From: Bradyrhizobium elkanii USDA 76
GTDB lineage: Bacteria; Pseudomonadota; Alphaproteobacteria; Rhizobiales; Xanthobacteraceae
Assembly (NCBI RefSeq): GCF_023278185.1
Contig: NZ_CP066356.1
Location: 1,790,001-1,854,000 of the forward strand
Direction of reading: 5' to 3'
DNA length: 64,000 bases
Shown here: piece by piece, positions 1 to 64,000 of the stretch
How positions within the stretch are numbered: position 1 is the first letter of the stretch
How the letters are laid out: every line of letters starts with the position of its first letter
Made by a program: the position numbers and the translations under genes
Notes under the pieces: generated by a model
Seen by the model: the letters and a program-made list of their open reading frames with translations, nothing else
Databases searched by the model: none
What the model was told of the DNA's origin: nothing

Positions 1-144
1 CTTTCGTCCAGCCTCTATCGCGCCCGCAACCCGATTGGCGGTCCCCTTCACGGCGTCGGAGACTTCCGCGATAGGAGATTTCGGCTCTGAAGCAGGATCC
101 AGGCTTTCGTGCGGGAAGGGGGCGAGCGGGATGTCGTCACTCAT
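1..144 (-). CDS. Partial small protein of unknown function, runs off the left edge
   Basis: The frame opens with ATG at 144 and stays open to base 1, giving 48 residues starting MSDDIPLAPFP and continuing with a polar, alanine-rich stretch; the C-terminus lies outside the window. It starts 48 bases after the stop of the CsbD gene on the same strand, so the two probably share one transcript and the EcfG-like promoter upstream of that gene. I do not recognise a domain. The coding call rests on the open frame, the operon position and a codon usage like its neighbour. Confidence 0.6.
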   Translation of the reverse strand, partial: MSDDIPLAPFPHESLDPASEPKSPIAEVSDAVKGTANRVAGAIEAGRK

Positions 145-192
145 GATTCAATCTCCAATCCAGCAATTGCTCGGCTGTACCCGTCCCAAACG

Positions 193-546
193 CTATCGCG
201 CGCGCCGCGGCGGGCGCGCCAGCCATTGCGCCAACACAAATCCGATCGCGCCGGCGATCAGCATCGAACCGAGCGGATTATCCTGCACCTTCCTGGCGAT
301 CGCTTGTGTGCCGTCGCGGAAGGTCTCGCCGCTGTTCTCATAGGCGTCCTTGGCGTAGTCGGCGGCGGCATCCGTAACGTCGCGCGCTGCGTCCTTGGCT
401 TGGCCGTACAGGTTCTGCGCGGTGCCTTTCGCCTCGCGGAGACGGCCCGCTGCCTGGCTCTTTGCATCTCCGGCGATATCGCCGACGGTGCCCTCGAGTT
501 TACCGGCGAACTCCTTCGCCGAACCGGCAATGCGATCGCTCTCCAT
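193..546 (-). CDS. CsbD-family stress protein with C-terminal membrane segment
   Basis: 117 residues. The N-terminal 75 residues are the hydrophilic, lysine/alanine/aspartate-rich pattern of CsbD proteins (repeated AKxxAGxxxxxxGD-like units). They are followed by a single hydrophobic segment near residues 93-110 (LGSMLIAGAIGFVLAQWLA) and a basic tail, so the protein is probably anchored to the inner membrane. CsbD proteins accumulate under general stress; their molecular role is not settled. A match to the EcfG promoter ends 37 bases before the ATG. A second, shorter CsbD gene lies at 11160-11351. Confidence 0.88.
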   Translation of the reverse strand: MESDRIAGSAKEFAGKLEGTVGDIAGDAKSQAAGRLREAKGTAQNLYGQAKDAARDVTDAAADYAKDAYENSGETFRDGTQAIARKVQDNPLGSMLIAGAIGFVLAQWLARPPRRAR

Positions 547-582
547 AGCAGATACTCCTTGGGGTGAAAGTCTCGGCGAGCT

Positions 583-607
583 AACTGGCAGGATCCCGCG
601 ACGTTCC
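583..607 (-). promoter_or_regulatory. EcfG-type general-stress promoter candidate for csbD
   Basis: On the minus strand this reads GGAAC, 17 bases, GTT. That fits the alphaproteobacterial EcfG consensus GGAAC-N16-17-(c)GTT, with A instead of c before GTT. The GTT lies 37 bases from the csbD start codon, in the correct orientation. Confidence 0.6.
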
Positions 608-696
608 TGCGCGCAGAGAGCGCGGCCTGCAAATGTGGTTGCGATCTGAGCTCCCAGCAGTCCATGCCTGCCGCTCGACCGCCCCGAAGAGACGGA

Positions 697-1245
697 TCAA
701 GATCGCCAGGAAAGCCGCTTTCGCTTCTGCGCAGCCTTGAATTCCAGGACATGTCGTTGAACAGCAAGCTTGGCATTGAAGCTCCAGCCGCGCACGAGTT
801 GCCATGCTGACAGGGACGCGACCCAGTCCTGGCCTTGGCAAAGCCTACCGTGGCACCAGGCGAAAGCAGGAATTGACATCAGCTTGTCGCGGTTGACGCA
901 GAAGAGCCGCTCGATGAGCAGGAGTTTGAGAAGCTCGCCGACGATGAGGAGCGCAAACCCGCGACCGATGTGCCCGGTCGCCGTCAGGTAGGCCGCAAGA
1001 GGCTTGACCGGTTCAAGCACGATGACCGGCACGAGGAACAGTGCCAGAGCCGGATACGGGCGAAGCGACTCGATCCACGCTCGCACGCGCTCGAAAACCC
1101 AGCAGTTCGCCAACCGGCGAAAGACAGGTTTGAAGAGAGTGAAAAAGACCGCGTCCACCAGGAAGTAGATGGCTGCGATCAGAAACACAAAGGGTTTGAA
1201 CATGCGGCTCAAGCGGGCTCTCCAATGAACCAAGCGCGAACCCAT
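697..1245 (-). CDS. Hypothetical inner-membrane protein in the desaturase operon
   Basis: Chosen start ATG at 1245, only 9 bases after the stop of the desaturase gene; an alternative ATG at 1203 begins MFKPFVFL. From there the protein has three hydrophobic segments (FKPFVFLIAAIYFLVDAVFF; PYPALALFLVPVIVLEPVKP; a region ending LLIVGELLKLLLIERLF) and a basic, tryptophan-containing C-terminus. No catalytic motif is visible. Tight spacing implies co-transcription with the desaturase and perhaps a role in membrane-lipid adaptation, which is inference. The frame stays open upstream of 1245 but only antisense to the desaturase. Confidence 0.7.
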   Translation of the reverse strand: MGSRLVHWRARLSRMFKPFVFLIAAIYFLVDAVFFTLFKPVFRRLANCWVFERVRAWIESLRPYPALALFLVPVIVLEPVKPLAAYLTATGHIGRGFALLIVGELLKLLLIERLFCVNRDKLMSIPAFAWCHGRLCQGQDWVASLSAWQLVRGWSFNAKLAVQRHVLEFKAAQKRKRLSWRS

Positions 1246-1253
1246 CGTTAAGT

Positions 1254-2378
1254 TCACGAATTCAAGCGGCGAATTCCAGGACCCGCAACGGAACCATTGC
1301 TCTGCGTCCGCGTATGGCGCGCGACCAGACCTATTTTGGCGTCTCGGAACGAAATGAGCCGTCGCTCCTTCTCGTCCCACAAGGCCTTCGGCACACATCG
1401 CAAGCTCTGGACGAGGGTGATTCGGCCCACATTTGCGAGTTCCGGATGATCCCGGAGCACGTCCGGCAGCCGATAGCAGGGAATTCGACTGCATAGATGA
1501 TGGACGTGGTGGACGCCGATGTTTGCGGTGAACCAGCGCAAGATCCACGGCAAGTGATAGTGCGAACTGCCATAGAGCGCAGCTTCGTGAAAGCTCCAGT
1601 CTTCATCGCGTGACCATGAGGTGTTCTCGAACTGGTGTTGAACATAGAACAGCCAGACGCCGATCGACGCAGCCAGAATCATGACCGGCAGATGCACCAG
1701 CAGGAATGGCCCAAGGCCTACCAGTCGGATCATGCCGGCGGCCAGAACCGCGATGGCGACGTTCGTGCCCATTGTGCTCAGCCAGGGCTGCCAGCCGTTA
1801 CGCATCATCCCAATCGGCAATCGATGCCGCAAGATGAACAGATATGTCGGGCCCACGCCAAACATGACGATCGGATGCCGGTACAGGCGATAGAGGATCT
1901 GGCGCCATCGAGACCGTGCGGCAAACTCACTCACGGTCAATGTATCGATGTCGCCCGAGCCTCTATGATCGAGATTGCCTGAACTCGCGTGATGCCGCGC
2001 ATGGTTGCGCCGCCAATAATCGTAGGGAGTTAAAGTGACAACGCCGATGGCTCGGCCGATCCAATCGTTTGCAAGCCGGCTGCGAAAGAAAGACCCGTGG
2101 CCGCAGTCATGCTGGATCATGAAGAGACGAACGAGCAGGCCTGCCGCGGGCACGGCCAGCAGCAGGCCAATCCCATGGCCGCGGACAACGCCGACGAGCA
2201 TCAGAGCCCAGATGACAGAAAAGGGTACTGCCGTGATCACCAGCTCGAAAATGCCGCGCGCGTCATCGGGTTGGCGATACCGGGCGAGCAGCGCTGCCAG
2301 CGAGCGGGCTTCCGGTGGATATTGAACCATGTCTAACTGCTTTCGGAGTGAGCCGCCAAAGCCAGGCCGCGACATCAT
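1254..2378 (-). CDS. Fatty-acid desaturase (membrane di-iron)
   Basis: 374 residues from ATG 2378; an internal ATG at 2330 (MVQYPPEARS) is an equally plausible start. The three histidine boxes of membrane fatty-acid desaturases are present: HDCGH near residues 90-94, HARHH at 126-130 and HHVHH at 290-294. They lie between hydrophobic hairpins, as expected for an integral inner-membrane enzyme that inserts a double bond into acyl chains using O2 and an electron donor. The upstream region carries two copies of an unexplained palindrome (2520 and 2659). Regiospecificity cannot be told from sequence. Confidence 0.9.
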   Translation of the reverse strand: MMSRPGFGGSLRKQLDMVQYPPEARSLAALLARYRQPDDARGIFELVITAVPFSVIWALMLVGVVRGHGIGLLLAVPAAGLLVRLFMIQHDCGHGSFFRSRLANDWIGRAIGVVTLTPYDYWRRNHARHHASSGNLDHRGSGDIDTLTVSEFAARSRWRQILYRLYRHPIVMFGVGPTYLFILRHRLPIGMMRNGWQPWLSTMGTNVAIAVLAAGMIRLVGLGPFLLVHLPVMILAASIGVWLFYVQHQFENTSWSRDEDWSFHEAALYGSSHYHLPWILRWFTANIGVHHVHHLCSRIPCYRLPDVLRDHPELANVGRITLVQSLRCVPKALWDEKERRLISFRDAKIGLVARHTRTQSNGSVAGPGIRRLNS

Positions 2379-2519
2379 CGACGACCGGAATGATCACGAC
2401 GAGCCCGGGTTCGGCACGAGGTAACCCATGACACCGAGCACCGCGCCGATAAGCGACGCGGGCTACCGCAGGACATGCGATGATCGAACCCAATGCTAAT
2501 CCGCGTCCGGATGTCTTGC

Positions 2520-2535
2520 TGAGCAATATTGCTCA
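2520..2535. promoter_or_regulatory. Unexplained 16-bp palindromic operator-like site, copy 1
   Basis: A perfect palindrome, TGAGCAATATTGCTCA (18 bp including flanking C and G). It is the most symmetric of five copies of the pattern TGRKCAAWWTTGCTCA and lies in the intergenic region between the divergent desaturase and zinc-ribbon genes. Confidence 0.5.
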
Positions 2536-2658
2536 GTCCGGGAGCCGGCACTTCAGAAAGGACGCGGGTTGATCGAGGCTACGGGGTGTACGCTTTCGGG
2601 ATGCGGCGAATGCGGGCCGGACTCCTTGACCGATCTTGCAATCACTTCTCGGAAAATG

Positions 2659-2674
2659 TGAGCAATATTGATCA
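2659..2674. promoter_or_regulatory. Unexplained 16-bp palindromic operator-like site, copy 2
   Basis: TGAGCAATATTGATCA, one mismatch from copy 1 and 139 bases downstream of it, in the same divergent intergenic region and about 90 bases before the zinc-ribbon gene. Confidence 0.5.
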
Positions 2675-2762
2675 GCAGCCGGTCAGGTGGTGCGCGATTT
2701 TGGTGCCGTCCGATTCGCTTCACGACCACAGGTGAACGGCCCCGACCCGGAAGGAGCATCAC

Positions 2763-2963
2763 ATGCCCGAAATCTTCGCGCGCCCCGAGCCCTCGCTTAT
2801 TCCGATCGCACGACCGCGCTGTCCGAAGTGCCAGGGCCGCATGACGCTGACCCGGATCGAATCCGACCACGGCAATCCTGACCTGCGGACTTTCGAATGC
2901 TCCAATTGCGAACTCGTCTGCCGGCTGCCGGCAGATGAACAAGTAAAATCGCTCAAGACCTAG
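2763..2963 (+). CDS. Small zinc-ribbon protein
   Basis: 66 residues from ATG 2763, preceded by GGAAGGAG. It has two CxxC knuckles, CPKC near residues 20-23 and CSNC near 46-49, suggesting one structural zinc. The rest is polar, with no other domain. A related protein with the same two knuckles and the same phrase (RTFECSxC) lies at 56308-56514, so the family is duplicated in this window. The partner or function is unknown. Confidence 0.75.
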   Translation: MPEIFARPEPSLIPIARPRCPKCQGRMTLTRIESDHGNPDLRTFECSNCELVCRLPADEQVKSLKT

Positions 2964-3014
2964 GGGCCCGAAGCCCGAAAAGGGAGTCCACTCACGCGAT
3001 ACGTCGCGCACGAG

Positions 3015-3893
3015 CTATGTGGCCGGGGTGCTCAGTGCGGCTATCGGCGCTTCGAACGTGTACGAAAACCCCGTCGACGCATAGGTTAGTTGCACGTCAC
3101 CCCGCAACTGCTTGCCCAGGGTTTCGATCAGCCGTGTTCCGAAGCTGCGCTTTGCGGGCGGCTGGACGATCGGGCCATTCTTTTCGGTCCAGGTGAGGTG
3201 CAAGCGTTGTGTCGCTTGGTCCACCGTCCAGATGATGTCGACGCGTCCCTCCGGGACCGACAGGGCGCCAAACTTGGTGGTATTCGTGCAAAGCTCGTTG
3301 AGCGTCATCGCGACGGCGATGACGGCACCGGACGCCAGCCGGATATCGGGTCCCGTGATCGAGAATTTCGATTCGTCGGGATTGTCGAAGGCTTCGATGG
3401 CGCTGCGAACGACCGTGCCAAGATCGGCGCTGGACCATTTTGCCTGCAGAAGGAGATCGTGCGCCCGGCCGAGTGCCAAGAGCCGGCCCTCGATGGCGCG
3501 CTGCGCGTGCTCAACCCCCTGCAGGTTGCGCAGGCTCTGGGAGACGATTGCGGCGACGGTCGCGAGCGTGTTCTTGATGCGGTGGTGCAGCTCTTCGAGG
3601 ATCAGCTTCTGCAGCTTGTCGGATCCCTCGCGCTCTTTGGCGTCGATGCCGGCCTTGGCAAGCAGACTCCTTGTATTGATCTCAGCTTGCGCCAGGAGTA
3701 GCCGCAGGCTGACATTCTCTGCCGCCAGGAAGTCCTGCCGGAATTCTGCGCCGCCCGGGCGCTTGTCTGTGCGGAGATCAACTTCGAGCATTTGCAACTG
3801 TATCACCCCGGGCTGGGTACCGCACTTGATTTCCGCCGAGCGTTCGCATTGAAGCGTCTGACGGCAGACAGCGCCAAAAACCACGAGATTCAA
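3015..3893 (-). CDS. HWE/HisKA_2-type sensor histidine kinase without obvious sensor domain
   Basis: 292 residues if read from the TTG at 3893, which overlaps the stop of the response-regulator gene (TTGA). A later ATG at 3791 (MLEVDL) is an alternative start. After a short coiled N-terminus comes the phospho-acceptor helix ELHHRIKNTLATV (histidine near residue 104) typical of HisKA_2/HWE kinases, then an ATPase domain with the N-box LNELCTNTTKFGAL. No membrane segment or PAS domain is seen, so it is probably cytosolic. The overlap with the receiver gene implies a dedicated pair. HWE kinases often feed the PhyR-EcfG pathway in this group, which is inference here. Confidence 0.85.
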   Translation of the reverse strand: MNLVVFGAVCRQTLQCERSAEIKCGTQPGVIQLQMLEVDLRTDKRPGGAEFRQDFLAAENVSLRLLLAQAEINTRSLLAKAGIDAKEREGSDKLQKLILEELHHRIKNTLATVAAIVSQSLRNLQGVEHAQRAIEGRLLALGRAHDLLLQAKWSSADLGTVVRSAIEAFDNPDESKFSITGPDIRLASGAVIAVAMTLNELCTNTTKFGALSVPEGRVDIIWTVDQATQRLHLTWTEKNGPIVQPPAKRSFGTRLIETLGKQLRGDVQLTYASTGFSYTFEAPIAALSTPAT

Positions 3894-4288
3894 GCGTGGC
3901 CAATCATGCTGCGTAGCTCAGCTATGATTTGCCAGGCTTGGAGTGATTTGCCAAAAAATCTGCTGCAGGGGGGAAGATCGATGCTCGATGGGTTCAAATG
4001 CCCCGACACCAGGATGATCTTGATCGCCGGCCAACGCTTGTGCACGGTACGCGCAAGACCCAGTCCGTCCATGCTGCCGGGCAGCTGAATGTCGGTGCAC
4101 ATGAGCGCGATGTCGGACCTGGATTCCAGGATTGCGACGGCTTCGTCGGTATCCAGAGCTTCAAGCGGCGTGTAACCGGCGTCTTCCACCATGTCGACCG
4201 CGCGCATGCGGAGCATCATCTCGTCCTCTACGACGAGAACGACGGCCGGACTGCGTGAAAGATCGGGCACCATCGGATGGGCATCCAC
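3890..4288 (-). CDS. Stand-alone response-regulator receiver protein
   Basis: 132 residues, a single CheY-like receiver domain with no output domain. The acidic pocket is E21-D22, the phospho-acceptor is Asp66 in MCTDIQLPG, the Ser/Thr position is in ILVSGH and the conserved Lys is in FFGKSL. It precedes and overlaps the HWE kinase gene by a few bases, so the two are translated together. Being output-less, it probably modulates the kinase or passes phosphate onward. Confidence 0.87.
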   Translation of the reverse strand: MDAHPMVPDLSRSPAVVLVVEDEMMLRMRAVDMVEDAGYTPLEALDTDEAVAILESRSDIALMCTDIQLPGSMDGLGLARTVHKRWPAIKIILVSGHLNPSSIDLPPCSRFFGKSLQAWQIIAELRSMIGHA

Positions 4289-4433
4289 GGAAAAACGGGT
4301 GTGACTGAAACAAGCGATTGATCTGAGACAAGCATCTCGGTGCCCCTACGATCCATGCCCAGGTGCTGTTTTCACTAATTATCCGAGATTGGGCCTGAAC
4401 GGTGGAGCGCGGGAAGAAGATAGCTCTCAACCG

Positions 4434-4586
4434 TCATTTTGCTGGCACGCCGACCCTGCCGCTGAAATGCTCGAGCATTTCAGCGGCGTTCTCCAGGATC
4501 TTAGCCATTTTCATCGCATCCGCGCGCTCGTCTCCCGGCGGCATCTTGCGGGCTCTATCCAGGGCGTCTGCCGCCCGGATGTTCAG
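4434..4586 (-). CDS. Small conserved-type hypothetical protein, start unresolved
   Basis: The C-terminal 50 residues (IRAADALDRARKMPPGDER and so on, ending GRVGVPAK) resemble a family of short, charged proteins that I associate with Bradyrhizobium, which typically carry RAADAL, a PPGxER phrase and end near RGRPAK. The open frame runs upstream to 4826 but overlaps the 35-residue gene at 4673-4780 on the same strand, so the true start should lie below 4673. No ATG or GTG is present there; CTG at 4586 is the best candidate. It may be a 5'-truncated gene. Confidence 0.4.
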   Translation of the reverse strand: MNIRAADALDRARKMPPGDERADAMKMAKILENAAEMLEHFSGRVGVPAK

Positions 4587-4672
4587 CTTGCAAGCTAACG
4601 ACGATTGGACTCGCTTGACTGGCCGGAATGAGCGGTTGGCTTGAGCTGACGGCGCAGGCCCACCGAGGGAAA

Positions 4673-4780
4673 CTACCACTGAATAAGCATCGCAGCAGCG
4701 ATCAGCAGCACAAAAAAGACCGGCAGCAGTACCGGAGGCACCAGCCACTCGCGAACGCTGAATTTGGAGATATCTGACAT
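4673..4780 (-). CDS. 35-residue single-pass membrane protein
   Basis: ATG at 4780 is preceded by AGAGGCGG at ideal spacing. The peptide begins MSDISKFSVREWLVPPV, continues with one hydrophobic helix (PVFFVLLIAAAMLI) and ends QW. A short polar N-terminus and a single transmembrane helix are typical of genuine bacterial small membrane proteins. Too short for most gene finders. Function unknown. Confidence 0.6.
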   Translation of the reverse strand: MSDISKFSVREWLVPPVLLPVFFVLLIAAAMLIQW

Positions 4781-5159
4781 AGTAACCGCCTCTAGGTCGC
4801 GGCGGGAGCACAATGCTCTCAGTCACCGATAACAGCCGAGGGGTGGGCGGTGATGTCTAGGATATAGTGCCGATCCGCAGAATAACGAGGCCAGGCGCAA
4901 CTATTTGCTGTGACAGGATCGAGCGGGGTTGTAATCCGCTTCCACCATAGCCATTTGGAGGCTGGCGCAACCGGATCGCTCCAAACTCCCTCCCTTCGCG
5001 CCAAGCTTTGGCTACAGCACATCTTGTCAGCGTATCGACCGGTTGCACGCGAGTGCGTCGGAGACAGGATCGGCTATCGCCATCGAATATGCCGCGACGC
5101 AAATCGCGTGCAGCCGGCACGGAGGTCTCGTGCTCCGACAACTGATCGGCCCCGGCAAC

Positions 5160-5420
5160 ATGATCGAGTTTCCGAACCATAGCCGGTCATATGACCGCAC
5201 GCGGCGTGCCGTACGATTTTGGGGACACGACAGCGCTATTGAGGCATCGTTTTTCATCAACGAAAATGCGCTGAAGCGAATTCAACCGGATATCGGTTGC
5301 GATGAGCCGGGCTTCCTCCGCGCATTCGATTCCAACCGTGACTTGATCTGCGCCGCCGCTGCCAAGGTGTACGTCCGCGGCAGCAGAGGCTCTTACGACC
5401 TGGTCCCCGCAAATTTTTGA
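5160..5420 (+). CDS. DUF1488 family protein
   Basis: 86 residues from ATG 5160 (MIEFPNHSRSYD). It matches the DUF1488 pattern as I know it: an N-terminal MIxFPN strand, a middle VRFWGHDS, and a C-terminal alanine-rich helix with a YxRG turn ending SYDLVPANF. Function unknown. The frame is open upstream to 5043, but homology to the decayed second copy (8558-8661, opposite strand) supports the start at MIEFPN, because the sequence upstream is conserved as non-coding DNA. Confidence 0.82.
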   Translation: MIEFPNHSRSYDRTRRAVRFWGHDSAIEASFFINENALKRIQPDIGCDEPGFLRAFDSNRDLICAAAAKVYVRGSRGSYDLVPANF

Positions 5421-5594
5421 ACCGATCGTGCTTCTGGCCTTCGCCTGATCGGCGAAACTGCCGATGTGCTTCGACCTGGCCATCTGAATACTCTCGACTG
5501 GCCACGAGGGGTAGCGGCAAAGTTTAACCGAGACTGCGCGTCAGACGCCGAGTGAAGCGTTCGATCTATGCCATTTGAAGATGGCCTCAATGAA

Positions 5595-5622
5595 AATGGC
5601 CGCGGAGTACTCCGCGGCCATT
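5595..5622 (-). terminator. Perfect 28-bp palindrome, probable terminator of the secreted-protein gene
   Basis: A perfect 28-bp inverted repeat centred on GGAGTACTCC, 21 bases after the stop at 5643 on the minus strand and followed there by TTTTC. The GC-rich stem plus a short T tract fits an intrinsic terminator; the symmetry would also allow function from the other side. Confidence 0.65.
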
Positions 5623-5642
5623 CATAGATATCCCGTCGTCTC

Positions 5643-5957
5643 TCAGTAGCGGTCGGTCCCGATTCCGACGCTCACGCCGGGAGCGCGGAAGCCGACGCCG
5701 GAACGGTCGTCATAGCCGCGCCGCTCGATGTAACGCTCGCGAGGAGCATATCCGTAAGCATCGCGCCCGTCGCGGATGATAACATGGCGTTCGCCGCGTT
5801 CGCGCCAGCAGCGACCATCTTCATTGCAGACCATGCGAACGTTTTGAATGTTGCTCTCCGGTGCAATCGATACACTGGCGGAAAGTGGGGCGGCTGAAGC
5901 GGCGGTCACAATAAGCGTACTTGCGGCGGCTACCAGAGTGATTGCGAAGGTTTTCAT
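5643..5957 (-). CDS. Secreted/periplasmic small protein
   Basis: 104 residues with a clear Sec signal peptide: MKTFAITL, a hydrophobic core, and an AxA-type cleavage site near residues 21-23 (ASAAP). The mature part has two cysteines (VCNEDGRC) that could form a disulfide and a tyrosine/arginine-rich C-terminal half. Such RY-rich exported proteins are frequent in this group. No enzymatic motif; function unknown. Confidence 0.8.
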   Translation of the reverse strand: MKTFAITLVAAASTLIVTAASAAPLSASVSIAPESNIQNVRMVCNEDGRCWRERGERHVIIRDGRDAYGYAPRERYIERRGYDDRSGVGFRAPGVSVGIGTDRY

Positions 5958-6112
5958 AATAGCATTTCTCCAAAGGTGATTGTGTCAGTGAGCCAATGGG
6001 CTCGCGACAGGATGGTTCCAGGAACTCGAATGTGAATATTTTTAGCGCAGGTGCAGGCGAGGAGCAGGGACTCCAAGTTGAAGGCGGCTTGATACCCACA
6101 CCCGTCGGCTTG

Positions 6113-6316
6113 CTAAGCAATTGATGCCAATGCCGCACGCCGCAGTTCGTTCTGATTGCGCTCACCGGTCGCAGCACGAGCGAGGATGTTCTGCGCAACC
6201 TGCAAACGGTTGGAGGTCGTGAGCACAGTGGGTGAGAATGACCCTATCGCATCCTCAAAAATTGCTTTGAAGCTGGCAAGCTCTTCTGGAGAATAGACTA
6301 CACGTTGATTCATCAT
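6113..6316 (-). CDS. Small hypothetical protein
   Basis: 67 residues, MMNQRVVYSPEELASFKAIF and so on, mostly helical and charged, with the phrase ILARAATGERNQNELRRAAL near the C-terminus. I associate this pattern with a widespread uncharacterised rhizobial family but cannot name it. It stands alone between two minus-strand genes, so operon membership is unclear. Confidence 0.65.
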   Translation of the reverse strand: MMNQRVVYSPEELASFKAIFEDAIGSFSPTVLTTSNRLQVAQNILARAATGERNQNELRRAALASIA

Positions 6317-6418
6317 CCTAATGACTTTCCCTATTTGCTACGTCTTGTCGGTGTGCCCTCTCACTGTCGCGCGCTAAAAAAAATCGGCCAGCGGCGTCGG
6401 TCCAATTGCCATCGGAAG

Positions 6419-6931
6419 TTACTCCCTACCAGCTTCGACCACGGAGTTGCGCGCGATGGTACCGGCAGCAATTTGAACTGAAGAACCGATTGCCCAACAG
6501 CCTGCGATCACAACGATCGAACCGTGAGACACGACCTGATCAACGACAATCATGCTGACAGATAGAAACGCTGCGATCGCGGCAATGAATGTGCCTGCTG
6601 CGCTGAAGATCTCAGCCGCATCGGTGTGGCTTCGCTCTTCCGGGAGCCCCTGAGCACGATGGCGAGGTAGGTCGATGCCGATATAGAAGCTAAAAGCTCC
6701 GTAGAGCATCAGCAGCAAGATGAACCAGACACTTCCAAACAGTTCGTGTTCGAGGCGCATCAACGCTGCGGCCACGTACATGCCGCACGAGCCTCCAATC
6801 GTGGCGAGTCCAATCCTTTCAAGGAAATGCGCCGATTTGATGAGGGGAGAAGGAGCGACCCATATGGTCGCCGCGCCATAAGTGTACTTTGCCGCAGACA
6901 GGGCACTAGGAACTACATTGCTCATTTTCAT
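6419..6931 (-). CDS. Four-helix integral membrane protein of unknown function
   Basis: Start ATG 6931 (MKMSNVVPSALSAAKYTYGA), chosen because AGAAGGAAG lies 8 bases upstream. 170 residues with about four hydrophobic segments (IGLATIGGSCGMYVAAAL; FGSVWFILLLMLYGAFSFYI; two C-terminal segments from FSAAGTFIAAIAAFLSVSMI onward). The loop between helices 2 and 3 is charged. No transporter signature is visible. The frame extends upstream to 7093 but without a better start. Confidence 0.72.
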   Translation of the reverse strand: MKMSNVVPSALSAAKYTYGAATIWVAPSPLIKSAHFLERIGLATIGGSCGMYVAAALMRLEHELFGSVWFILLLMLYGAFSFYIGIDLPRHRAQGLPEERSHTDAAEIFSAAGTFIAAIAAFLSVSMIVVDQVVSHGSIVVIAGCWAIGSSVQIAAGTIARNSVVEAGRE

Positions 6932-7519
6932 GTCGTGCTTCCTTCTGCGATTGCCTGACGCGCGCGACGTGGTCGGCACTCCCGTGTTTGGAACAGCAAT
7001 TTTGGAAAGTGTTTGCCTACCGACGGCAATGTGCTGCCATTTAGATGGAGGCGAGGACTTCGGTGCGTCGCCGTTTTGGCAGCTGTCGGGCAAGCAATCC
7101 GCTTGGCCGCTACAAAGACGCTACTCCGTTTCCGGTCCAACGCCTAATCAATAATGACTGGCAATGGAGGCGGTCTGAAAAATCTGCGGTGTTATGCCTC
7201 CGACGAAACTCTCTGAGTCGCCGCAATCCCACAAGGGATGGCATCGCAGCGCGAGGTCGTACGCGCTGCGCCCAGCGGCCGATGCGAAGTCAATTGTGGG
7301 CTCGCTGCATTCCCGCGATTAGTATTACCGCCTCTTGGCCTGCGGAATGGATTAAGGCAGCGCCACCTACCAATGAGGTGAGCTTTCAAATGCCAAGCAG
7401 ATTGTGCCGTTGGCGAAGCGCGCAGGTGTCACCGCTTCCCGCAGCTTGTCACGAGGTCTGTCCGAGGTGCTACTGCACGGGCTCTCCTAGGTGACTGAGG
7501 GTGTTACGCTCCCGCCGTG
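6932..7519. other. Intergenic stretch without a supportable gene
   Basis: Several short frames are open on both strands, but none has a ribosome-binding site plus a recognisable product. Nothing else was seen. Confidence 0.5.
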
Positions 7520-7851
7520 ATGGCTAAAACATACAGCCAGAACGACGCTGGCGCAGCCAGAGCACTGGATCTCGCATCGGCAGGCGTGCCTTCTGTCACA
7601 GGCAATTTGCCGCGACCGGAATCATCCTTGTGGTTGTGCAGAAATCAGGCAATCTGCCCGCGGAGCTCCGCTGTCTCCACCGACCTACGCAGAATGTACT
7701 CCTCGTCAGCCGCGAGGGCTGCGCCGCGGGGATGGTCCTGCTCCGGGATGAGAACGGAGCCGTTGCAAGCCTCCGCGAACCCTCGCTTGTCATCCGTCAA
7801 AAAGACGAATCCGTCCCTTCAGGTCTTGAATTTACGCGTTTCCTAAGCTGA
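7520..7851 (+). pseudogene. Frameshifted small hypothetical gene
   Basis: From ATG 7520 the frame reads MAKTYSQNDAGAARALDLAS. It then becomes unlike protein, while the next frame continues with an apparently natural sequence (RRAFCHRQFAATGIILVVVQ, later VLLVSREGCAAGMVLLRDENG) to a stop at 7851. The switch lies near 7575-7590 and needs one indel. The two halves together make a plausible protein of about 110 residues with a central beta-rich core. The family is unknown to me; broken by one frameshift if the sequence is correct. Confidence 0.5.
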
Positions 7852-8343
7852 GAACCCTTGACGAGTTCGCCGCGCGCGGTTGCCCTTGGGCGATGCTGCT
7901 CGGATGTGAACATGCAGAGCCCTCTCGTTGGTTGACCAGGACAGATATGGATATGGGGATCGAAGGTTCGAATAACGAGCCCAGGCGCAAATAAGATTGC
8001 CCTCGGAGCGCGCGGATAGGCTTTGCTGTGCGTCCAACCGTCCCGCCTGGCAAAAAGAGCCGCTGCGGCGGACTGCAATTAGGAACAATTCACCACCATC
8101 TTCGACCGCATCGTAGTTGCGAGCGATGGCGTCCTTCATCGCGAACCTCTCTGACAGTTTGTCCGCCGATAACTTCGGTCGACATTCAGATCTGATCAGG
8201 TAGCCTGCTTAATTCGCCGAGCTGCGCTTTTCCGGTTTAGCTCACTCGACGGACTCTGCCAGACCGGCTCGACCGGTCCGGTTCGCGCCAAGGGCGACGC
8301 CGCAGGCTTGCCCTGAAAGAGGCCACCATCTGCGGCGGCCTGA
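7852..8343. other. Intergenic stretch, one weak frame only
   Basis: A minus-strand frame at 7843-8139 begins MKDAIARNYDAVEDGGELFL, a plausible amphipathic start, but its second half turns arginine-rich and unconvincing, and no ribosome-binding site stands out. I see no other feature. Confidence 0.4.
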
Positions 8344-8502
8344 AAGGTTCGACATGATCCGAAGATCAATGAGCATACCTGTCCGGGATGCAATGGAAGG
8401 GGCTTCGCTGCGGTGATGCTGCCAGTGCAACCGGGCCAAAAAATCTACCCCACGAAATGCAAGCCCCGCGAGGGCAAGGGCAAAATCACCGATGCCAACT
8501 GA
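8344..8502 (+). pseudogene. Remnant of a small DnaJ-type zinc-finger protein
   Basis: An open frame contains TCPGCNGRGFAAVMLPVQ, then QKIYPTKCKPREGKGKITDAN and a stop. The first CxxCxGxG knuckle is intact. The second has lost a cysteine (CKPREGKG where CxxCxGxG is expected), and no start codon precedes the first knuckle. It looks like a degenerate member of the short CxxCxGxG protein family. Confidence 0.5.
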
Positions 8503-8557
8503 GGCGGCCTTCGCCATTCGCGGGAAATTTATGTCGGAGCGCGCAGGCCGGGCGAAG

Positions 8558-8661
8558 TCAGCGTATCTTCGTTTATGAAAACGGTGCCTCAATAGCGCTG
8601 TCGTGTCCCCCAAATCGCACGGCAGGCCGCGTGAACGACTATGGTTCGGAAACTCAATCAT
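8558..8661 (-). pseudogene. Decayed DUF1488 gene, 5' part only
   Basis: From ATG 8661 it begins MIEFPNHSRS exactly as the intact gene at 5160. A base-level indel then shifts the frame, although the DNA stays similar (the stretch GGGGACACGACAGCGCTATT is shared) until about 8558, where similarity stops. The product is therefore both frameshifted and truncated. Confidence 0.75.
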
Positions 8662-8785
8662 GGTTGAGGCCGAATAGTTGTCAGTGCACGAGACTCCGGG
8701 CCTGCCTGCGCGCGACTTGCATCGGGGCTTTGCCACAGTCTATCCCATGACGCACTCGCGCGCAGTCGGTCGATAAACTGACAAG
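8558..8785 (-). repeat. Inverted duplicate of the DUF1488 locus at 5023-5260
   Basis: The similarity covers not only the gene start but about 125 bases upstream (beginning CTTGTCAG at 5023 and its complement ending at 8785), with scattered substitutions. The copies are in opposite orientation 3.5 kb apart. Confidence 0.7.
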
Positions 8786-9110
8786 AGGCGCGGCTGCACC
8801 TTATGGTCGTGTTGCCCGCTGTGCAGCGCGTTGAAGTCGCTGATGCCGTCCACCCCAAGGATCACGGCCTCGCCATCGATCACAAACCTCTTTTGGCGGT
8901 TCCTCAGCGCGGCCTCAGCAATCCAGGGATAACGCTTCGTCCAGTCGCTGCCGTTGCGGGAGAGCAGCCGGACGCGCTCGTTTTCCCGGATGACCAGCAT
9001 CCGATGGCCGTCGTGCTTTACCTCATGGATCCAGTCCGGCCCTGGCGCGGTCCGCCGGGCTGAGATCGCGGCGGCGGTGCTGGCGCCGTCCTCACCGCCG
9101 TCGTTGTTGC
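8786..9110 (-). pseudogene. Fragment of an ATP-dependent DNA ligase (LigD-type ligase domain)
   Basis: An open frame encodes PDWIHEVKHDGHRMLVI, then SRNGSDWTKRYPWIAEAA, FVIDGEAVILGVDGISDFNAL. These are nucleotidyltransferase motif I with the AMP-accepting lysine (EVKHDG), the RNG motif and motif III-like DGEA of ATP-dependent DNA ligases used in bacterial end joining. Only about 85 residues of the adenylation domain remain. The upstream part is replaced by the IS21 remnant and the downstream part by the duplicated DUF1488 locus, so it cannot be functional. Confidence 0.78.
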
Positions 9111-10070
9111 GCCCTCTTGCCGAATACGAAGCCATGGTCGGAGGAAGCTTCTGATGGCGCGGCAAAGAAGATAATGGAAGCAACGACCGATCCGCTCGAT
9201 GCCATGCTGGCGCGACTGCAGCTCTCCGGCATCTGCGATCAGCTCGACAGCCTGCTCGACGAGGCGGCGCGCGCGAACCTGTCGGCGCGTGAGACACTGA
9301 TCCTGCTGTGCGAGCGCGAGATTGCGCGCAAGGATCATCGCCGTATCGAGATGGCACTAAAACTTGCACACTTCCCGGCCGTGAAGGAGCTTGCGGGCTT
9401 CGACTTCGAGGCGCAGCCGTCGATCGATCCGAAACAGATCCGCGACCTGCCCGCGTCACGTTGGATCGCCAACGGTGAGAACGTGCTGCTGCTCGGCCCA
9501 CCGGGCGTCGGTAAGACGCACCTGTCGATCGCGCTCGGGCGAGAGGCGATCCTGGCCGGTTACACGGTGCAGTTCACAACCGCGACGACGCTGGTCGCGG
9601 GCCTTGTCAAGGCACATGGCGAACGGCGTCTGGACGAGAAACTGCTCGCGCTGTCGAAGCCAAAGCTGCTGATCGTCGACGAGCTCGGCTATCTGCCGCT
9701 GGAACCCGACGCGGCACATCTCTTCTTCCAACTGGTCAGCCGGCGCTATGAAACTGGCGCCATGCTGATCACCTCGAACCGCAGTGTTGCCGAATGGGGC
9801 ACCGTGTTCGCCGGTCCCGTGGTCGCCACCGCGATCCTCGACCGGCTCTTGCATCACAGCCACGTGCTGACGATCCGCGGCGATAGTTACCGGCTCCGCG
9901 CCAAGCGAAAGAGCGGCCTCATCCAGCCGCCGCCCGCCGGTGACGGCCCTCCGGTCGGCTCCGCCTCCCTCCGGCCCGTCACCGGCGGAAACAACCTTCA
10001 ACCGAGATCATAACCCAGATGGTGGGGGCAGTTCTTCATGACGCAAAGGGGGCAGTTCCGGATGGCGTTT
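9110..10070 (+). mobile_element. IS21-family remnant (end of istA plus complete istB)
   Basis: It begins inside the ligase fragment with the last codons of an istA-like frame (LRPLAEYEAMVGGSF, stop at 9154) and contains a full istB. Past istB are two copies of GGGGGCAGTTC (10024 and 10048, 24 bases apart), as in the multiple terminal repeats of IS21 elements. The left end and nearly all of istA are missing. Confidence 0.75.
9174..10013 (+). CDS. istB: IstB-type transposition helper ATPase
   Basis: 279 residues from ATG 9174. AAA+ domain with Walker A GPPGVGKTH and Walker B LLIVDELGYLPL, followed by the sensor phrase LITSNRSVAEWGTVF, as in IS21-family IstB proteins that stimulate the IstA transposase. 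Normal length is about 250-280, so the gene appears complete; the tail after RAKRKSGL is proline-rich. Without istA the element should be immobile on its own. Confidence 0.88.
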   Translation: MEATTDPLDAMLARLQLSGICDQLDSLLDEAARANLSARETLILLCEREIARKDHRRIEMALKLAHFPAVKELAGFDFEAQPSIDPKQIRDLPASRWIANGENVLLLGPPGVGKTHLSIALGREAILAGYTVQFTTATTLVAGLVKAHGERRLDEKLLALSKPKLLIVDELGYLPLEPDAAHLFFQLVSRRYETGAMLITSNRSVAEWGTVFAGPVVATAILDRLLHHSHVLTIRGDSYRLRAKRKSGLIQPPPAGDGPPVGSASLRPVTGGNNLQPRS

Positions 10071-10135
10071 GATACCTAGGACGCGCGGCGCGAGTAGGGG
10101 ATAGCAACAAAGTATGGCTTTGGCTGTTCACATGC

Positions 10136-10372
10136 ATGGAAGCGCATCTTCTGCAGGTCACTACTGACGATGGCGAGTGCCGGTTTTGGTTAGCAGCCGG
10201 TACGGAAGAAGAGGCCGTTCAGCTCGTCTTGGATGCCATCCCGGAGGGATGGACCGCCAAACTAATCGATCGCGGGGGCACCGCCCCGGAGCAAGCTGCA
10301 GCGCTCGGCCTGACTGTTGGACTCGCGCCAGGAGAAGCCCGCGAGGTAAGCAGAGGAGTCGGGCTTAGCTGA
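10136..10372 (+). CDS. Small hypothetical protein
   Basis: 78 residues, MEAHLLQVTTDDGECRFWLA and so on, with an alternating strand pattern then EEEAVQLVLDAIPEGWTAKL and a C-terminal PGEAREV phrase. I associate it with an uncharacterised rhizobial family. It starts right after the IS21 remnant and reads away from it; the start lacks a strong Shine-Dalgarno. Confidence 0.6.
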   Translation: MEAHLLQVTTDDGECRFWLAAGTEEEAVQLVLDAIPEGWTAKLIDRGGTAPEQAAALGLTVGLAPGEAREVSRGVGLS

Positions 10373-10459
10373 TACGCAGGCGTTTCTCCGCCGCCTCGAT
10401 CTGCGAGCGGGGAAACCGGCCAGATGAATTTTGAAGCTTTAGCCCACAAGGAGCGTCAG

Positions 10460-10690
10460 ATGAACGAACGACGTGAGCTATATCGTAGTACCAACGGCGA
10501 CGCTTGATTTCTGGGACGCGAGCCGGCCAATGGCCATGCTTTCATCATTCATCAGCCAAATGCGCCTTCTGGCGGCCGACTGACACACATTGAACTCGGC
10601 GATTTCTTGCGAAGGGAGCCGAAAGGACCCGAGCACCAGGCTCTTCTGCGCCTGATAGGTACGCTAGTGAACGTGCCACCGTACGCTTAG
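10460..10690 (+). pseudogene. Small hypothetical gene interrupted by one in-frame TGA
   Basis: After AAGGAGCGTCAG comes ATG 10460 and the frame MNERRELYRSTNGDA, then TGA at 10505-10507, then in the same frame FLGREPANGHAFIIHQPNAP, LTHIELGDFL, GPEHQALLRLIG and a TAG at 10688. The family normally has Trp at the TGA position (LYxSxNGDxW), so one TGG-to-TGA change explains it. Everything else, including the ribosome-binding site, is intact, so the loss is recent. The frameshifted gene at 53596 is a member of the same family. Confidence 0.75.
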
Positions 10691-10715
10691 GGCGTACCAG
10701 CAGCGTTAGAGCGGC

Positions 10716-10970
10716 CTAGCGCTCATTCCGCATATACGGGCTGTTCTCCGAGACCATAAGCAGAGACGGATCGGATATCGGCACACCTTGCAGGTCAATC
10801 GAGGCGTTTGAAAGGATCTGCGTGCAGATACTCGCCATCAAAGCAATTGACGACCAAGCGCCGATCACCATCCAACGCTCTCTCCGCATACGAATCTTCC
10901 TGAGCAGAGCTCGTAGCGGCCAACGCAAGCATTGACTAGCTGTTCCTACAGGATGCAAACGCTCCCTCAC
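10716..10970 (-). CDS. Small single-pass membrane protein
   Basis: 84 residues in the longest reading; a shorter start at 10889 (MRRERWMVIGAW) may be the true one. A basic RRERW lead is followed by a hydrophobic segment (VIGAWSSIALMASICTQIL) and a polar tail. This is the charge pattern of an inner-membrane protein with N-terminus inside. No domain recognised. Confidence 0.45.
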   Translation of the reverse strand: MRERLHPVGTASQCLRWPLRALLRKIRMRRERWMVIGAWSSIALMASICTQILSNASIDLQGVPISDPSLLMVSENSPYMRNER

Positions 10971-11121
10971 GCTTGGTGGCTGATAACCTCAGTAAGGAAG
11001 AGCAGCGAACGGCCGGCGCACACGAAAATTGAGGTTCGGGGCGAGGACGGGCCTTTCCAAGCCTCGCGCCATTTCGGAATCAAAAGATCCAAGAAGCCGT
11101 CTCCCCACCAGAAAAGAGAGG

Positions 11122-11137
11122 GCCGCCCGGAGGCGGC
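11122..11137 (-). terminator. Intrinsic terminator of the second csbD gene
   Basis: A GCCGCC/GGCGGC hairpin with a 4-base loop. Read on the minus strand it follows the csbD stop by about 22 bases and runs into CCTCTCTTTTC. Read on the plus strand it is followed by TTTTT, so it may serve both directions. Confidence 0.55.
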
Positions 11138-11159
11138 TAGTTTTTGTCTTCTCTTCTGC

Positions 11160-11351
11160 TTATTTCTTGAGGGCGTCAGGGGCGTCCCGCGCTGCATCCT
11201 TCACATCTCCCGCCGCATTGTGGGCAGATCCCTTGGCCTTGTCGATCTTGCCTTCGGCTTCCATGTCCTTGTCGCCAGTGAGCTTACCGGCACCTTCTTT
11301 GATGGCGCCTTTTGCCTTGTCGGCAGCGCCCTTCACATGTTCGCGGTCCAT
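11160..11351 (-). CDS. CsbD-family stress protein
   Basis: 63 residues from ATG 11351 (MDREHVKGAADKAKGAIKEG). It is a classic CsbD protein: hydrophilic, rich in K, G, A and D, with the core GKLTGDKDMEAEGKIDKAKG. It is about 60 residues as usual for the family and has no membrane segment. A near-perfect EcfG promoter lies 32 bases upstream, consistent with induction in the general stress response. Confidence 0.92.
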   Translation of the reverse strand: MDREHVKGAADKAKGAIKEGAGKLTGDKDMEAEGKIDKAKGSAHNAAGDVKDAARDAPDALKK

Positions 11352-11382
11352 GATCGTGTCCTTTGCTGTTGGGAGAGCACAC

Positions 11383-11407
11383 AACGAAAGCGTTGCGCAG
11401 TGGTTCC
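11383..11407 (-). promoter_or_regulatory. EcfG-type general-stress promoter for the second csbD
   Basis: On the minus strand: GGAAC, 16 bases, CGTT, an exact match to the alphaproteobacterial EcfG consensus. It ends 32 bases before the csbD ATG, the expected distance. Confidence 0.75.
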
Positions 11408-11559
11408 TCCTGCGGAGGCCCGCTTAAGGCCGCCGGCGTCGGACGCCTCGGCATATTGAAGGCAAGCCACCACTAAATTCTCGTCGCCTGGCGGGCCGTT
11501 CTAACCGACTCGTACTCTTATGGGGCGCGCCGGCCGGTCGCCGAGTCCGCGCAAGCGGA

Positions 11560-11575
11560 TGGTCAAAATTGCTCA
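11560..11575. promoter_or_regulatory. Unexplained 16-bp palindromic operator-like site, copy 3
   Basis: TGGTCAAAATTGCTCA, identical to copy 5 at 24153. It lies 110 bases before the small gene at 11685. Downstream it shares TTGCTCAG, six bases, TCTGCCA with copy 4 at 12062. Confidence 0.5.
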
Positions 11576-11684
11576 GACCTGGTCTGCCACAAGTGTTAAC
11601 AACACCCATCACCGTCCGGCGCATGGCTTCTATCTGTGCTGAGAACCCCAGTTGCGCTCCCGCCTAACCGAACAGGGAGCACCC

Positions 11685-11861
11685 ATGTTCAAGCAATCAT
11701 CGATATTTCAATACCGCTTAGAGGACGAGGCAATTGACTTGCGCAAGCAGGCTGAGGGTATGGCTCATGGCGGTCGACGCAACGAACTTTTACTGATCGC
11801 AAGCCGGATCGAGACCTCGGTTAAATGGCTGGATTCACCCGGTCTGCGCGCTCCGACATAG
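11685..11861 (+). CDS. Small charged hypothetical protein
   Basis: 58 residues from ATG 11685, preceded by AGGGAGC. It begins MFKQSSIFQYRLEDEAIDL, continues with a helical charged middle (RKQAEGMAHGGRRNELLLIA) and ends WLDSPGLRAPT. The pattern (FxQSSIFQxRLExEA, C-terminal WLxSPGLxxP) is one I associate with a small rhizobial family of unknown function. Confidence 0.68.
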   Translation: MFKQSSIFQYRLEDEAIDLRKQAEGMAHGGRRNELLLIASRIETSVKWLDSPGLRAPT

Positions 11862-12061
11862 ACTACTAGCGCAGAGAGGCGGCACCAGCCGGTAGCCTCT
11901 CGTTCACGCGCGTGGCCTTTGTTTCTCGTTTTCTGGAAGGTTCCTATGGGCCGGGCGGCTGGCCTATCTCCGTGGCCTAATTTGATTCTGGGAGTGGCCT
12001 GTTTTGAATTTGGCCAGATCTGAGGAACTGGAATGCAGTTGCCAAACCATTTGTGGTGCCT

Positions 12062-12077
12062 TGATCAATTTTGCTCA
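12062..12077. promoter_or_regulatory. Unexplained 16-bp palindromic operator-like site, copy 4
   Basis: TGATCAATTTTGCTCA, about 50 bases before the start of the small gene at 12126. It has the invariant right half TTGCTCA of the five-copy set. Confidence 0.5.
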
Positions 12078-12125
12078 GTTTTGATCTGCCATGCCTGCAA
12101 GGATGCCATGGCCGGAATAAGGGCA

Positions 12126-12302
12126 ATGATGATCAGCGTTGCACTGTGCCAGGAAGCTGCGGACCACTATTCTACACTGTCCCGTCAGGCTAGCCCTTCC
12201 GAGGATCGCGCCGCCGTCCTCAAGAACATCGCCCGAACTTTGCGGGGTTTAGCCGGTCAGCTCGATAGGCTGGCGTCTCTTGAGAGAACCTTGGGCAAGT
12301 AA
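12126..12302 (+). CDS. Small helical hypothetical protein
   Basis: 58 residues from ATG 12126 (MISVALCQEAADHYSTLSRQ), with further in-frame starts at 12123, 12108 and 12033. It is a helical protein rich in A, L and R (AAVLKNIARTLRGLAGQLDR) that could form a coiled coil. It ends where the ISL3 remnant begins, so its C-terminus may be partly fused to foreign DNA. No recognised domain. Confidence 0.45.
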   Translation: MMISVALCQEAADHYSTLSRQASPSEDRAAVLKNIARTLRGLAGQLDRLASLERTLGK

Positions 12303-12315
12303 GGCCGCCTCAGTT

Positions 12316-12715
12316 GAAAGGATTCCGTCGGCGAGAACCATCGCGCGCCTGATGACCATCGGCCGAGACTTGCTCACGAAAGCGGAGGCCGTCACGGTCT
12401 CGGCGATCGAAGCTGGTGTACCAACCCTGGTCGAGGCACGCGAGATCATCGCCGAATTCCACCTGATGATCCGACGCAAGACCGAGGCGGGCCTCATCCC
12501 ATGGATCGAGCGCGCCCGCGCCAGCGCCAGTCTCGTCGCCTCGTTCTCCAGCGGCGTCGCGAAGGATGAGGCGGCGGTACGGGCGGCAATCACTTCACCA
12601 TGGTCCAACGGCCAGACTGAAGGTCAGATCACGCGCCTCAAGCTCGTCCGACGTCAAAATGTACGGCCGCGGCAAAATCGATCTGCTTCAAGCCAGACTA
12701 ATTCGTTCAGAATAG
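12316..12715 (+). pseudogene. ISL3-family transposase, C-terminal remnant with frameshift
   Basis: The open frame carries the ISL3-type C-terminal phrases AAITSPWSNGQTEGQITRLK and LVRRQ. After that a one-base insertion (an extra A in CGTCAAAATG) moves the expected MYGRGKIDLLQARLI into the next frame. The N-terminal two thirds are absent. Immobile relic. Confidence 0.82.
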
Positions 12716-12970
12716 TCGGCGCTGCACCAAACTTGCGTCAGAGCCAATATTGCAGGCCGAATGACAAGCAGGAGGAGCCGGCGCGCGAGGCAGCCGATCG
12801 TGGATTCCAGGATCAGCTCATCACCCGTGTGGGCGAGATGACTGGTGTCGCGCTCCCCAAGGATTAGGGACCACGAGCTGGGCGTCACCTCCATCCAAAC
12901 ACAGTCCCCCGGATTCCTACGGAGCGATCGCCATCTATCGTTTACGCACTGCTGGTACGATATCTCCCGC

Positions 12971-13270
12971 ATGGGCGGCGACATCGATCCTCAAAATCAG
13001 GCTGAGGCGGCGATGAAGGAGGCCGTCAACGCCGATGGTTTCCAACGGCAGCGTTGGATTCAGGTCGCGCAGGCCTGGCTCGAGCTCGCTCGGCCGGCAG
13101 AGGGTAGGTACCGTTATGGACGAGAGAAGGGCACGAACGTTTATAATGGCAGCGGCCTTGACCTTGCTCCCAAATCCCGTTTTGAGTTCACCGGCCAGAT
13201 CGCCCGGTGCTTCGCGATGAAGACGAACTTCATGTCGCTTCCTTCGCGAAGAAAGCTGCGGCCTTCCTAA
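12971..13270 (+). CDS. Small hypothetical protein next to IS110, C-terminus uncertain
   Basis: From ATG 12971 (MGGDIDPQNQAEAAMKEAVN) the first 50 residues (ADGFQRQRWIQVAQAWLELA) look like a small rhizobial helical protein that normally ends soon after. The remaining half (arginine/serine-rich to 13270) is less natural and overlaps the end of the IS110 transposase by four bases. The gene may have lost its own 3' end to the insertion. Confidence 0.45.
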   Translation: MGGDIDPQNQAEAAMKEAVNADGFQRQRWIQVAQAWLELARPAEGRYRYGREKGTNVYNGSGLDLAPKSRFEFTGQIARCFAMKTNFMSLPSRRKLRPS

Positions 13271-14634
13271 GAAACAGCCACCTCAGGGCCGCAGGGAACA
13301 GCTTGCAAAACGAAGCCCAGCGATTTGGCGCGCCGCTTCAGATTGGCGAGGACGCGGCTACGATATTGTTCCTCATAGTGGTCGGCACCCGGATCTTTGT
13401 AGGATATGCCGTGCCGGAGGGTGTTGTAGAACAGGACCGCAATTTTGCGGGCGGTCGCCGTCACGGCCTTCGCTTTACCCGCACGAGAGGACAACCGACG
13501 ATAAAATGCGCCGAGCGCCGTATCGCTCCGTCCGATGGTGGTGGCCGCCAGCCGCAACAGCGCAGCTGCCCGACTGGATGATCTCCGAGTACGCGAAGAG
13601 AGCACCTTGCCGCCCGAGATTTTGTTGCCCGGTGCCAGGCACAGCCAGGAGGTGAAGTGCTTGGCGGTCGGCCAAGCCCTCAAATCGGTGCCGCACTCGC
13701 CAATGAGCTTCAATGCAAGTGATGGACCTAGCCCATGGATCTCGGTCAGATCGACGCCGAGGACGCCGTATAGAGCGGCCCTCACATCGAACGATGGCGT
13801 ATTGACCTGCTTGGTCTTCACCCGCGGTCTGGGGAGCTTGCCGACTGGCTTGGCCCCTTTGTCCGTCAGCGCCGTTATCAAGGATTCCAGCTTGCGATCG
13901 CAGTCGAGCATCTTGGCCTGGTAGGTGTCATAGAGTTCCAGCGACTGGGTGAGCGCGAAGACGTGTTCATCCCGATCATTGCCCACCAGTGCGGCGCGGA
14001 TCGTCTCAATTGAGGAATGGCAGCGTACATCACGGTAGGTCGCCAACACGTCGGGATTGCGTTCGCCCGCGACAATCGCTCGGATAATCCGCATCCCGGT
14101 CGCACCGGTGATGTCAGAGACAACGTGATGAAGTTGCAGATTCATCTCCATCAGGGCCTTTTGCATGTGCTGGATGTGAGCGGCTGCGTATTCCACTAGC
14201 CGCTCGCGCTGACGCAGATAAGCCCGCAGGGTTGCGATCTCGGCATCAGGGCGGAAGCTCCCGCGCAACAGACCATAGGAATGGAGCTGGCGCAGCCATG
14301 CGGCATCGCTGACGTCTGTCTTGCGCCCAGGCACGTTCTTGGCGTAACGCGCATTGACCAAAATGACCTCGAACCCGCGCTGCTCGAGAATCTCGTAGGC
14401 TGGGATCCAATAGACCCCGGTGGATTCCATCGCGACGCTAGTCACGCCGCAGGCTTTGAACCAGTCTGCCAAATCATGCAGGTCCTGCGTAAATGTGCCG
14501 AACGCACGTACCGGAGTGTCGGTGCAGATCGGGTCGACCGCTGCCATGTGTATTTTTGATCCAATGTCGATGGCGGCTGCGCCAACATTGACGGGATTCA
14601 ATTCCGGGCGGTCACCGGTCGTCCTCTTGGGCAT
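13267..14634 (-). mobile_element. IS110-family transposase, full length
   Basis: 455 residues. DEDD-type catalytic motifs: Asp in AAIDIGSKIHM, Glu in AMESTGVYW, and the Asp pair in GRKTDVSDA. The C-terminal transposase_20 region has EIHGLGPSLALKLIGECG and the serine of the LAPGNKISGGKVLSSRT block. The length is normal and no frameshift is seen, so it could be active. IS110 elements lack clear inverted repeats and I could not place the ends. Confidence 0.9.
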
Positions 14635-14834
14635 CGCAAATCCTCCATCCGATTGTGGGCAGGAGGGTCTGGGCTATGCCAATCGTCATCTTCCTAATCG
14701 GGATCGCCGCAGGAACGGCGTCACCACTCTCAAGTTCGCATGCACCCATGGACCACGTTTTTTAACGGGGACTAGTGCCTCCAATAAGCTGACGGCCGCT
14801 ACCCTCCGAGATACGAGGATAGCACGGGCTGTTT

Positions 14835-15183
14835 CTACCGCGCGCAGGCGGGCAACGGCCCGTGACAGTTTTTTAGGATATCCCGCTCGGCCTTCAGCTT
14901 GGCGACCTCACGGCGCAACCGCTCGATCTCGTGCTGCTCGGGCTTCATCTGCCCATGACCGGGAAAGGCCTGTACCGGATCGGCGCCAAGCTCCTTCACC
15001 CACTTGCGCAGAACATTCTCATGAACATCCAGGTCCCGGCCGGCTTGCGCCACCGATACCCCGCGCTCCCGCACCAGCTTAACCGCCTCGACCTTGAACT
15101 CGCGACTGAACTTCCGTCTCTTCATCGCCCACCTCCGGCTTCATGAAACACCTGATCTCGGTGTCCATCAAACCGGCAGCAGC
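14835..15183 (-). mobile_element. IS3-family remnant with orfA only
   Basis: orfA at 14835-15125 begins MKRRKFSREFKVEAVKLVRE, a helix-turn-helix Tnp_1 domain, with a leucine-zipper end (RLRREVAKLKAERDILK). An A6 slippery run (CTAAAAAAC) sits where IS3 elements shift into orfB, but no orfB sequence follows, so the element is truncated. Its left end abuts the truncated DUF1003 gene at about 15183. Confidence 0.8.
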
Positions 15184-15519
15184 TCAAATCTCAGATTGGC
15201 GGTTTTGGCTCATCATGATGATGGGCGCTGCGTAAGCCGCCTGGAAGGAAAGAACCAAGTTCAGCAAAATGAAGGGAAAAGGGTCCCAATGTCTGATGAA
15301 TGCTATCATGTTCAGCATGATCCAAATGCCAAGAAGGACGCTTTGGATGATGATGAAGCACCAAGAACCAACTGTTTCAGCGACCCGGTCAGCAAGCATC
15401 GCGCCCGGCGTCAGTGCGAGCTTGGGTAAGTTGCGGGCTGGCTTTTGAGTCCGGAGTTCTCGCAGCCGCTCCTGGTCTTCTGGACTGAGGTGGACTTTAT
15501 GGGTTTGCTCATTGGTCAT
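15184..15519 (-). pseudogene. DUF1003 membrane protein, C-terminus truncated by the IS3 insertion
   Basis: From ATG 15519 (MTNEQTHKVHLSPEDQERLR; ATG 15528 also possible) the protein has two transmembrane helices (SWCFIIIQSVLLGIWIMLN and FPFILLNLVLSFQAAYAAPI) and the signature IIMMSQNRQ of DUF1003. The family then continues with a cytoplasmic helix (DRxRAxxDYxxN), but here it stops two residues later. The TGA is contributed by the IS3 end. About 60 C-terminal residues are lost. Confidence 0.78.
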
Positions 15520-15725
15520 TTGTTGCATCCACAGTTGAGAAGGGTCTACGGGCCACGGGAGGAAGCTAGTACTACCATCGACGGTTGTTGCCTGATCTCT
15601 GTTGCCGAAAATCCGTGAATCTGAATCAGGCGGGCAGTAGCTACAAAGGCGACGAGGCGTCCTGCGCTGGCCGCGACGCCGGGTTCGCAAGGCCGCGTCG
15701 GCCAGCAGAGGAAGGAGTGATCCGG

Positions 15726-16073
15726 ATGACTATACCAGCGAAAGCCGAGGCGCCGCCGCCGACCGTCTTCGTTTTGGAGATCGACGGTCAGCCCATTCTG
15801 GCGTTCAGAGCTGCTCGTCAGGCCAGAGAACTCGGCAAGGAGCACTGGCTGCAAGACGATTTGAAGCGAATGATGATCGGACACAGGCCGCTTTGGAATG
15901 GGAAGTCGCCGATCAGGGTGCGTCGCGCCAAGCCAGAAGAAGAAGTGTACTACGTTGACGCGAAAACGGAGAATGCTGCAGGCGATTCGCCTTTGGTCTT
16001 TCTGGTTCGGCGGGACGATCAAGCGGATGCAGGTAGTCCCGTCACCCGTGGATCATTTCCGCCCCGGAGATGA
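15726..16073 (+). CDS. Hypothetical protein
   Basis: 115 residues from ATG 15726, preceded by GGAAGGAG at 8-9 bases. An N-terminal beta-rich part (TVFVLEIDGQPILAFRA) is followed by a helix (ARQARELGKEHWLQDDLKRM) and a strand-rich C-terminus. I associate the FVLEIDGxPxLAF pattern with an uncharacterised rhizobial family. It is convergent with otsA, 101 bases away. Confidence 0.7.
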   Translation: MTIPAKAEAPPPTVFVLEIDGQPILAFRAARQARELGKEHWLQDDLKRMMIGHRPLWNGKSPIRVRRAKPEEEVYYVDAKTENAAGDSPLVFLVRRDDQADAGSPVTRGSFPPRR

Positions 16074-16174
16074 TTTCGAAGTAACACCTTATCGGCGGAC
16101 TGGGGCGGCCTCGTTGACAAACGAGATTATCGCGACCTGCTGCACCGATGCCACGTCCCGAACGACATCCACAG

Positions 16175-17539
16175 TTAGCTGCTGAGTGCTCCGAGGAAAC
16201 TCTCGCGCCACGCCGCAATGCTATTGCGGCGTAGCACCACCATCATGGCCCGCCAACGCTCGCATCGCTCCCCAAGTGGCATCCCCAGCGCTGTCTGCAA
16301 TGCTTCGGCGACGGCGTCGGGGTCATACGGGTTGGCGATCACGGCAGCGTCGAGTTCGTAGGCCGCGCCGGCAAAGGGCGAGAGAACGAGCACGCCAGGG
16401 TCATCGGGGTTCTGTGCAGCGACATACTCCTTGGCAACCAGGTTCATTCCGTCGCGCAACGGAGTGACAAGAGCGACGCGGCTGAGCCGAAAGAAGCCAG
16501 CGAGCGAGCGCTGCGAGAAGCTCCTGTTCAAATACTGGATCGGCGCCCAATCGAGTTCCGCGTAGCGACCGGCCACGTCGCCCGCCAGCGCACCAAGCCT
16601 CTGTCGCAGCGCACGGTATTCAGGAACGTCGCTGCGCGTTGCGGTGGCGATCTGCAGGAAGCGGACGTGGTTGCGGTACGCGGGATAGCCGTCGAGAAAG
16701 GCGGCGAACGCTTTGAACCGGTGCTCGAGTCCCTTGCTGTAATCGAGCCGGTCAACCCCAATGATGAGCTTGCGCCCGCGCAGGCTCTCCTGCAGCCGGC
16801 GTGCCGTGCGAGATTTCACAGCGCCACTGGCCATCTCGGCGATGGCTTCAGTATCGATACCAATCGGGAAGGCGCCGGCGCGTAGATCCCGATCGAAAGC
16901 GTGAACGTGGCCATCGGACGAAATCGTGCCTCCTGCACGGCGAAGGATGGCGTCATGGAAGGCGGTCAAATCCTCCACCGTCTGGAAGCCGACGAGATCG
17001 TAAGCGCACAGTGATTTCAGCAGGTCGCCGTAGTGAGGAAGGGTCGCCAGCACCCCCAAAGACGGAAACGGCGTATGCAAGAAAAACCCGATCCGCTGTG
17101 TGGCGCCGGCGCGGCGAAGTTCCTCGGCCATCGGGATCAGATGGTAGTCATGCACCCAGACGAGGTCACTCGGGCTGAGCAGGGGCGCGAGGGCGTCGGC
17201 GAGCACGGCGTTCACCCGTCGATAGGCGGCCAAGTCCCGGCGGGTAAAGTTCATGAGGTCAAGGCGATAGTGGAATAAGGGCCACAGTGCCGCGTTGGAG
17301 AAGCCGCTATAGTAGCCGTCATGGTCCGCGCGGGTAAGATCGACGGTAGCGTACGTCACTCTCTCGGTCTCAAAAACGTTCGGCTCTGGTGTTGTTTCTC
17401 CAAGCTTGCCACTCCACCCGAACCATAAGCCTCCAGCCTGATGCAGAGCGTCGACGAGGCCGGTCACGAGCCCGCCGCTGCGCTGCGCAGCTTCTGCCGG
17501 CAAGGCGACACGGTTGGAGACGATGACCAAGCGGCTCAA
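16175..17539 (-). CDS. otsA: Trehalose-6-phosphate synthase (GT20)
   Basis: 454 residues if started at TTG 17539, chosen because GGAGG lies 8 bases upstream and the peptide then begins LSRLVIVSNRVALP, the normal OtsA start. The longer ATG starts at 17629 and 17707 would add unrelated residues. Motifs: SNRV with GGL for glucose-6-phosphate, WVHDYHLIP, HTPFPS, GVDRLDYSKG, LRDGMNLVAKEY and SPFAGAA for UDP-glucose. It makes trehalose-6-phosphate from UDP-glucose and glucose-6-phosphate in the cytosol for osmotic and desiccation protection. No otsB is adjacent. Confidence 0.95.
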   Translation of the reverse strand: MSRLVIVSNRVALPAEAAQRSGGLVTGLVDALHQAGGLWFGWSGKLGETTPEPNVFETERVTYATVDLTRADHDGYYSGFSNAALWPLFHYRLDLMNFTRRDLAAYRRVNAVLADALAPLLSPSDLVWVHDYHLIPMAEELRRAGATQRIGFFLHTPFPSLGVLATLPHYGDLLKSLCAYDLVGFQTVEDLTAFHDAILRRAGGTISSDGHVHAFDRDLRAGAFPIGIDTEAIAEMASGAVKSRTARRLQESLRGRKLIIGVDRLDYSKGLEHRFKAFAAFLDGYPAYRNHVRFLQIATATRSDVPEYRALRQRLGALAGDVAGRYAELDWAPIQYLNRSFSQRSLAGFFRLSRVALVTPLRDGMNLVAKEYVAAQNPDDPGVLVLSPFAGAAYELDAAVIANPYDPDAVAEALQTALGMPLGERCERWRAMMVVLRRNSIAAWRESFLGALSS

Positions 17540-17795
17540 GCGGGTTCCCTCCGCACTGTCAGGGTTGCGTCGACCCGAGCCGTCAAAAGATCTCGGCGAA
17601 CACGGCAACGCAATGATCGGCGGTGACATCCGCCGGAGCCCACATCGGTCCTCGCGCGAAAATCCACAATTCCTTCTACCGGAACTGACGGTCCCGTCAT
17701 CAGGCAATCTGGGCGGGCGTTACCTGTAAAACATATAGATCTTCCCGCAGTAAATATAGGATACTCTGCCGACGATCTGGATTGTTGGGCGCTGT

Positions 17796-18044
17796 CTAAA
17801 GCTGATCTTCGCCAGGATTTCGACGGCAGACGCCCCGGGTGTGCCTCTCGATCTCAGCCAGTGCGGCGTCGAGCGAGGCGTGCGGCCCTTGCTGTATGCC
17901 GGCCATAGTTTCCGATGCGTGGCCCTCCGGGTGGATCATGAACTGACGTGGAGCGCTTGCCGTGATGCGCCCCATCGAGCGGCCGAGCAGGTCCGTCAGC
18001 TGCCAAACCGTGCCTCCCTCTGCCGGTGTAACGATCACATCCAT
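17796..18044 (-). CDS. Small hypothetical protein
   Basis: 82 residues from ATG 18044 (MDVIVTPAEGGTVWQLTDLL). A central GRI strand is followed by FMIHPEGHASETMAGIQQGP, a helix (LDAALAEIERHT), and RGVCRRNPGEDQL at the end. This order is typical of a small rhizobial family of unknown role. An EcfG-like promoter lies 45 bases upstream with a one-base longer spacer. Confidence 0.7.
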   Translation of the reverse strand: MDVIVTPAEGGTVWQLTDLLGRSMGRITASAPRQFMIHPEGHASETMAGIQQGPHASLDAALAEIERHTRGVCRRNPGEDQL

Positions 18045-18088
18045 GGTGAACCTTGAGTCTGTACGCCGCGCGAACAAACCGTTGCAAT

Positions 18089-18114
18089 AACCGATGGGCG
18101 AACTACCGAGTTCC
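18089..18114 (-). promoter_or_regulatory. EcfG-type promoter candidate, long spacer
   Basis: On the minus strand: GGAAC, 17 bases, GGTT. The spacer is the longer of the two accepted lengths and the consensus c is G. It ends 45 bases before the ATG at 18044. Confidence 0.42.
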
Positions 18115-18253
18115 CCGGCCGCGGCATTCTCGGTACTGGAAGGATTGGCGCTTCGGATCGCCCCGCGATCGAGCGAATGGCGCTTAATGCCGATATATGC
18201 GACTATATCGAATGGTCAAAAAGAAAGGTCGAAGGCCAACGTCGGGAGAAGAA

Positions 18254-18529
18254 ATGGCAACCGCTCTCGACCGTTGGGACGAGGAAGGCGGAGCGCAGGA
18301 GTTGGCGTGGCCTTTACCCTATGAAGCCAGCGATTTGCGCGATGTGGAGCGCAGAGTCCTGGAATGTCTGGGTGCCGCCCTTGTCAGCGAATGGAATGAT
18401 CTGCCTACTGACGTCCAGCGCAGGCTCTTCGAGCACGCGGCCTCGGGCAAATCGCACGACGCCACCGTGTTGAAGACGCGGATCGCCCGTTTCCTGCATG
18501 ATCATAAAGGTGCTTCGGGTGGGCGCTAA
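18254..18529 (+). CDS. Small hypothetical protein
   Basis: 91 residues from ATG 18254 (MATALDRWDEEGGAQ), preceded by GGGAGAAGAA; an upstream GTG/ATG pair at 18197-18215 is also open. The sequence contains DVERRVLECLGAALVSEWND, LPTDVQRRLFEHAA and a C-terminal RIARFLHDHK. It is acidic and helical, a pattern I associate with a common uncharacterised family. No membrane segment. Confidence 0.72.
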   Translation: MATALDRWDEEGGAQELAWPLPYEASDLRDVERRVLECLGAALVSEWNDLPTDVQRRLFEHAASGKSHDATVLKTRIARFLHDHKGASGGR

Positions 18530-18599
18530 CACGACTTTGGCAGATTTGTTCACGCCTTGCTCTTCGCTGACCTGTGTTCTGCAGTACCCGTATCGCGGA

Positions 18600-18800
18600 T
18601 CTGATGGCTGAAGAATGAGAGCGACGATGGCGGGACGCGCGGCTGGCAGGTTGGGCTGAGGTGGTGGCCGTCGTTTCATTTTTGCGCCCCGTCTTGGCAA
18701 TGCGGAAGTACTGCAAGAAGGCGTAAGCAACCATCGTCATAAGAGCGTGACGATGAAGACCGTGCCAGAACCGTCCCATCGCGCCATGACGGTTGTAGCC
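18600..18800 (-). pseudogene. IS701-type transposase, C-terminal remnant with frameshift
   Basis: Two overlapping minus frames together give GRFWHGLHRHALMTMVAYAF, LQYFRIAKTGRK and, one frame over, PPPQPNLPAARPAIVAL. This is the typical end of IS701/IS4-like transposases (WRGLHRHAxMTxxAYxFL...). A frameshift near 18670 separates the halves and the rest of the gene is missing. Confidence 0.72.
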
Positions 18801-19082
18801 AACCGCTGCAAGTCTATCTCGGCTGGTAGATTTGCGAGATAGCATTTCTTCTCTCCGAGTCGCGATGCTTGCCGATCGCCAACTCGCATTTTTTCACTTG
18901 GCATCAGCAAGCATTTCGTCCGCCGGCATCTATAACAAATCCGCGATGTGTATTGCCTTGTGTTTGGTGACTTCGCAGCCATCTCATGGTAAAGAGTTAG
19001 CTAATCTCGGCACAAAGAGCACTGTAAACGGATTGCTTCACTATCGCGCCGATGCAAAGCCGTTTCTGAAGGATAGCCGATC

Positions 19083-19352
19083 ATGACCATGCGCTCCCGA
19101 CGCGAAACGGTCACCTTCAAGCATCCCTTCCGGATCAAGGGCATCGACCGCCTCCTGCCTCCGGGTGCCTACGAGGTCATCACCGATGAGGAGATGATCG
19201 AAGGATTGTCGTTCGAGGCGTTTCGCCGGGTTGCCACTATGATCACTGTGCCGGCGGCGCCGCCGCGCACTTCAACGGTGGAGAGGATTTCCATCGACCC
19301 GGTCGATTTGGCTGACGCTCAGCGCATTGATGCCGACGCGCCTCGTGAGTGA
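19083..19352 (+). CDS. Small hypothetical protein
   Basis: 89 residues, [20 protein letters not shown] and so on. A short beta-rich protein with the phrase [20 protein letters not shown], then [18 protein letters not shown] recognise the pattern from rhizobial genomes without a known function. It lies 345 bases upstream of groES on the same strand but has its own space for a promoter. Confidence 0.72.
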
Positions 19353-19383
19353 CGCGCCACTCGATCTCGACAAGCACCGCTGA

Positions 19384-19473
19384 ATGGCTGCACAAGAAGC
19401 GACCGACGTCCGGCGCATTCTGGCGCACGTCGAGAACAACGCAATGCCCCTGCGCGATGGGAAGCTTTCTTAA
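19384..19473 (+). CDS. Possible 29-residue peptide upstream of groES
   Basis: ATG 19384 opens [20 protein letters not shown] and closes at TAA 19473. It is short, with no strong ribosome-binding site, and could be a remnant or part of the groESL leader. Reported only because it is the sole open frame that fits the groES leader region. Confidence 0.2.
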
Positions 19474-19696
19474 ATCTGATGATGCGGCGTCCAACGACTT
19501 TCGCACCACACAGCTGGCCTTCACCGGATCCTTAGCCGCCGCGGTCTTGGCAGCTATTTCGTGTTGCTCTGAGCAGAATATCGTTTCGGGACGGTCTTGT
19601 ACGTCCCCTTGCGGCGGCTTATGTGCTGATGAGCACTCGCTGGCCACGACTGCCATTTCGTCCAAAGCAACAACAACAAGAAAACAGGAGGACAGC

Positions 19697-20014
19697 ATGA
19701 AATTCCGTCCGCTTCACGACCGCGTTGTGGTCAAGCGCATTGAGGCCGAAGACAAAACCGCTGGTGGCATCATCATTCCGGACACTGCCAAGGAAAAACC
19801 TTCGCAGGGCGAGATCACGGCGGTTGGCCCAGGCGGCCGCGATGAATCCGGCAGGCTGATTCCGATCGATCTCAAGGTTGGCGACCGCGTCCTGTTCGGC
19901 AAGTGGTCAGGCACCGAGGTCAAGCTCGATGGTCAGGAACTACTGATCATGAAGGAAAGCGACATTATGGGCGTTCTCACCGAGCTGCCCGCCGCCAAGA
20001 AGAAGGTCGCATAG
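19697..20014 (+). CDS. groES: GroES co-chaperonin
   Basis: 105 residues from ATG 19697, preceded by AGGAGGA. It has the full GroES fold: [18 protein letters not shown], the mobile loop region [20 protein letters not shown] and [20 protein letters not shown]. It caps GroEL during ATP-dependent protein folding in the cytosol. It is the first gene of a groES-groEL operon. I looked for a CIRCE operator (TTAGCACTC-N9-GAGTGCTAA) upstream and did not find one, so HrcA control is unlikely and sigma-32-type control more likely. Confidence 0.97.
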
Positions 20015-20040
20015 ACGCCAGCCAATTTTCCTTATCCTGA

Positions 20041-21798
<1,758 letters not shown>

Positions 21799-21828
21799 GT
21801 CCTACTCGTTCAGAGCTCAACAATAACG

Positions 21829-21858
21829 AAGGCCCGGCAGAGATGCTTGGGCCTTTTT
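21829..21858 (+). terminator. Intrinsic terminator of groESL
   Basis: AAGGCCC and GGGCCTT form a 7-bp stem with a 13-base loop followed by a T run, 31 bases after the groEL stop. Confidence 0.85.
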
Positions 21859-21859
21859 T

Positions 21860-21915
21860 GCAGGAACCAGCAAAAAGCGGCCGCCGAGAAGCGTGATGAA
21901 TTCTCGCCGTTTCAC
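21860..21915 (-). pseudogene. Remnant of an exported substrate-binding protein start
   Basis: From GTG 21915 the frame reads VKRREFITLLGG, the hallmark N-terminus of many rhizobial exported (Tat-type) substrate-binding proteins. It then diverges at once into RFLLVPAK without the hydrophobic core. Only about 12 codons are recognisable. Confidence 0.35.
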
Positions 21916-22079
21916 GGATTTCCGTGAGGACGCCTTGTGCAATATCTCAAAATCAGCACTTTGCATTGCAGCCGGGTGGCGGGTGAGAATTGTTACCAAA
22001 CCAGTCAGGACGCACCCCACCGTTACTGGATTTTGGGAAGTGCATAGCTCCGCCCTGGTTGGCCGCCCCCGTGATTAGA

Positions 22080-22311
22080 CCGAAGACCGCGATCATCTGG
22101 GACGCGGGGATCATGAGTAGCAGGCCGGCTACGATCGAGACACCCGGTGCAATAGCGACCACAGCGAGCAGCAGCATAATAGGGGCCGAAGGAGTGCTTG
22201 TGTAGGCGACCCATCAGCCAGCCCAGGGTAAAGCGATCTTGCCGGTGCCTCGTCGTGCAGCCGCTGCAGCAGGACCGAGGCAGGCACAAACACCCGTTCA
22301 TCGGCGGGCAT
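22080..22311 (-). pseudogene. exoD-like gene broken by two frameshifts
   Basis: Three reading frames in succession give LLQRLHDEAP, then RFTLGWLMGRLHKHSFGP, then MLLLAVVAIAPGVSIVAGLL and LMIPASQMIAVFG. Together these match the N-terminal half of the ExoD exopolysaccharide-synthesis membrane family. At least two indels disrupt it, and the C-terminal half is missing after about 22080. Confidence 0.75.
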
Positions 22312-22407
22312 TGTCGGCTTCAGCTGGTCGGGGCTCGTTGGGACCCGGTACGCCGGGGACAGGATATTTTGGGAGGCGCCCGGTCGACACAGCCGACCCT
22401 GCGAGGG

Positions 22408-22572
22408 TCAGAGCCGACCCAGAACTAGCAATACGACGAGGATGACCAGGATGGTACCGATGACCCCCATCCCACCGTGGCCATAGCCGTAGCCGTAGCC
22501 GCCGAAGCGGCCGCTGAAGCCACCAAGCAGGAAGATGATGAGGAGGATGATGAGGATAAGTCCGATCGACAT
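22408..22572 (-). CDS. DUF3309 small membrane protein
   Basis: 54 residues from ATG 22572 (MSIGLILIILLIIFLLGG). Two hydrophobic helices flank a glycine/tyrosine-rich loop (FGGYGYGYGHGGMG) and the protein ends VLLVLGRL, as in DUF3309. It is an inner-membrane peptide of unknown function, often found near stress genes in this group. The frame continues upstream to 22674, but the shorter start matches the family. Confidence 0.85.
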   Translation of the reverse strand: MSIGLILIILLIIFLLGGFSGRFGGYGYGYGHGGMGVIGTILVILVVLLVLGRL

Positions 22573-23067
22573 TGTCCGACCCTTTGGTGGGACCTTGTGG
22601 ATATTGGGTCTCTTGGTCGTCGGAGTTGAGTGCGCGATCTTCAAGCTTCCGGCGACGACTGTCGGCGGCATCACTGGGCAAGTGCTGTGCTACTTCTTCT
22701 CGATTGAAATGCCACCCGGCGCGGCGGACGCGGAGCAGGAGGCAGTTTGAGCTTGAGAGAGGCAGCCTTGGCATTGTTTGGCTCGTGGTCGGCGGTGCCC
22801 GTGGCGTTGCCGGGACGAGTGAGTCGCTTCGGGATTGCTGGTCGAGCCGATAGACCAGCCCCGCGCTCGCGCCTTTAGCTCCCTGGCGCAAGTTTTGTCT
22901 GTCTTCCGATTCGCCGACTCCTGCAAAAGTCCGCAGGAGGGGCCGATGCAGTTGACCGGATCACAAGGGCGCAGCCGCGCCATCGCGCTCCAGTGCGCTC
23001 GAGCGCGCGTTGAGTGGGCATGGTCTGTGACAGAGGTTGCCACGCCCAAACAGCGTCGCTCGTGCGC
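22573..23067. other. Intergenic stretch with no supportable gene
   Basis: Only arginine-rich shadow frames. One detail: on the minus strand near 22885-22910 the peptide NRKTDKTCARE echoes the C-terminus KADKTCAK of the secreted gene at 23589, so a fragment of a paralogue may lie here. Confidence 0.4.
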
Positions 23068-23415
23068 TCAATACGGGGCGTAGTATTGGCGGCGATAGGG
23101 ATACGGGCCGCCGTAGTAGCCTGGCGCATAGTAGTCCGGCCCGTAATAGCTACCACCGTAGGCTCCATAAGCGGCGGCTCCAGCCGCGGCACCCAGGATG
23201 CCAAGGCCAATTGCGGCCCCCGGAGCGCCGTAGTAGCCGCGACCGCGGTAGTGGCGTCGGTAGTAGATTTCTGTCACCCCGGACGAAGAAGCCGCTTGTG
23301 TCAGAAGAGTCGTGCTCGGCGAGATCGGAGCTGCCCCCGAAGGCAGCACCGAGGCGAGCGTCGCCGCACCGAAGAGTGCGACCGCAATCGCGTATTTCAT
23401 TGTCTGCTGGTTCAT
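23068..23415 (-). CDS. Secreted glycine/tyrosine-rich protein
   Basis: 115 residues from ATG 23415 (MNQQTMKYAIAVALFGAATL). A Sec signal peptide with cleavage near SGAAP is followed by a short polar stretch. Next come EIYYRRHYRGRGYYG, a hydrophobic glycine/alanine segment (AAIGLGILGAAAGAAAYGAY) and a YYxPxYY tail. Such exported GY-rich proteins are common in rhizobia, perhaps in the envelope. No enzymatic motif. Confidence 0.78.
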   Translation of the reverse strand: MNQQTMKYAIAVALFGAATLASVLPSGAAPISPSTTLLTQAASSSGVTEIYYRRHYRGRGYYGAPGAAIGLGILGAAAGAAAYGAYGGSYYGPDYYAPGYYGGPYPYRRQYYAPY

Positions 23416-23588
23416 GGTCGTATCCTCTCGAATTTGGAGCATCTCAAGCGGCAAGTCGATTGCGTGCCGCTGGCCGATAAAGAACCTCGACCCAGGGCGC
23501 TCGAGGCGCTGGTGGGGGCGGATCCGAGGATTCGTGGTTCTAGCGAACTCGCAGAGCCGCCTTTGTACTCGCGCCGCGACTTAACCGA

Positions 23589-23840
23589 TTACTTGGCGCA
23601 AGTTTTGTCCGCCTTCAAAGCCGCTTCTGCCGAGGCCTTTGTCGTGTGAGCGGCGCCGACAACCTTCATGCTGCCGCCGGCAGCAGGCTGGCTCTCGACG
23701 ATCTGACACTTCATGGTCGCAGTATCCTGAGCCAGGTAGAACGAGGAGGGCGATTGGCCAACGGTTTTGCCAGTCTCCGCCGCGAATGACGGAGAAGCGA
23801 ATGCGAGAACAGAGACTGTCGCTAATAGAATTCTTTTCAT
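23589..23840 (-). CDS. Small periplasmic protein
   Basis: 83 residues from ATG 23840 (MKRILLATVSVLAFASPSFA), a textbook signal peptide with cleavage after SFA. The mature protein has two cysteines (TMKCQIV and ADKTCAK at the C-terminus) that could form a disulfide, and the phrase VGAAHTTKASAEAALKADK. An EcfG-like promoter ends 44 bases upstream, suggesting stress induction. Confidence 0.8.
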   Translation of the reverse strand: MKRILLATVSVLAFASPSFAAETGKTVGQSPSSFYLAQDTATMKCQIVESQPAAGGSMKVVGAAHTTKASAEAALKADKTCAK

Positions 23841-23883
23841 AGTATCCACCAATTCTTATGCGTCCGGAATCGGACAAAGAATG

Positions 23884-23908
23884 AACAGGGCAAGCCGACA
23901 AGAGTTCC
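23884..23908 (-). promoter_or_regulatory. EcfG-type promoter candidate for the periplasmic protein
   Basis: On the minus strand: GGAAC, 17 bases, GTT, with T at the consensus c. It ends 44 bases before the ATG at 23840. Confidence 0.58.
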
Positions 23909-24378
23909 AGCTATCGCCGATTTGTTTGTTTCGTGTGGATTGACGTGGGTCAGCGACAGCCCTGAAAGTCTGTCGACAGGTTATGCCAATCGCCCAATTC
24001 CATTCTGCCTAGCGGCGATCCTTCAGCGGGTGTTGCCGTTAGCGGGAATCATTTGGCTATAGCTGCGCTCCTCGCAAACATTCTCTCAATCATCGATGGA
24101 TGCCTAGAGCAGGGCGGTGAGAAGTATTGTGCCGCAACGCGGCGCGAGCTTATGGTCAAAATTGCTCATTCAAGAAAATTTAACGAAAGGGATTTTGCCA
24201 TCAGATTAGGACGGCGATCACTGATCGCAATGTCACTCTTTGGCCCAAGCCCACTGACGAGTAGGCGCAACAGGCGATGCCCATCATGAGCGGGCGCCTG
24301 AAGTCCCTTCTAGAAAACGTGAGGGCCTTGAAGCTGAACGACTGATCAGAAGGGTTGCCGAAGGTCCAATGCGTCGAT
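23909..24378. other. Intergenic stretch, holds one operator-like site
   Basis: No gene that I can support. It contains copy 5 of the 16-bp palindrome (24153-24168). A plus-strand frame from 24053 is open through the site but has no recognisable product. Confidence 0.5.
24153..24168. promoter_or_regulatory. Unexplained 16-bp palindromic operator-like site, copy 5
   Basis: TGGTCAAAATTGCTCA, identical to copy 3 at 11560 over all 16 bases. No annotated gene starts near it, unlike the other copies. Confidence 0.45.
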
Positions 24379-25254
24379 CTATGATGTGACAAGAACTTCT
24401 ACGGACATCCCGGCGAAGGCGCCGATGCTGCCGACGAAGCTGCCGGACACTGGAATCGTCTGCCGGACGTCGCGCGCGACCGCGACTGGGATCAGATTGA
24501 GGCCGCCGAGGCTGCGATTCGTCGGGTCGAAAGTGATCCAGCCGGCGCCCGGTACGAAGACCTCGGCCCACGCATGGGTTGATCCCGCATTGCTCGATCC
24601 GACGCTCTGTTGCTCTGGATTGTAAAGATAGCCGGAGACGATCCTGGCTCCGAACCCGAGCATGCGTCCTGCTTCGGTAAACAGCACCGCGAAATCGCGG
24701 CATGACCCCCAGCCACGATTTAACGTTTCTACCGGCGTTTGGGTACCCTCATCCTCACGGCTCTGGTACCGGACAGCTTCCGAAACGCCGACGCTCAGGT
24801 CCTTTAGCAGCGACAGCGTATCAGTCCGACTTCCTCGAACGAACATTTGTGCCCAACTTCGTAGGACCCCCGCCGTGTCCGAGAACTGGGGGAGAGCCAG
24901 GGCGCCGAGATCGGTCCAATCGTCATCAGAATAGCGGAATGGGTAAGACATAGCCGAGACAGCGATATCGAACACCGGCCATGCAACCGCGTCGAGCTGA
25001 AGCTCCGCGACGCTGGCGATCACCAGGTTGGAGGCTGTCATCTGAAACGTGGCCGTCGCGATTGCATCGCCAACCACATCGAGCGCCCAGGTCAAGGCCG
25101 CATGCGGCGTCACCGTGACGTTGCTCGAAATCAAACGAAGCTCGCGGCTTTCGCGCGGACGAAGCATCAAGCGGTGCGGCAACAGGTGCACGTGTTCGTT
25201 GAATCGATAGGTCGTCGTGTGAAGAACCTTCAGCGTAATCAACGCAAGCTCCAA
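24379..25254 (-). CDS. Transglutaminase-like cysteine protease family protein
   Basis: 291 residues. An N-terminal beta-rich domain (VLHTTTYRFNEHVHLLPHRL) is typical of bacterial transglutaminase-like proteins. The core carries the triad Cys185 (GWGSCRDFAVL), His227 (STHAWAEVF) and Asp243 (GWITFDPTN). These cytosolic proteins are thought to cleave or modify proteins or peptides; the substrate is unknown. Length is normal and the frame intact. The first residues MELALITL may be an over-extended start, since homologues often begin near KVLHTT. Confidence 0.88.
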   Translation of the reverse strand: MELALITLKVLHTTTYRFNEHVHLLPHRLMLRPRESRELRLISSNVTVTPHAALTWALDVVGDAIATATFQMTASNLVIASVAELQLDAVAWPVFDIAVSAMSYPFRYSDDDWTDLGALALPQFSDTAGVLRSWAQMFVRGSRTDTLSLLKDLSVGVSEAVRYQSREDEGTQTPVETLNRGWGSCRDFAVLFTEAGRMLGFGARIVSGYLYNPEQQSVGSSNAGSTHAWAEVFVPGAGWITFDPTNRSLGGLNLIPVAVARDVRQTIPVSGSFVGSIGAFAGMSVEVLVTS

Positions 25255-25570
25255 TCCGCGGCAGCGTCTGACAGGCCCTTATCCGGTGGTCCCCTCGGGG
25301 GGTATGGCCGAGTTGAACGTGCCCATGCAAATGTCAATCCAGACGACCGAAACCCGGGCGGATTTGCGGACGAGGCACCGAGCAAGAACGTTGCGATTCA
25401 TTCATACGGTCATGTTGACGGGTGTCGAAGTGCAAGCACAACATCAGTTTCGCGGTGCGACAGGATCCGACAAGTGTGACGCGGCCGCTGGTCGGAGGGC
25501 CGCAAACGATGGACAGCGTCGTGTCGGCGTGACGACCCTGGATAGTGAGGCGACTAGGAGGGATCGAACC
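25255..25570. other. Intergenic stretch between divergent transglutaminase and ppk2
   Basis: Divergent promoter region. I saw no EcfG match, hairpin or credible small gene. Confidence 0.5.
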
Positions 25571-26358
25571 ATGAAGAACCGGCCACCGCTTCCGCAACAT
25601 TTGAGTCGCCATAGGTATCACGCGCTGCTGGTCCGGCTGCAAATCGAGCTCGTCAAGCTGCAGCGCAGCGTGATTGAGCGCGGCCAGCGAATCCTTCTCA
25701 TCGTCGAAGGTCGCGACGCCGCCGGCAAGGATGGCACGATCAAGTCGATTGTCGAACATCTAAGCCCGCGTGATACCCGCATCGTAGCGCTGGGGCCGCC
25801 GAGCAATCGGGAGCGGTGTTCATGGTACTTCCAGCGTCGCGTTTCGCACTTGCCCGCGGCAGGAGAGATCGTGCTGTTCAATCGCAGTTTGGTACAACCA
25901 TGCTGGAGTTGAGCGTGTCATGAACTTTTGCACCAAGAAGGAAACCGAGGAATTCCTCGAGACCGTGCCGGGTTTCGAAGCAATGATTGAGCGTTCGGGT
26001 ATTACCCTGCTCAAGTACTATCTTGATATTTCGAAACAGGAGCAGAAGCGACGGCTCGCCGACCGCCAAAGGGATCCCCTGAAGCAGGGAAGCTGAGCCC
26101 CATCGATGCCAAGGCGCGAAGCTTTGGAAGGCCTATTCCGAAGCCCGGGACAAGATGCTGGAACGGACGCACACCGTCACCTCGCCCTGGACCGTGGTCC
26201 GGGCCGGCGACAAGGAACATGCGCGACTTAATATCATTCGCGATGTTCTGTGGCGGCTGCACTATCCCGGAAAGCACCGTCGTCTCCACAGGCCCGATCC
26301 GGCGGTCGTTTTTCCTTACGATAAAGCCTGTTATGAGCGCGGCCTGATCGAGGCTTAG
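25571..26358 (+). pseudogene. Polyphosphate kinase 2 broken by three single-base indels
   Basis: AGGAGGGATCGAACC precedes ATG 25571. Frame 1 gives the PPK2 Walker A VEGRDAAGKDGTIK and ALGPPSNRERCSWYFQR, up to LFNRS. An extra T in the run 25888-25890 shifts frame. Frame 2 continues VMNFCTKKETEEFLETVPGF and LLKYYLDISKQEQKRRLADR. Missing T's at about 26086/26087 and 26117/26118 shift it again, and the rest (MLERTHTVTSPWTVVRAGDK, ARLNIIRDVL) runs to a stop at 26358. Repairing the three T's would restore a full-length PPK2 (polyphosphate plus nucleoside diphosphate to nucleoside triphosphate). Recently lost, or a sequencing problem. Confidence 0.88.
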
Positions 26359-26376
26359 GTGGCTTACCTTGATGCC

Positions 26377-26571
26377 TCAGTTTGCATCGAGCGAAATTGT
26401 GTAGCCTGCATTTTCGAGAGCGGCGAGGACGGCTGTTGCGATAGTCTTGCATTCGTTGGGCTCTTTGTAAGTTTTCGGCCACGCCGTCCCGTTTCCCGCG
26501 TCCGGAAAATCAACGAAAGCTGATTGGATAGCGCGTTCGATGATCCTTTGGAGCTTCTCATCCCGTATCAT
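26377..26571 (-). CDS. Small hypothetical protein
   Basis: 64 residues, MIRDEKLQRIIERAIQSAFV and so on, with the phrase DFPDAGNGTAWPKTYKEPNE, then CKTIATAVLAALENAGY. It is mixed helix and turn with no membrane segment, and resembles a small rhizobial family I cannot name. It is convergent with the ppk2 pseudogene. Confidence 0.62.
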   Translation of the reverse strand: MIRDEKLQRIIERAIQSAFVDFPDAGNGTAWPKTYKEPNECKTIATAVLAALENAGYTISLDAN

Positions 26572-27012
26572 TGCCTCGTCTCCCGCTTCTCGACGATCGT
26601 CACAATATCATCATTTTACCTAGAGCCGCTGCGGTACGCTGCCAATGCGCTGGAGTGCACAATATCCTGTTTGAAGGAGTAAAACGTATTCTCGTTCCTC
26701 CGACGATCAGCGCAGGCGAGCGTAGCCCTCACCGATTTGCGACGCTCAAGCCGGGCCTCTTTGCGGCTGGCGACGTGGGGGACGGCGTCTATCGGCAAGC
26801 TGTCACGCCGGTCTCGGCTGCATGACGGCACTTGAGGCCACTCGCTTTCTCTTGGCCCAATGTCCTTCCAGCCGGCGCGCTTGTCCTATTGAAGATAGGC
26901 TCAACCCTTAAGCGGCAGGTCGAGCAATGTATGGCTGTAATTTCAATTACATTCGAGTTCGCAGTTTTGTTCTGAGTGGCGCGCCATTCAGAACAGTCCA
27001 ACGAACTCTGAC
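26572..27012. other. Stretch beside the integrase with a 26-bp near-palindrome
   Basis: No credible gene. An inverted repeat at 26969-26994 (arms GTTCTGAGTGGC and GCGCCATTCAGAAC, one mismatched pair) lies 19 bases past the integrase stop. No tRNA was found here. Confidence 0.5.
26969..26994. repeat. 26-bp near-palindrome next to the tyrosine recombinase gene
   Basis: A GTTCTGA-GTGGCGCGCCAT-TCAGAAC type inverted repeat with a GC-rich centre and one mismatch. There is no T run on the integrase side, so it is not an obvious terminator; it could be a recombinase or regulator binding site. Confidence 0.45.
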
Positions 27013-28860
27013 TCAGTACGTCTTCAGCATTGTGAGCTCGCCGGCATCGGCTCGGTTTTTGGCGGCGAGCAAGATCTCCCTCATCTGCTTGATCACCTGC
27101 GGTTCTAGGGCTTCGATCTTCGCCGCGATCTGCGGATCAAGAATGCCTTTGCGGCCATACCGCCCTCGAACGTCGCTGGCATGTCCGAGAATGCGGTCGC
27201 GCGTGCGTTGTGCGATCGCATCATTGTCGAGCCAATCGGCCATGAGGTGCCGCGTCGAATAGAGGGTAAGGTCCGCGCGATCGAGTTTCAGTTTCGTCTT
27301 CACGTACTGCCATGCCTTGCTCAGCGGCTGCGACCAGCGGATCGTACCGTCTTTGCGAGTATAGGCGTCCCATTCCGGGAAGAGCCGTTCCTCTTGCTTG
27401 TCCATCAGATCCTGCATTCGATCCAGCAGCCCCAACTCGATGAGAAGCGGATGGATCGGAATGACCCGCCCGGCAGCGTTCGTCTTCAGATTGCGCAGAT
27501 CCTTCACCGCGACGCGGCCATGGCGAGCATCGAACGGGCGCAAGTCGAAATAGTAGAACTCGCCATCGGTTCGGATATCGGCGCATTTGAGCTGGCCGAC
27601 CTCGCCGGGCCTCATGCCGGTGAGGATGCAGATCAAGAAACCCCAGTAGATGTGCGATTGCACGAAGTACCGGCCGGGCTGCCAGACGTGCACGCGATTC
27701 TTGCAGCCGGTGAAGAGCGGCAGGCGCAACAGCGTCAGCAGCTCGTCATCGTCGAAGGCATCGCGCGGCAGCGGCGCCAAATTTTCGGGATCGATGCACA
27801 CGAACTTGGGACGCGGTCCGCAGTAATGCTTTTCCGCGATGGCGAAGTCGACGAACTTATAGAGCCCGGCCCAGTACCGGCTCTTGATGGTGGTGGTCGT
27901 CACGCGCTCGAGCTGCGACCACTTCGTCTCTTCCGCATATTTGTAGCGCTGGAAAAGCGTCTTCGCGAACCGGCGTGGAATGTTATCGCGATTGGGGATA
28001 TCCGGCAGCGCCTCGTCGAGTTGCTTCCATTTGGCATCGGTCAGTTCATCCATCCGCGGGTTGTCCAGGAAATCGATGGCGAACTGGATGACGGGTTCAG
28101 CTTCTCCGCGGCCCTTCGCGGTGTGTTTCCGCTTGCGGTCCAGCGGTTTGAGAAATTCCGCGAGCACGTCGGACATCCGGCAGGAATTGTCTTCGGCGGC
28201 CTCCCCGGTGGGGGCACATACCGCGGGCTCGGAGACCGGCGAGATCGAGCCCACCTTCTGCGCCGGAAGCAACGGAAGCCTTTGGGCGACTGCGTCCTGC
28301 ACGAGGCGATCGATCATCGCGATGGGATCGAACGGTTGTGCGACCGCCGGGGCGGCGGGCGCCGTCCAGCCTTCCTTGACCGCCTCGGCCGCGTCATGCC
28401 GGCCGTTTTCATAGGCACGCCGAACGTTTAGGCGGGCGATCTCGCTTTCGGCCGCCTTGTTCTGGTTGACGAAGTCGACCCAGGTGCTCGGCATCCGAGG
28501 GAAACGCTGCGGGTAGGCATAGCCGCGGTCCTGCGCCCGGCCGAGATAGCGCCTGACCTCATGTTCGAACGCGCAGCGCTCGGCCAGCAGCCGCTCGTTC
28601 GCCGGCACGCCATGCTCGACATAGGCGTGCAGCCGCGCGTCGAGGATGGTCCCCAACGCCTCCAGGTCGGGAGCCGCGATCAGTTCCTGCACCCATCCGA
28701 GATTGTCCATCAGCCGCCGCCTAGCCTCATCAAAATTCCCGGTCCTGAGGCTGACACGAAGGAGGGGGAGCCCAAAGAGCTGAGCGGCCTGTTTCCCCAG
28801 CCGAATCTGCAGGAAATAGCGTCCATCGCCGCGCCGGGCGAGGTAGGAAGGACGAGCCAC
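27013..28860 (-). CDS. Large tyrosine site-specific recombinase (integrase)
   Basis: 615 residues. The N-terminal 60 residues (MARPSYLARRGDGRYFLQIR) resemble the DUF6538 head common in proteobacterial integrases. A SAM-like core-binding region follows around 225-340, and the catalytic domain lies in the last 250 residues. Active-site candidates are Arg417 (TGMRPGE), Lys459, Arg537 (YSTRHLMADWL), His560 (LGHASD) and the Tyr568 nucleophile. The usual HxxR histidine is Tyr534. It probably catalyses insertion or excision of the 27-36 kb element. 98 bases separate it from the serine recombinase upstream. Confidence 0.9.
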   Translation of the reverse strand: MARPSYLARRGDGRYFLQIRLGKQAAQLFGLPLLRVSLRTGNFDEARRRLMDNLGWVQELIAAPDLEALGTILDARLHAYVEHGVPANERLLAERCAFEHEVRRYLGRAQDRGYAYPQRFPRMPSTWVDFVNQNKAAESEIARLNVRRAYENGRHDAAEAVKEGWTAPAAPAVAQPFDPIAMIDRLVQDAVAQRLPLLPAQKVGSISPVSEPAVCAPTGEAAEDNSCRMSDVLAEFLKPLDRKRKHTAKGRGEAEPVIQFAIDFLDNPRMDELTDAKWKQLDEALPDIPNRDNIPRRFAKTLFQRYKYAEETKWSQLERVTTTTIKSRYWAGLYKFVDFAIAEKHYCGPRPKFVCIDPENLAPLPRDAFDDDELLTLLRLPLFTGCKNRVHVWQPGRYFVQSHIYWGFLICILTGMRPGEVGQLKCADIRTDGEFYYFDLRPFDARHGRVAVKDLRNLKTNAAGRVIPIHPLLIELGLLDRMQDLMDKQEERLFPEWDAYTRKDGTIRWSQPLSKAWQYVKTKLKLDRADLTLYSTRHLMADWLDNDAIAQRTRDRILGHASDVRGRYGRKGILDPQIAAKIEALEPQVIKQMREILLAAKNRADAGELTMLKTY

Positions 28861-28958
28861 GCGCAGGCCTTTCCGGGGGGCGGGCCGGGTGAGACATCCC
28901 CGTGGGATGTAACACCATCAAATCCGCTACCACATTCCGGCCAACGTGCTGGAAAAGC

Positions 28959-30626
28959 TCAGGATTTCGCTTCGATTTTAGACCTGGTAGCGCGTCCCTC
29001 CCCCGCTACCATCTTTCCCCACACTCCTTTGACGCGGTTCGGATAGGCCTTTTCGCCCAGCAGGGCGTTTAGCCGGCCTGCGATCTCCACTGTTACGCCG
29101 CCCGGCCGCTCTGGATCGCGGAAAACGGTGACGGTCTCGACGAGGTCCCTGATAGCTTCGGCGGCCTCTCCGTCGCCCGCGCTGATACCCTTCGCTAGCG
29201 CTTCCTCAAGACGGCCGAGTTGTTCCTCATACCGCTTCAGAATAGCCGGATGCAGCGCAACTTCCTTTGCGGCCGGCGGTGCATTCTGCAGCTCCTCGGA
29301 GATGCGCTTTCGTTCGGCACCCAAGGCCGTCGATCTTGGGCCAAGAATGGATGGGTCTCCGAGTCCCTTTGCGATCGCATCAACCAGTCGGTCGATCTCC
29401 CTGTTCAGTTTTCCGAGCTGCTGCTCAAGACCTTGTCTCTTCGCAACTGACGCCGATGCGAGACGTTTCCTTTCCTCGAGGTATGTGCGCACGTACTCGG
29501 AAATGACTTTCGGCGCGCGCAACTCGGCCTTCAGGCCACTGAGAACTGCACTCTCGATCCTGTCCAAATAGAAGGTCTTGGCGTCGGGGCACGTTCCGCT
29601 CTCCGTGTCGGCCGAGCAGCGAATGCGGACGCGCCCCGATTTGTCCCGTCCATTGGTTGCCATGCCGGAGCCACATGAACCGCAGCGGATCAGGCCAGAT
29701 AGCATCCGACGGGGCCGACGTTGACGACTAGGATGGGTACGACCACGTTCCTCTTTGCGCTTCTGAGCCGCTGTGAACAGTTCCGAACTGATGATTGCAA
29801 GATGCGGCACTTCAGCGATCTGCCAGTCACTTTTCGGATTGGGGCGTGACAGGCGCTTTCCAGAATCGGGATCTTTCACCATCCTGACCTTGTTCCAGAC
29901 GAGGCGTCCTACGTAGAGCTCGTTCTGCAGAATGCCGGCACCCCTTTCTAGGTTGCCATTGATGGTTGAAGCATTCCACGCGCGCCCACGTGGGGGTGAT
30001 ACTCTCTCCTTGTTGAGGTCGTGCGCGATTTCGCGAGGCGTCCGACCGTCGACGTATTCCTGAAAGATGCGCCGGATCACTTGTGCCTCGGCCTCGACGA
30101 CGACCCGCTCGCCGCTTCTGCCGGCGATCGCCGCGTACCCGTACGTCGAGCCACCTCCAGCCAAGCCTTGCTTGATCCGCCCAGCCTGGCCACGACGCAC
30201 CTTGTGAGCGTTATCCTCGCGATAGAGCTGTCCGACCAGGCCGCGAAGACCGACCAGTACAGTATTGACCACGCCTTCGTGCACCGCCCGGATCTCGATA
30301 CCGAGAAAAGATAGCCGCTTATGGATGCCCGCGAGATCTTCCATGTCGCGGGAGAGACGATCAAGTGCTTCGACGACAACAACATCAAAGGACTTCTCTC
30401 TTGCATCGTCCAGCAGCTGCCGCAAGCCGTCGCGCCCCATCAACGAGCCGCCGGAGCGGGCTCGGTCTTCATAGGTGCGGATGACGCTCAATCCATCGCG
30501 ACCAGCATAGGTCTGACAGAGCGAAAGCTGATCCTCAATCGATCGTTCGTTCTGAAGGTCTGTCGAGAATCGGGCATAGATCGCCGCTCTCCTTTTTGCT
30601 TCTTCGATTGGCTTGTTCTCTCTCAT
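28959..30626 (-). CDS. Large serine recombinase
   Basis: 555 residues from ATG 30626 (MRENKPIEEAKRRAAIYARF), chosen because AAGGGAAGATC precedes it; the open frame reaches 30836. The resolvase domain has nucleophile Ser21 (ARFS) and LDRLSRDMEDLAGIHKRL. A recombinase domain follows (RGQAGRIKQGLAGGGSTYGY), then a zinc-ribbon with CGSCGSGMATNGR and a distal CSADTESGTC. The C-terminus is a coiled coil with LEERKRLASASVAKRQGLEQ. Such enzymes integrate or excise phages and mobile elements without a host factor. It lies just upstream of a tyrosine integrase in the same orientation, an unusual pairing. Confidence 0.92.
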   Translation of the reverse strand: MRENKPIEEAKRRAAIYARFSTDLQNERSIEDQLSLCQTYAGRDGLSVIRTYEDRARSGGSLMGRDGLRQLLDDAREKSFDVVVVEALDRLSRDMEDLAGIHKRLSFLGIEIRAVHEGVVNTVLVGLRGLVGQLYREDNAHKVRRGQAGRIKQGLAGGGSTYGYAAIAGRSGERVVVEAEAQVIRRIFQEYVDGRTPREIAHDLNKERVSPPRGRAWNASTINGNLERGAGILQNELYVGRLVWNKVRMVKDPDSGKRLSRPNPKSDWQIAEVPHLAIISSELFTAAQKRKEERGRTHPSRQRRPRRMLSGLIRCGSCGSGMATNGRDKSGRVRIRCSADTESGTCPDAKTFYLDRIESAVLSGLKAELRAPKVISEYVRTYLEERKRLASASVAKRQGLEQQLGKLNREIDRLVDAIAKGLGDPSILGPRSTALGAERKRISEELQNAPPAAKEVALHPAILKRYEEQLGRLEEALAKGISAGDGEAAEAIRDLVETVTVFRDPERPGGVTVEIAGRLNALLGEKAYPNRVKGVWGKMVAGEGRATRSKIEAKS

Positions 30627-31356
30627 GATCTTCCCTTGCAGCCAGACGAGCGAGTACGCGTGCAAGCCGCAAGATCGCCTCGGCTGGACTCGGCTGCAAG
30701 GGTAATTTCTGACAGGTATCCCGCACGATCGTGCCTCTAGATCGCCGCGCGACCTAACGAAGTGCGCGCACCGGTGCTCGCGCCTATTGATAAAGTGTCG
30801 GTGGCAGCGGCCATTCTCGATGTGTTCCTTAGACACTTGCAGAAGAAGTCTTCAGAGGTCCGCCATGCGATTGGACGTCGTTGCAAAGCGAATCCACATA
30901 AGGTCCGGTTCGACTACGTATTTGTTGATCACCATGAGACGCGCGATCCTTGACTCTTTCAACTGCGGGCCAAGCAAGGTTGCGGTATCTTGCGCCCAGA
31001 CGGGGATGCATGCGCCATCTCGGTATGGCCGATGACGGTTTGGTCAAGCCGATCATCTTCGCGTTACCTCATCGCTTGCTGCTCGACGTGTCTTTGCCTC
31101 ACCAGGACGTGCTCAGCGTAGTCCGCCGATTTCCACGTCCTGGGTCTTTGGTCTGAAGTGCAGATCGGCGTCGGCGAGCTTCCCGTCTGCCGGTGTGGAT
31201 CGCCCATGGCGAAGGTGCTCCGCTGCCGAGAGCGCCCCGGATGGGGATGTTACCTTTCCTGCAAGGCCTGCGCTTCGCTTTCGCGATGAGACGATTCCCT
31301 GCTTATGGCTTGACGACCTATGGCAGCCGTCCCGCCGTCCGAAACCCTCGCACGCT
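30627..31356. other. Gene-poor stretch before the DUF736 leader
   Basis: No frame here has both a ribosome-binding site and a recognisable product. It spans the divergent promoters of the recombinase (minus) and the first DUF736 gene (plus). Confidence 0.5.
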
Positions 31357-31411
31357 TCTTTTTTCCCCGCCGGCAAGCCGGCTCCTCGCGACCGCTTCGC
31401 TGCAAAAAAGA
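31357..31411 (+). ncRNA. Nested-stem leader element of DUF736 gene 1 (candidate structured RNA)
   Basis: The outer arms TCTTTTTT (31357-31364) and AAAAAAGA (31404-31411) are perfectly complementary. They enclose CCCC, a GCCGGC-AA-GCCGGC hairpin and CTCGCGA. The same architecture and spacing (about 115-120 bases to the start codon) recur before the second intact DUF736 gene at 35517. Function unknown; a leader attenuator or protein-binding RNA is possible. Confidence 0.45.
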
Positions 31412-31525
31412 CACTAGCTCGGGTGCGCCGCTGCGCTTCGCCCCAAAGGTTCGGCAGCGCTCCGGCCGCCATGACGGTCTCGCCATCGCAGGGGATCGGC
31501 CCAGCGGCAACGAAGGAGACAGACC

Positions 31526-31849
31526 ATGACTGCAATCGGATTCGTCACCCGTACGGACAACGGCGGCTTCAGGGGCGAGCTCAAGACCTTGTCCATCCGC
31601 GCCCACATCGACATCGTCCCCAACAGCGGCAAGTCGACCGAGGCTCAGCCGGATTTCCGCATCATCGCGCAGGGAGTCGAGATCGGAGCCGGCTGGATCC
31701 GGCGCGGCGAAAGCAGCGGCAAGGACTGCGTCAGCCTGTCACTCGCAGCACCTGAACTTGGGTCTCGCAAGCTCTACGCCAACCTTGGCCGAGCCGTCGG
31801 CCTGGGCGATGACAACGGCTTCTTCCTGATCTGGAATCCTGGAGACTAG
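31526..31849 (+). CDS. DUF736 family protein, copy 1
   Basis: 107 residues from ATG 31526, preceded by GAAGGAGACAG. It shows the DUF736 pattern: an N-terminal IGFVTRTDNGGFRGELKTLS, the central DFRIIAQGVEIGAGWIRRG, and a C-terminal LYANLGRAVG and FFLIWNPGD. It is a small cytosolic beta-rich protein found almost only on alphaproteobacterial plasmids and integrative elements; function unknown. It lies behind a nested-stem leader and ahead of a strong terminator, so it is a monocistronic unit. Confidence 0.9.
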   Translation: MTAIGFVTRTDNGGFRGELKTLSIRAHIDIVPNSGKSTEAQPDFRIIAQGVEIGAGWIRRGESSGKDCVSLSLAAPELGSRKLYANLGRAVGLGDDNGFFLIWNPGD

Positions 31850-31861
31850 CCCAGGATTTTG

Positions 31862-31890
31862 GGCTCCCGCGCGAAGCGCGGGAGCCTTTT
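31862..31890 (+). terminator. Intrinsic terminator of DUF736 gene 1
   Basis: A GGCTCCCGCG/CGCGGGAGCC stem (10 bp, 5-base loop) followed by TTTT, 12 bases after the stop codon. Confidence 0.9.
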
Positions 31891-32051
31891 CTCTAAGCTC
31901 CAGGCAGACGCCTATCGACTGTCATTGCCGGTAGCTCGGATGACTTGTTCCTGCCTGATGACGCGCTCTGCGCGCGGGTGCTGCGCAGAGCATCGGTGGC
32001 AAGCCGGCCACGAGCCCGCGCAAGGCTGCAAGCGGTCAAAAGGAGATGCTC

Positions 32052-32174
32052 ATGCCGATGGCCCGCAAGCAACCTGCAAAGGAGGCTGCGGCAAAGAATC
32101 CCGCAGCCAGGCCGCGGCGGAAGTCAGCTTGGGTTGTCCTGCCGATGGCGATTCACATCCGCCAGTCGCTCTGA
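32052..32174 (+). CDS. Possible 40-residue basic protein
   Basis: AAAAGGAG precedes two in-frame starts; ATG 32052 has the best spacing (ATG 32046 and 32058 are also possible). The peptide begins MPMARKQPAKEAAAKNPAA, is strongly basic (ARPRRKSAW) and ends VVLPMAIHIRQSL. It could be a nucleic-acid-binding leader peptide or a truncated gene. No family recognised. Confidence 0.35.
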   Translation: MPMARKQPAKEAAAKNPAARPRRKSAWVVLPMAIHIRQSL

Positions 32175-32969
32175 TCAGGTCGTAACGCGCCGTCGTTCGA
32201 GGTTTGGAGCCAAATAGGGGGCCGCGTCCTGTTCGCTACATGTTGCACGCTCGCAGTGATGGTTGGCGGAAGCCGAAAAATTTGCAGCCCGCGCGGGTTA
32301 AGAAGAAGCGCTTCCCAACAAATCAATGACTCGAAGAAAAAAGCGCGCGGTGAGGTCCAGTTTCGTCGAACTAGGTCATCGTGACGGCTGCGATCCCTCG
32401 CGCAAACAGATGAGGATCACGCGCGCAATATATCGCTATTATGTAATGTGTCGCTCGCCGGAGGCACTCGCCCGCGGTCCCCGCCGTCATTGCATGCCGG
32501 CGTCGCTGTCACTGTCCCGCGTTCGGGTGCCTTGTTAACCGGTCTCGCGACTGCAGTCGCCTCGGTGCCCGCGAGCATTGCATGCCCGCGTCGCTATCAC
32601 TGCCCAGTCGGCGGCTGCCTCTTTGATCTTGTCACTCTTGGCTTGATTTCACTTCTTCCGGGTTGCTCAGCGCTCTCATCGTCGAGAGCTACGGGGCTCC
32701 GCCCCGCGCGCGCGCCAGGGTAGCGCGCCGGCTATGCCGGCGCCGCCCCGAGCGGTCTCCCCGGTCTTCCGCGCTTCGCTCATTTGCCGACCTTGGACGA
32801 ATTGGGACGCGCTTGTGCAGACCCGCTTCTCGCGAAGCGGCCCTCATCGGGCGGGAGATACCCCTCCGCTCGGGGCGCCCTGGCACTTGCTACCCCCGGC
32901 CTCGCCGACGGGCAGGGGCGCAGGCGCGGAGTGCGCCATGCACCCATGGAAGCAAAAGGAAGAATGATC
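32175..32969. other. GC-rich leader region of the ParB-domain gene
   Basis: No supportable gene. It holds a direct repeat pair (32488 and 32576), several GC-rich hairpins (for example around GGGGCTCCGCCCC near 32695), and then the ParB gene start. A frame at 32326 (MTRRKKRAVRSSF) is basic but degenerates. Confidence 0.5.
32488..32606 (+). repeat. Direct repeat pair upstream of the ParB-domain gene
   Basis: Two 31-base units, 32488-32518 and 32576-32606, 88 bases apart. Both read CATTGCATGCC, one variable base, GCGTCGCTRTCACTGYCC. Looser similarity extends about 15 bases to the left of each. They could be partition or replication iterons, or a local duplication. Confidence 0.55.
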
Positions 32970-34982
32970 ATGTTGGCCAAATCAGTTGAAATCATTCCCG
33001 TGAGCGGGACGGAGGTTCTCATTCCGCTCAACAAGCTCAAGAAGTCCCCGAACAATGCGCGCAGGACGCCGCACAGCGAGGCGGCGATCGAGGCTTATGC
33101 GGCGAGCATCGCCGCCAAGGGCATCCTGCAAAATCTGGTGGTCGAGCCCGAGTTTGACGGAGAGGGAACGGCCACCGGGTTCTATTTCGTGACCATCGGC
33201 GAGGGCAGGCGGCTGGCCCAGTTGCTGCGGGTGCAGCGCAAGGAGATCAAGAAGGGCGAGCCGATCCGCTGCATCGTCGATACCGCGAACGACCCCCACG
33301 AAATCAGCCTGGACGAGAACGTTACCCGGGAAAGCATGCATCCGGCCGACCAGTTCGAGGCGTTCCGGAAGCTCGCGGACGAGAGCGGGCTTGGCGCGGA
33401 GGAGATCGCGGCCCGCTTCGGCGTCACGGCCCATGTTGTGCGGCAACGCCTGCGGCTCGGCGCTGTTTCGCCCAAATTGGTGCAGCTCTATCGCGAGGGC
33501 GATCTGACGCTTGAGCAGCTGATGGCCTTTGCCATCACGGACGATCATGCCCGGCAGGAAGCCGTCTATGAGCGCCTGCCCTTCGACCCGGATGCCAGCA
33601 CCATCCGTCGCCTGCTCACCGAAACCCATGTCGCCGCCACGGATCGCCGCGCGCGTTTTGTTGGGCTCGAGGCCTACACGGAGGCGGGCGGCACGGTGCT
33701 GCGCGACCTCTTCACCGAGGATCGCGGCGGTTATCTGGAAGACGTCTCGCTGCTCGATCTCTTGGTGACGGCAAGGCTCGGCCGCGAGGCAGACAGCTTG
33801 CGGGCGGCCGAGGGATGGCGGTGGACGGAAGCCCATCTCGACTTCCCGCATGCCCACGGCATGCGCCGCGTCTACGCGCATCCGGTTGAGCTTCCGGCCG
33901 AGGATCAGGCCGCCCTTCAGGCGGTTCAGACCGAATTCGACCGGCTGACCGGGCAGCATCAGACGGCCGAGGAACTGCCCGACGACGTGGACGCGCGGTT
34001 CGGCGAACTGGAGGCCGAGATCGAGCGACTGGAAGCAAAACGGCAGGCCTACGATCCCGACGACGTCGGGCGCGGCGGCGCGTTTGTGATCCTCAATCAC
34101 GATGGCACCGTGCGGGTCGAGCGGGGTTTCATCCGCCCGGAGGACGAGAAGCCCGAGGCCGCAACCGGCCCGGAAAGCGATGCCGAGGCGGGGGACGAGG
34201 GGGACCGGGAAGGCGAGGAAGCCGCTCCGGATGGCGAGGACGACGAGGGCGCGAGCGACGAGGAGGACGGGGACCAGAAGCTGTCCGATGCTCTCGTTCG
34301 CGACCTGACCGCGCACCGAACCTTGGGGCTGCGGCTCAATCTGAGTGAGCAGCCGGACGTCGCCATTGTGGCGATTACCCATGCACTCGCCGCCCAGATT
34401 TTCTATGTCGGCGCGGCCGCGCATGTGGCCGGCATCCAGCCGGTGAAGACCGATCTGGCTGCGCATGCGGACGGGATCGAGGACACGCCGGCCGGGAAAG
34501 CTTGGTCGGACCGACATGCCAATTGGGCGCGGCAGATGCCCAAAGACGTCGCCGCACTGTGGGAATTCGTGGCCGAGCTCGACCACGACAGCCGCATGGC
34601 GCTGTTCGCGCATTGCGTCTCCCTGACGGTCAATGCGGTCAAATTGCCGTTTGACCGGAGGCCGCAGGCGCTGGCGGCGGCCCGCCGTCTGGCCGAGGCC
34701 GTGGCACTCGACATGACCTCCTATTGGCGGCCGACGGTGCGCAGTTATCTTGGCCGTGTCACCAAGGCGAACATCCTGGCGGCGGTCCGCGAAGGCCTCA
34801 GTGAGGAGGCTGCCGAGCGCATGTCGGCGATGAAGAAGGCCGACATGGCGCAAGCCGCCGAGCAGCTGTTGGCGGCAACTGACTGGCTGCCGTCGCTGCT
34901 GCGGACGGCCGCGCCGCAGGGGCAAGCGGGTCTCCAAAGCGAGGCGCAGGACCGCGAACCGCATTCGCAAGCCGCTGAGTGA
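32970..34982 (+). CDS. Large ParB N-domain protein of an integrative element
   Basis: About 670 residues from ATG 32970 (ATG 32964 overlaps it), preceded by AAGGAAGA. The N-terminal 200 residues are a ParB/Spo0J domain: PLNKLKKSPNNARRTPHSEA, GEGRRLAQLLRV, EISLDENVTRESMHPADQFE and a helix-turn-helix with EEIAARFGVTAHVVRQRLRL. A long C-terminal half contains a very acidic linker around residues 400-450 and a helical end. Such proteins are found on alphaproteobacterial ICEs and plasmids beside DUF736 genes. No parA is adjacent, so true partitioning is uncertain and a regulatory role is possible. Confidence 0.88.
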   Translation: MLAKSVEIIPVSGTEVLIPLNKLKKSPNNARRTPHSEAAIEAYAASIAAKGILQNLVVEPEFDGEGTATGFYFVTIGEGRRLAQLLRVQRKEIKKGEPIRCIVDTANDPHEISLDENVTRESMHPADQFEAFRKLADESGLGAEEIAARFGVTAHVVRQRLRLGAVSPKLVQLYREGDLTLEQLMAFAITDDHARQEAVYERLPFDPDASTIRRLLTETHVAATDRRARFVGLEAYTEAGGTVLRDLFTEDRGGYLEDVSLLDLLVTARLGREADSLRAAEGWRWTEAHLDFPHAHGMRRVYAHPVELPAEDQAALQAVQTEFDRLTGQHQTAEELPDDVDARFGELEAEIERLEAKRQAYDPDDVGRGGAFVILNHDGTVRVERGFIRPEDEKPEAATGPESDAEAGDEGDREGEEAAPDGEDDEGASDEEDGDQKLSDALVRDLTAHRTLGLRLNLSEQPDVAIVAITHALAAQIFYVGAAAHVAGIQPVKTDLAAHADGIEDTPAGKAWSDRHANWARQMPKDVAALWEFVAELDHDSRMALFAHCVSLTVNAVKLPFDRRPQALAAARRLAEAVALDMTSYWRPTVRSYLGRVTKANILAAVREGLSEEAAERMSAMKKADMAQAAEQLLAATDWLPSLLRTAAPQGQAGLQSEAQDREPHSQAAE

Positions 34983-34990
34983 AACCCTCG

Positions 34991-35018
34991 CCGGGGCCGC
35001 ATGGGCGGCCCCGGCGGG
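34991..35018 (+). terminator. 12-bp perfect hairpin after the ParB-domain gene
   Basis: CGCCGGGGCCGC/GCGGCCCCGGCG with a 4-base loop, 9 bases past the stop codon. It lacks a T run, so it may be a weak terminator or an mRNA-stabilising hairpin. Confidence 0.6.
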
Positions 35019-35149
35019 CTCCAAAATTGCGGCCGCGCACCTGACGGTGCGCGGCCGATTCCAAGATGCAAAGTGGCGATTTCCCACGCAAGGCTCGCTC
35101 CGTTCGGGGGCACGATCCGTCCGATCCGCGCCGATTGCTGCAGCCAGAT

Positions 35150-35415
35150 TGGCCGTAACCGCGCCTCCTTCGACCTTCACCAACGAGACGTAGATCGAAG
35201 CCGGGAAGCTCGGATCGCGTCTTGACCGCGCTTGTCGAGAGTGCATTCGGGCGGCCAATTCTAGCGATGCCGGCGGTTCCTTGCGCGAACATGCGGCTGG
35301 GTTGCCCGTGTTGGTCCGGCTGCGTCTTCACCGCGATTGATGCGCGGACATCGGCCTGTTCTCGACCGGTCCAACCGTTTTCTGGTGCTGCGCAGGTGGC
35401 GGTTGCGATGGTCAT
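35150..35415 (-). pseudogene. Decayed third DUF736 gene, inverted
   Basis: From ATG 35415 (preceded by GGAG) the frame reads MTIATATCAAPENGWTG, the usual DUF736 start. The middle is scrambled by indels and substitutions, but the C-terminal end is recognisable in another frame as DPSFPASIYVSLVKVEGG. That is close to [18 protein letters not shown] in the intact gene at 35698. It lies in opposite orientation to the two intact copies. Confidence 0.72.
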
Positions 35416-35516
35416 CTCCGTCAGTTCGGTGATGGGCTCGCGTCCATCGCAGTCACGATTGGCTGATCAAGCCCGGGGGACGGCAAGGGCCTCGATCGCC
35501 TTCCCGCAACGGCTGC

Positions 35517-35577
35517 GCCTGCTTTTTTCCCCTGCCGCGAAGCGGCGGCATTCCTCGCGAAGCACAAAAAAGCAGGC
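35517..35577 (+). ncRNA. Nested-stem leader element of DUF736 gene 2 (candidate structured RNA)
   Basis: The outer arms GCCTGCTTTTTT (35517-35528) and AAAAAAGCAGGC (35566-35577) pair perfectly over 12 bp. They enclose CCCC, an inner TGCCGC/GCGGCA hairpin and CTCGCGAAGC. The layout matches the element at 31357 although the stem bases differ, which suggests that structure is conserved. It lies 120 bases before ATG 35698 and also between this gene and the divergent DUF736 relic. Confidence 0.5.
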
Positions 35578-35697
35578 TTGTCGCCGTCCTCCGCTGGCGC
35601 TGCGGGCCTTATGGCTGCGGGCCCATCGCTCCCCGGGCCAGGGATCGCCATCGAGGCTGCGATGGACGCGGCCCGAGCAAAACAGACGGAGATCATC

Positions 35698-36009
35698 ATG
35701 GCGACCATCGGCACTTTCACCGCTTCCGACACCGGCTACACCGGCTCGATCAAGACGCTGACGCTCAACATCAAGGCCAAGCTCGTCGCATCCGAGAAGG
35801 ACAACGACAAGGCTCCCGACTACCGGATCTTCGCAGGTAGCACCGAGTTCGGCGCCGCCTGGAAGAAGACCGCCCGCGACAGCGATCGCGAATATCTCTC
35901 GGTCAAACTCGACGATCCAAGCTTCCCGGCTCCGATCTACGCCTCGTTGGTCAAGGTCGAAGGCGAGGAGGGCTTCAGCCTGATCTGGTCGCGCCGCAAC
36001 GGCGACTGA
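35698..36009 (+). CDS. DUF736 family protein, copy 2
   Basis: 103 residues from ATG 35698, preceded by ACGGAGATC. It has the classic DUF736 sequence: [60 protein letters not shown], then [19 protein letters not shown]. It is closer to the common DUF736 form than copy 1. It forms a monocistronic unit between the nested-stem element and a strong terminator. Function unknown; a marker of alphaproteobacterial mobile elements. Confidence 0.93.
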
Positions 36010-36025
36010 CCCTGACGGATCATCG

Positions 36026-36056
36026 GCCCCGCCTCCTCGGAGGCGGGGCGTTTTTT
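36026..36056 (+). terminator. Intrinsic terminator of DUF736 gene 2
   Basis: A GCCCCGCCTC/GAGGCGGGGC stem (10 bp, 4-base loop) followed by a G and TTTTTT, 16 bases past the stop codon. Confidence 0.93.
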
Positions 36057-36512
36057 GCGTCGCCCCACCTTGGGAAGAGCAGGGCAGTACTCTCACGTTC
36101 AGAAGAGGGCTTCGCCGCGGGCCAAAATGCGATCGATCGGACGGATTTTGGGGCGGTTTTTTGGGCTGAGCGAACGGAATTGTGCAGCACATCTGCTTCG
36201 ATTTTCGATCTGGCGGAGGTGCTATTTCGCCTGTTTTACAAGTCGCAATGACGCGTCCGCTGTGGCCTCTAGAGCTCGAATTGCCCTTCGTTTCTTGAAC
36301 GAAAGTCCTCAAATTCATGCGTTGAGAATCAAGCGCGCCGTAAATCGACTTGGCGATTTGAGCAAAGCCAGGCCAACCAGGCATGAGGACGGAGCAGGGT
36401 AGGGCGTAGTGCCGCCCGTAATCGGTCTGCGCCCGAACTTGTGGCTGCTGACGTGGTCCGCGCGCCGAATATCCCCCACAATTCTCCGCCTCAGCTACGC
36501 GGGAGGCGTGCG
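36057..36512. other. Intergenic stretch before the IS110 relic
   Basis: No supportable gene. It probably contains the left end of the IS110 element, which I could not define. Confidence 0.5.
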
Positions 36513-37499
36513 ATGGAATGGTTCTGTGGACTGGATGTCGGGATGGACGAGAGCGCGATTTGCGTGGTCGACGACAAGGGCGCGGTGGCGCTGCAGACGA
36601 CGGTCGTGACCGATCCGGACGCGATCAAAACGGCGCTCAAACCGTATCTCGCCAGGCTGCGGCGGCTCGGCCACGAGGCCGGGGCGTTGTCGCCCTGGCT
36701 GCATCCTGAGTTGCTCAAACTGGGCTTGCCGGCGGTCTGTCTGGAGACGTTGCACGTCCGCGCGGCGCTGAACGCGCAGCGCAACAAGACCGACAAAACC
36801 GACGCGCTCGGCATCGCCCACATCATGCGCACCGGCTGGTTCCGCAAGGCTCATATCAAGAGCGAAGCCTGCTACCGGCTGCGGCTGCTATTGACCCACC
36901 GGCGCAATCTGAAGCGCAAGTTTTTGGACCTCGAGAACGCGGTCCGGCACTCGCTGAAGGCGTTCGGCATCCGCCTGAACCGGGTCGGGCGGGGCGGTTT
37001 TGCGCAAGCCGTGCGGTGAAGCTGGTCGCCGGCCACGCGCTGTGCCGCCGCTTCATGCAGATTCCGGGCGTCGGTCCGATCGCGGCACTGAGCTTCATGA
37101 CCGCAATTGACGGTCCTTCCCGGTTCAGGCGCTCGCGCGACGTCGCCGCCTATTTTTGGCCTGACCTCGCGGCGCTGGCAGTCGGGCACCTCGATCGACG
37201 TGCAGGGCCGCATCAGGAAGGCCGGCGACGCCGACGTGCGCCGCGCGCTGTACGAGGCGGCGAGCGCGCTGCTGACCCGCTACAAGAAGAAAGACAAGGT
37301 CAAAAGCTGGGGTCTGGCGCTCGCCAAACACGCCTCACACCGCAAGGCGATCGTTGCAGTGGCGCGCAAACTCGCCGTGATCATGCATGCGATGTGGGTC
37401 GACGGCACGTTTTATTGCGGCGATCCTGACGCCTCGCAGGCCGATCTGCAGGCGCGTGCGGCCGCCAAGGAACGCAAGCTGTTGAGGGCTCACGCATGA
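36513..37499 (+). pseudogene. IS110-family transposase broken by two frameshifts
   Basis: GGGAGGCGTGCG precedes ATG 36513. The N-terminal catalytic half is intact: MEWFCGLDVGMDESAI, GALSPWLHPELLK, AQRNKTDKTDALGIAHIMRT. After FAQAVR a one-base loss near 37017 causes a stop. The next frame continues LVAGHALCRRFMQIPGVGPI, and an extra T in TATTTTTGG near 37153 shifts frame again to LTSRRWQSGTSIDVQGRIRK and VARKLAVIMHAMW. Unrelated in detail to the intact IS110 transposase at 13267. Confidence 0.85.
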
Positions 37500-37883
37500 C
37501 GCCCGCGGGTGGATTTTTGGGAGGTCGTTGACACGCTGAACGCAGACATTTGACCATGGAGCTCCGCCACGGCGGACGAGACCTGGTGCAGATCCACGAC
37601 GACGGAACGCACGTTATCTTGCTTGTGGCCAAGCTCCTTACGGTGCGATTGGACCACGCGGGAGTGCCTGTGATGTGGCTCCGTCCAACCGATGGAAAGA
37701 TGCGCCGCGACGGCTTCCGCGCTGCCTTGCTGCAGCGAAACTACGCCGCCGATGAGCGCGCAAGAGTGCACGGCGCACCCGGACTCTCGCCTCAAATTAA
37801 GCTGCGTGGCGTCGATGCGAAGGTCTTGTCACAGCAGAGAGAGGAAGCCAGAATGGGTGAGATGAAGCGCGACAGACGACCGA
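37500..37883. other. Left flank of IS66, possibly an interrupted gene
   Basis: A plus frame from 37550 (MTMELRHGGRDLVQIHDDGT) runs into the IS66. Removing the IS66 and one 8-bp repeat would end it in RRPIKSAR. A minus frame coming from the right flank would instead end LSRFISPILASSLL. Neither is a recognised family. Confidence 0.35.
37876..37883. repeat. Left copy of the IS66 target-site duplication
   Basis: ACGACCGA, identical to 40821-40828, immediately outside the left IS66 end. Confidence 0.92.
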
Positions 37884-37910
37884 GTAGGCGTCCGGAGCTT
37901 GCACCAGACC

Positions 37911-39500
37911 TCATCCCTTGACAGGATTCTCTTCTTTCCAGGTCCACGGCAGCAACTCGTCGAGGCGGTTGACGGGATATCCATCGACCATTCGCGTGAG
38001 CACGTCGCGAAGGTATTCGTAGGGTTCGACGCCGTTCAGCTTGCAGGTTTCGATCAGCGAACAGAGCACAGCCCAGCGCGTCCCACCGCCGTCGCTCCCG
38101 GCAAAAAGGTGGTTCTTGCGCCCGAGCGCGACAGGGCGGATCGCGCGCTCAACAGGGTTCGTATCGAGCTCAACGCGGCCGTCATGCAGGAAGCGTGTCA
38201 GGCCATCCCAACGCGAGAGCGCGTAACGCATCGCCTCAGCAAGCTTGGCGCGGCCGGGTAGCAAGGGCAGCTGCGCCTCCAGCCAAAGCCGGAAGTTATC
38301 GACGTGCGACCTCGATAATGAGCGCCGTGCGGCTAGCCGATGCGCCGGCGATTGACCGCGGATTCTGGCCTCGACGGCATAGATTTCGCCGATCCGGCGC
38401 AGGGCTTCCAACGCCAAAGGCGCGCCGTCGGCCTCGGCAATTTCGTAAAACTTGCGCCTGGTATGGGCCCAGCAGGCGGCAAGAATGATGTCGCCATTGC
38501 TGGTCAGCCGCTCGAAGCCGGCATAGCCATCGACGTGCAGAACGCCCTTAAAGCGCTCGAGATGCGAGGCCGGACGCTCGGCCTTTCGATCCGGCGCATA
38601 CAAGTAAACTGCTGCCGGCGGCGCCGGTCCGCCCCATCCGTGTTGATCGCGGGCATAGACCCATAATCGCCCGGTTTTGGTCCGTCCTCGGCCTGGATCC
38701 AGCACCGGGATCGGGGTGTCGTCGGCAAAAAGATGGTCGGAGGCGAACACGTTTTTGCACAGCCGTTCGTGCAAACTCTCAATCCACCAGCAGGCTCCGC
38801 CGACCCAGCCAGCCAGGGTCGAGCGCTCCAGTTCGACGCCGTGCCGCGCAAAGATCTGTGCCTGGCGATAAAGCGGCGTGTGGTCGCAATACTTGCTGAC
38901 CAGCACCTGGGCGAGCAGGGCGGGCGTGGCCAATCCACCGGCGATCGGCCGCTCCGGAGCAGGGGCCTGGGTGACGGTTCCACACGCGCGGCAAGCAAAT
39001 TTCGGACGGCGGATACGCACGACACGCAGCTGAGCCGGCACCCAGTCCAGCATCTCGCTGACGCTCTCGCCGATGGCATGCAAGGCCCCGCCGCAGCCTG
39101 CGCAAGCCTCGTTCCCGGCGCCGAGAACGACCTCTTCGCGCGGCAGATGATCGGGCAGCGACTTGCGTTTCGGCGGTCCATCCGGAGACGGCGCGAGTGG
39201 TGCGATCGGGTCCGGATCGGTCTCGGCAACCGCAAGATCGGTGTCGAGATCTTCAAGTCCGAGCGCGAACTGGTCGGTGTCGAGACGCTCGGAGCGACGC
39301 CCGTACTGCGCGCGCTGAAGCTGTTTGATGATCAGACGGAGGCGCTCGATCTCACTGTTTCGATGCTCGATGAGCGAGGCGATGTCGCGCACCAGACGAT
39401 GCAGAAGCGCTGGGTCCGACGGCAGATTGTTGAGATCAAGCTGCATGTCCGATTCTACTCGGACATCCTGATTCGACGAAGCAACTTCGCTATACTTCAA
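37911..39500 (-). CDS. tnpC: IS66 transposase (TnpC)
   Basis: 529 residues from TTG 39500, 16 bases after tnpB; ATG 39446 (MQLDLNNLPSDPALLHRLV) is the alternative. Domains: an N-terminal leucine-zipper (IEHRNSEIERLRLIIKQLQR), the zinc-finger ACAGCGGALHAIGE with FACRACGTV, and the DDE transposase domain with HLFADDTPIPVLDPG, LHVDGYAGFERL, the C-proximal ELDTNPVERAIRPVALGRKN and a final IS66 C-terminal helix. It catalyses cut-and-paste with TnpA and TnpB. Confidence 0.95.
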   Translation of the reverse strand: MKYSEVASSNQDVRVESDMQLDLNNLPSDPALLHRLVRDIASLIEHRNSEIERLRLIIKQLQRAQYGRRSERLDTDQFALGLEDLDTDLAVAETDPDPIAPLAPSPDGPPKRKSLPDHLPREEVVLGAGNEACAGCGGALHAIGESVSEMLDWVPAQLRVVRIRRPKFACRACGTVTQAPAPERPIAGGLATPALLAQVLVSKYCDHTPLYRQAQIFARHGVELERSTLAGWVGGACWWIESLHERLCKNVFASDHLFADDTPIPVLDPGRGRTKTGRLWVYARDQHGWGGPAPPAAVYLYAPDRKAERPASHLERFKGVLHVDGYAGFERLTSNGDIILAACWAHTRRKFYEIAEADGAPLALEALRRIGEIYAVEARIRGQSPAHRLAARRSLSRSHVDNFRLWLEAQLPLLPGRAKLAEAMRYALSRWDGLTRFLHDGRVELDTNPVERAIRPVALGRKNHLFAGSDGGGTRWAVLCSLIETCKLNGVEPYEYLRDVLTRMVDGYPVNRLDELLPWTWKEENPVKG

Positions 39501-39515
39501 GGCGCTTTTGCATTC

Positions 39516-39869
39516 TCAGCCCGCGATTGCAGGTCGCCATCGGCGTTCCGGCGCGCGCCAGTCGATGCCTTCGATCAGCATCGCCAGTTGCGCCGGCGAC
39601 AACGTGACCGTGCCGCCCGGATCGCTCATTCTGGGCCAGATAAAGCCGCCTTGATCGAGCTTCTTGGTGAACAGGCAAAGCCCGTTGCCGTCCCAGAACA
39701 GGATCTTCAGCATGCACGCCCGCTTGCCTCGGAAGGCAAACAGATGACCGGAGAACGGATCCTTCCTCAGCGTTTCCTGGACGATGGTCGCGAGCCCGTC
39801 GAGGCCCTTTCTCATGTCGGTGTACCCCAGAGCGAGGTGCACCTTCACGCCCGCCGGAACGATCATCAT
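39516..39869 (-). CDS. tnpB: IS66 accessory protein TnpB
   Basis: 117 residues. The IS66 Orf2 signature is complete: MIVPAGVKVHLALGYTDMRK, GLDGLATIVQE, DPFSGHLFAFRGKRACMLKI, LFWDGNGLCLFTKKLDQGGF. The start ATG 39869 overlaps the tnpA stop by 4 bases, indicating translational coupling. Required for IS66 transposition; biochemical role unclear. Confidence 0.95.
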   Translation of the reverse strand: MMIVPAGVKVHLALGYTDMRKGLDGLATIVQETLRKDPFSGHLFAFRGKRACMLKILFWDGNGLCLFTKKLDQGGFIWPRMSDPGGTVTLSPAQLAMLIEGIDWRAPERRWRPAIAG

Positions 39870-40753
39870 GAAGCCGTCTCCCGCTCGGCGACGTGTCGAC
39901 GGACGACGTCCGGATCGGCGTCAGCGGGCGCGTAGACGCGCCGACCATCGGCCAATTCGACCGCGACCATGCCGTCAGGCGGCTGCAACAAGTCATGGAG
40001 AACGAGGAGCGAAGGACCGTCCGACGCACCGTTTGCAACCTCGACCCGAGCCAATTCCGCCCGTGCGCGTCGGCTAAATCCGAACTGAACTCGCCATCGG
40101 AACAGCATGCTGGTGACGATGCCATGGCGCCGGCAGACCTCGGCGGCGCGGGCACCTGGAGCCTCGGATTCGCATACGATCGCGAGTTTTTCTTCGTCGC
40201 TGAAGCGGCGTCGGTTGCTGCGTCCGTCGCCCGATGGACCCACGCCCGGGGCCTCGGTCAAGCCGCTTTCGACGACGGACTCCTTAGCAGCGCTGCTAGC
40301 ATTAGTGCTTATTTGCGCCCGGGCACTGGGGTGAAGCTGCGCTCGCCAGTCGATGTCCACCTCGTTGGCTTCGATCAGATTGAACCAACGTTGCAGGGCA
40401 AAACGCGATAGTCCATGAGCCTTGGCGTACGCCCGCACGCTCATTCCGGACCACGTCATCGCCTCCACATGCATCGCCCAGAACGCCTGGACGGCACGGC
40501 TGCGCGCGTCGCTGGACAGCTTGAGAGGCCGCTGCAAACGATGCTGCTCACGCTTCAATTCGGCCTGTACCTTAAGGGCTTCCACATCGACGAGGACGCT
40601 CAGCCAGCGCGCAAAAGTGCCCTGATCCAGACTGTGTTGACGGCAGTAACTGCGTCGGCTGAGGCCACTCTTACGCCACGCCTCGATGTGCACTGACCAC
40701 CAGGTTCGGCGTGCTCTGTTCTCATATTGTCTCCGCCCCACGAGATTCTCCAT
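39866..40753 (-). CDS. tnpA: IS66 accessory protein TnpA, long form
   Basis: From ATG 40753 (MENLVGRRQYENRARRTWWS), 295 residues; the frame extends to 40783. The C-terminal 120 residues are the usual Orf1 helix-turn-helix protein (RRRFSDEEKLAIVCESEAPG, AAEVCRRHGIVTSMLFRWR). The N-terminal 170 residues hold two further repeats of a WxxHxEAxxxSGxSxRxYxxxHxL motif (near residues 18-50 and 100-130), probably two more DNA-binding units. This long form is typical of some rhizobial IS66 elements. Confidence 0.88.
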   Translation of the reverse strand: MENLVGRRQYENRARRTWWSVHIEAWRKSGLSRRSYCRQHSLDQGTFARWLSVLVDVEALKVQAELKREQHRLQRPLKLSSDARSRAVQAFWAMHVEAMTWSGMSVRAYAKAHGLSRFALQRWFNLIEANEVDIDWRAQLHPSARAQISTNASSAAKESVVESGLTEAPGVGPSGDGRSNRRRFSDEEKLAIVCESEAPGARAAEVCRRHGIVTSMLFRWRVQFGFSRRARAELARVEVANGASDGPSLLVLHDLLQPPDGMVAVELADGRRVYAPADADPDVVRRHVAERETAS

Positions 40754-40820
40754 GCTGCAAGAAAATCCAATATGGAACGACAAGGCATGGTCGAAAGGTG
40801 TGCGAGCACCGGACGCTTAC

Positions 40821-40828
40821 ACGACCGA
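40821..40828. repeat. Right copy of the IS66 target-site duplication
   Basis: ACGACCGA, identical to 37876-37883, immediately outside the right IS66 end. Confidence 0.92.
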
Positions 40829-41303
40829 TTAAGAGTGCAAGATAAAAGCACTGTCGCCTAAGCGCGGCTAAGTGGTTGTCTGCACATCCAAGAGTTAGCG
40901 CCATTGGCGCGGCGCGTGTCGCTACTGCGTATTCAAGTGACTCAATCTCCGTGCGAAATTCGTCTGCATGCTCCGTTTGCATTTGTCGTGCAGAAGAATC
41001 TTGGAATGTCGCCGACACGAGCGCATGCGAATCCTCGAAAGGGACCTTCGTGCTGCTGAGCCACCCGCACGACGGTCGTTTCCAATCCACGTCCAACTGT
41101 TCTCAGCACCGCTTCGATCGGCCACTACCATATGGCAGCTATCGAGGCTTCTCGGAGTGGAGATGCGCGAGCTCGAGGAGGGACGAACGACACAGACGAT
41201 AAGACGCGAGCTTAAATCGAGCGCTTGACCGCGCGTTCGATCCAGCCTGCAATATGTCGCAGAACGGCCCGAACACTTCCCTTCCGATAGGTTTCAAGCA
41301 TCC
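40829..41303. other. Right flank of IS66, no firm gene
   Basis: A minus frame from 41096 (MDVDWKRPSCGW, then HADEFRTEIESLEYAVATRA) is open into the IS66 and would continue past the insertion site in the uninterrupted sequence. It is a candidate for the interrupted gene but not recognised. Confidence 0.35.
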
Positions 41304-42686
41304 ATGTCAGACTGGCTCTCTTCTGCACTCGATTACATCCCCACCTGGATTGACTATCAGCGGGAACTATTCGATCAACCAGGTGTCTCGCTGGCGATCG
41401 CGCACAAAGGCCAGGTGCTGCTCGAACACGCGAGCGGCATGGCCGATCTCGCAACCCGCGAACCGCTCACGCCCCGTCATCGCTTCCGCGTCGCCTCGCA
41501 CTCGAAGACGTTCACGGCGGCTGGAATTATGTTGTTGCGCGAGCGCAATAAAATTCGCCTTGACGACCGGCTGGGTGAGTATCTGGTAGATCTCACGCTG
41601 GACGTTTCCGACGTCACCATTTCGCAGCTGCTTTCGCATGCGGCCGGCCTGACCCGCGACGGGCCTGACAGCGGTCAGTTCTCGGACCGCCGGCCTTTCC
41701 TCAGTGAGGCGGAGTTTCGCACCGATCTCTCCGCGCCACAGCCCCTCGCGCCGGGCGTCACGTTCAAATACTCCAATCACGGTTTCGCGTTGCTGGGCAA
41801 AGTTATCGAGAAGGTGACGGGTGAACCCTATGGCCGCTGGATCTATGATCAGGTCGTCGTCCCAGTCGGTCTCACAGAGACGACGCCTGACTTCGATCCG
41901 AGCGTCTGTTGTCCATTGGCCCGCGGCCACTCCACGCGCCAGCCCTACGGTCGGCGCTTCGTCATCCCCGGGGACAATGTGACGAACGATATGGCGTCGG
42001 CGACGGGCTTCACGGCAACCGCCGGCGACCTCGCGCGGTTTCTCGGCCAGCTTTCTCCCGGCGCCCAATCGAGCATTTTGACGGTGGCAAGCCGCCGCGA
42101 GATGACGCGGCGCCATTGGCGTGATGCCCATTCGCAACTTGAGCGCTACTACGGCCTAGGCACGATTTCCGGCCCGCCAGGACCGTGGAGCTGGGTCGGC
42201 CATGCCGGTGGCTTCCAGGGAACGTTGACGCGCACGGTGGCTCTGCCGGAGCAGGATATAGCGATTAGTGTCCTCACAAACGCCATAGACGGTCTCGCGA
42301 ACGTTTGGTTCGAGAGCGTGATCCACATCCTAAAAGCCATTCACGATCTCGGCGCCCCGGGACCTGAAACTGCCCGCTGGCGCGGCCGGTGGTGGACGCT
42401 GTGGGGGCCATTTGACCTGGTGCCCGGCAACGACAAGGTGTTAGTTGCGACGCCGGGCCAACTGTCTCCTTTCTTGGATGCGACCGAACTTAAGCCGTCC
42501 GGTATCGACGAGGCGATCGTTACGTCGGCGCAGGCATTCGGCGATCTCGGTGAGGCCTGCCGCCTCATGCGTAACTCGGCCGGCATCGTCGAAGAGGTCG
42601 GCATCGGCGGCAAGCGCCTGGTGACCGAAGACGCGATCCGGTCCGAAGTACAGCACCGGTATCAGCCGAGCTCACGCGCAGTCTAG
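41304..42686 (+). CDS. Beta-lactamase-family serine hydrolase (class C-like fold)
   Basis: 460 residues from ATG 41304. It carries the three motifs of penicillin-binding/AmpC-type esterases: SxxK at Ser65-Lys68 (ASHSKTF), YxN at Tyr156-Asn158 (KYSNHG) and HxG at His300-Gly302 (GHAGG). The catalytic domain covers about residues 15-350; the last 100 residues form a beta-rich extra domain. No signal peptide is visible, so it is probably cytosolic and more likely an esterase, peptidase or amidase than a resistance enzyme. Confidence 0.88.
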   Translation: MSDWLSSALDYIPTWIDYQRELFDQPGVSLAIAHKGQVLLEHASGMADLATREPLTPRHRFRVASHSKTFTAAGIMLLRERNKIRLDDRLGEYLVDLTLDVSDVTISQLLSHAAGLTRDGPDSGQFSDRRPFLSEAEFRTDLSAPQPLAPGVTFKYSNHGFALLGKVIEKVTGEPYGRWIYDQVVVPVGLTETTPDFDPSVCCPLARGHSTRQPYGRRFVIPGDNVTNDMASATGFTATAGDLARFLGQLSPGAQSSILTVASRREMTRRHWRDAHSQLERYYGLGTISGPPGPWSWVGHAGGFQGTLTRTVALPEQDIAISVLTNAIDGLANVWFESVIHILKAIHDLGAPGPETARWRGRWWTLWGPFDLVPGNDKVLVATPGQLSPFLDATELKPSGIDEAIVTSAQAFGDLGEACRLMRNSAGIVEEVGIGGKRLVTEDAIRSEVQHRYQPSSRAV

Positions 42687-42748
42687 CCGGTGTTCTGTCG
42701 TTGCTCGATAGATGTTAAGGCCTCACGCTTCTTGCAGGCCGGGTTGGG

Positions 42749-43159
42749 TCAATAACTAGATGCCCGATCTATGGCAGTTCTTACCAAGGCGATCGCGCGT
42801 TCGAGCCGGCTGAATAGAAGCGCGAGGTCTTCCGGGGTTGCCTCTTCCATTCGCAGTGTTTCCGCACTCAATGTTTCTCTCATGAGATCATCAATCGAAA
42901 AGACGGTCTCCGCTACGTGGCCAACTTCACCAAGAACATTCGGAATTGAACATCCTGGGACAATCTCGCCGCATGCCGTAATGCGCACCGACGGCCTAGT
43001 TTTCGAGAGTAAGAGCTTCTCGACAGTCTCTGCCGGTAGATCTACGGCCGAAACGACCGCCCCGCCCAACCGATACCCAAACCGGTACACATCGGCGCGG
43101 GGCGAGGTCGCACCGGGGGCTTCAATGAACGGTTCTAGGTCGGACGCTTGAGGCTTCAT
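42749..43159 (-). CDS. Hypothetical protein divergent from the XRE regulator
   Basis: 136 residues, MKPQASDLEPFIEAPGATSP and so on. Mixed alpha/beta with RFGYRLGGAVVSAVDLPAET early on and a long C-terminal helix (EEATPEDLALLFSRLERAIA) ending IDRASSY. No domain recognised. It is transcribed away from the XRE gene, with the intergenic region shared, so it is a likely target of that regulator. Confidence 0.6.
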   Translation of the reverse strand: MKPQASDLEPFIEAPGATSPRADVYRFGYRLGGAVVSAVDLPAETVEKLLLSKTRPSVRITACGEIVPGCSIPNVLGEVGHVAETVFSIDDLMRETLSAETLRMEEATPEDLALLFSRLERAIALVRTAIDRASSY

Positions 43160-43209
43160 AACGTCTCGATAGTTGCGCGCTGTCTACATCGCAAAAAAGG
43201 GGCGATATG

Positions 43210-43233
43210 GACTATATTCCCTAGAGACTATAT
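43210..43233 (+). promoter_or_regulatory. Direct repeats GACTATAT before the XRE gene
   Basis: GACTATAT at 43210-43217 and 43226-43233, 16 bases start to start, directly upstream of ATG 43239. The position suits an autoregulatory operator. Confidence 0.35.
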
Positions 43234-43238
43234 GCCTC

Positions 43239-43469
43239 ATGGTGCCCGATCCTGCAATGCAGGATTGGTGCAGCATCGTAGGAGGAAATGTGCGACGACT
43301 GCGGCAATCGCGGCGCATGACGCAAGAGGAGCTCGCATTCGAGGCGCAAATAGATCTAACTTACGTCGGCGGCATTGAGCGGGGCCGCCGAAATCCCAGT
43401 TTGTTGGTCATGGCGAGAATCGCACGGGCGCTCTCCGTGCCCATCACTAAACTATTTGTGGAATCCTGA
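43239..43469 (+). CDS. XRE-family DNA-binding regulator
   Basis: 76 residues from ATG 43239 (MVPDPAMQDWCSIVGGNVRR). A single HTH_3 domain: GGNVRRLRQSRRMTQEELAF, the recognition-helix region QIDLTYVGGIERGRRNPSL and LLVMARIARALSVPITKLF. Such stand-alone XRE proteins bind palindromic operators, often their own. A perfect 17-base inverted repeat (8-bp arms, ATCCTGCA/TGCAGGAT) lies inside its first codons at 43249-43265. Confidence 0.85.
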   Translation: MVPDPAMQDWCSIVGGNVRRLRQSRRMTQEELAFEAQIDLTYVGGIERGRRNPSLLVMARIARALSVPITKLFVES

Positions 43470-43700
43470 AATCGGCAAAGATGACCGAGGCTCCGTGCCC
43501 CTCTTTCAGGCCTTGATTGGCACGCTCGCAGCGTTTGTTCTCAACAGGCCCAATATAGGCCTCAGAACGCGTCGGGGCTCAATGGAGACGGCTGGGTTGT
43601 CGAAGGGAGCCTCTCTTGCGCTGGCGCTGGTCCCTCGGCTGCGTCTCTTCGGCAGCGCAAATATCGGGGCCCAGGGATCGTCAGGCTCATAACCTGAAGG

Positions 43701-44015
43701 TCATCGGCTCAAATTTGTTTGCAAAGCCATCCGCAGAGTTGGGCTCAACTGGGCTCTCTTTGATGATTTGGGACACTTTGCCACGCTGAAAAGTACCGGT
43801 GGTCCGAAGCGCACTTGGCCGTGCATCTCGGTCAGCGCGACGATCACTCTTCCCGAGCGGTGAAGGTAGATATGATTGAGTGCATGGCCCGCGATCTCGC
43901 CAGCCATGGCCGCGAGAAGCCAGTAAATCCAAAACGCGGCCGGGAACTCCGGAACGATGCTGGTGCGGGCGAACGGCGCGCCCTTCCGAGTGCCATCCCT
44001 TGTCTTGGCGCTCAT
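43701..44015 (-). CDS. Small protein coupled to the RND efflux operon
   Basis: 104 residues from ATG 44015, whose ATGA overlaps the stop of the RND gene (translational coupling). Sequence MSAKTRDGTRKGAPFARTSI, then one hydrophobic segment (FPAAFWIYWLLAAMAGEIAG) and a basic C-terminus. It is probably a single-pass inner-membrane protein and might associate with the pump. No family recognised; the tail may be longer than the original gene. Confidence 0.55.
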   Translation of the reverse strand: MSAKTRDGTRKGAPFARTSIVPEFPAAFWIYWLLAAMAGEIAGHALNHIYLHRSGRVIVALTEMHGQVRFGPPVLFSVAKCPKSSKRAQLSPTLRMALQTNLSR

Positions 44016-47000
44016 CCCGCAACCTCCGGCTTGGTGGCGGGAAGGGGAGAGCGATCCGCCGTGCGTTGACCTGCGAACCAGTCGCTGACGTTTTGGAGGT
44101 AGATGTAGACCACTGGCGTAGTGAACAGCGTCAATAGCTGCGAAACGATCAGGCCGCCGACGATCGCGAAGCCGAGCGGTTGCCTCAATTCCGATCCGGT
44201 CCCCGTGCCGATTATCAGCGGAACGCCTCCGAGCATCGCGCACATGGTCGTCATCAGGATCGGACGGAATCTGACCTTGCAGGCCTCCAACGCGGACTGT
44301 TCGGCCGAAAGCCCCCTGTGACGTTCGGCCTCGAGCGCGAAATCGATCAGCATGATGCCGTTCTTTTGCACGAGGCCGATCAGGAGAATGATCCCGATCA
44401 GCCCGATGACGTCGAGCCCAAAACCGAAAGTCCAGAGCGCCATGAGCGCACCGAGCCCCGCAGACGGCAGCGTCGACAGGATCGTGATTGGATGGATCGT
44501 GCTCTCATAGAGCATGCCAAGGATCAGATAGACCGCGACGATCGCAGCCAGGATCAGGACCGGCGTCGAGGCGAGCGCAGACTGGAAAGCCTGAGCGTTG
44601 CCCTGGAAACTCGTCGCGATGGTCGAAGGCATATGCAGCGCGGCCGTCTCCTGCTGTACGGCGGCAACTGCCGTTCCCACAGCCGTGCCGGGCGCCAGAT
44701 TGAAGCTAAGCGTGACCGACGGAAACTGGTTTTGATGATTCCCCGCCAGCGCCGCCGAGCCATATTCGATGGTCGTGAACTGACTGAGCGGTACCATCGA
44801 TCCGTTCGACGAGCGGACGTAAATGCGGTTCAGCGCATAGGGGCCGGACTGGAACGACGGATCGACCTCGAGGATCACGTAGTAGGTGTTCAACGTGGTG
44901 AAGAGCTGGGCGACATGGCGCTGGCCAAAGGCGTCGTACAGAGTGTTGTCCACCGCCGCTGGATCGATGCCGAGGCGAGAGGCGGCATCGCGGTCGATCT
45001 TGAGCTTGAGCTGACGCGCGGCGTTGGCCTGGTCGCTGGCGACGTCGGCGAGTTCCGGCCGCTTCTTTAATGCCTCGAACAGCTTGCCGGCCCAGCTGTT
45101 CAGCTCGTCCTGGTTCACATCCGTGAGCGTGAACTGGTACTGGGTCTTGGACAGGCGGCTGGCAAGATTAATGTCCTGCGTCGCCTGCATGAACACGGCG
45201 ATCCCCTGGAGCTTGGCGAGCTTGGCATCGAGCTGCCGGATCACCTCGTCGGCACTGAACTGGCGCTCGTTCCGCGGCTTCAATAGCACGAACAGGCGCC
45301 CGTTATTCTCGGTCACGGTAGGTCCGCCCGGGCCGATATAACCCGTGGCGTTGGCGACCGACGGGTCCTTTGCGATCACATCGATCGCGCTTCGCTGCAG
45401 CTCCGCCATCTCTGTCGGTGAGACGTCGGCCGACGCTTCCGTGATGCCGGTGATCATGCCGGTATCCTGCTGGGGAAAGAACCCCTTCGGTATGCCTGCG
45501 AACAGCGCGCCCGTAGCCACGATGCTCGCAAGCATGACCGTCAGGGTCGCGAGCTTGAACCGCAGCGCAACGGACAGGACGGCTTCGTAGCCGCGCTGGA
45601 TCGCGACGAATCCACGCTCCAGCGTCCGCGAAACCACGCCTGTGCCGGCGCCGTGATCCGAAAGCAGATAGGCGCACATCATCGGTGTCAACGTCACGGA
45701 CACGATGACGGAGACCGCTATCGCAACGCACACGGTGACCGCAAACTCCTGGAACATCCGTCCGATCACACCGCCCATCAAGAGCAGGGGAATGAACACC
45801 GCAACCAGTGACACCGAAATCGAGATGATGGTGAATCCAATCTCGCCGGCGCCCTTCAAGGCGGCCTCCAGCGGCGACAGTCCCTCTTCGATATGCCGCG
45901 AGATGTTCTCGATCATGACGATGGCATCGTCGACGACGAAGCCGACCGCGATCGAAAGACCCATCAAGGACAGATTGTCGAGACTGTAGTTCAAGAGATA
46001 CATCACGCCGAATGTGCCGATCAGCGAGATCGGCACCGAAATCGCGGGAATCATGGTGGCCCAGAAATTCCGGAGGAACAGGAAGATGACGCCAACCACG
46101 AGTGCGATGGTCAAGAGCAGCGTGAACTGTACGTCGTCAACACTGGCGCGGATCGTCTGCGTCCGGTCCGATGCTATCGTGACCTTGACATCCGAGGGCA
46201 GGCCCGCGACCAGCTGCGGCAGCAGCTTCTTGATGCCGTCCACCGTGCTGATCACGTTGGCGCCCGGCTGCCGCTGAATGGCGAGGATCACCGACGGCTT
46301 GTCGTTGTACCAGCCGTGCAGCGTCACGTCCTCTGCCGCGACTTCGGCATGGCCGATGTCACGCAGCCGCACCGGCGCGCCGTTCCGATAGGCGATGATG
46401 AGATCTTCATAGCCCTTCGCGCTGAGCACCTGGTCATTGGTCGCAAGCGTGTAGGCCTGTTCGTTGCCGTAGAGCACGCCCTTCGGCTGGTTGACGGTGA
46501 TGTTGCCGAGCGTGGAGCGCAATTGCTCGAGGTCGATGCCGGCCGCGGCAAGCTTTGCCGGATTGACCTGGACGCGGATCGAGGGTTTTTGCATGCCGCC
46601 GATCGTGACCAATGACACGCCCGGCACCTGCGACAGTTTTTGCGCCAGGATGCTGTCGGCATAGTCGTCGACCTTGGTGAGCGGTTCGGTGTCCGAGGTC
46701 AGTGCGATCAGGAGCACGGGGACGTCGGCCGGGTTGACTTTCCGGAAGATCGGCGGCGACGGCATGGTTTTCGGCAATTGCCCGGCGGCCGCATTGATCG
46801 CGGCCTGGACGTCCTGCGCGGCCGCGTCGGTGGTGCGGTTCAGCGCGAATTGCAGGGTGATCGCGGTGTTGCCGAAGCCGCTCGACGAGGTCATGGCGGT
46901 CAGGCCCGCGATCTGCCCGAACTGGCGCTCCAACGGCGTGGCAACCGACGAGCCCATGGTCTGCGGATCGGCGCCGGGCAACTGCGCGGTGACCTGGATC

Positions 47001-47131
47001 GTCGGCGTGTCAACCGACGGCAGGGCCGAAACAGGCAACCGGACGAAGGCAACCAAGCCGATCAGCGTGATGCCGATCGCGAGGAAGGCGGTGGCGACGG
47101 GTTTGCGAATGAAGCCTTGGGAGATGCTCAT
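44012..47131 (-). CDS. RND multidrug efflux permease (HAE1/MdtB-C type)
   Basis: 1039 residues, full length for the family. Twelve-helix RND architecture with the N-terminal FIRKPVATAFLAIGITLIGL, the proton-relay pair Asp401-Asp402 in TM4 (GFVVDDAIVMIENI), the TM5-6 region LMGGVIGRMFQEFAVTV, and the second half beginning near FVAIQRGYEAVLSVALRFKL. It pumps drugs or other hydrophobic compounds from inner membrane and periplasm using the proton gradient, with the adaptor encoded just upstream (4-base ATGA overlap). No outer-membrane channel gene is present locally. Confidence 0.96.
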   Translation of the reverse strand: MSISQGFIRKPVATAFLAIGITLIGLVAFVRLPVSALPSVDTPTIQVTAQLPGADPQTMGSSVATPLERQFGQIAGLTAMTSSSGFGNTAITLQFALNRTTDAAAQDVQAAINAAAGQLPKTMPSPPIFRKVNPADVPVLLIALTSDTEPLTKVDDYADSILAQKLSQVPGVSLVTIGGMQKPSIRVQVNPAKLAAAGIDLEQLRSTLGNITVNQPKGVLYGNEQAYTLATNDQVLSAKGYEDLIIAYRNGAPVRLRDIGHAEVAAEDVTLHGWYNDKPSVILAIQRQPGANVISTVDGIKKLLPQLVAGLPSDVKVTIASDRTQTIRASVDDVQFTLLLTIALVVGVIFLFLRNFWATMIPAISVPISLIGTFGVMYLLNYSLDNLSLMGLSIAVGFVVDDAIVMIENISRHIEEGLSPLEAALKGAGEIGFTIISISVSLVAVFIPLLLMGGVIGRMFQEFAVTVCVAIAVSVIVSVTLTPMMCAYLLSDHGAGTGVVSRTLERGFVAIQRGYEAVLSVALRFKLATLTVMLASIVATGALFAGIPKGFFPQQDTGMITGITEASADVSPTEMAELQRSAIDVIAKDPSVANATGYIGPGGPTVTENNGRLFVLLKPRNERQFSADEVIRQLDAKLAKLQGIAVFMQATQDINLASRLSKTQYQFTLTDVNQDELNSWAGKLFEALKKRPELADVASDQANAARQLKLKIDRDAASRLGIDPAAVDNTLYDAFGQRHVAQLFTTLNTYYVILEVDPSFQSGPYALNRIYVRSSNGSMVPLSQFTTIEYGSAALAGNHQNQFPSVTLSFNLAPGTAVGTAVAAVQQETAALHMPSTIATSFQGNAQAFQSALASTPVLILAAIVAVYLILGMLYESTIHPITILSTLPSAGLGALMALWTFGFGLDVIGLIGIILLIGLVQKNGIMLIDFALEAERHRGLSAEQSALEACKVRFRPILMTTMCAMLGGVPLIIGTGTGSELRQPLGFAIVGGLIVSQLLTLFTTPVVYIYLQNVSDWFAGQRTADRSPLPATKPEVAG

Positions 47132-48306
47132 GGCAGCATACCTGCGCTTGCGGTGGTGGCGTTCTGGACCACGTCCTTGCGATTGTCGGGTACGACTTCG
47201 ACCGATGTCCCGGGCTTCAGCCGGTACTGACCGGCGGTGACGACGGTCTCGTCTCCGGACAGGCCCTGGTCGATCAGCACTTTGTCCTCACGTGACTGGC
47301 CGGCCTTGATTTCGCGCGCGTTCACGACATGGTTCGCATCGACGACGTAGACGAAGGTGCCGCTTGGCCCCTGCTGAACAGCCGTCAGCGGCACGGTTAC
47401 GGCGTCATGGCGGATCGCGATGGTGAGATGGATGTTGACGAACGAACCCGGCCAGAGGTTTTTCTTCTCATTGGGAAAAGACGCCTTCAGCCGCACTGTG
47501 CCGGTCGATGCATCCACCTGGTTGTCGATCAGCATCAGGCTGCCATGGTCGAGCTTGTGCGTGTTGGCGGCGTCATAGGCGTCGACCGACGCCTCACCGG
47601 ATGCGATCGCTTTCTGCACGTTGGGAATGTCGGTCGACGGCAGCGTGAAGATGATCGAGATCGGCTGCATTTGCGTGAGGATCACAAGGCCGGTCGCATC
47701 GGTCGGGTGTACGATATTGCCGGGATCGATGTGACGGATGCCGGTGATCCCGTTGAAGGGCGCGGTGATCGTCGTGTAGCTCAACTGCGTTTGGGCAGCC
47801 TCCAGTGCGGCCTTGTCGAGTTCGACCGTGCCCTTGCCCTGCGCGACCTGCGAATCCTGCGTATCGAGCAGCTGCTGGGTGGCGAATCCGCGCGCTGCCA
47901 GCGGCTGCGTCCGCGCGAAGTTGGCCTGCGCGTTCTTCAGGCCCGCCTGATCCCGGGCGAGGGCGGCCTCGGCCTGGTCGACCTGCGCTTCGAAGACGCG
48001 GGGATCGATTTTAGCCAGCTCATCGCCGCGTTTCACGTCCTTGCCTTCGACAAAATTCACGCTCTCGAGCGTGCCCTGGACCTGTGTGCGGATGGTCGCG
48101 GTGTTGATGGGCGTCACGGTGCCGAGCCCCTCGAGCACGATGGGCACGTCGCCCTTGTGCACATGGGCGGCTGTCACTGGAACGAGCGGTGGGGCCGCGG
48201 GCTCAGCCGCATGGCTTGGCGCGGGACTGTGCAGGAAATACGCGCCGCCCCCGGCTCCGATCAGGAGAACCGTGCCGACGAGGAGAAGAGTCTTTCTGGA
48301 CGGCAT
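47128..48306 (-). CDS. RND efflux periplasmic adaptor (membrane-fusion protein)
   Basis: 392 residues from ATG 48306 (MPSRKTLLLVGTVLLIGAGG), with an N-terminal membrane anchor. Lipoyl halves around residues 55-75 (TIRTQVQGTLESVNFVEG) and 180-200 (YTTITAPFNGITGIRHIDPG) flank an alpha-hairpin (VDQAEAALARDQAGLKNAQA). A beta-barrel follows (VRLKASFPNEKKNLWPGSFV). It bridges the permease to an outer-membrane channel. The stop overlaps the permease start (ATGA). Confidence 0.95.
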   Translation of the reverse strand: MPSRKTLLLVGTVLLIGAGGGAYFLHSPAPSHAAEPAAPPLVPVTAAHVHKGDVPIVLEGLGTVTPINTATIRTQVQGTLESVNFVEGKDVKRGDELAKIDPRVFEAQVDQAEAALARDQAGLKNAQANFARTQPLAARGFATQQLLDTQDSQVAQGKGTVELDKAALEAAQTQLSYTTITAPFNGITGIRHIDPGNIVHPTDATGLVILTQMQPISIIFTLPSTDIPNVQKAIASGEASVDAYDAANTHKLDHGSLMLIDNQVDASTGTVRLKASFPNEKKNLWPGSFVNIHLTIAIRHDAVTVPLTAVQQGPSGTFVYVVDANHVVNAREIKAGQSREDKVLIDQGLSGDETVVTAGQYRLKPGTSVEVVPDNRKDVVQNATTASAGMLP

Positions 48307-48310
48307 TGCT

Positions 48311-48901
48311 TCACACTCCATGATGACGGCTTTGGCGGCTGGCATTCGCGACCAGTTCCAGGACGAACGTCTCGGCAGCGCTCGCCGCGGCTCGCGCCAC
48401 TTTTGCCGCGGCCGGATCGAGCCTGATGATCCGCGCGTCGATGTCGGTGGCTTGCAGCGTGGTGATGAAGAATTCAGGCGCATCCGCGCAATTCTCACGT
48501 TGCACGACCAGCCGAATGGCGGCAGCGGTGGGAACGATGCGAAACGGCAGCGGCGCACAGGGGACCGCGATCGCGAGCAAGCCGGCACAGTCGAGAGTTC
48601 CCCGCAGCACCAACTCGAGCGCCGTGCGGGCGACCTTGCCTTCTCCAAGCAGGATCACCTGTGGAGCCTCTACGTCTTGTCGCGCGACCTCAGCGGCAAC
48701 GCAGCGCAAGATTTCGTCGGGACTGCTATCGCGGACGGTAACGGTGGACCACAGGGCGAGCGGCGTCAGCCGGCGCCAGCGCGGCAGCTCCGCAGGCGTC
48801 GCAACGAGCGGGGCATCCGGTCCGGCCAGGACCGCGACCATCACCTTTGTGGCGGTGCGTGCCGTTCGCGCGGCGATCCCATGTGGTGAGCGTATTGACA
48901 T
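48311..48901 (-). CDS. Hypothetical protein at the head of the efflux operon
   Basis: 196 residues from ATG 48901 (MSIRSPHGIAARTARTATKV). Alternating strands and helices (VMVAVLAGPDAPLVATPAEL, VILLGEGKVARTALELVLRG, GLLAIAVPCAPLPFRI) suggest an alpha/beta fold reminiscent of hydrolases, but the nucleophile-elbow position reads GEGKV, without a serine. It ends 4 bases before the adaptor start, so it is the first gene of the efflux operon, divergent from the LysR gene. Function unknown. Confidence 0.65.
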   Translation of the reverse strand: MSIRSPHGIAARTARTATKVMVAVLAGPDAPLVATPAELPRWRRLTPLALWSTVTVRDSSPDEILRCVAAEVARQDVEAPQVILLGEGKVARTALELVLRGTLDCAGLLAIAVPCAPLPFRIVPTAAAIRLVVQRENCADAPEFFITTLQATDIDARIIRLDPAAAKVARAAASAAETFVLELVANASRQSRHHGV

Positions 48902-48939
48902 GGACTTGAAGTTGGTCGCGGCAGAAATATTATTCAAAT

Positions 48940-48962
48940 GAATTGACGTAATCCGCCAATTC
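48940..48962. promoter_or_regulatory. Inverted repeat in the divergent LysR/efflux promoter
   Basis: GAATTG, 11 bases, CAATTC: perfect 6-bp arms between the divergent LysR gene and the efflux operon, 20 bases before the LysR start. The position and T-N11-A-like geometry suit a LysR-type regulator site. Confidence 0.55.
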
Positions 48963-48982
48963 ACGCTGTGCATTGGGGCCCC

Positions 48983-49882
48983 ATGAGACTCCGCAACCTC
49001 GATCTCAATCTGCTGCTGGTGTTCGACGCGGTGCTGCGCGAGCGCAGCGTTGTGCGCGCCGCAGACAGCCTCGCCATCAGCCAGCCTGCCGTCAGTCACG
49101 CGCTCAACCGGCTGCGTCATGCGTTGAAGGACAAGCTCTTTGTCCGCACGCCCGCGGGAATGAGCCCGACCCCCAGAGCCGAGCAGCTCGCGCTTCCCGT
49201 TCGCAAGGCGCTCAACGAGCTGCAGCTCGCGGTCGAGGGTGATACCTTCGATCCCTCGACCGCGGACCGGCGCTTCACGATTGCGGTGAACAACTATGCA
49301 GCCGTGGTTGCGGTGGGTCCGATCCTGGCCGCGGTGCGCGCACAAGCACCGACTGTGCGACTGTCAATCGTGCCCAGCGGGACCCTGAATCTCACGGATC
49401 GATTGGACCGCGGCGAGCTCGATCTTGCGTTGTCGGGGCGGGCCATAGAAGGCGAGCGGTTCGCCTCGCAGCAGCTCGTCGAGGATCGCTTTGTGGCGGT
49501 GCTCCGGAGCGGCCATCCCGCGCTACGTAAGAGGTTGACGGGGGCGTCGCTTGCCGAACTGCCGCATCTAGGGATCAGCTCGAGCGGGGAGAATTTGGAG
49601 TTTGTGGATACGTTCTTGAAGGCACGGAAGAGCGCCCGCTTTGTCGCCTCCGACGTGCCGTATCTCTCCGCAGGGGCGGTTCTGGTGCAATCGAACCTCG
49701 TCGCCATCCTCGGACGCAAGCTGGCGATGGAGTTCCGCCGCGCTTATCCGATCGAGATCAGGGAGCTGCCCTTTGATGCTCCGGTTCTGCACAGTGTGAT
49801 GAGCTGGCATCGGCGCTTTGACGATATGCCCGCCCACCGATGGTTGCGTAGCACAATTATTGAAACCGCCACCACCTTATGA
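48983..49882 (+). CDS. LysR-family transcriptional regulator
   Basis: 299 residues from ATG 48983 (MRLRNLDLNLLLVFDAVLRE). N-terminal winged helix with RAADSLAISQPAVSHALNRL and KLFVRTPAGMSPTPRA, then a periplasmic-binding-protein-like sensor domain (RRFTIAVNNYAAVVAVGPIL and onward), typical length. The divergent arrangement with the RND operon implies that it controls efflux in response to an unknown small molecule. Confidence 0.93.
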   Translation: MRLRNLDLNLLLVFDAVLRERSVVRAADSLAISQPAVSHALNRLRHALKDKLFVRTPAGMSPTPRAEQLALPVRKALNELQLAVEGDTFDPSTADRRFTIAVNNYAAVVAVGPILAAVRAQAPTVRLSIVPSGTLNLTDRLDRGELDLALSGRAIEGERFASQQLVEDRFVAVLRSGHPALRKRLTGASLAELPHLGISSSGENLEFVDTFLKARKSARFVASDVPYLSAGAVLVQSNLVAILGRKLAMEFRRAYPIEIRELPFDAPVLHSVMSWHRRFDDMPAHRWLRSTIIETATTL

Positions 49883-50231
49883 GCCACTGTCGCGGACGAC
49901 GTCTTTTCGATCCGGCGGATAGCGGCGGCGGAACATGTGGCGGGAGGCACGCCCGATTTGGCAGGTTTGGCGTCCGCCTTGAAAGGCACTTATGGGCCTG
50001 AAATGCGCCTAATTCTTTCGCCCGTATCGGCAAGCTATTGAAATCACAACAAATGCGACCGCCTTCCGAGCGCACCATAAACCCACGTTTTGCTTCGAAG
50101 TCGCCGGCCGCGACATGGATAGAAATGGCCGCAGCTGCCTGCTCCCAGGCGACAGCCAAAGGGCCATCTGTTGGTCAAGAAGGTTCAACCTCGAATGACG
50201 AAGAACTTTTTCTCCTCCCTCCCTATCCCGT
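49883..50231. other. Intergenic stretch without a supportable gene
   Basis: Short frames on both strands, none with a good start or known product. No regulatory motif recognised. Confidence 0.5.
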
Positions 50232-50990
50232 ATGCCAAAGTCTGGTCCGGCCGTGCAACGGGACAATGGAAAATCCGAAATCATGATCATGGACCATGGA
50301 ATTGCCGACGCCGGTGCGATGGGTGAGGGCGCTCTGCCCGGGCTTCGGTCGCGGCCTCTCAACCGTCGGGCGTTTCTGTTCGGCTCCGCTGCTGGTCTCG
50401 CCGCACTGGGCCTGGCCGGTTGCGCATCCGACTACATGAGCTTGGCCGAGGCGGAGAAACTCTACGGGCCTGTGCCGAACGAGAAATTCCCGATCCCTGC
50501 GGTCGATGTTGGTAAGGTCAATCCGAAATATTTTCGCAAGACAGTGCGCTATGACAGTAGTGAGGCGCCCGGTACGATTATCGTCGATCCCAGCAAGTAC
50601 TATGTTTACCGCATCGAGGGCGAGGGAAACGCGACCCGCTATGGAGCCAATGTCGGCCGCGATGGATTCCGGTGGAGCGGGGAGGCTTATGTCGGGCGCA
50701 AAGCCGAATGGCCTACCTGGACGCCACCTAAGGAGATGATCGCGCGCCAGCCGGAGGCGGGCAAATATGCTCGCGGCATGCCGGGAGGTCTCGACAATCC
50801 ACTGGGTGCCCGCGTGCTCTACCTCTATCAAAATGGGGTGTACACGCTTTACACGATTTATAGCACCACCGACCCCGAAACGATTGGGAACGGCATTACG
50901 AGCGGCTGTACCGGCCTCCTCAGTCAGGACATGATCGACCTATATGCGCGAACGCCCGTCAATACGAAGGTGATCGTGCTGCCGGCATAG
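50232..50990 (+). CDS. L,D-transpeptidase (YkuD) family protein with altered active-site motif
   Basis: 252 residues (ATG 50232; ATG 50283 is an alternative). A Tat-like signal with lipobox (RRAFLFGSAAGLAALGLAGC) suggests an exported lipoprotein. The YkuD core is recognisable: VGKVNPKYFRKTVRYDS, GTIIVDPSKYYVYRI, then DNPLGARVLYLYQNGVYTLY. The catalytic Cys226 is present (TSGCTGL). The conserved HGT is replaced by Tyr210-Ser211-Thr212, and the Arg two residues after the Cys is Gly228 (usual SxGCxRL). These enzymes make 3-3 cross-links in peptidoglycan; this one may be inactive or altered in specificity. Confidence 0.85.
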   Translation: MPKSGPAVQRDNGKSEIMIMDHGIADAGAMGEGALPGLRSRPLNRRAFLFGSAAGLAALGLAGCASDYMSLAEAEKLYGPVPNEKFPIPAVDVGKVNPKYFRKTVRYDSSEAPGTIIVDPSKYYVYRIEGEGNATRYGANVGRDGFRWSGEAYVGRKAEWPTWTPPKEMIARQPEAGKYARGMPGGLDNPLGARVLYLYQNGVYTLYTIYSTTDPETIGNGITSGCTGLLSQDMIDLYARTPVNTKVIVLPA

Positions 50991-51026
50991 GCTTGCCGAC
51001 ACGTCTTGGCACGGCGCAGCGCCAAC

Positions 51027-51435
51027 AGATGGACGCTCGCATCCGGTGAGGCCCAGATCACTGCGCCAGACATCAAACGCTTTGCGGCGGAGTTTGACCC
51101 GCAGCCGATGCATCTGGATGAAGCCACTGCTGCCGAGACAATTTTCTAGGGTCTTACAGCATCGGGGTGGCATTCAGCCTGAACTGCGATGCGGCTTCTC
51201 GTTGAGGCGCGCCCGTTCGGTCAACATCCGATCATCGGTCTTGGCGATGAGGTGCGTTGGATGGCTCCGGTCCGCCCGGGCGATGTACGCATGAAGGGCG
51301 AAGTCAAAGACCTGACGCCCTCGAAGACCAAACCCCAGGCACCGTGGTCATGTAATGGCGATGTACAATCGGCATGGGCAAGCCGTCTACGAGTTCACGC
51401 CCATGACGATCGTTCGCCGCCGACCGGAGACCTGA
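51027..51435 (+). pseudogene. MaoC-type enoyl-CoA hydratase gene with two stops and a frameshift
   Basis: One frame gives GEAQITAPDIKRFAAEFDPQ and PMHLDEATAAETIF, then TAG, GLTASGWHSA, then TGA, then AMRLLVEARPFGQHPIIGLG and DEVRWMAPVRPGD. The MaoC/hot-dog hydratase pattern is clear. After KTKPQ the frame slips, and a last piece (RHGQAVYEFTPMTIVRRRPE) ends at 51435. At least three inactivating changes. Confidence 0.8.
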
Positions 51436-51490
51436 TGGTGTTCGCGAGAAGTGCCTCGAATGCGAAAGCCGCGCAGGTCAGCTTTGGTCG

Positions 51491-52004
51491 TCACTGCATA
51501 AAAGACTCGTCGTGTATCTTCGCCGTCTCCAGGTTTACAGTGGCGAGACCCCAGATCTGCTTCTTGTTGACCCAATCATAGTTCGGAGCCGCGGTGGTGA
51601 GACGCAGATTGGCAACGAGGTCCGTCATCGGTTCATTCGATCGCGGCGTTGCAACGCCGTCAATGTGCATTGCGATGCGATGGCCGTCTTCAGTTTCAAC
51701 TGCCGTCGAGGTCAGTGCGTCCATCGGCACGCAAATGGAGGTATTCGACGCCACTACGTACTTTGCCCGTGATGCGGCCTTTGATCTCTCCCTCGAAAGC
51801 GGCAGACGGGAAAGGGGTCTCACCATGCTTGAACGCCTCGCCGCTGTGCGTGTGCAGACAGAAGGTGCATCCGTTGATTTGCGAGGCTCTCGTCTTGACG
51901 AGGCCTATAAGTTTCGGCTCGAGCTTTGTTTGGGCCCATTTATCGGCGGCGCGCGTGGCCTCAATACCTTCGTTTGGGGCGGCAAGATTGATGCGGGGTG
52001 TCAT
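51491..52004 (-). pseudogene. Chimera of a CMD/AhpD-like start and a DUF3237-like end, frameshifted
   Basis: From ATG 52004, residues 1-63 are the carboxymuconolactone decarboxylase (AhpD-like) N-terminus: KLIGLVKTRASQINGCTFCL with the CxxC pair, then HTHSGEAFKHGET. At about 51815 the sequence changes to a DUF3237-type domain (FEGEIKGRITGKVRSGVEYL, HLRADGRTDLD). After one frameshift this continues VETEDGHRIAMHIDGV and LTTAAPNYDWVNKKQIWGLA to the stop at 51491. Both genes lost material at the join, as after a deletion. Confidence 0.75.
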
Positions 52005-52312
52005 TCACGGCCTCCTTTGCTGTTCGACAAGCGAGAGACGAGCGACGACATCCTTTCATGGCATGCTTTCTGATCAATTATTGGCAGACAAAAACACATG
52101 GCTTGCGCCAGTGCCGGAATCCGCCAGAACCAACAGCGGCGTTCATGCGCATAGGCGACCGCAGCAATGCTTGCGATGGGCGAGGAGGTATAAGCATCGG
52201 AAATCGTCGCCTCAGTGAAAGGCGGCGGGGCGGGAAAACGAAGGAGCTTGACCCGCGATTTGACCCATCTGGAGTTGCTGATATGTATACACCTCTGCAT
52301 TGAATGGGAGCG

Positions 52313-52723
52313 ATGAAGATGCTGACCGGCGGCTGCGCCTGTGGGAACATCCGTTACCAATGCTCAGGAGAACCGATAGTTCAGTTGATGTGCCACTGCC
52401 GGGACTGCCAGCGATCGAGTGGCACCGCATTTTCGGCGATGATGTTGTTTGCGAGCGACAAATTTCGCTATCTCAAGGGTGAGCCGGCCTTCTATGAGAC
52501 CGTCGCTGAAAGCGGCCGTGAAATCCGAAGGGGCTTTTGCAACAAGTGTGGCAGTCCTATTTCCGCTCACTGGCCTACTAGACCGCAATCGTTGATCGTC
52601 GCTGTCAGTAGCCTCGATGATCCCTCAAAATTCGACCCAACTCTCGAAACCTGGGTTTCGCGCGCGGCGCCATGGCATCCTTTCCATTCCAGCACCACCA
52701 AGTTCAGCGAGGCGTCCCACTGA
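52313..52723 (+). CDS. GFA/CENP-V-type zinc protein
   Basis: 136 residues from ATG 52313 (MKMLTGGCACGNIRYQCSGE); ATG 52304 adds three residues. It has the GFA family cysteine pattern: GGCACGNIRY, LMCHCRDCQRSSG, then RGFCNKCGSPI, which together bind two zinc ions. Related proteins are annotated as glutathione-dependent formaldehyde-activating enzymes, though that activity is doubtful for most. Intact and alone among pseudogenes. Confidence 0.9.
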   Translation: MKMLTGGCACGNIRYQCSGEPIVQLMCHCRDCQRSSGTAFSAMMLFASDKFRYLKGEPAFYETVAESGREIRRGFCNKCGSPISAHWPTRPQSLIVAVSSLDDPSKFDPTLETWVSRAAPWHPFHSSTTKFSEASH

Positions 52724-52924
52724 AGGGAGCGTTTCGATCCGTCATTGCCAGTCATTTGGCGCACTCGCCGATAAGGAGCGGAAGTCGTCAACACCACTGC
52801 GTGTGCTGCGATCCAAGATCAGGAAAGGACCCAAAACGCGAGAAACGACTGCGGACTGAAAAGCAGGGATCGTGCTTGATCGCACGATGCTTTGAGGCCG
52901 CGTGCGCGGCGCGCAACATGCCTC

Positions 52925-53550
52925 TCAAGCGGCTTGGCGGTGCTCGTAATTCGGAAGATGCGCCAGGTTGGCCCGGCTGAGACCCGACAGGTTCATTTCA
53001 ATCTGTCGTTTGACGATTGGAACGAGATCCACGAAGGACAGTAGGACGTTGCGCGCGGCACGCTTGAAGATACCGTGCGTCGTGGCCATGTCCGTCAGCC
53101 GGCCTGCAAGGCCAAGCACCCGCGCTGCCGCCGGGCGGCGCAGGCTCTCATAGACGTCGAGCATTGTTTCAGGTCTGTTGCGCCCGACGACGCCCGCCAG
53201 AGTTTCTCCGAGCACCACGGCGTCTACCAGGCTGGTGTTCATGCCCTGACCGCCTGCCGGGCTATGAACATGTGCTGCGTCGCCCATCAGTATTAGCCGG
53301 CCGCATCGATAGGAATTTGCGAGACGATGATGCAAGCGGAAGCGCGAACTCCAGAGCACGTCAAGCACTGTTGCGTTGCTGGCCTCAGGTCCCCGCGAGT
53401 CCATCACGGCTTGAACGTCTGACTTCGACAGGTGCTCCGGCGCATTATCCATAGTTGCGACCACTCGGTAGGATCCACCCGGCAACGGAGCGACGACAAC
53501 CAAGGTCGCCCCCGCGGCCAGCGCGCCGTCGTAGCCTGCGAACTGCCAAA
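52925..53550 (-). pseudogene. FAD-dependent aromatic monooxygenase, C-terminal fragment
   Basis: The last 200 residues of a PHBH-fold monooxygenase are open: DGALAAGATLVVVAPLPGGS, the FAD-binding signature LILMGDAAHVHSPAGGQGMN, then TSLVDAVVLGETLAGVVG and a C-terminal helical bundle. The N-terminal FAD-binding GxGxxG and the middle are absent upstream of about 53550, where unrelated DNA with a plus-strand small gene begins. Confidence 0.8.
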
Positions 53551-53595
53551 GCAGGCTCGTGCAGCAACCCGGGTGGCCGGCCTCGGTTGAACGGC

Positions 53596-53816
53596 ATGAC
53601 CGGAAGAGTTCTCTACGAAAGCGCCAACGGCGATGTCTGGCGGCTAGTCCGCCATCCGCACTCCGGACGCCCGGCGGTTGACCATCAGCCGAGCGCCAGC
53701 TCAGGCGGACGGCGTCCATCACCGAGGTCGGACAATTCCTTCGGCCTTCCGTCATGGAACCCGAAAAGATGGCTAGGGAAGGCCGTGATGCGGTCCTTTG
53801 TTCCGCATTGTATTGA
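53596..53816 (+). pseudogene. Frameshifted member of the LYxSxNGDxW small-protein family
   Basis: From ATG 53596: MTGRVLYESANGDVWRLVRH, then PAVDHQPSASSGGRR in frame. One base too many near 53718 shifts the continuation SITEVGQFLRP to another frame, which ends at a TGA at 53814-53816. Same family as the nonsense-mutated gene at 10460 (shared LYxSxNGDxW, HQPxAxSGGR, a TEVGxFL/THIELGDFL region). Confidence 0.7.
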
Positions 53817-53859
53817 CGTTCTGAACGAAATTTCGTGCCCCACCGCACCCGCCCGAAAG

Positions 53860-53885
53860 GGAACTCACCGCTGGGACCCTGCGTT
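53860..53885 (+). promoter_or_regulatory. EcfG-type promoter candidate for the hybrid kinase
   Basis: GGAAC, 17 bases, CGTT: an exact consensus match with the longer allowed spacer, 110 bases upstream of the hybrid histidine kinase start and in the same direction. Confidence 0.5.
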
Positions 53886-53994
53886 GGCCAAGTGTACTTC
53901 TTCAGCCGCCGGGGGCCGTCAAGAAAGTCGAGCTACTGACGCCGGCCTGCCTCCTTCCAGGATGTGGCATCCGCACTTTTGTCAGGGAGCATCG

Positions 53995-56205
53995 ATGATC
54001 GAAGCTGACGACCTCGCAAGCGCGCCCGATGAAATCAGCGCGGCCCAGTGGCGTCAGATCGTCAATGGCGCGACTGATACGGCCATCATCAGCGCCGATG
54101 AACGCGGACTCGTTACCAGCTGGAATACCGGCGCGAGCCGGATCCTTGGCTGGAGCGAACCCGAAATGCTCGGCAAGTCCTTGGACCGGATCTTTGCCGC
54201 GGACGCTGGCCAGGCGCAGTTGCGCAAAGAAATGGAAGATGCGACCGCGCACGGTAGGGGCGGCGGCCAGGAAGGCTGGCGCCTCCGCAAAGACGGGAGC
54301 CGTTTCTGGGCGGTGGGCGAACTGAGCCCGATCCGCGAGGGCGGAAAGATCGTCGGTTTCGTCAAGATCCTGCGCGACCGCACGATCCAGCGGGAGGCCG
54401 AGGAGATGATCCGTGAAGAGCGGCATTCGCTCGAAGTGCTCAATCGCGCCGGATCGGCCCTCGCCCTCGAGACTGATCTCCAGCGCCTGGTGCAAATCGT
54501 AACGGATGCGGGCGTCGAACTCAGCGGTGCCGAGTTTGGGGCGTTTTTCTACAACCTCACCAACGAGGCCGGCGAAAGCTACATGCTCTACACGCTTTCG
54601 GGAGCGCCGCTGGAGGCATTTTCGAAGTTTCCGATGCCGCGAAATACCGAAGTGTTCGCGCCGACCTTCAACGGCGAGGGCATCGTGCGCTCCGACGATA
54701 TCACCAAGGATCCCCGCTATGGCAAGAATGCGCCGCGTCGAGGCATGCCCGAAGGCCATCTGCCCGTCCGGAGCTATCTCGCCGTTCCCGTGATTTCGCG
54801 GACGGGGGATGTGATCGGAGGCCTGTTCTTTGGCCACGGCAAGCCTGGCGTCTTTTCGGAGCGCTCCGAGCGGGGCCTCTCGGGGCTCGCCGCCGAAGCG
54901 GCCGTGGCAATCGACAATGTCCGTCTTTCGCAGGCGTCGCACCGCGAAATCGCAGAACGCAAGCGCGCCCAGGAGGCGCTCGTCGAGTTGAATGCCACGC
55001 TGGAAAAGCAGGTGATCGAGCGCACCGAACAGCTTAAGCGCAACGAGGAGGCGCTGCGGCAGTCCCAAAAGATGGAAGCGGTCGGGCAGTTGACGGGTGG
55101 GGTCGCCCACGACTTCAACAACCTCCTCCAGGTGATCATGGGAAATCTCGACACGTTGCAGCGTAATGTTCCTTCGGATTCCGCGCATCTGCAGCGCGCC
55201 GTGCGTCACGCGATGAATGGCGCCCAACGGGCCGCCTCGCTTACCCAGCGCCTTCTCGCGTTCTCGCGCCGCCAGCCCCTCGATCCCAAGCCGATCGACG
55301 TGAACGTTCTGGTCAACGGCCTTTCCGAGATGGTCCATCGCACGCTCGGCGAGACGATCGCCGTGGAGACCGTGCTCGGCGCCGGGTTGTGGCGCGTGGA
55401 AGCCGACCCCAATGAGCTCGAGGCTGCCATCCTCAATCTCGCCGTCAACGCTCGCGATGCCATGCCAAATGGGGGAAGGCTAACACTTGAGACCGGTAAC
55501 GCCCACATCGACGAAGCCTATGTCGCGGCACATAGGGAAGTGGTGGCGGGCCAGTACGTCGTCATATCGGTCACCGACACCGGCGTTGGCATGGACCGGC
55601 AGACCGTGGCGCAAGCGTTCGAGCCATTCTTCACGACGAAACCCGTCGGCAAAGGCACGGGACTTGGGCTGAGCCAAGTGTATGGCTTCGTCAAGCAGTC
55701 GGGCGGTCATGTGAAGATTTATTCGGAACTTGGGCAGGGCACCACCGTCAAAATTTACCTGCCTCGCCTGTTAGGCGACTCGTCGGATGACACCACACCT
55801 GATGAGACGCTCAATCCGGAGGCGACCCAGGAAGAGACCATTCTCGTCGTCGAGGACGACGCCGACGTCAGAGCCTACTCTGTCGACAGCCTCCGCGAGC
55901 TGGGCTATCGCGTGCTGGAGGCCCATGATGGGCCGGCGGCTCTGCGGATCCTAGACCGGCAACCCCGAGTGGATCTCCTGTTTACAGACGTGGTCCTTCC
56001 GGGCGGTATGACGGGCGCGCAGGTCGCCGCTCAAGCCAGAGCCATCCGCCCCTCCTTGAAGGTGCTGTTCACTACCGGATATGCCCGCAACTCGATCATT
56101 CATCACGGCCGGCTCGATAAGGGCGTGCAATTGATCGTCAAGCCCTTCAGCTTCAATGAACTGGCCGCCAAGGTACGCGACGTGATGGATCAAGTCGAAA
56201 ACTGA
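53995..56205 (+). CDS. Cytosolic hybrid histidine kinase (PAS-GAF-HisKA-HATPase-REC)
   Basis: 736 residues from ATG 53995, preceded by CAGGGAGC. Order: PAS about 18-140 (IISADERGLVTSWNTGASRI), GAF about 160-310 (LQRLVQIVTDAGVELSGAEF), a coiled coil with AERKRAQEALVELNATLEKQ, HisKA with His372 (VAHDFNNLL), HATPase about 410-600 (LNLAVNARDAMPNGGRL, ISVTDTGVGMD, KGTGLGLSQVYGFV) and a C-terminal receiver with Asp665 (LLFTDVVLPGG) and the Lys in IVKPFSF. No membrane helix, so it senses an intracellular cue. The longer open frame upstream is not coding for this protein. Confidence 0.95.
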   Translation: MIEADDLASAPDEISAAQWRQIVNGATDTAIISADERGLVTSWNTGASRILGWSEPEMLGKSLDRIFAADAGQAQLRKEMEDATAHGRGGGQEGWRLRKDGSRFWAVGELSPIREGGKIVGFVKILRDRTIQREAEEMIREERHSLEVLNRAGSALALETDLQRLVQIVTDAGVELSGAEFGAFFYNLTNEAGESYMLYTLSGAPLEAFSKFPMPRNTEVFAPTFNGEGIVRSDDITKDPRYGKNAPRRGMPEGHLPVRSYLAVPVISRTGDVIGGLFFGHGKPGVFSERSERGLSGLAAEAAVAIDNVRLSQASHREIAERKRAQEALVELNATLEKQVIERTEQLKRNEEALRQSQKMEAVGQLTGGVAHDFNNLLQVIMGNLDTLQRNVPSDSAHLQRAVRHAMNGAQRAASLTQRLLAFSRRQPLDPKPIDVNVLVNGLSEMVHRTLGETIAVETVLGAGLWRVEADPNELEAAILNLAVNARDAMPNGGRLTLETGNAHIDEAYVAAHREVVAGQYVVISVTDTGVGMDRQTVAQAFEPFFTTKPVGKGTGLGLSQVYGFVKQSGGHVKIYSELGQGTTVKIYLPRLLGDSSDDTTPDETLNPEATQEETILVVEDDADVRAYSVDSLRELGYRVLEAHDGPAALRILDRQPRVDLLFTDVVLPGGMTGAQVAAQARAIRPSLKVLFTTGYARNSIIHHGRLDKGVQLIVKPFSFNELAAKVRDVMDQVEN

Positions 56206-56307
56206 GCGATGGGGCGCGCAGCAGAACGAGTTGGCTTTTCTGCCGTGACACGACAAGGATGATCATCGGCATCGAGCATTGGCCGTGGCGGCACCGATCG
56301 GGTCAAG

Positions 56308-56514
56308 TCAGCGCGGCGGCCGACGCTCGCGGGCGAGCCAGCCCACCGCATCTGACTTCACGGGGTCAACCTCGATCGTAACCTTTTCCGTCCCGCCGCA
56401 GGTAGAGCACTCGAACGTACGGTCCTCGAATCCCCGCTCGCCGGAAGAGATACGCGACAGCGCGAGCCCGTGCTTGCACACCGGGCACATCGGTCGATCG
56501 TTTAGGAACTCCAT
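56308..56514 (-). CDS. Small zinc-ribbon protein, second copy
   Basis: 68 residues (MEFLNDRPMCPVCKHGLALS) with CPVC and CSTC knuckles and the phrase RTFECSTCGGTEK. Related to the 66-residue protein at 2763 in knuckle order and spacing but with a basic C-terminus (LARERRPPR). Function unknown. Confidence 0.72.
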   Translation of the reverse strand: MEFLNDRPMCPVCKHGLALSRISSGERGFEDRTFECSTCGGTEKVTIEVDPVKSDAVGWLARERRPPR

Positions 56515-56976
56515 GCGGCTGGCCTCGAAGGCAACATCGCAGGCGCTGCGGAGGACGGTTCGACTCTTACGCCTGGAGGAGGCCGCCGCCTTTGGCTATC
56601 CTCGCGAGCGCTAGTTCTGAATAGCGGGCCGTGAGACCTTTGGCTATCCGCGACAGGCGCCGTAGTTCAACGGCGGGCGACGGTCCCTGCAGTTCAATGG
56701 GGCAGCACGATTATCGTTCCTTCGACCTGCCCCGGTCGCCGCTGAAACCGCCGACGTCCGCCGACGTTGCTTTCAGGGGGTGGGTCGCAACGAGATTGCT
56801 CCGATGCTGGGGGGCGTCGACATCGGTCCGCAACACAGCGGGTCAATTGTGCGGGAATCGGCGGGCGGCTGCATCAAGGAAAAGCCGGAATTGTCGCCCG
56901 CCCTGCGTCTGCAATTGGAGCGGCTCCCGAAAACCGAAGCCCCCTGACTCGGCCCCCTCGGCTCGCCGATCTGTGT
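56515..56976. other. Intergenic stretch without a supportable gene
   Basis: Several frames are open, but their products are arginine/serine-rich shadows. I see no clear regulatory motif. Confidence 0.5.
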
Positions 56977-57153
56977 TCACGCGGTAGCCGGCGCCCGCCC
57001 ACCGTCGGTGATGCGATACTCGATATCTCCGGATGGAAGCGGTTCGGTTTCCACGTGACCGGGCTCCACGAGCCGCGCCGCGATTTCGTGGTCGAACGTC
57101 GGTGGGTTGACCAAGGATTCGCCGATGCGCTTCCTCAGAAAATCGCGCTCCAG
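56977..57153 (-). CDS. Possible 58-residue protein with non-ATG start
   Basis: An in-frame TGA at 57154-57156 is followed by a frame beginning LERDFLRKRIGESLVNPPTF, then DHEIAARLVEPGHVETEPLP, GDIEYRITDGGRAPATA and stop at 56977. The residue pattern is protein-like, but the only start is CTG 57153, so it may be a 5'-truncated gene. No family recognised. Confidence 0.35.
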   Translation of the reverse strand: MERDFLRKRIGESLVNPPTFDHEIAARLVEPGHVETEPLPSGDIEYRITDGGRAPATA

Positions 57154-57310
57154 TCAGCTCCATCTTCGCGCTCCTCTGCGATCTCTTCCGGCGCCGCTGC
57201 GGGACCCGGTCGGCGCAAGAAGGACTCGATTCCGGAACCCGGCGCGGTTCACCTGCAGTTCAGGCCGGAACGCCTAGTCTGCGATGGGGCGTTGCAGAAA
57301 GAGGGCCGTG

Positions 57311-57676
57311 ATGGGTGCACCCGAGACTTTCGATGCCATGGCCATCGTCGTCGATTTGCTCGACGCGTGCCGGGACCGGCGAATGTCCGATCTGCTCGGC
57401 CTGTACGACGAAGACACCACCGTGGAATGCTGCGAAGGCGGGAGGTTCGAGGGCAGGCGGGCATTGCGTTCCTATTGGACGCTGAGGTTGGCGGATCAGC
57501 CTCCCGGCCCCTTCCAGATCGAGGCGATCGTGCCGGAAGACGGCGGCATCTACCTCGAGTACCGCGATGCAGGGGGACGGCTGTTCCGGACGCGTCTCCG
57601 CTTGAACACCGCCGGCAAGATCGTGCACTCGACCTGCAATCCGCTGGTCACCAACGATGAGGCGTTTACGGTTTGA
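57311..57676 (+). CDS. SnoaL/NTF2-like protein
   Basis: 121 residues from ATG 57311 (MGAPETFDAMAIVVDLLDAC). It has the NTF2-like cone fold pattern: an N-terminal helix pair, LLGLYDEDTTVECCEGGRFE, then GRRALRSYWTLRLADQPPGP and two long strands (GGIYLEYRDAGGRLFRTRLR). Proteins of this type range from small isomerases to binding proteins; no specific activity can be assigned. Confidence 0.82.
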   Translation: MGAPETFDAMAIVVDLLDACRDRRMSDLLGLYDEDTTVECCEGGRFEGRRALRSYWTLRLADQPPGPFQIEAIVPEDGGIYLEYRDAGGRLFRTRLRLNTAGKIVHSTCNPLVTNDEAFTV

Positions 57677-58200
57677 TGCCGTGACGACTGTCCGTTCGCG
57701 GCTGCCTAAGCCGACCGCTCCAGCTGCCGCCGTTGTCGATGCGCCGTCGCCCCTCGCGTCTGCTCGGTCGCTGTGCCGGGATCGCGCTTTCGAGCAGGCG
57801 TGGCGGAGGGCGGTCAGTGCATCGGGCTGCGGCGGCGCGGATACAGCTGAGACCTCCGGCGCGACCGGCTGGGGGGCCGACGATTCCGCAACACTGAGGA
57901 TCTCGCGGCCGGCGTCGGTCAGCTGCCAGCCCGTTTCGTCCCGCAGCACCAAGCGCTGCCCGAGGTCCAGGTCCGGCACGCGGGCCGCGAGACCGTGATA
58001 CCCGAGCCAGCCCCGATCCTTCGGGTACTCCAAGCCAGCCCAATACTCAGCCGGCGGCGCCTTGTCCTGGTAGAGCATCGGATAGTTGATCTCTTCGATG
58101 CAGATCCGGCCATCCTGGATCGGCTCGAAGGCGCGTGCTCCATGATCCTGCGCGCGGCTTTTTCGGATTCGGAGTAGGGGCGGTCGCCAACGTGTTTCAT
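57677..58200 (-). pseudogene. Hypothetical gene with one frameshift
   Basis: From ATG 58200: MKHVGDRPYSESEKAARRIM, then EHA. A missing base near 58138 shifts the continuation AFEPIQDGRICIEEINYPML, YQDKAPPAEYWAGLEYPKDR and LGQRLVLRDETGWQLTDAGR to another frame. The composite would be a soluble protein of at least 110 residues. After about 57880 the frame turns alanine/serine-rich and stays open antisense to the NTF2-like gene, so the original stop is unclear. Family unknown. Confidence 0.5.
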
Positions 58201-58642
58201 TGCTATGAATTTAGAGAGTCACAAACGGCCGCAGCAACCTTTGGGGCCAAGAGGCTGTCGCTGGGGCCGCTGTCTCGGCCGGTTCGCTCCGGCCGACTCG
58301 CGAATGAAACCGTGTCAGCTTTACACGAGCAGAGCAATTGCAACGATTGCGAAAGGGCAAAGGCCCAAGAGGACATGCCTACGCGGACGAATGTTTCGGC
58401 CATGGCACACCCCGACAGTGCAGCATTTGTCACATAGCTTAAGCCCGGGCGTCTCTCGCTGAAAGCGCAATTTATGCCGGATGCACGTAGCCCGAATAGG
58501 CTATAAAACCGCGCGTCCAAAGCGCTCCTCGCAGACGCTAGGACTTATTGTTTTAATGTCTTGGGTTCAAATGGGTTCAAATCGGCGGAGAGCCGCCGAC
58601 TCAGCCCCAAGGGGCTGCATGGAACTTCCGCTGCCAAAGCCA
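58201..58642. other. Intergenic stretch without a supportable gene
   Basis: Weak frames only. It contains a short tandem (GGGTTCAAAT twice near 58563) that is not part of a tRNA that I can fold. Confidence 0.45.
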
Positions 58643-58855
58643 CTAATAGCGAGCCAAATTGGCAGGTCCCCTACCTACGAGATGCTTGTCGATTGTCCGT
58701 TTCGCTGCAGCGATCGCTTCCTGGGTACGTTGATAGGTCATTGTTCTGATCGTTTGTGCGCCAGCGATCGGCGTCGCTTCCACCAAGAACCCGCCGCCGG
58801 GTTGCTCGATAATCACCAATCGGTGCGCTAGATATTCAAGTTCGTCCGTCACGTT
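58643..58855 (-). CDS. Small hypothetical protein with GTG start
   Basis: 70 residues from GTG 58855 (VTDELEYLAHRLVIIEQPGG), then GFLVEATPIAGAQTIRTMTY, QRTQEAIAAAKRTIDKHLVG and a short tail. The pattern (a GGGFxVxA strand pair followed by a TxxEAxxxAKxxI helix) is one I associate with a small rhizobial family. The frame continues upstream to 59224 without protein-like character. Confidence 0.55.
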   Translation of the reverse strand, partial: NVTDELEYLAHRLVIIEQPGGGFLVEATPIAGAQTIRTMTYQRTQEAIAAAKRTIDKHLVGRGPANLARY

Positions 58856-59168
58856 GGTGATCTCGTTCTGGATTTCGGAACAAGCGGGTAAGGCCCGGAA
58901 TGTTCCAAATGTCGAGGTTGGTCTTCCGGGCGCAGCAAGCTCTGCGTTGGTGTCAGCGCTCTCACAACTCGATGGCGGCCGCTCCGGCTTTAGGTGGTTT
59001 GTCTGACCAGGGCGCGACGCCGCCCGCTTAAAATACACACGGGCCGTTGGCTCTAGCCCCAGGAGTGCAAAATCCTGACGAGTTGATGACTGCGGGACCG
59101 AAAAAGGCAGATTCTTTGAGGAGGCCCGCGACAGGCTGGGTATTACGGAGATTTGCGAGCAAATAACC

Positions 59169-59450
59169 TTGCTCGATCGACAGCTCCAACCATTGGCGAA
59201 TAGAATTGACGAACTGCCCGTCACGTCGATCGGCGGACTGAAGGCAAAAGCACTCGTTGCATTCTGGCACGCCAGTCCGCTTTGTGCGGGCGATCACGAG
59301 GTTTACTTCCAAGACGAGGCTGCCTTTCAGAGGCTGTTCATTGCAGTTGCTGAGTTCTGTGGACTTGCGGGTAGTGTTCGGGCCACGGGCTATGCAATGC
59401 CCGAATGGCCGAACGTCGAGCAGCAAGATGAAGAGGACGAGGCGGTCTGA
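59169..59450 (+). CDS. Hypothetical protein, possibly 5'-truncated
   Basis: From TTG 59169, 93 residues: LANRIDELPVTSIGGLKAKA, LVAFWHASPLCAGDHEVYFQ, DEAAFQRLFIAVAEFCGLAG and an acidic tail. The frame is protein-like back to about 59080 (RFFEEARDRLGITEICEQIT) but no ATG or GTG occurs there, so a TTG start or loss of the 5' end is likely. Overlapping the start is an inverted repeat, GAGCAA-ATAACC-TTGCTC. Confidence 0.5.
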   Translation: MLDRQLQPLANRIDELPVTSIGGLKAKALVAFWHASPLCAGDHEVYFQDEAAFQRLFIAVAEFCGLAGSVRATGYAMPEWPNVEQQDEEDEAV

Positions 59451-59480
59451 AACGGGCTAGCTCGCGCTGGTTCAAGAAAA

Positions 59481-59518
59481 AACGCCGCCGGTCTCAAAAA
59501 TGCACGCCCGGCGGCGTT
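59481..59518 (+). terminator. Strong hairpin after the hypothetical gene, member of a repeat pair
   Basis: AACGCCGCCGG (59481-59491) pairs with CCGGCGGCGTT (59508-59518), an 11-bp stem followed by TCCTTCC, 30 bases after the stop at 59450. A related hairpin with similar flanks is at 60175. Confidence 0.6.
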
Positions 59519-59684
59519 TCCTTCCTGAACTGGGACGCTGAAATTCCCAGCACTAAGCAAACTGCAGGGGCTGTGCCACGGGCCAATGACGCATCAAGTG
59601 CGCGTGATATGTGAGGCCGTTCACACGCGATCATCGCGAGTCGGCCTAACGCATCCATGGGTGGCAACTCGGTGTCGGAGAATC

Positions 59685-59933
59685 ATGATGCCGTTTTTCA
59701 GCAGCCAAAGCTTGCCGTCAGCAGCCGCCGCTTCAATGCTCAGTATTCTCGTCGTGGCAGCGCTCGCCTTTTCGGCTGTTGGTTATGTGGAGTGGTCATC
59801 GGGCGTTAATCTGACCCATTTCATGGGCCGGACTGCCGCGGATGCCTCAACGCCGGTTCTACCGCTCAAGGGGCGAACAGGTTGCGAGCAGGGCAATAGG
59901 CCGCTGCCCGCGCTTTCTCTGCCGCTCGAATGA
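59685..59933 (+). CDS. Small membrane/secreted protein
   Basis: 82 residues from ATG 59685 or 59688, preceded by GGAGAATC. One hydrophobic segment near residues 15-36 (AAAASMLSILVVAALAFSAV) is followed by GYVEWSSGVNLTHFMG and a polar C-terminus with a single cysteine. It is an uncleaved anchor or signal peptide. Function unknown. Confidence 0.55.
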   Translation: MMPFFSSQSLPSAAAASMLSILVVAALAFSAVGYVEWSSGVNLTHFMGRTAADASTPVLPLKGRTGCEQGNRPLPALSLPLE

Positions 59934-60000
59934 CGCTGACCTTAAGCGACAGCGCCCAATGTCCCTAGGAGACTAAACCGCCAGACGGGCAGGCAGGGCC

Positions 60001-60129
60001 TCATCGCCTGCTGGCGACGTGCATCGGCGAGTTTGTGCCTGGCTCGGGCGCCCCCATAGTTGCCCATATGGCAATGCCGATGGCCAGCGCTAACAGCACG
60101 GTCTTTGTAGCAATCTTGTCGCCAGACAT
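60001..60129 (-). CDS. 42-residue membrane-anchored peptide
   Basis: ATG 60129 is preceded by GAGAGGCG. Peptide MSGDKIATKTVLLALAIGIA, then IWATMGAPEPGTNSPMHVAS, RR, stop. A short basic N-terminus, one hydrophobic helix and a polar tail are typical of small exported or anchored proteins. Too short for most gene finders. Confidence 0.5.
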   Translation of the reverse strand: MSGDKIATKTVLLALAIGIAIWATMGAPEPGTNSPMHVASRR

Positions 60130-60174
60130 CTTGAGACGCCTCTCATGCGTCAGCGCGGCAAATCTCAAAAACTA

Positions 60175-60209
60175 CGCCGCCGGGCCCGAAATGGTTTGTC
60201 CCGGCGGCG
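60175..60209. repeat. Second copy of the CGCCGCCGG hairpin element
   Basis: CGCCGCCGGG pairs with CCCGGCGGCG. As in the copy at 59481, a CTCAAAAA string and a CATTCCCAGCGCTAG-like string (there AATTCCCAGCACTAAG) lie at similar places around the stem. Confidence 0.5.
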
Positions 60210-60212
60210 CCC

Positions 60213-60852
60213 TGTCATTCCCAGCGCTAGGGCCCTGAAACTCCCAACGTCACTTGCTTAGCAGGTACCCGGAGTGACTTCTGTTGCCTAACTCACACAA
60301 AGTCCAAAAGAGGACGCTCAGGGCCGGTGCGCCAGCTCCTCCGAAACGTGACCGTGCTGCGTCCCCAACGGTCCCGTCCCTCAGAGAAGCCTGCGCCGAT
60401 CACGTTGCTGATTTGCTAACGGCTCGGGAACAAGTGGGAATGCGAAGAGTCAATTCGTTGCTCCCGCGATCAGGTGCCCCCCCGACCGGGAGTTCAGTGG
60501 CGACCCTGGTGCCCCCAGCGCCGGGGTCGCTTGTATGCGTCCCCCCGAGGCCCTCGGCAAGTGCGCTGCGACGTCGAGTGCAATTCAGGCTGCCGCGGAT
60601 GTACCGGCATTCTGCCTGAACCGAGGTGGCTCTTGCTCACCGGCGCCCGCGCCCCAGCAGACGACACGACCGCCTCAGCGATCCCCAAGCTGGGGCCGTT
60701 TTCGCGTTTTGTGTGTAGAATTGGCCGCGGGCGCGGAAGACCCGCCATCGGGGCCCGGGCTGTTGCGGCGAACAGGGAGGCGATTGGGGAGCGTTTGCCG
60801 TCGACCAGATGGGCTTACAGGCACCTGCGGGATTGCTTGCCATCCCACCAAC
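60213..60852. other. Intergenic stretch without a supportable gene
   Basis: About 640 bases with only proline/arginine-rich shadow frames. No promoter-like or repeat element that I can support. Confidence 0.5.
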
Positions 60853-60975
60853 ATGCCCGCCACCGTTCCAGCCGACGTCGACAAGGCCCTCAAGGCCGGC
60901 AACCCACCGCCGTCCAGTCTCTCCGCAGAGGAACGACGCGCCTATGAACAGCTGGTCAGCACTCTGGCGCGAACA
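60853..60975 (+). pseudogene. Short N-terminal fragment resembling an alpha/beta-hydrolase start
   Basis: ATG 60853: MPATVPADVDKALKAGNPPP, SSLSAEERRAYEQLVS, then the frame loses protein character. The phrase LSAEExRAYEQL is found near the start of some epoxide-hydrolase-like proteins. Too short to be certain. Confidence 0.3.
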
Positions 60976-61086
60976 TGCTCACCGGAGGTCACCCATGAAA
61001 AGATTGGAGGCGATGCGTCAGTTTTCGGCGTAGCTCGAGTGGTAGGCTTTAGCCCACGAGCGATGGGAGTGCTATGATCACAATTG

Positions 61087-61308
61087 TCAATTTGGGATTG
61101 GAGGACGTTTGATTAGTGCTCGACCAAATGCGCCGATCATTGCTGCGGCCTCATGATCCCCACGATCACCGAGAATGCGATGAAGCGTCCTGGCACTTTC
61201 TTGGAATACGGGCAAAAGCGATGGGTCACGTTCGCACAAGACACCTGCGATACACAGCGCAAGGGCCTCCATACCCATCTTCGCTTGAGCTAACGGATCT
61301 GCTGCCAT
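61087..61308 (-). CDS. Small helical hypothetical protein
   Basis: 73 residues, MAADPLAQAKMGMEALALCI, then a helical body (AGVLCERDPSLLPVFQESAR, TLHRILGDRGDHEAAAMIGA) and a basic end. No membrane segment long enough to span. I recognise no family; coding is supported by the amino-acid pattern. Confidence 0.6.
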   Translation of the reverse strand: MAADPLAQAKMGMEALALCIAGVLCERDPSLLPVFQESARTLHRILGDRGDHEAAAMIGAFGRALIKRPPIPN

Positions 61309-61359
61309 CTTTTCCTGCCTCCATCGACAGTTTAATCGTACACGCCCGATCCCCGAGGC

Positions 61360-61893
61360 TCAGTTTGTGTGACGACGCTCGCTCCTGGAGGCGATCAAGC
61401 CCTTTAATTCCTCGACAAGACGCCGCCTGATGAAGTTGCGTTCTGCGTCAGTCAGTTGAGTGTCCAACAGCCGCCGGTACCGCCGTACATTTGCTTCGCG
61501 AGTCCATCGAGCATCCGCGTGGGATACTCTCAACGGCCGATGCCGCTTCGTCGCAGCATGTCGTTCGGAATCGCAAACGGCGCGCACCGGCTTGCTCAAC
61601 CGAGGCAGCTGCATTGCCATTCCGCCGCGCGGCGGCGGATCCTCCTCGCTGTCCAGCCGCTTCAGGGCCGCGAGGATGTCGGCAAGGCGCAACCGATGTG
61701 GAATGCCAGGGATCTCCCGCAGGGTCGGTTGCGATTCGATGACGTACATATCCGATGCCCAGGACGATAGGATGACCCGCTTCTCGTCTGTCGAGAGCCG
61801 CGCGTCATTCAATACATCGCCAGGTGAATTATAGTGAGATACTGGATGGAAAATCGGCTCATTGAGGTTGGCATTACGATTGGCTTGGCTCAT
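61360..61893 (-). CDS. Hypothetical protein upstream-coupled to Hsp20 genes
   Basis: 177 residues from ATG 61893 (MSQANRNANLNEPIFHPVSH). The core YNSPGDVLNDARLSTDEKRV, ILSSWASDMYVIESQPTLRE, then LRLADILAALKRLDSEED is a small family commonly seen beside stress genes in bradyrhizobia. The second half is basic (SERHAATKRHRPLRVSHADA) and could be a fused second unit (VRRYRRLLDTQLTDAERNFI). It follows the Hsp20 gene by 94 bases on the same strand. Confidence 0.72.
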   Translation of the reverse strand: MSQANRNANLNEPIFHPVSHYNSPGDVLNDARLSTDEKRVILSSWASDMYVIESQPTLREIPGIPHRLRLADILAALKRLDSEEDPPPRGGMAMQLPRLSKPVRAVCDSERHAATKRHRPLRVSHADARWTREANVRRYRRLLDTQLTDAERNFIRRRLVEELKGLIASRSERRHTN

Positions 61894-61987
61894 GGCGTGT
61901 CTCCTGTTTCTCCTTTCGTCCAGAGACGCGTTGCTAAAGGCTTGAATATAGAGGTTGGCGACGGTCATACGCCGCCGACCTCTGACG

Positions 61988-62485
61988 TTAGTTGCTGTTG
62001 ATCGCGATACGCTTGACGTTCGACCTTGACTGCTCGGACCTCGGCAGCGTCACGGTGAGGACGCCGTTCTTGAAGTCGGCCTTCGCCTTATCTTCCTCGA
62101 CGCCATCAAGCGGAATCTGGCGCTCGAAAGAGCCGTAGTATCGCTCGCTGACGAACTTGGAATCGTCGCTGCGTTCGGCTTTCCTTTCACCCCGGATTGA
62201 CAGGATGCCATTGGCGATTTCAACCTGGACATCCTTTTCGCTGAGGCCTGGAAGCTCGGCGGAAACCGTAACCTCCTTATCGGTTTCATTCAGTTCAAGG
62301 CGTGGCCAACTAAACTGGCCCTCCATCAACGGAGCGTTGATGCGACCGAATGAGCCGAAGCCGCGAAAGGCGTCATCGAACAGACGGTTCATCTCACGGT
62401 GAAGCGTGAGAAACGGATCGAATGCCTCTCGTCCGGTTGAGAGTTCTTGCCCTTTGCCCCAGGGAACGAGATCCCGAATACCCAT
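61988..62485 (-). CDS. Small heat-shock protein, Hsp20 class
   Basis: 165 residues from ATG 62485, preceded by AAGGAGGA. The alpha-crystallin domain spans about residues 57-150 (WPRLELNETDKEVTVSAELP, DVQVEIANGILSIRGERKAE, ADFKNGVLTVTLP). The N-terminal arm has REAFDPFLTLHREMNRLFDD, and the C-terminal end has VKRIAINSN. A holdase chaperone that binds unfolding proteins in the cytosol. It follows the other Hsp20 gene by 84 bases. Confidence 0.95.
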   Translation of the reverse strand: MGIRDLVPWGKGQELSTGREAFDPFLTLHREMNRLFDDAFRGFGSFGRINAPLMEGQFSWPRLELNETDKEVTVSAELPGLSEKDVQVEIANGILSIRGERKAERSDDSKFVSERYYGSFERQIPLDGVEEDKAKADFKNGVLTVTLPRSEQSRSNVKRIAINSN

Positions 62486-62520
62486 GATATCCTCCTTAAC
62501 TTGACATGCAGCTGGTCAGC

Positions 62521-62543
62521 GCACGGACGGTTACCGTCCGTGC
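62521..62543. repeat. Perfect 10-bp-arm hairpin between the Hsp20 genes
   Basis: GCACGGACGG-TTA-CCGTCCGTGC, 26 bases past the stop of the upstream Hsp20 gene and 35 bases before the next start. There is no T run in the operon direction, so it more likely stabilises or punctuates the mRNA than terminates it. Confidence 0.65.
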
Positions 62544-62569
62544 GTGTTTTGGCCCAATAGGAAGCGGGC

Positions 62570-63019
62570 TCAGGCCGCCTTCTGCGTGATTTGTCCGCCA
62601 GGAGCGCCACTTCCGATGGCAATACGCCGAGGCTTCATGGCCTCGGGGATTTCGCGCACGAGCTCGATCCGCAGCAGACCGTTCTCGACCATTGCCGACT
62701 TGACCTGCACGTAGTCGGCGAGGTTGAACTGTCGCTTGAACGGACGCGCCGAGATACCCTGATAGAGGTATTCGTGCTGGTCCTTGTCGCCCTTGCGGCC
62801 TTCCACGGTCAGCACGTTCTGCTCAGCCGTCACCGAAATCTCGTCCTGGTTGAAGCCGGCCAGTGCGACCGAGATCTGGTAGCGGTCCTCTCCGAGCCGC
62901 TCGATATTGTAGGGCGGGTAGTTGTCTTCGGGCCGATGCTGGGTTTCGTCGAGCAGATCGATGAGGCGGTCGAATCCAATACTCGAACGCCACAGGGGAG
63001 TGAAATCGTATGTCCTCAT
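62570..63019 (-). CDS. Small heat-shock protein, IbpA-like Hsp20
   Basis: 149 residues from ATG 63019 (MRTYDFTPLWRSSIGFDRLI), preceded by CTGGAGGACTTGG. The IbpA-type sequence includes YPPYNIERLGEDRYQISVAL, AGFNQDEISVTAEQNVLTVE, YLYQGISARPFKRQFNLADY, MVENGLLRIELVREIPEAMK and PRRIAIG. A cytosolic holdase. The leader looks like a ROSE RNA thermometer, so translation is probably heat-controlled. First gene of the Hsp20 operon. Confidence 0.96.
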   Translation of the reverse strand: MRTYDFTPLWRSSIGFDRLIDLLDETQHRPEDNYPPYNIERLGEDRYQISVALAGFNQDEISVTAEQNVLTVEGRKGDKDQHEYLYQGISARPFKRQFNLADYVQVKSAMVENGLLRIELVREIPEAMKPRRIAIGSGAPGGQITQKAA

Positions 63020-63115
63020 AGCCAAGTCCTCCAGAGAGCAAGATGGATACGAAGGAGCGCAAGACGATCGTTGCAAGACACCTGTCCGGCGCCCTGGTTG
63101 CTTTGCCGAGCCCAA
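63020..63115 (-). ncRNA. ROSE-type RNA thermometer candidate in the Hsp20 leader
   Basis: On the minus strand the leader ends TTGCTCTCTGGAGGACTTGG directly before the ATG. The pyrimidine-rich TTGCT can pair with the GGAGGA Shine-Dalgarno, the hallmark of ROSE thermometers known from rhizobial small heat-shock genes. A further GGCGCC-based stem lies upstream in the leader. Confidence 0.6.
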
Positions 63116-63492
63116 CCTGGCGCCCGGCACCGCCCGTAAAGCGGCAAAAATCCAATTAGAAAAACGGCGATCAGTTTCAAGAGCGTTCGCAAAAATTTTT
63201 TGGCTTGGTTTTAGTCGGGTTATTCTGGCCCGCGCACCGGAACCGAGTTCGGGCAGTTGGCTCGCGAGGCACGCCCGCCATCTGCGCCGGGTCGGGAGAC
63301 CGCTCAATGCTGAACCTCGCGCGAGACCGGAGAGGTTTGCACTTTGTCCCCGGGCGTGCCGGCCCCATTGCGGTATTTCCATTTGCTCTGGAGCCGGCTG
63401 CCGTGCAAAGGCTCACCACGAAGGCACGCGTCATGTGAGATCCGTTGCGCAGCCGGCGCGGAAGCCTAGCTTGCAACTGGCCTGTCAGAATC
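63116..63492. other. Intergenic stretch between marC and the Hsp20 operon
   Basis: No supportable gene. It contains the Hsp20 promoter region and the upstream part of the leader. I could not place a sigma-32 promoter with confidence. Confidence 0.5.
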
Positions 63493-64000
63493 TCAGCCGG
63501 CCAATCCGGGCAATTCGCTCCGCAGGCCAGTCATAATGAAGTGCACGCCTATCGCCGCTACAATGAGCGCCATGGTGCGGGTCATAACGTTGATCCCGGT
63601 TTTTCCCAGGAACCGCTCGATCGCCGCCGCCGTCCAGAGTGTCAATCCGATCAGGAATGTTGCGATGATTGACGCCGCAGCAAGCAGCGCCTTCGCAAGC
63701 CAGCCAGGATTATCATTGGAAAGGGTGATCATGATGCCGACTTGGGCTGGTCCGACGAGCAAAGGGAATGCAAACGGTGTTATCGCCATTCCATGGATAT
63801 CTACTTCGCTGCTGTCAACTCCGCTGGTTGATTGCAAGAATTTCCCATACTGTGCCTGAAACATCTCGAGCGCGATGACCAGTGCAAGCAACCCGCCTGC
63901 GATACGAAAGTCATCGAGACCGACATTGAAAAAGCCGAGGATCTGCTTGCCGAGGACCGCGGCTCCCACAAAGAAAACCGCAACCGCCGTGCATGCCAAG
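63493..64000 (-). CDS. MarC-family integral membrane protein, partial (start outside the window)
   Basis: The frame is open from the right edge to the stop at 63493. Family phrases: GLDDFRIAGGLLALVIALEM, GMAITPFAFPLLVGPAQVGI and VMTRTMALIVAAIGVHFIMT. About four of the usual six transmembrane helices are present. Despite the name, MarC proteins have no proven role in antibiotic resistance. Confidence 0.9.
   Translation of the reverse strand, partial: LACTAVAVFFVGAAVLGKQILGFFNVGLDDFRIAGGLLALVIALEMFQAQYGKFLQSTSGVDSSEVDIHGMAITPFAFPLLVGPAQVGIMITLSNDNPGWLAKALLAAASIIATFLIGLTLWTAAAIERFLGKTGINVMTRTMALIVAAIGVHFIMTGLRSELPGLAG

Follow-up and report, generated by a model that had tools for sequence, protein, structure and literature searches.

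A clustered 16-bp palindrome in Bradyrhizobium elkanii as the likely operator of a Crp/Fnr-type regulator clade

The 64-kb window, the whole stretch of DNA analysed here, carries five copies of one 16-bp palindrome, and the question raised by this locus is whether they serve a regulator and, if so, which one. The initial annotation had placed the copies at 2520-2535, 2659-2674, 11560-11575, 12062-12077 and 24153-24168, and had left two readings: the operator of a regulator it could not name, or a dispersed repeat unit.

Palindromic sites in the window and genome

All five copies are present as described, pattern TGRKCAAWWTTGMYCA having exactly five matches in the window. Chance copies had been considered unlikely, and 100 dinucleotide shuffles gave a mean of 0.00 matches and a largest value of 0; allowing up to three mismatches adds just two weak places (18537 and 50758). 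The last 40 kb is indeed without a copy, since a weight matrix at threshold 7 returns the same five sites only. Genome-wide (9,518,205 bases), TGRKCAANNTTGMYCA has six matches, every one inside C1:1786342-1814168 (28 kb), the sixth lying 3.7 kb before the window; its reversed control has no match in the same 9.5-Mb genome. A single relaxed copy, pattern TGTGCAATTTTGCTCA, is seen at C1:1777488. Across relatives the constant core is TG-N2-CAA-N2-TTG-N2-CA with a mostly A/T centre; the R and K placed after TG in the earlier motif are too narrow, as those two positions are freer. The sites and adjoining genes are as follows.

1254 to 2378, minus strand: fatty-acid desaturase, predicted target (Pfam FA_desaturase; DesA model below its cut-off)
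2493 to 2498, minus strand: TAGCAT, predicted as the -10 box of the desaturase gene; its first T and the centre of site 1 are exactly 29.5 bp apart, which puts that centre at predicted -41.5
2520 to 2535, no strand: site 1, TGAGCAATATTGCTCA, perfect palindrome lying between the desaturase and zinc-ribbon genes, which diverge; scores 31.2 out of 33 with the matrix
2659 to 2674, no strand: site 2, TGAGCAATATTGATCA, in the intergenic region of site 1 and 139 bp from it
2763 to 2963, plus strand: small zinc-ribbon-like protein, possible target; start 88 bp after site 2, Pfam match below cut-off
11160 to 11351, minus strand: CsbD-like stress protein, possible target; start 208 bp from site 3
11560 to 11575, no strand: site 3, TGGTCAAAATTGCTCA, between the CsbD gene and a small gene
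11597 to 11602, plus strand: TAACAA, weak predicted -10 box on the side of site 3 that faces the small gene at 11685, 29.5 bp from the site centre; does not fit TAnnnT
11685 to 11861, plus strand: 58-aa protein of unknown family, possible target; start 109 bp after site 3
12062 to 12077, no strand: site 4, TGATCAATTTTGCTCA; the small gene at 12108 has its called start 30 bp downstream
12108 to 12302, plus strand: small called gene following site 4; 64-aa product without an assigned family
24153 to 24168, no strand: site 5, TGGTCAAAATTGCTCA, a sequence match identical to site 3

As the initial annotation had noted, two copies (11560 and 24153) are identical over all 16 bases and two (sites 1 and 2) share the divergent desaturase/zinc-ribbon intergenic region. 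A pair with the same spacing as sites 1 and 2 is present in a relative (G002); the sole match to that region among the compared loci is 99.8% identical, too close to gauge conservation. Five other stretches (L049, L050, L053, L054 and L061) have matches in which site 3 keeps 14-16 of its 16 bases, and in diverged matches, with flanks 70-79% identical, 14-15 of 16 bases are kept at 11560, 14 of 16 at 24153 and all 16 at L046:6342. In G002 and G020, the genes for relatives of the 58-aa protein are preceded by a site at a distance of 109-114 bp. Site 4 has no orthologous site among the loci compared, and no gene start was called on either strand in the 400 bp downstream of site 5. With the start of the longer ORF 12033-12302, site 4 would fall within that reading frame. 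A by-eye reading of sites 3 and 4 as zinc-ribbon coding fragments was abandoned, given that no called gene covers the 11560 site and that the sites of relatives are mostly intergenic.

Co-occurrence with a Crp/Fnr-type regulator

Just outside the window, 7.7 kb from the nearest strict site, lies a gene for an uncharacterised Crp/Fnr-type protein, F0 (C1:1777919-1778593). The protein comprises a cNMP_binding domain (PF00027, 64.8 bits) followed by HTH_Crp_2 (PF13545, 46.9 bits), both over cut-off, placing it in the Crp/Fnr superfamily; against the NCBI CRP model it scores 59, the cut-off being 266. The check proposed earlier was a motif scan of Bradyrhizobium genomes; in 146 same-genus genomes the sites track F0: at least three sites are found in 31 of 51 genomes with F0 vs 0 of 95 without it (Fisher 1.6e-18), with up to 15 copies in some relatives. 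Of 30 same-genus loci, whose strict sites belonged to the matrix training set, 27 have a matrix match of at least 20 no more than 1.5 kb from F0, and none of the 29 other HTH_Crp_2 loci of this genome (22 over the family cut-off) has a match of at least 12. The association has exceptions: three of the 51 genomes with F0 lack even a relaxed site, G211 has three F0 matches and no site, three of nine F0 genomes outside the genus have no site, and the exact site is absent from five of eight plasmid regions. Relaxed matches in genomes lacking F0 average 1.1, with a largest value of 5; use of the relaxed pattern as a genome-wide regulon count was rejected because other palindromes in those genomes match it too.

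The link was also seen far from the genus, in 63 F0-homolog loci unlike the discovery set from Acidobacteriota, Nitrospira, Rokubacteria, and Alpha- and Betaproteobacteria (L117 and L120 being near-copies). Among 57,344 palindromes, TGnnCAA-NN-TTGnnCA ranks first there, occurring in 26 loci where the best unrelated pattern occurs in five; the other 37 loci have no such intergenic palindrome. In 79 F0-homolog loci, TGNNCAAWWTTGNNCA has 43 matches in 33, nine control palindromes having 0-1, and a matrix score of at least 20 is reached in 39, vs 0.33 in shuffles. Chance is thus excluded for the cluster by the shuffle, reversed, control-palindrome and ranking controls; one or two strict matches do occur in 33 of the 95 genomes without F0, and chance palindromes in A/T-rich gaps are left with a negligible probability as the general explanation. 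As the palindrome adjoins F0-type genes in several phyla and is frequent in relatives only with F0, it is likely the operator of F0, which gives the regulator half of the initial annotation its support.

That the site instead belongs to another DNA-binding protein, with F0 travelling along as a passenger on one mobile island with it, is improbable. Sites and F0 do share islands, so co-occurrence alone cannot separate the two possibilities, and five of 13 stretches around sites have no close F0. However, F0 is the most widely shared family in the site stretches and, besides a transposase, the sole DNA-binding protein recognised among the shared families (part of which were searched against Pfam); F0-bearing genomes also have sites far from F0, and the link persists in distant phyla with different neighbours. 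A control gene of the same island fails to predict sites: at least three are found in 0 of 11 genomes with the control gene and no F0, and in 15 of 31 with F0 and no control gene. The co-island gene does not account for the association.

The other half of the initial annotation, a mobile or structural repeat (REP-like or partition-site-like) with no regulatory role, is very improbable. Such elements may be palindromic, clustered and multi-copy, as the sites are in some relatives, but no longer shared repeat surrounds them: over 55 distinct sites, flank information reaches 0.63 bit at the base adjoining either end, is 0.47 at the third right-hand base and does not exceed 0.3 at any other position, so homology does not extend beyond the 16 bp. 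Nor are matches spread evenly over coding and non-coding DNA, the outcome that was to have counted against an operator; 77 of 81 sites (score at least 14) are intergenic where intergenic DNA makes up 26%, and for 65 a start was called no further than 400 bp away, in two cases inside or before the site. The scarcity of sites in genomes without F0 and the fixed -10 spacing described below also argue against a repeat.

Promoter placement and predicted regulon

The motif TAnnnT stands 29.5 bp from the site centre on 24 of 262 site sides, with a mean of 1.3 at other offsets; outside the discovery set it does so in 15 of 32 sites, with five further sides at 30.5. With the -10 box taken as -12 to -7, this peak centres the site on -41.5, where class II activators such as CRP and FNR/FixK-type proteins classically bind. 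Crp/Fnr operators are centred near -41.5 or further upstream, and the peak agrees with this for predicted -10 boxes rather than mapped starts; its single-base precision is what class II activation predicts. In the window the feature is seen on just one of ten site sides, site 2 lacking it on both, and 17 further sites chosen by pattern alone, which likely include chance matches, have it on 0 of 34 sides at 29.5 and two at 30.5.

It is possible, though unlikely, that F0 binds the site chiefly as a repressor or dual regulator. TAnnnT is missing at the class II offset in 107 of 131 sites (17 of 32 outside the discovery set), and in 39 of 97 site-gene pairs 177-260 bp separate the site and the start codon. 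Sites of repressors, however, are usually scattered across the promoter, and the sharp one-base peak at 29.5 bp is as class II activation predicts. We infer that F0 itself contacts the DNA and activates rather than represses. Very probably, then, the palindrome is the operator of one Crp/Fnr-type clade (F0), whose dimer would bind it at a predicted centre near -41.5 and act as a class II activator of transcription.

Among site-gene pairs, those with a site upstream of an F0-type gene itself are the most numerous (16, in 14 loci), and desaturase-type genes come next (11 in 10 loci); sites precede FA_desaturase genes adjoining F0 homologs in another family of the same class (L096) and another family of the same phylum (L105). 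The putative regulon would comprise F0 itself, the fatty-acid desaturase, CsbD, Transgly_assoc-type small membrane proteins, single-domain response regulators and small proteins of no known family, and the genes behind the sites would serve stress response and membrane adjustment. Many small proteins annotated without a function would thereby be joined with the desaturase, CsbD and the response regulators in what is likely a single response.

Relation to known Crp/Fnr systems

The E. coli CRP box is TGTGA-N6-TCACA, spanning 16 bp, and CRP contacts cAMP through E72, R82, S83, T127 and S128. Pfam and PDB sequence matches put F0 in the domain family of CRP, and its palindrome resembles the CRP box in its 16-bp length, the TG at both ends and the predicted -41.5 placement; unlike the CRP box, the consensus is TGnnCAA with free inner positions. 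In the recognition helix of 118 homologs, R180 (CRP numbering) is kept in all as in CRP, whereas T182 is R in all, E181 is replaced in 117 and R185 in all 117 tallied; given the CRP contacts, this helix fits a site that retains the outer G and lacks the inner CRP bases. At the cAMP-contact positions E72 is kept in 118 of 118, the homologs having been picked by a pattern that favours the GE of E72, and R82 in 111; S83 is mostly I/M/L, T127 mostly I/V (T in three) and S128 is E/Q in all, so that CRP's cAMP-contact set is incomplete in nearly all homologs. Because three contact residues are replaced, the signal of F0 is probably other than cAMP.

FNR/FixK proteins carry helix residues E181 and R185, and FNR senses oxygen through four Fe-S cysteines, three near the N-terminus. 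Cysteine exceeds 30% of the 118 homologs at only two alignment columns, position 78 (109) and one further on (74), which does not match the FNR arrangement. The general stress regulon of alphaproteobacteria, EcfG/PhyR, uses the site GGAAC...CGTT; the island resembles it in holding CsbD, a trehalose-synthase-type gene, HWE kinases and response regulators, and differs in its site and in having the one-component F0 where the EcfG system has a sigma factor.

As had been noted at the outset, the core differs from both the CRP and the FixK/FNR boxes; it is nevertheless likely the box of a distant cousin of CRP/FNR proteins. A broader reading is somewhat favoured: F0 may represent an undescribed Crp/Fnr clade with its own code and a non-cAMP signal, passing from one phylum of soil bacteria to another, on conjugative plasmids as well, along with a self-wired class II membrane/stress regulon, its operator TGGTCAAAATTGCTCA being letter-identical from Bradyrhizobium to Acidobacteriota and Nitrospira. 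The link of site and F0 gives a cross-phylum Crp/Fnr group so far named by family only its likely DNA code and way of acting, which would allow regulons to be predicted in the genomes of uncultured soil bacteria, and the site would be a ready reporter for seeking the F0 signal.

In the accessible parts of the literature, the FNR, FixK, DNR and NnrR groups are assigned the box TTGAT-N4-ATCAA (Dufour et al. 2010, PMC2908626); F0 shares their superfamily and the predicted activator position near -41.5, and differs in helix and box, E181 being present in 1 of 118 homologs and the motif ranking favouring another palindrome. The portions of that paper available also describe four uncharacterised alphaproteobacterial groups (A, B, C and G) in 28-59 of 87 genomes; F0 is probably none of these because it is far rarer, at six of 289 genomes of the class with its own included, a separation by frequency and not by logos. 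No description of this box (searches with CAATATTG and Fnr included) and no match to the F0 recognition-helix string were found in the accessible open literature, which for the box includes PMC8510549 and PMC5449483. The string TGAGCAA does occur with Bradyrhizobium, the match in the available text of PMC2908626 being a list of FnrL sites.

Distribution of the palindrome in the genome and the genus

The five 16-mers described in the initial annotation are present by direct reading at window positions 2520-2535, 2659-2674, 11560-11575, 12062-12077 and 24153-24168, and its view that they did not arise by chance is borne out, as 100 shuffles of the window yielded 0 copies. The strict pattern, TGRKCAANNTTGMYCA, has 6 copies in the 9,518,205-base genome, all inside C1:1786342-1814168; the window itself spans C1:1790001-1854000. 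When one mismatch is allowed, 25 forward matches are seen, and the reversed control gives 6. The 25 comprise the six strict copies, one at C1:1777488 adjoining the gene of a Crp/Fnr-type regulator (F0; C1:1777919-1778593, just outside the window), and 18 more, of which 17 are far from the cluster and one lies 26 kb before it. A groES-groEL pair (Cpn10, Cpn60; window 19697-21798) is found within the cluster with no site directly preceding it. One phage-integrase-type and one resolvase/recombinase-type gene at window 27013-30665, after the last site, suggest an island boundary.

Among 146 same-genus genomes, own genome counted, 78 hold at least one strict site, with 258 sites in total versus 10 for the reversed pattern; counts range from 0 to 15 per genome, and the motif is thus part of an accessory system. 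Another perfect palindrome, TGTTCAATATTGAACA, turns up repeatedly (G014, G036, G049 and G051), including in three genomes that lack F0; it is perhaps the box of a different regulator.

Association with the regulator F0

In 13 stretches around sites, drawn from 8 genomes (own included) and compared for shared gene families, the most widely shared family is F0: close F0 genes (74-100% identical) occur in 8 of the 13, and loose clustering adds a ninth, a 22% relative. The protein has a cNMP-binding domain and a Crp-type HTH; it matched 13 NCBI families and reached the cut-off for none, and the PDB sequences most similar to it bear the names of probable CRP/FNR-family regulators.

At a presence threshold of E ≤ 1e-30, F0 is found in 51 of the 146 genomes, and at least three sites are present in 31 of these 51 versus 0 of the 95 without it (Fisher 1.6e-18; Spearman 0.71). 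A neighbouring island gene (L046:5328-5699), used as a control, does not account for the association, with at least three sites in 0/11 genomes holding only the control gene versus 15/31 holding only F0. A strict site lies within 1.5 kb of F0 in 15 of 30 fetched loci, and a weight-matrix score of at least 20 is reached there in 27 of the 30; from the matrix matches around F0 the consensus was widened to TGNNCAAWWTTGNNCA, which averages 6.4 matches per genome with F0 versus 1.1 without. The own genome has 34 HTH_Crp_2 matches, of which 30 loci were fetched; the 29 non-F0 loci (22 above the family cut-off) showed no matrix match of at least 12 across 92 kb. Judged from sequence, the palindrome is well supported as the predicted operator of this Crp/Fnr-type regulator clade.

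Close to F0, several same-genus loci and loci of two other families encode a small membrane-type protein containing a GGW-x-TGS-like stretch (likeness by eye), a possible partner of F0; the L045 and L097 members had no Pfam match.

Small proteins with the GGW-x-TGS-like stretch
C1:1778772-1779155 of the own genome, G000 (L045:18772-19155): member near F0
L095:521-883: other member
L097:2502-2861: other member

Conservation beyond the genus

Scanning named genomes with 12 F0 homologs gave 79 loci spanning Alpha- and Betaproteobacteria, Acidobacteriota, Nitrospira, Rokubacteria, a Planctomycetota MAG and others, with single taxon assignments uncertain because many are MAGs. TGNNCAAWWTTGNNCA has 43 occurrences, spread over 33 of the 79, compared to 0-1 for each of nine altered palindromes. 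As to whether sites precede starts or spread through coding DNA, 77 of 81 matrix matches scoring at least 14 are intergenic (intergenic share of the DNA, 26%) and for 65 of 81 a start was called no more than 400 bp away. Removing 14 loci titled Bradyrhizobium and two others resembling the discovery set leaves 63; L117 and L120 are near-copies. In these, TGnnCAA(NN)TTGnnCA ranks first of 57,344 spaced palindromes (26/63 loci, the other 37 lacking it), followed by its own variants (up to 12), with the best unrelated palindrome at 5. In L096 (other family, same class), the gap separating F0 from a divergent desaturase gene holds a site, 60 bp upstream of the F0 start; in L105 (other family, same phylum), a desaturase gene adjoining F0 has a site 146 bp before it.

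Ten genomes examined via named loci, selected for having a site near F0, held 1-7 matches each versus 1 control match in total. The exact window 16-mer TGGTCAAAATTGCTCA accounts for ten of the matches, distributed over six of the genomes (two Terriglobia, three Nitrospira-type, one Rokubacteria record). Nine F0 genomes outside the genus had fewer matches than the selected ten, and three had none; the 5 matches in G511 (control 4) look like chance.

Eight plasmid records, four of them conjugative, carry F0 at E ≤ 1e-40. At distances of up to 8-10 kb from F0 they have genes for CsbD, trehalose-6-phosphate synthase, DUF1003, AI-2E transporter or Ku; exact sites occur in 3 of the 8 regions (6 matches; controls 0). 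The region of the conjugative Granulicella tundricola plasmid pACIX903 (L223), in which no exact site was found, has three Crp/Fnr genes alternating with kinases, response regulators and cold-shock genes.

Promoter position, recognition residues and predicted targets

The predicted -10 box, TAnnnT, was placed by the distance from its first T to the site centre, oriented outward from the site. It peaks at 29.5 bp (24 of 262 site sides; runner-up 9 at 30.5; mean of other offsets 1.3), and outside the discovery set it is found at 29.5 bp for 15 of 32 sites, with 5 more sides at 30.5 and at most 2 at other offsets. With the first T taken as -12, the site centre falls at -41.5, the class II position of CRP and FNR; class II activation via the site is likely. 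The desaturase side of window site 2520 has TAGCAT at exactly 29.5 bp, while the remaining nine window sides have no TAnnnT there; TAACAA at site 11560 comes closest. Of the 24 cases with the box, 17 read AG at the free dinucleotide of the distal half-site. For 17 further sites fetched by pattern alone, 0 of 34 sides have TAnnnT at 29.5 and 2 have it at 30.5.

In CRP, R180 contacts the outer G, and E181 and R185 the inner G:C. Across 118 F0 homologs (CRP numbering), R180 is retained and T182 is R in all, 117 have S, A or P in place of E181, and mostly F, Y or H stands in place of R185; this pattern agrees with a box in which the TG is retained and the next two positions are freed. The cAMP-pocket residues S83, T127 and S128 are replaced in nearly all homologs, and one Cys, at position 78, is present in 109 of 118.

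Site-gene pairs at 20-260 bp number 97, of which 16 are F0-type genes themselves and 11 desaturase-type genes (one, L088, a doubtful gene call); Transgly_assoc-type small membrane proteins (6), response regulators (4), CsbD-like genes (3) and small unknown proteins are also among them. In Terriglobia, the gene after F0 encodes a B12-binding radical-SAM protein (L126 member domain-searched) and is itself preceded by a site.

B12-binding radical-SAM genes
L126:3855-5426
L136:6041-7612
L168:6043-7614

Those of L126 and L136 have TAnnnT at the class II offset.
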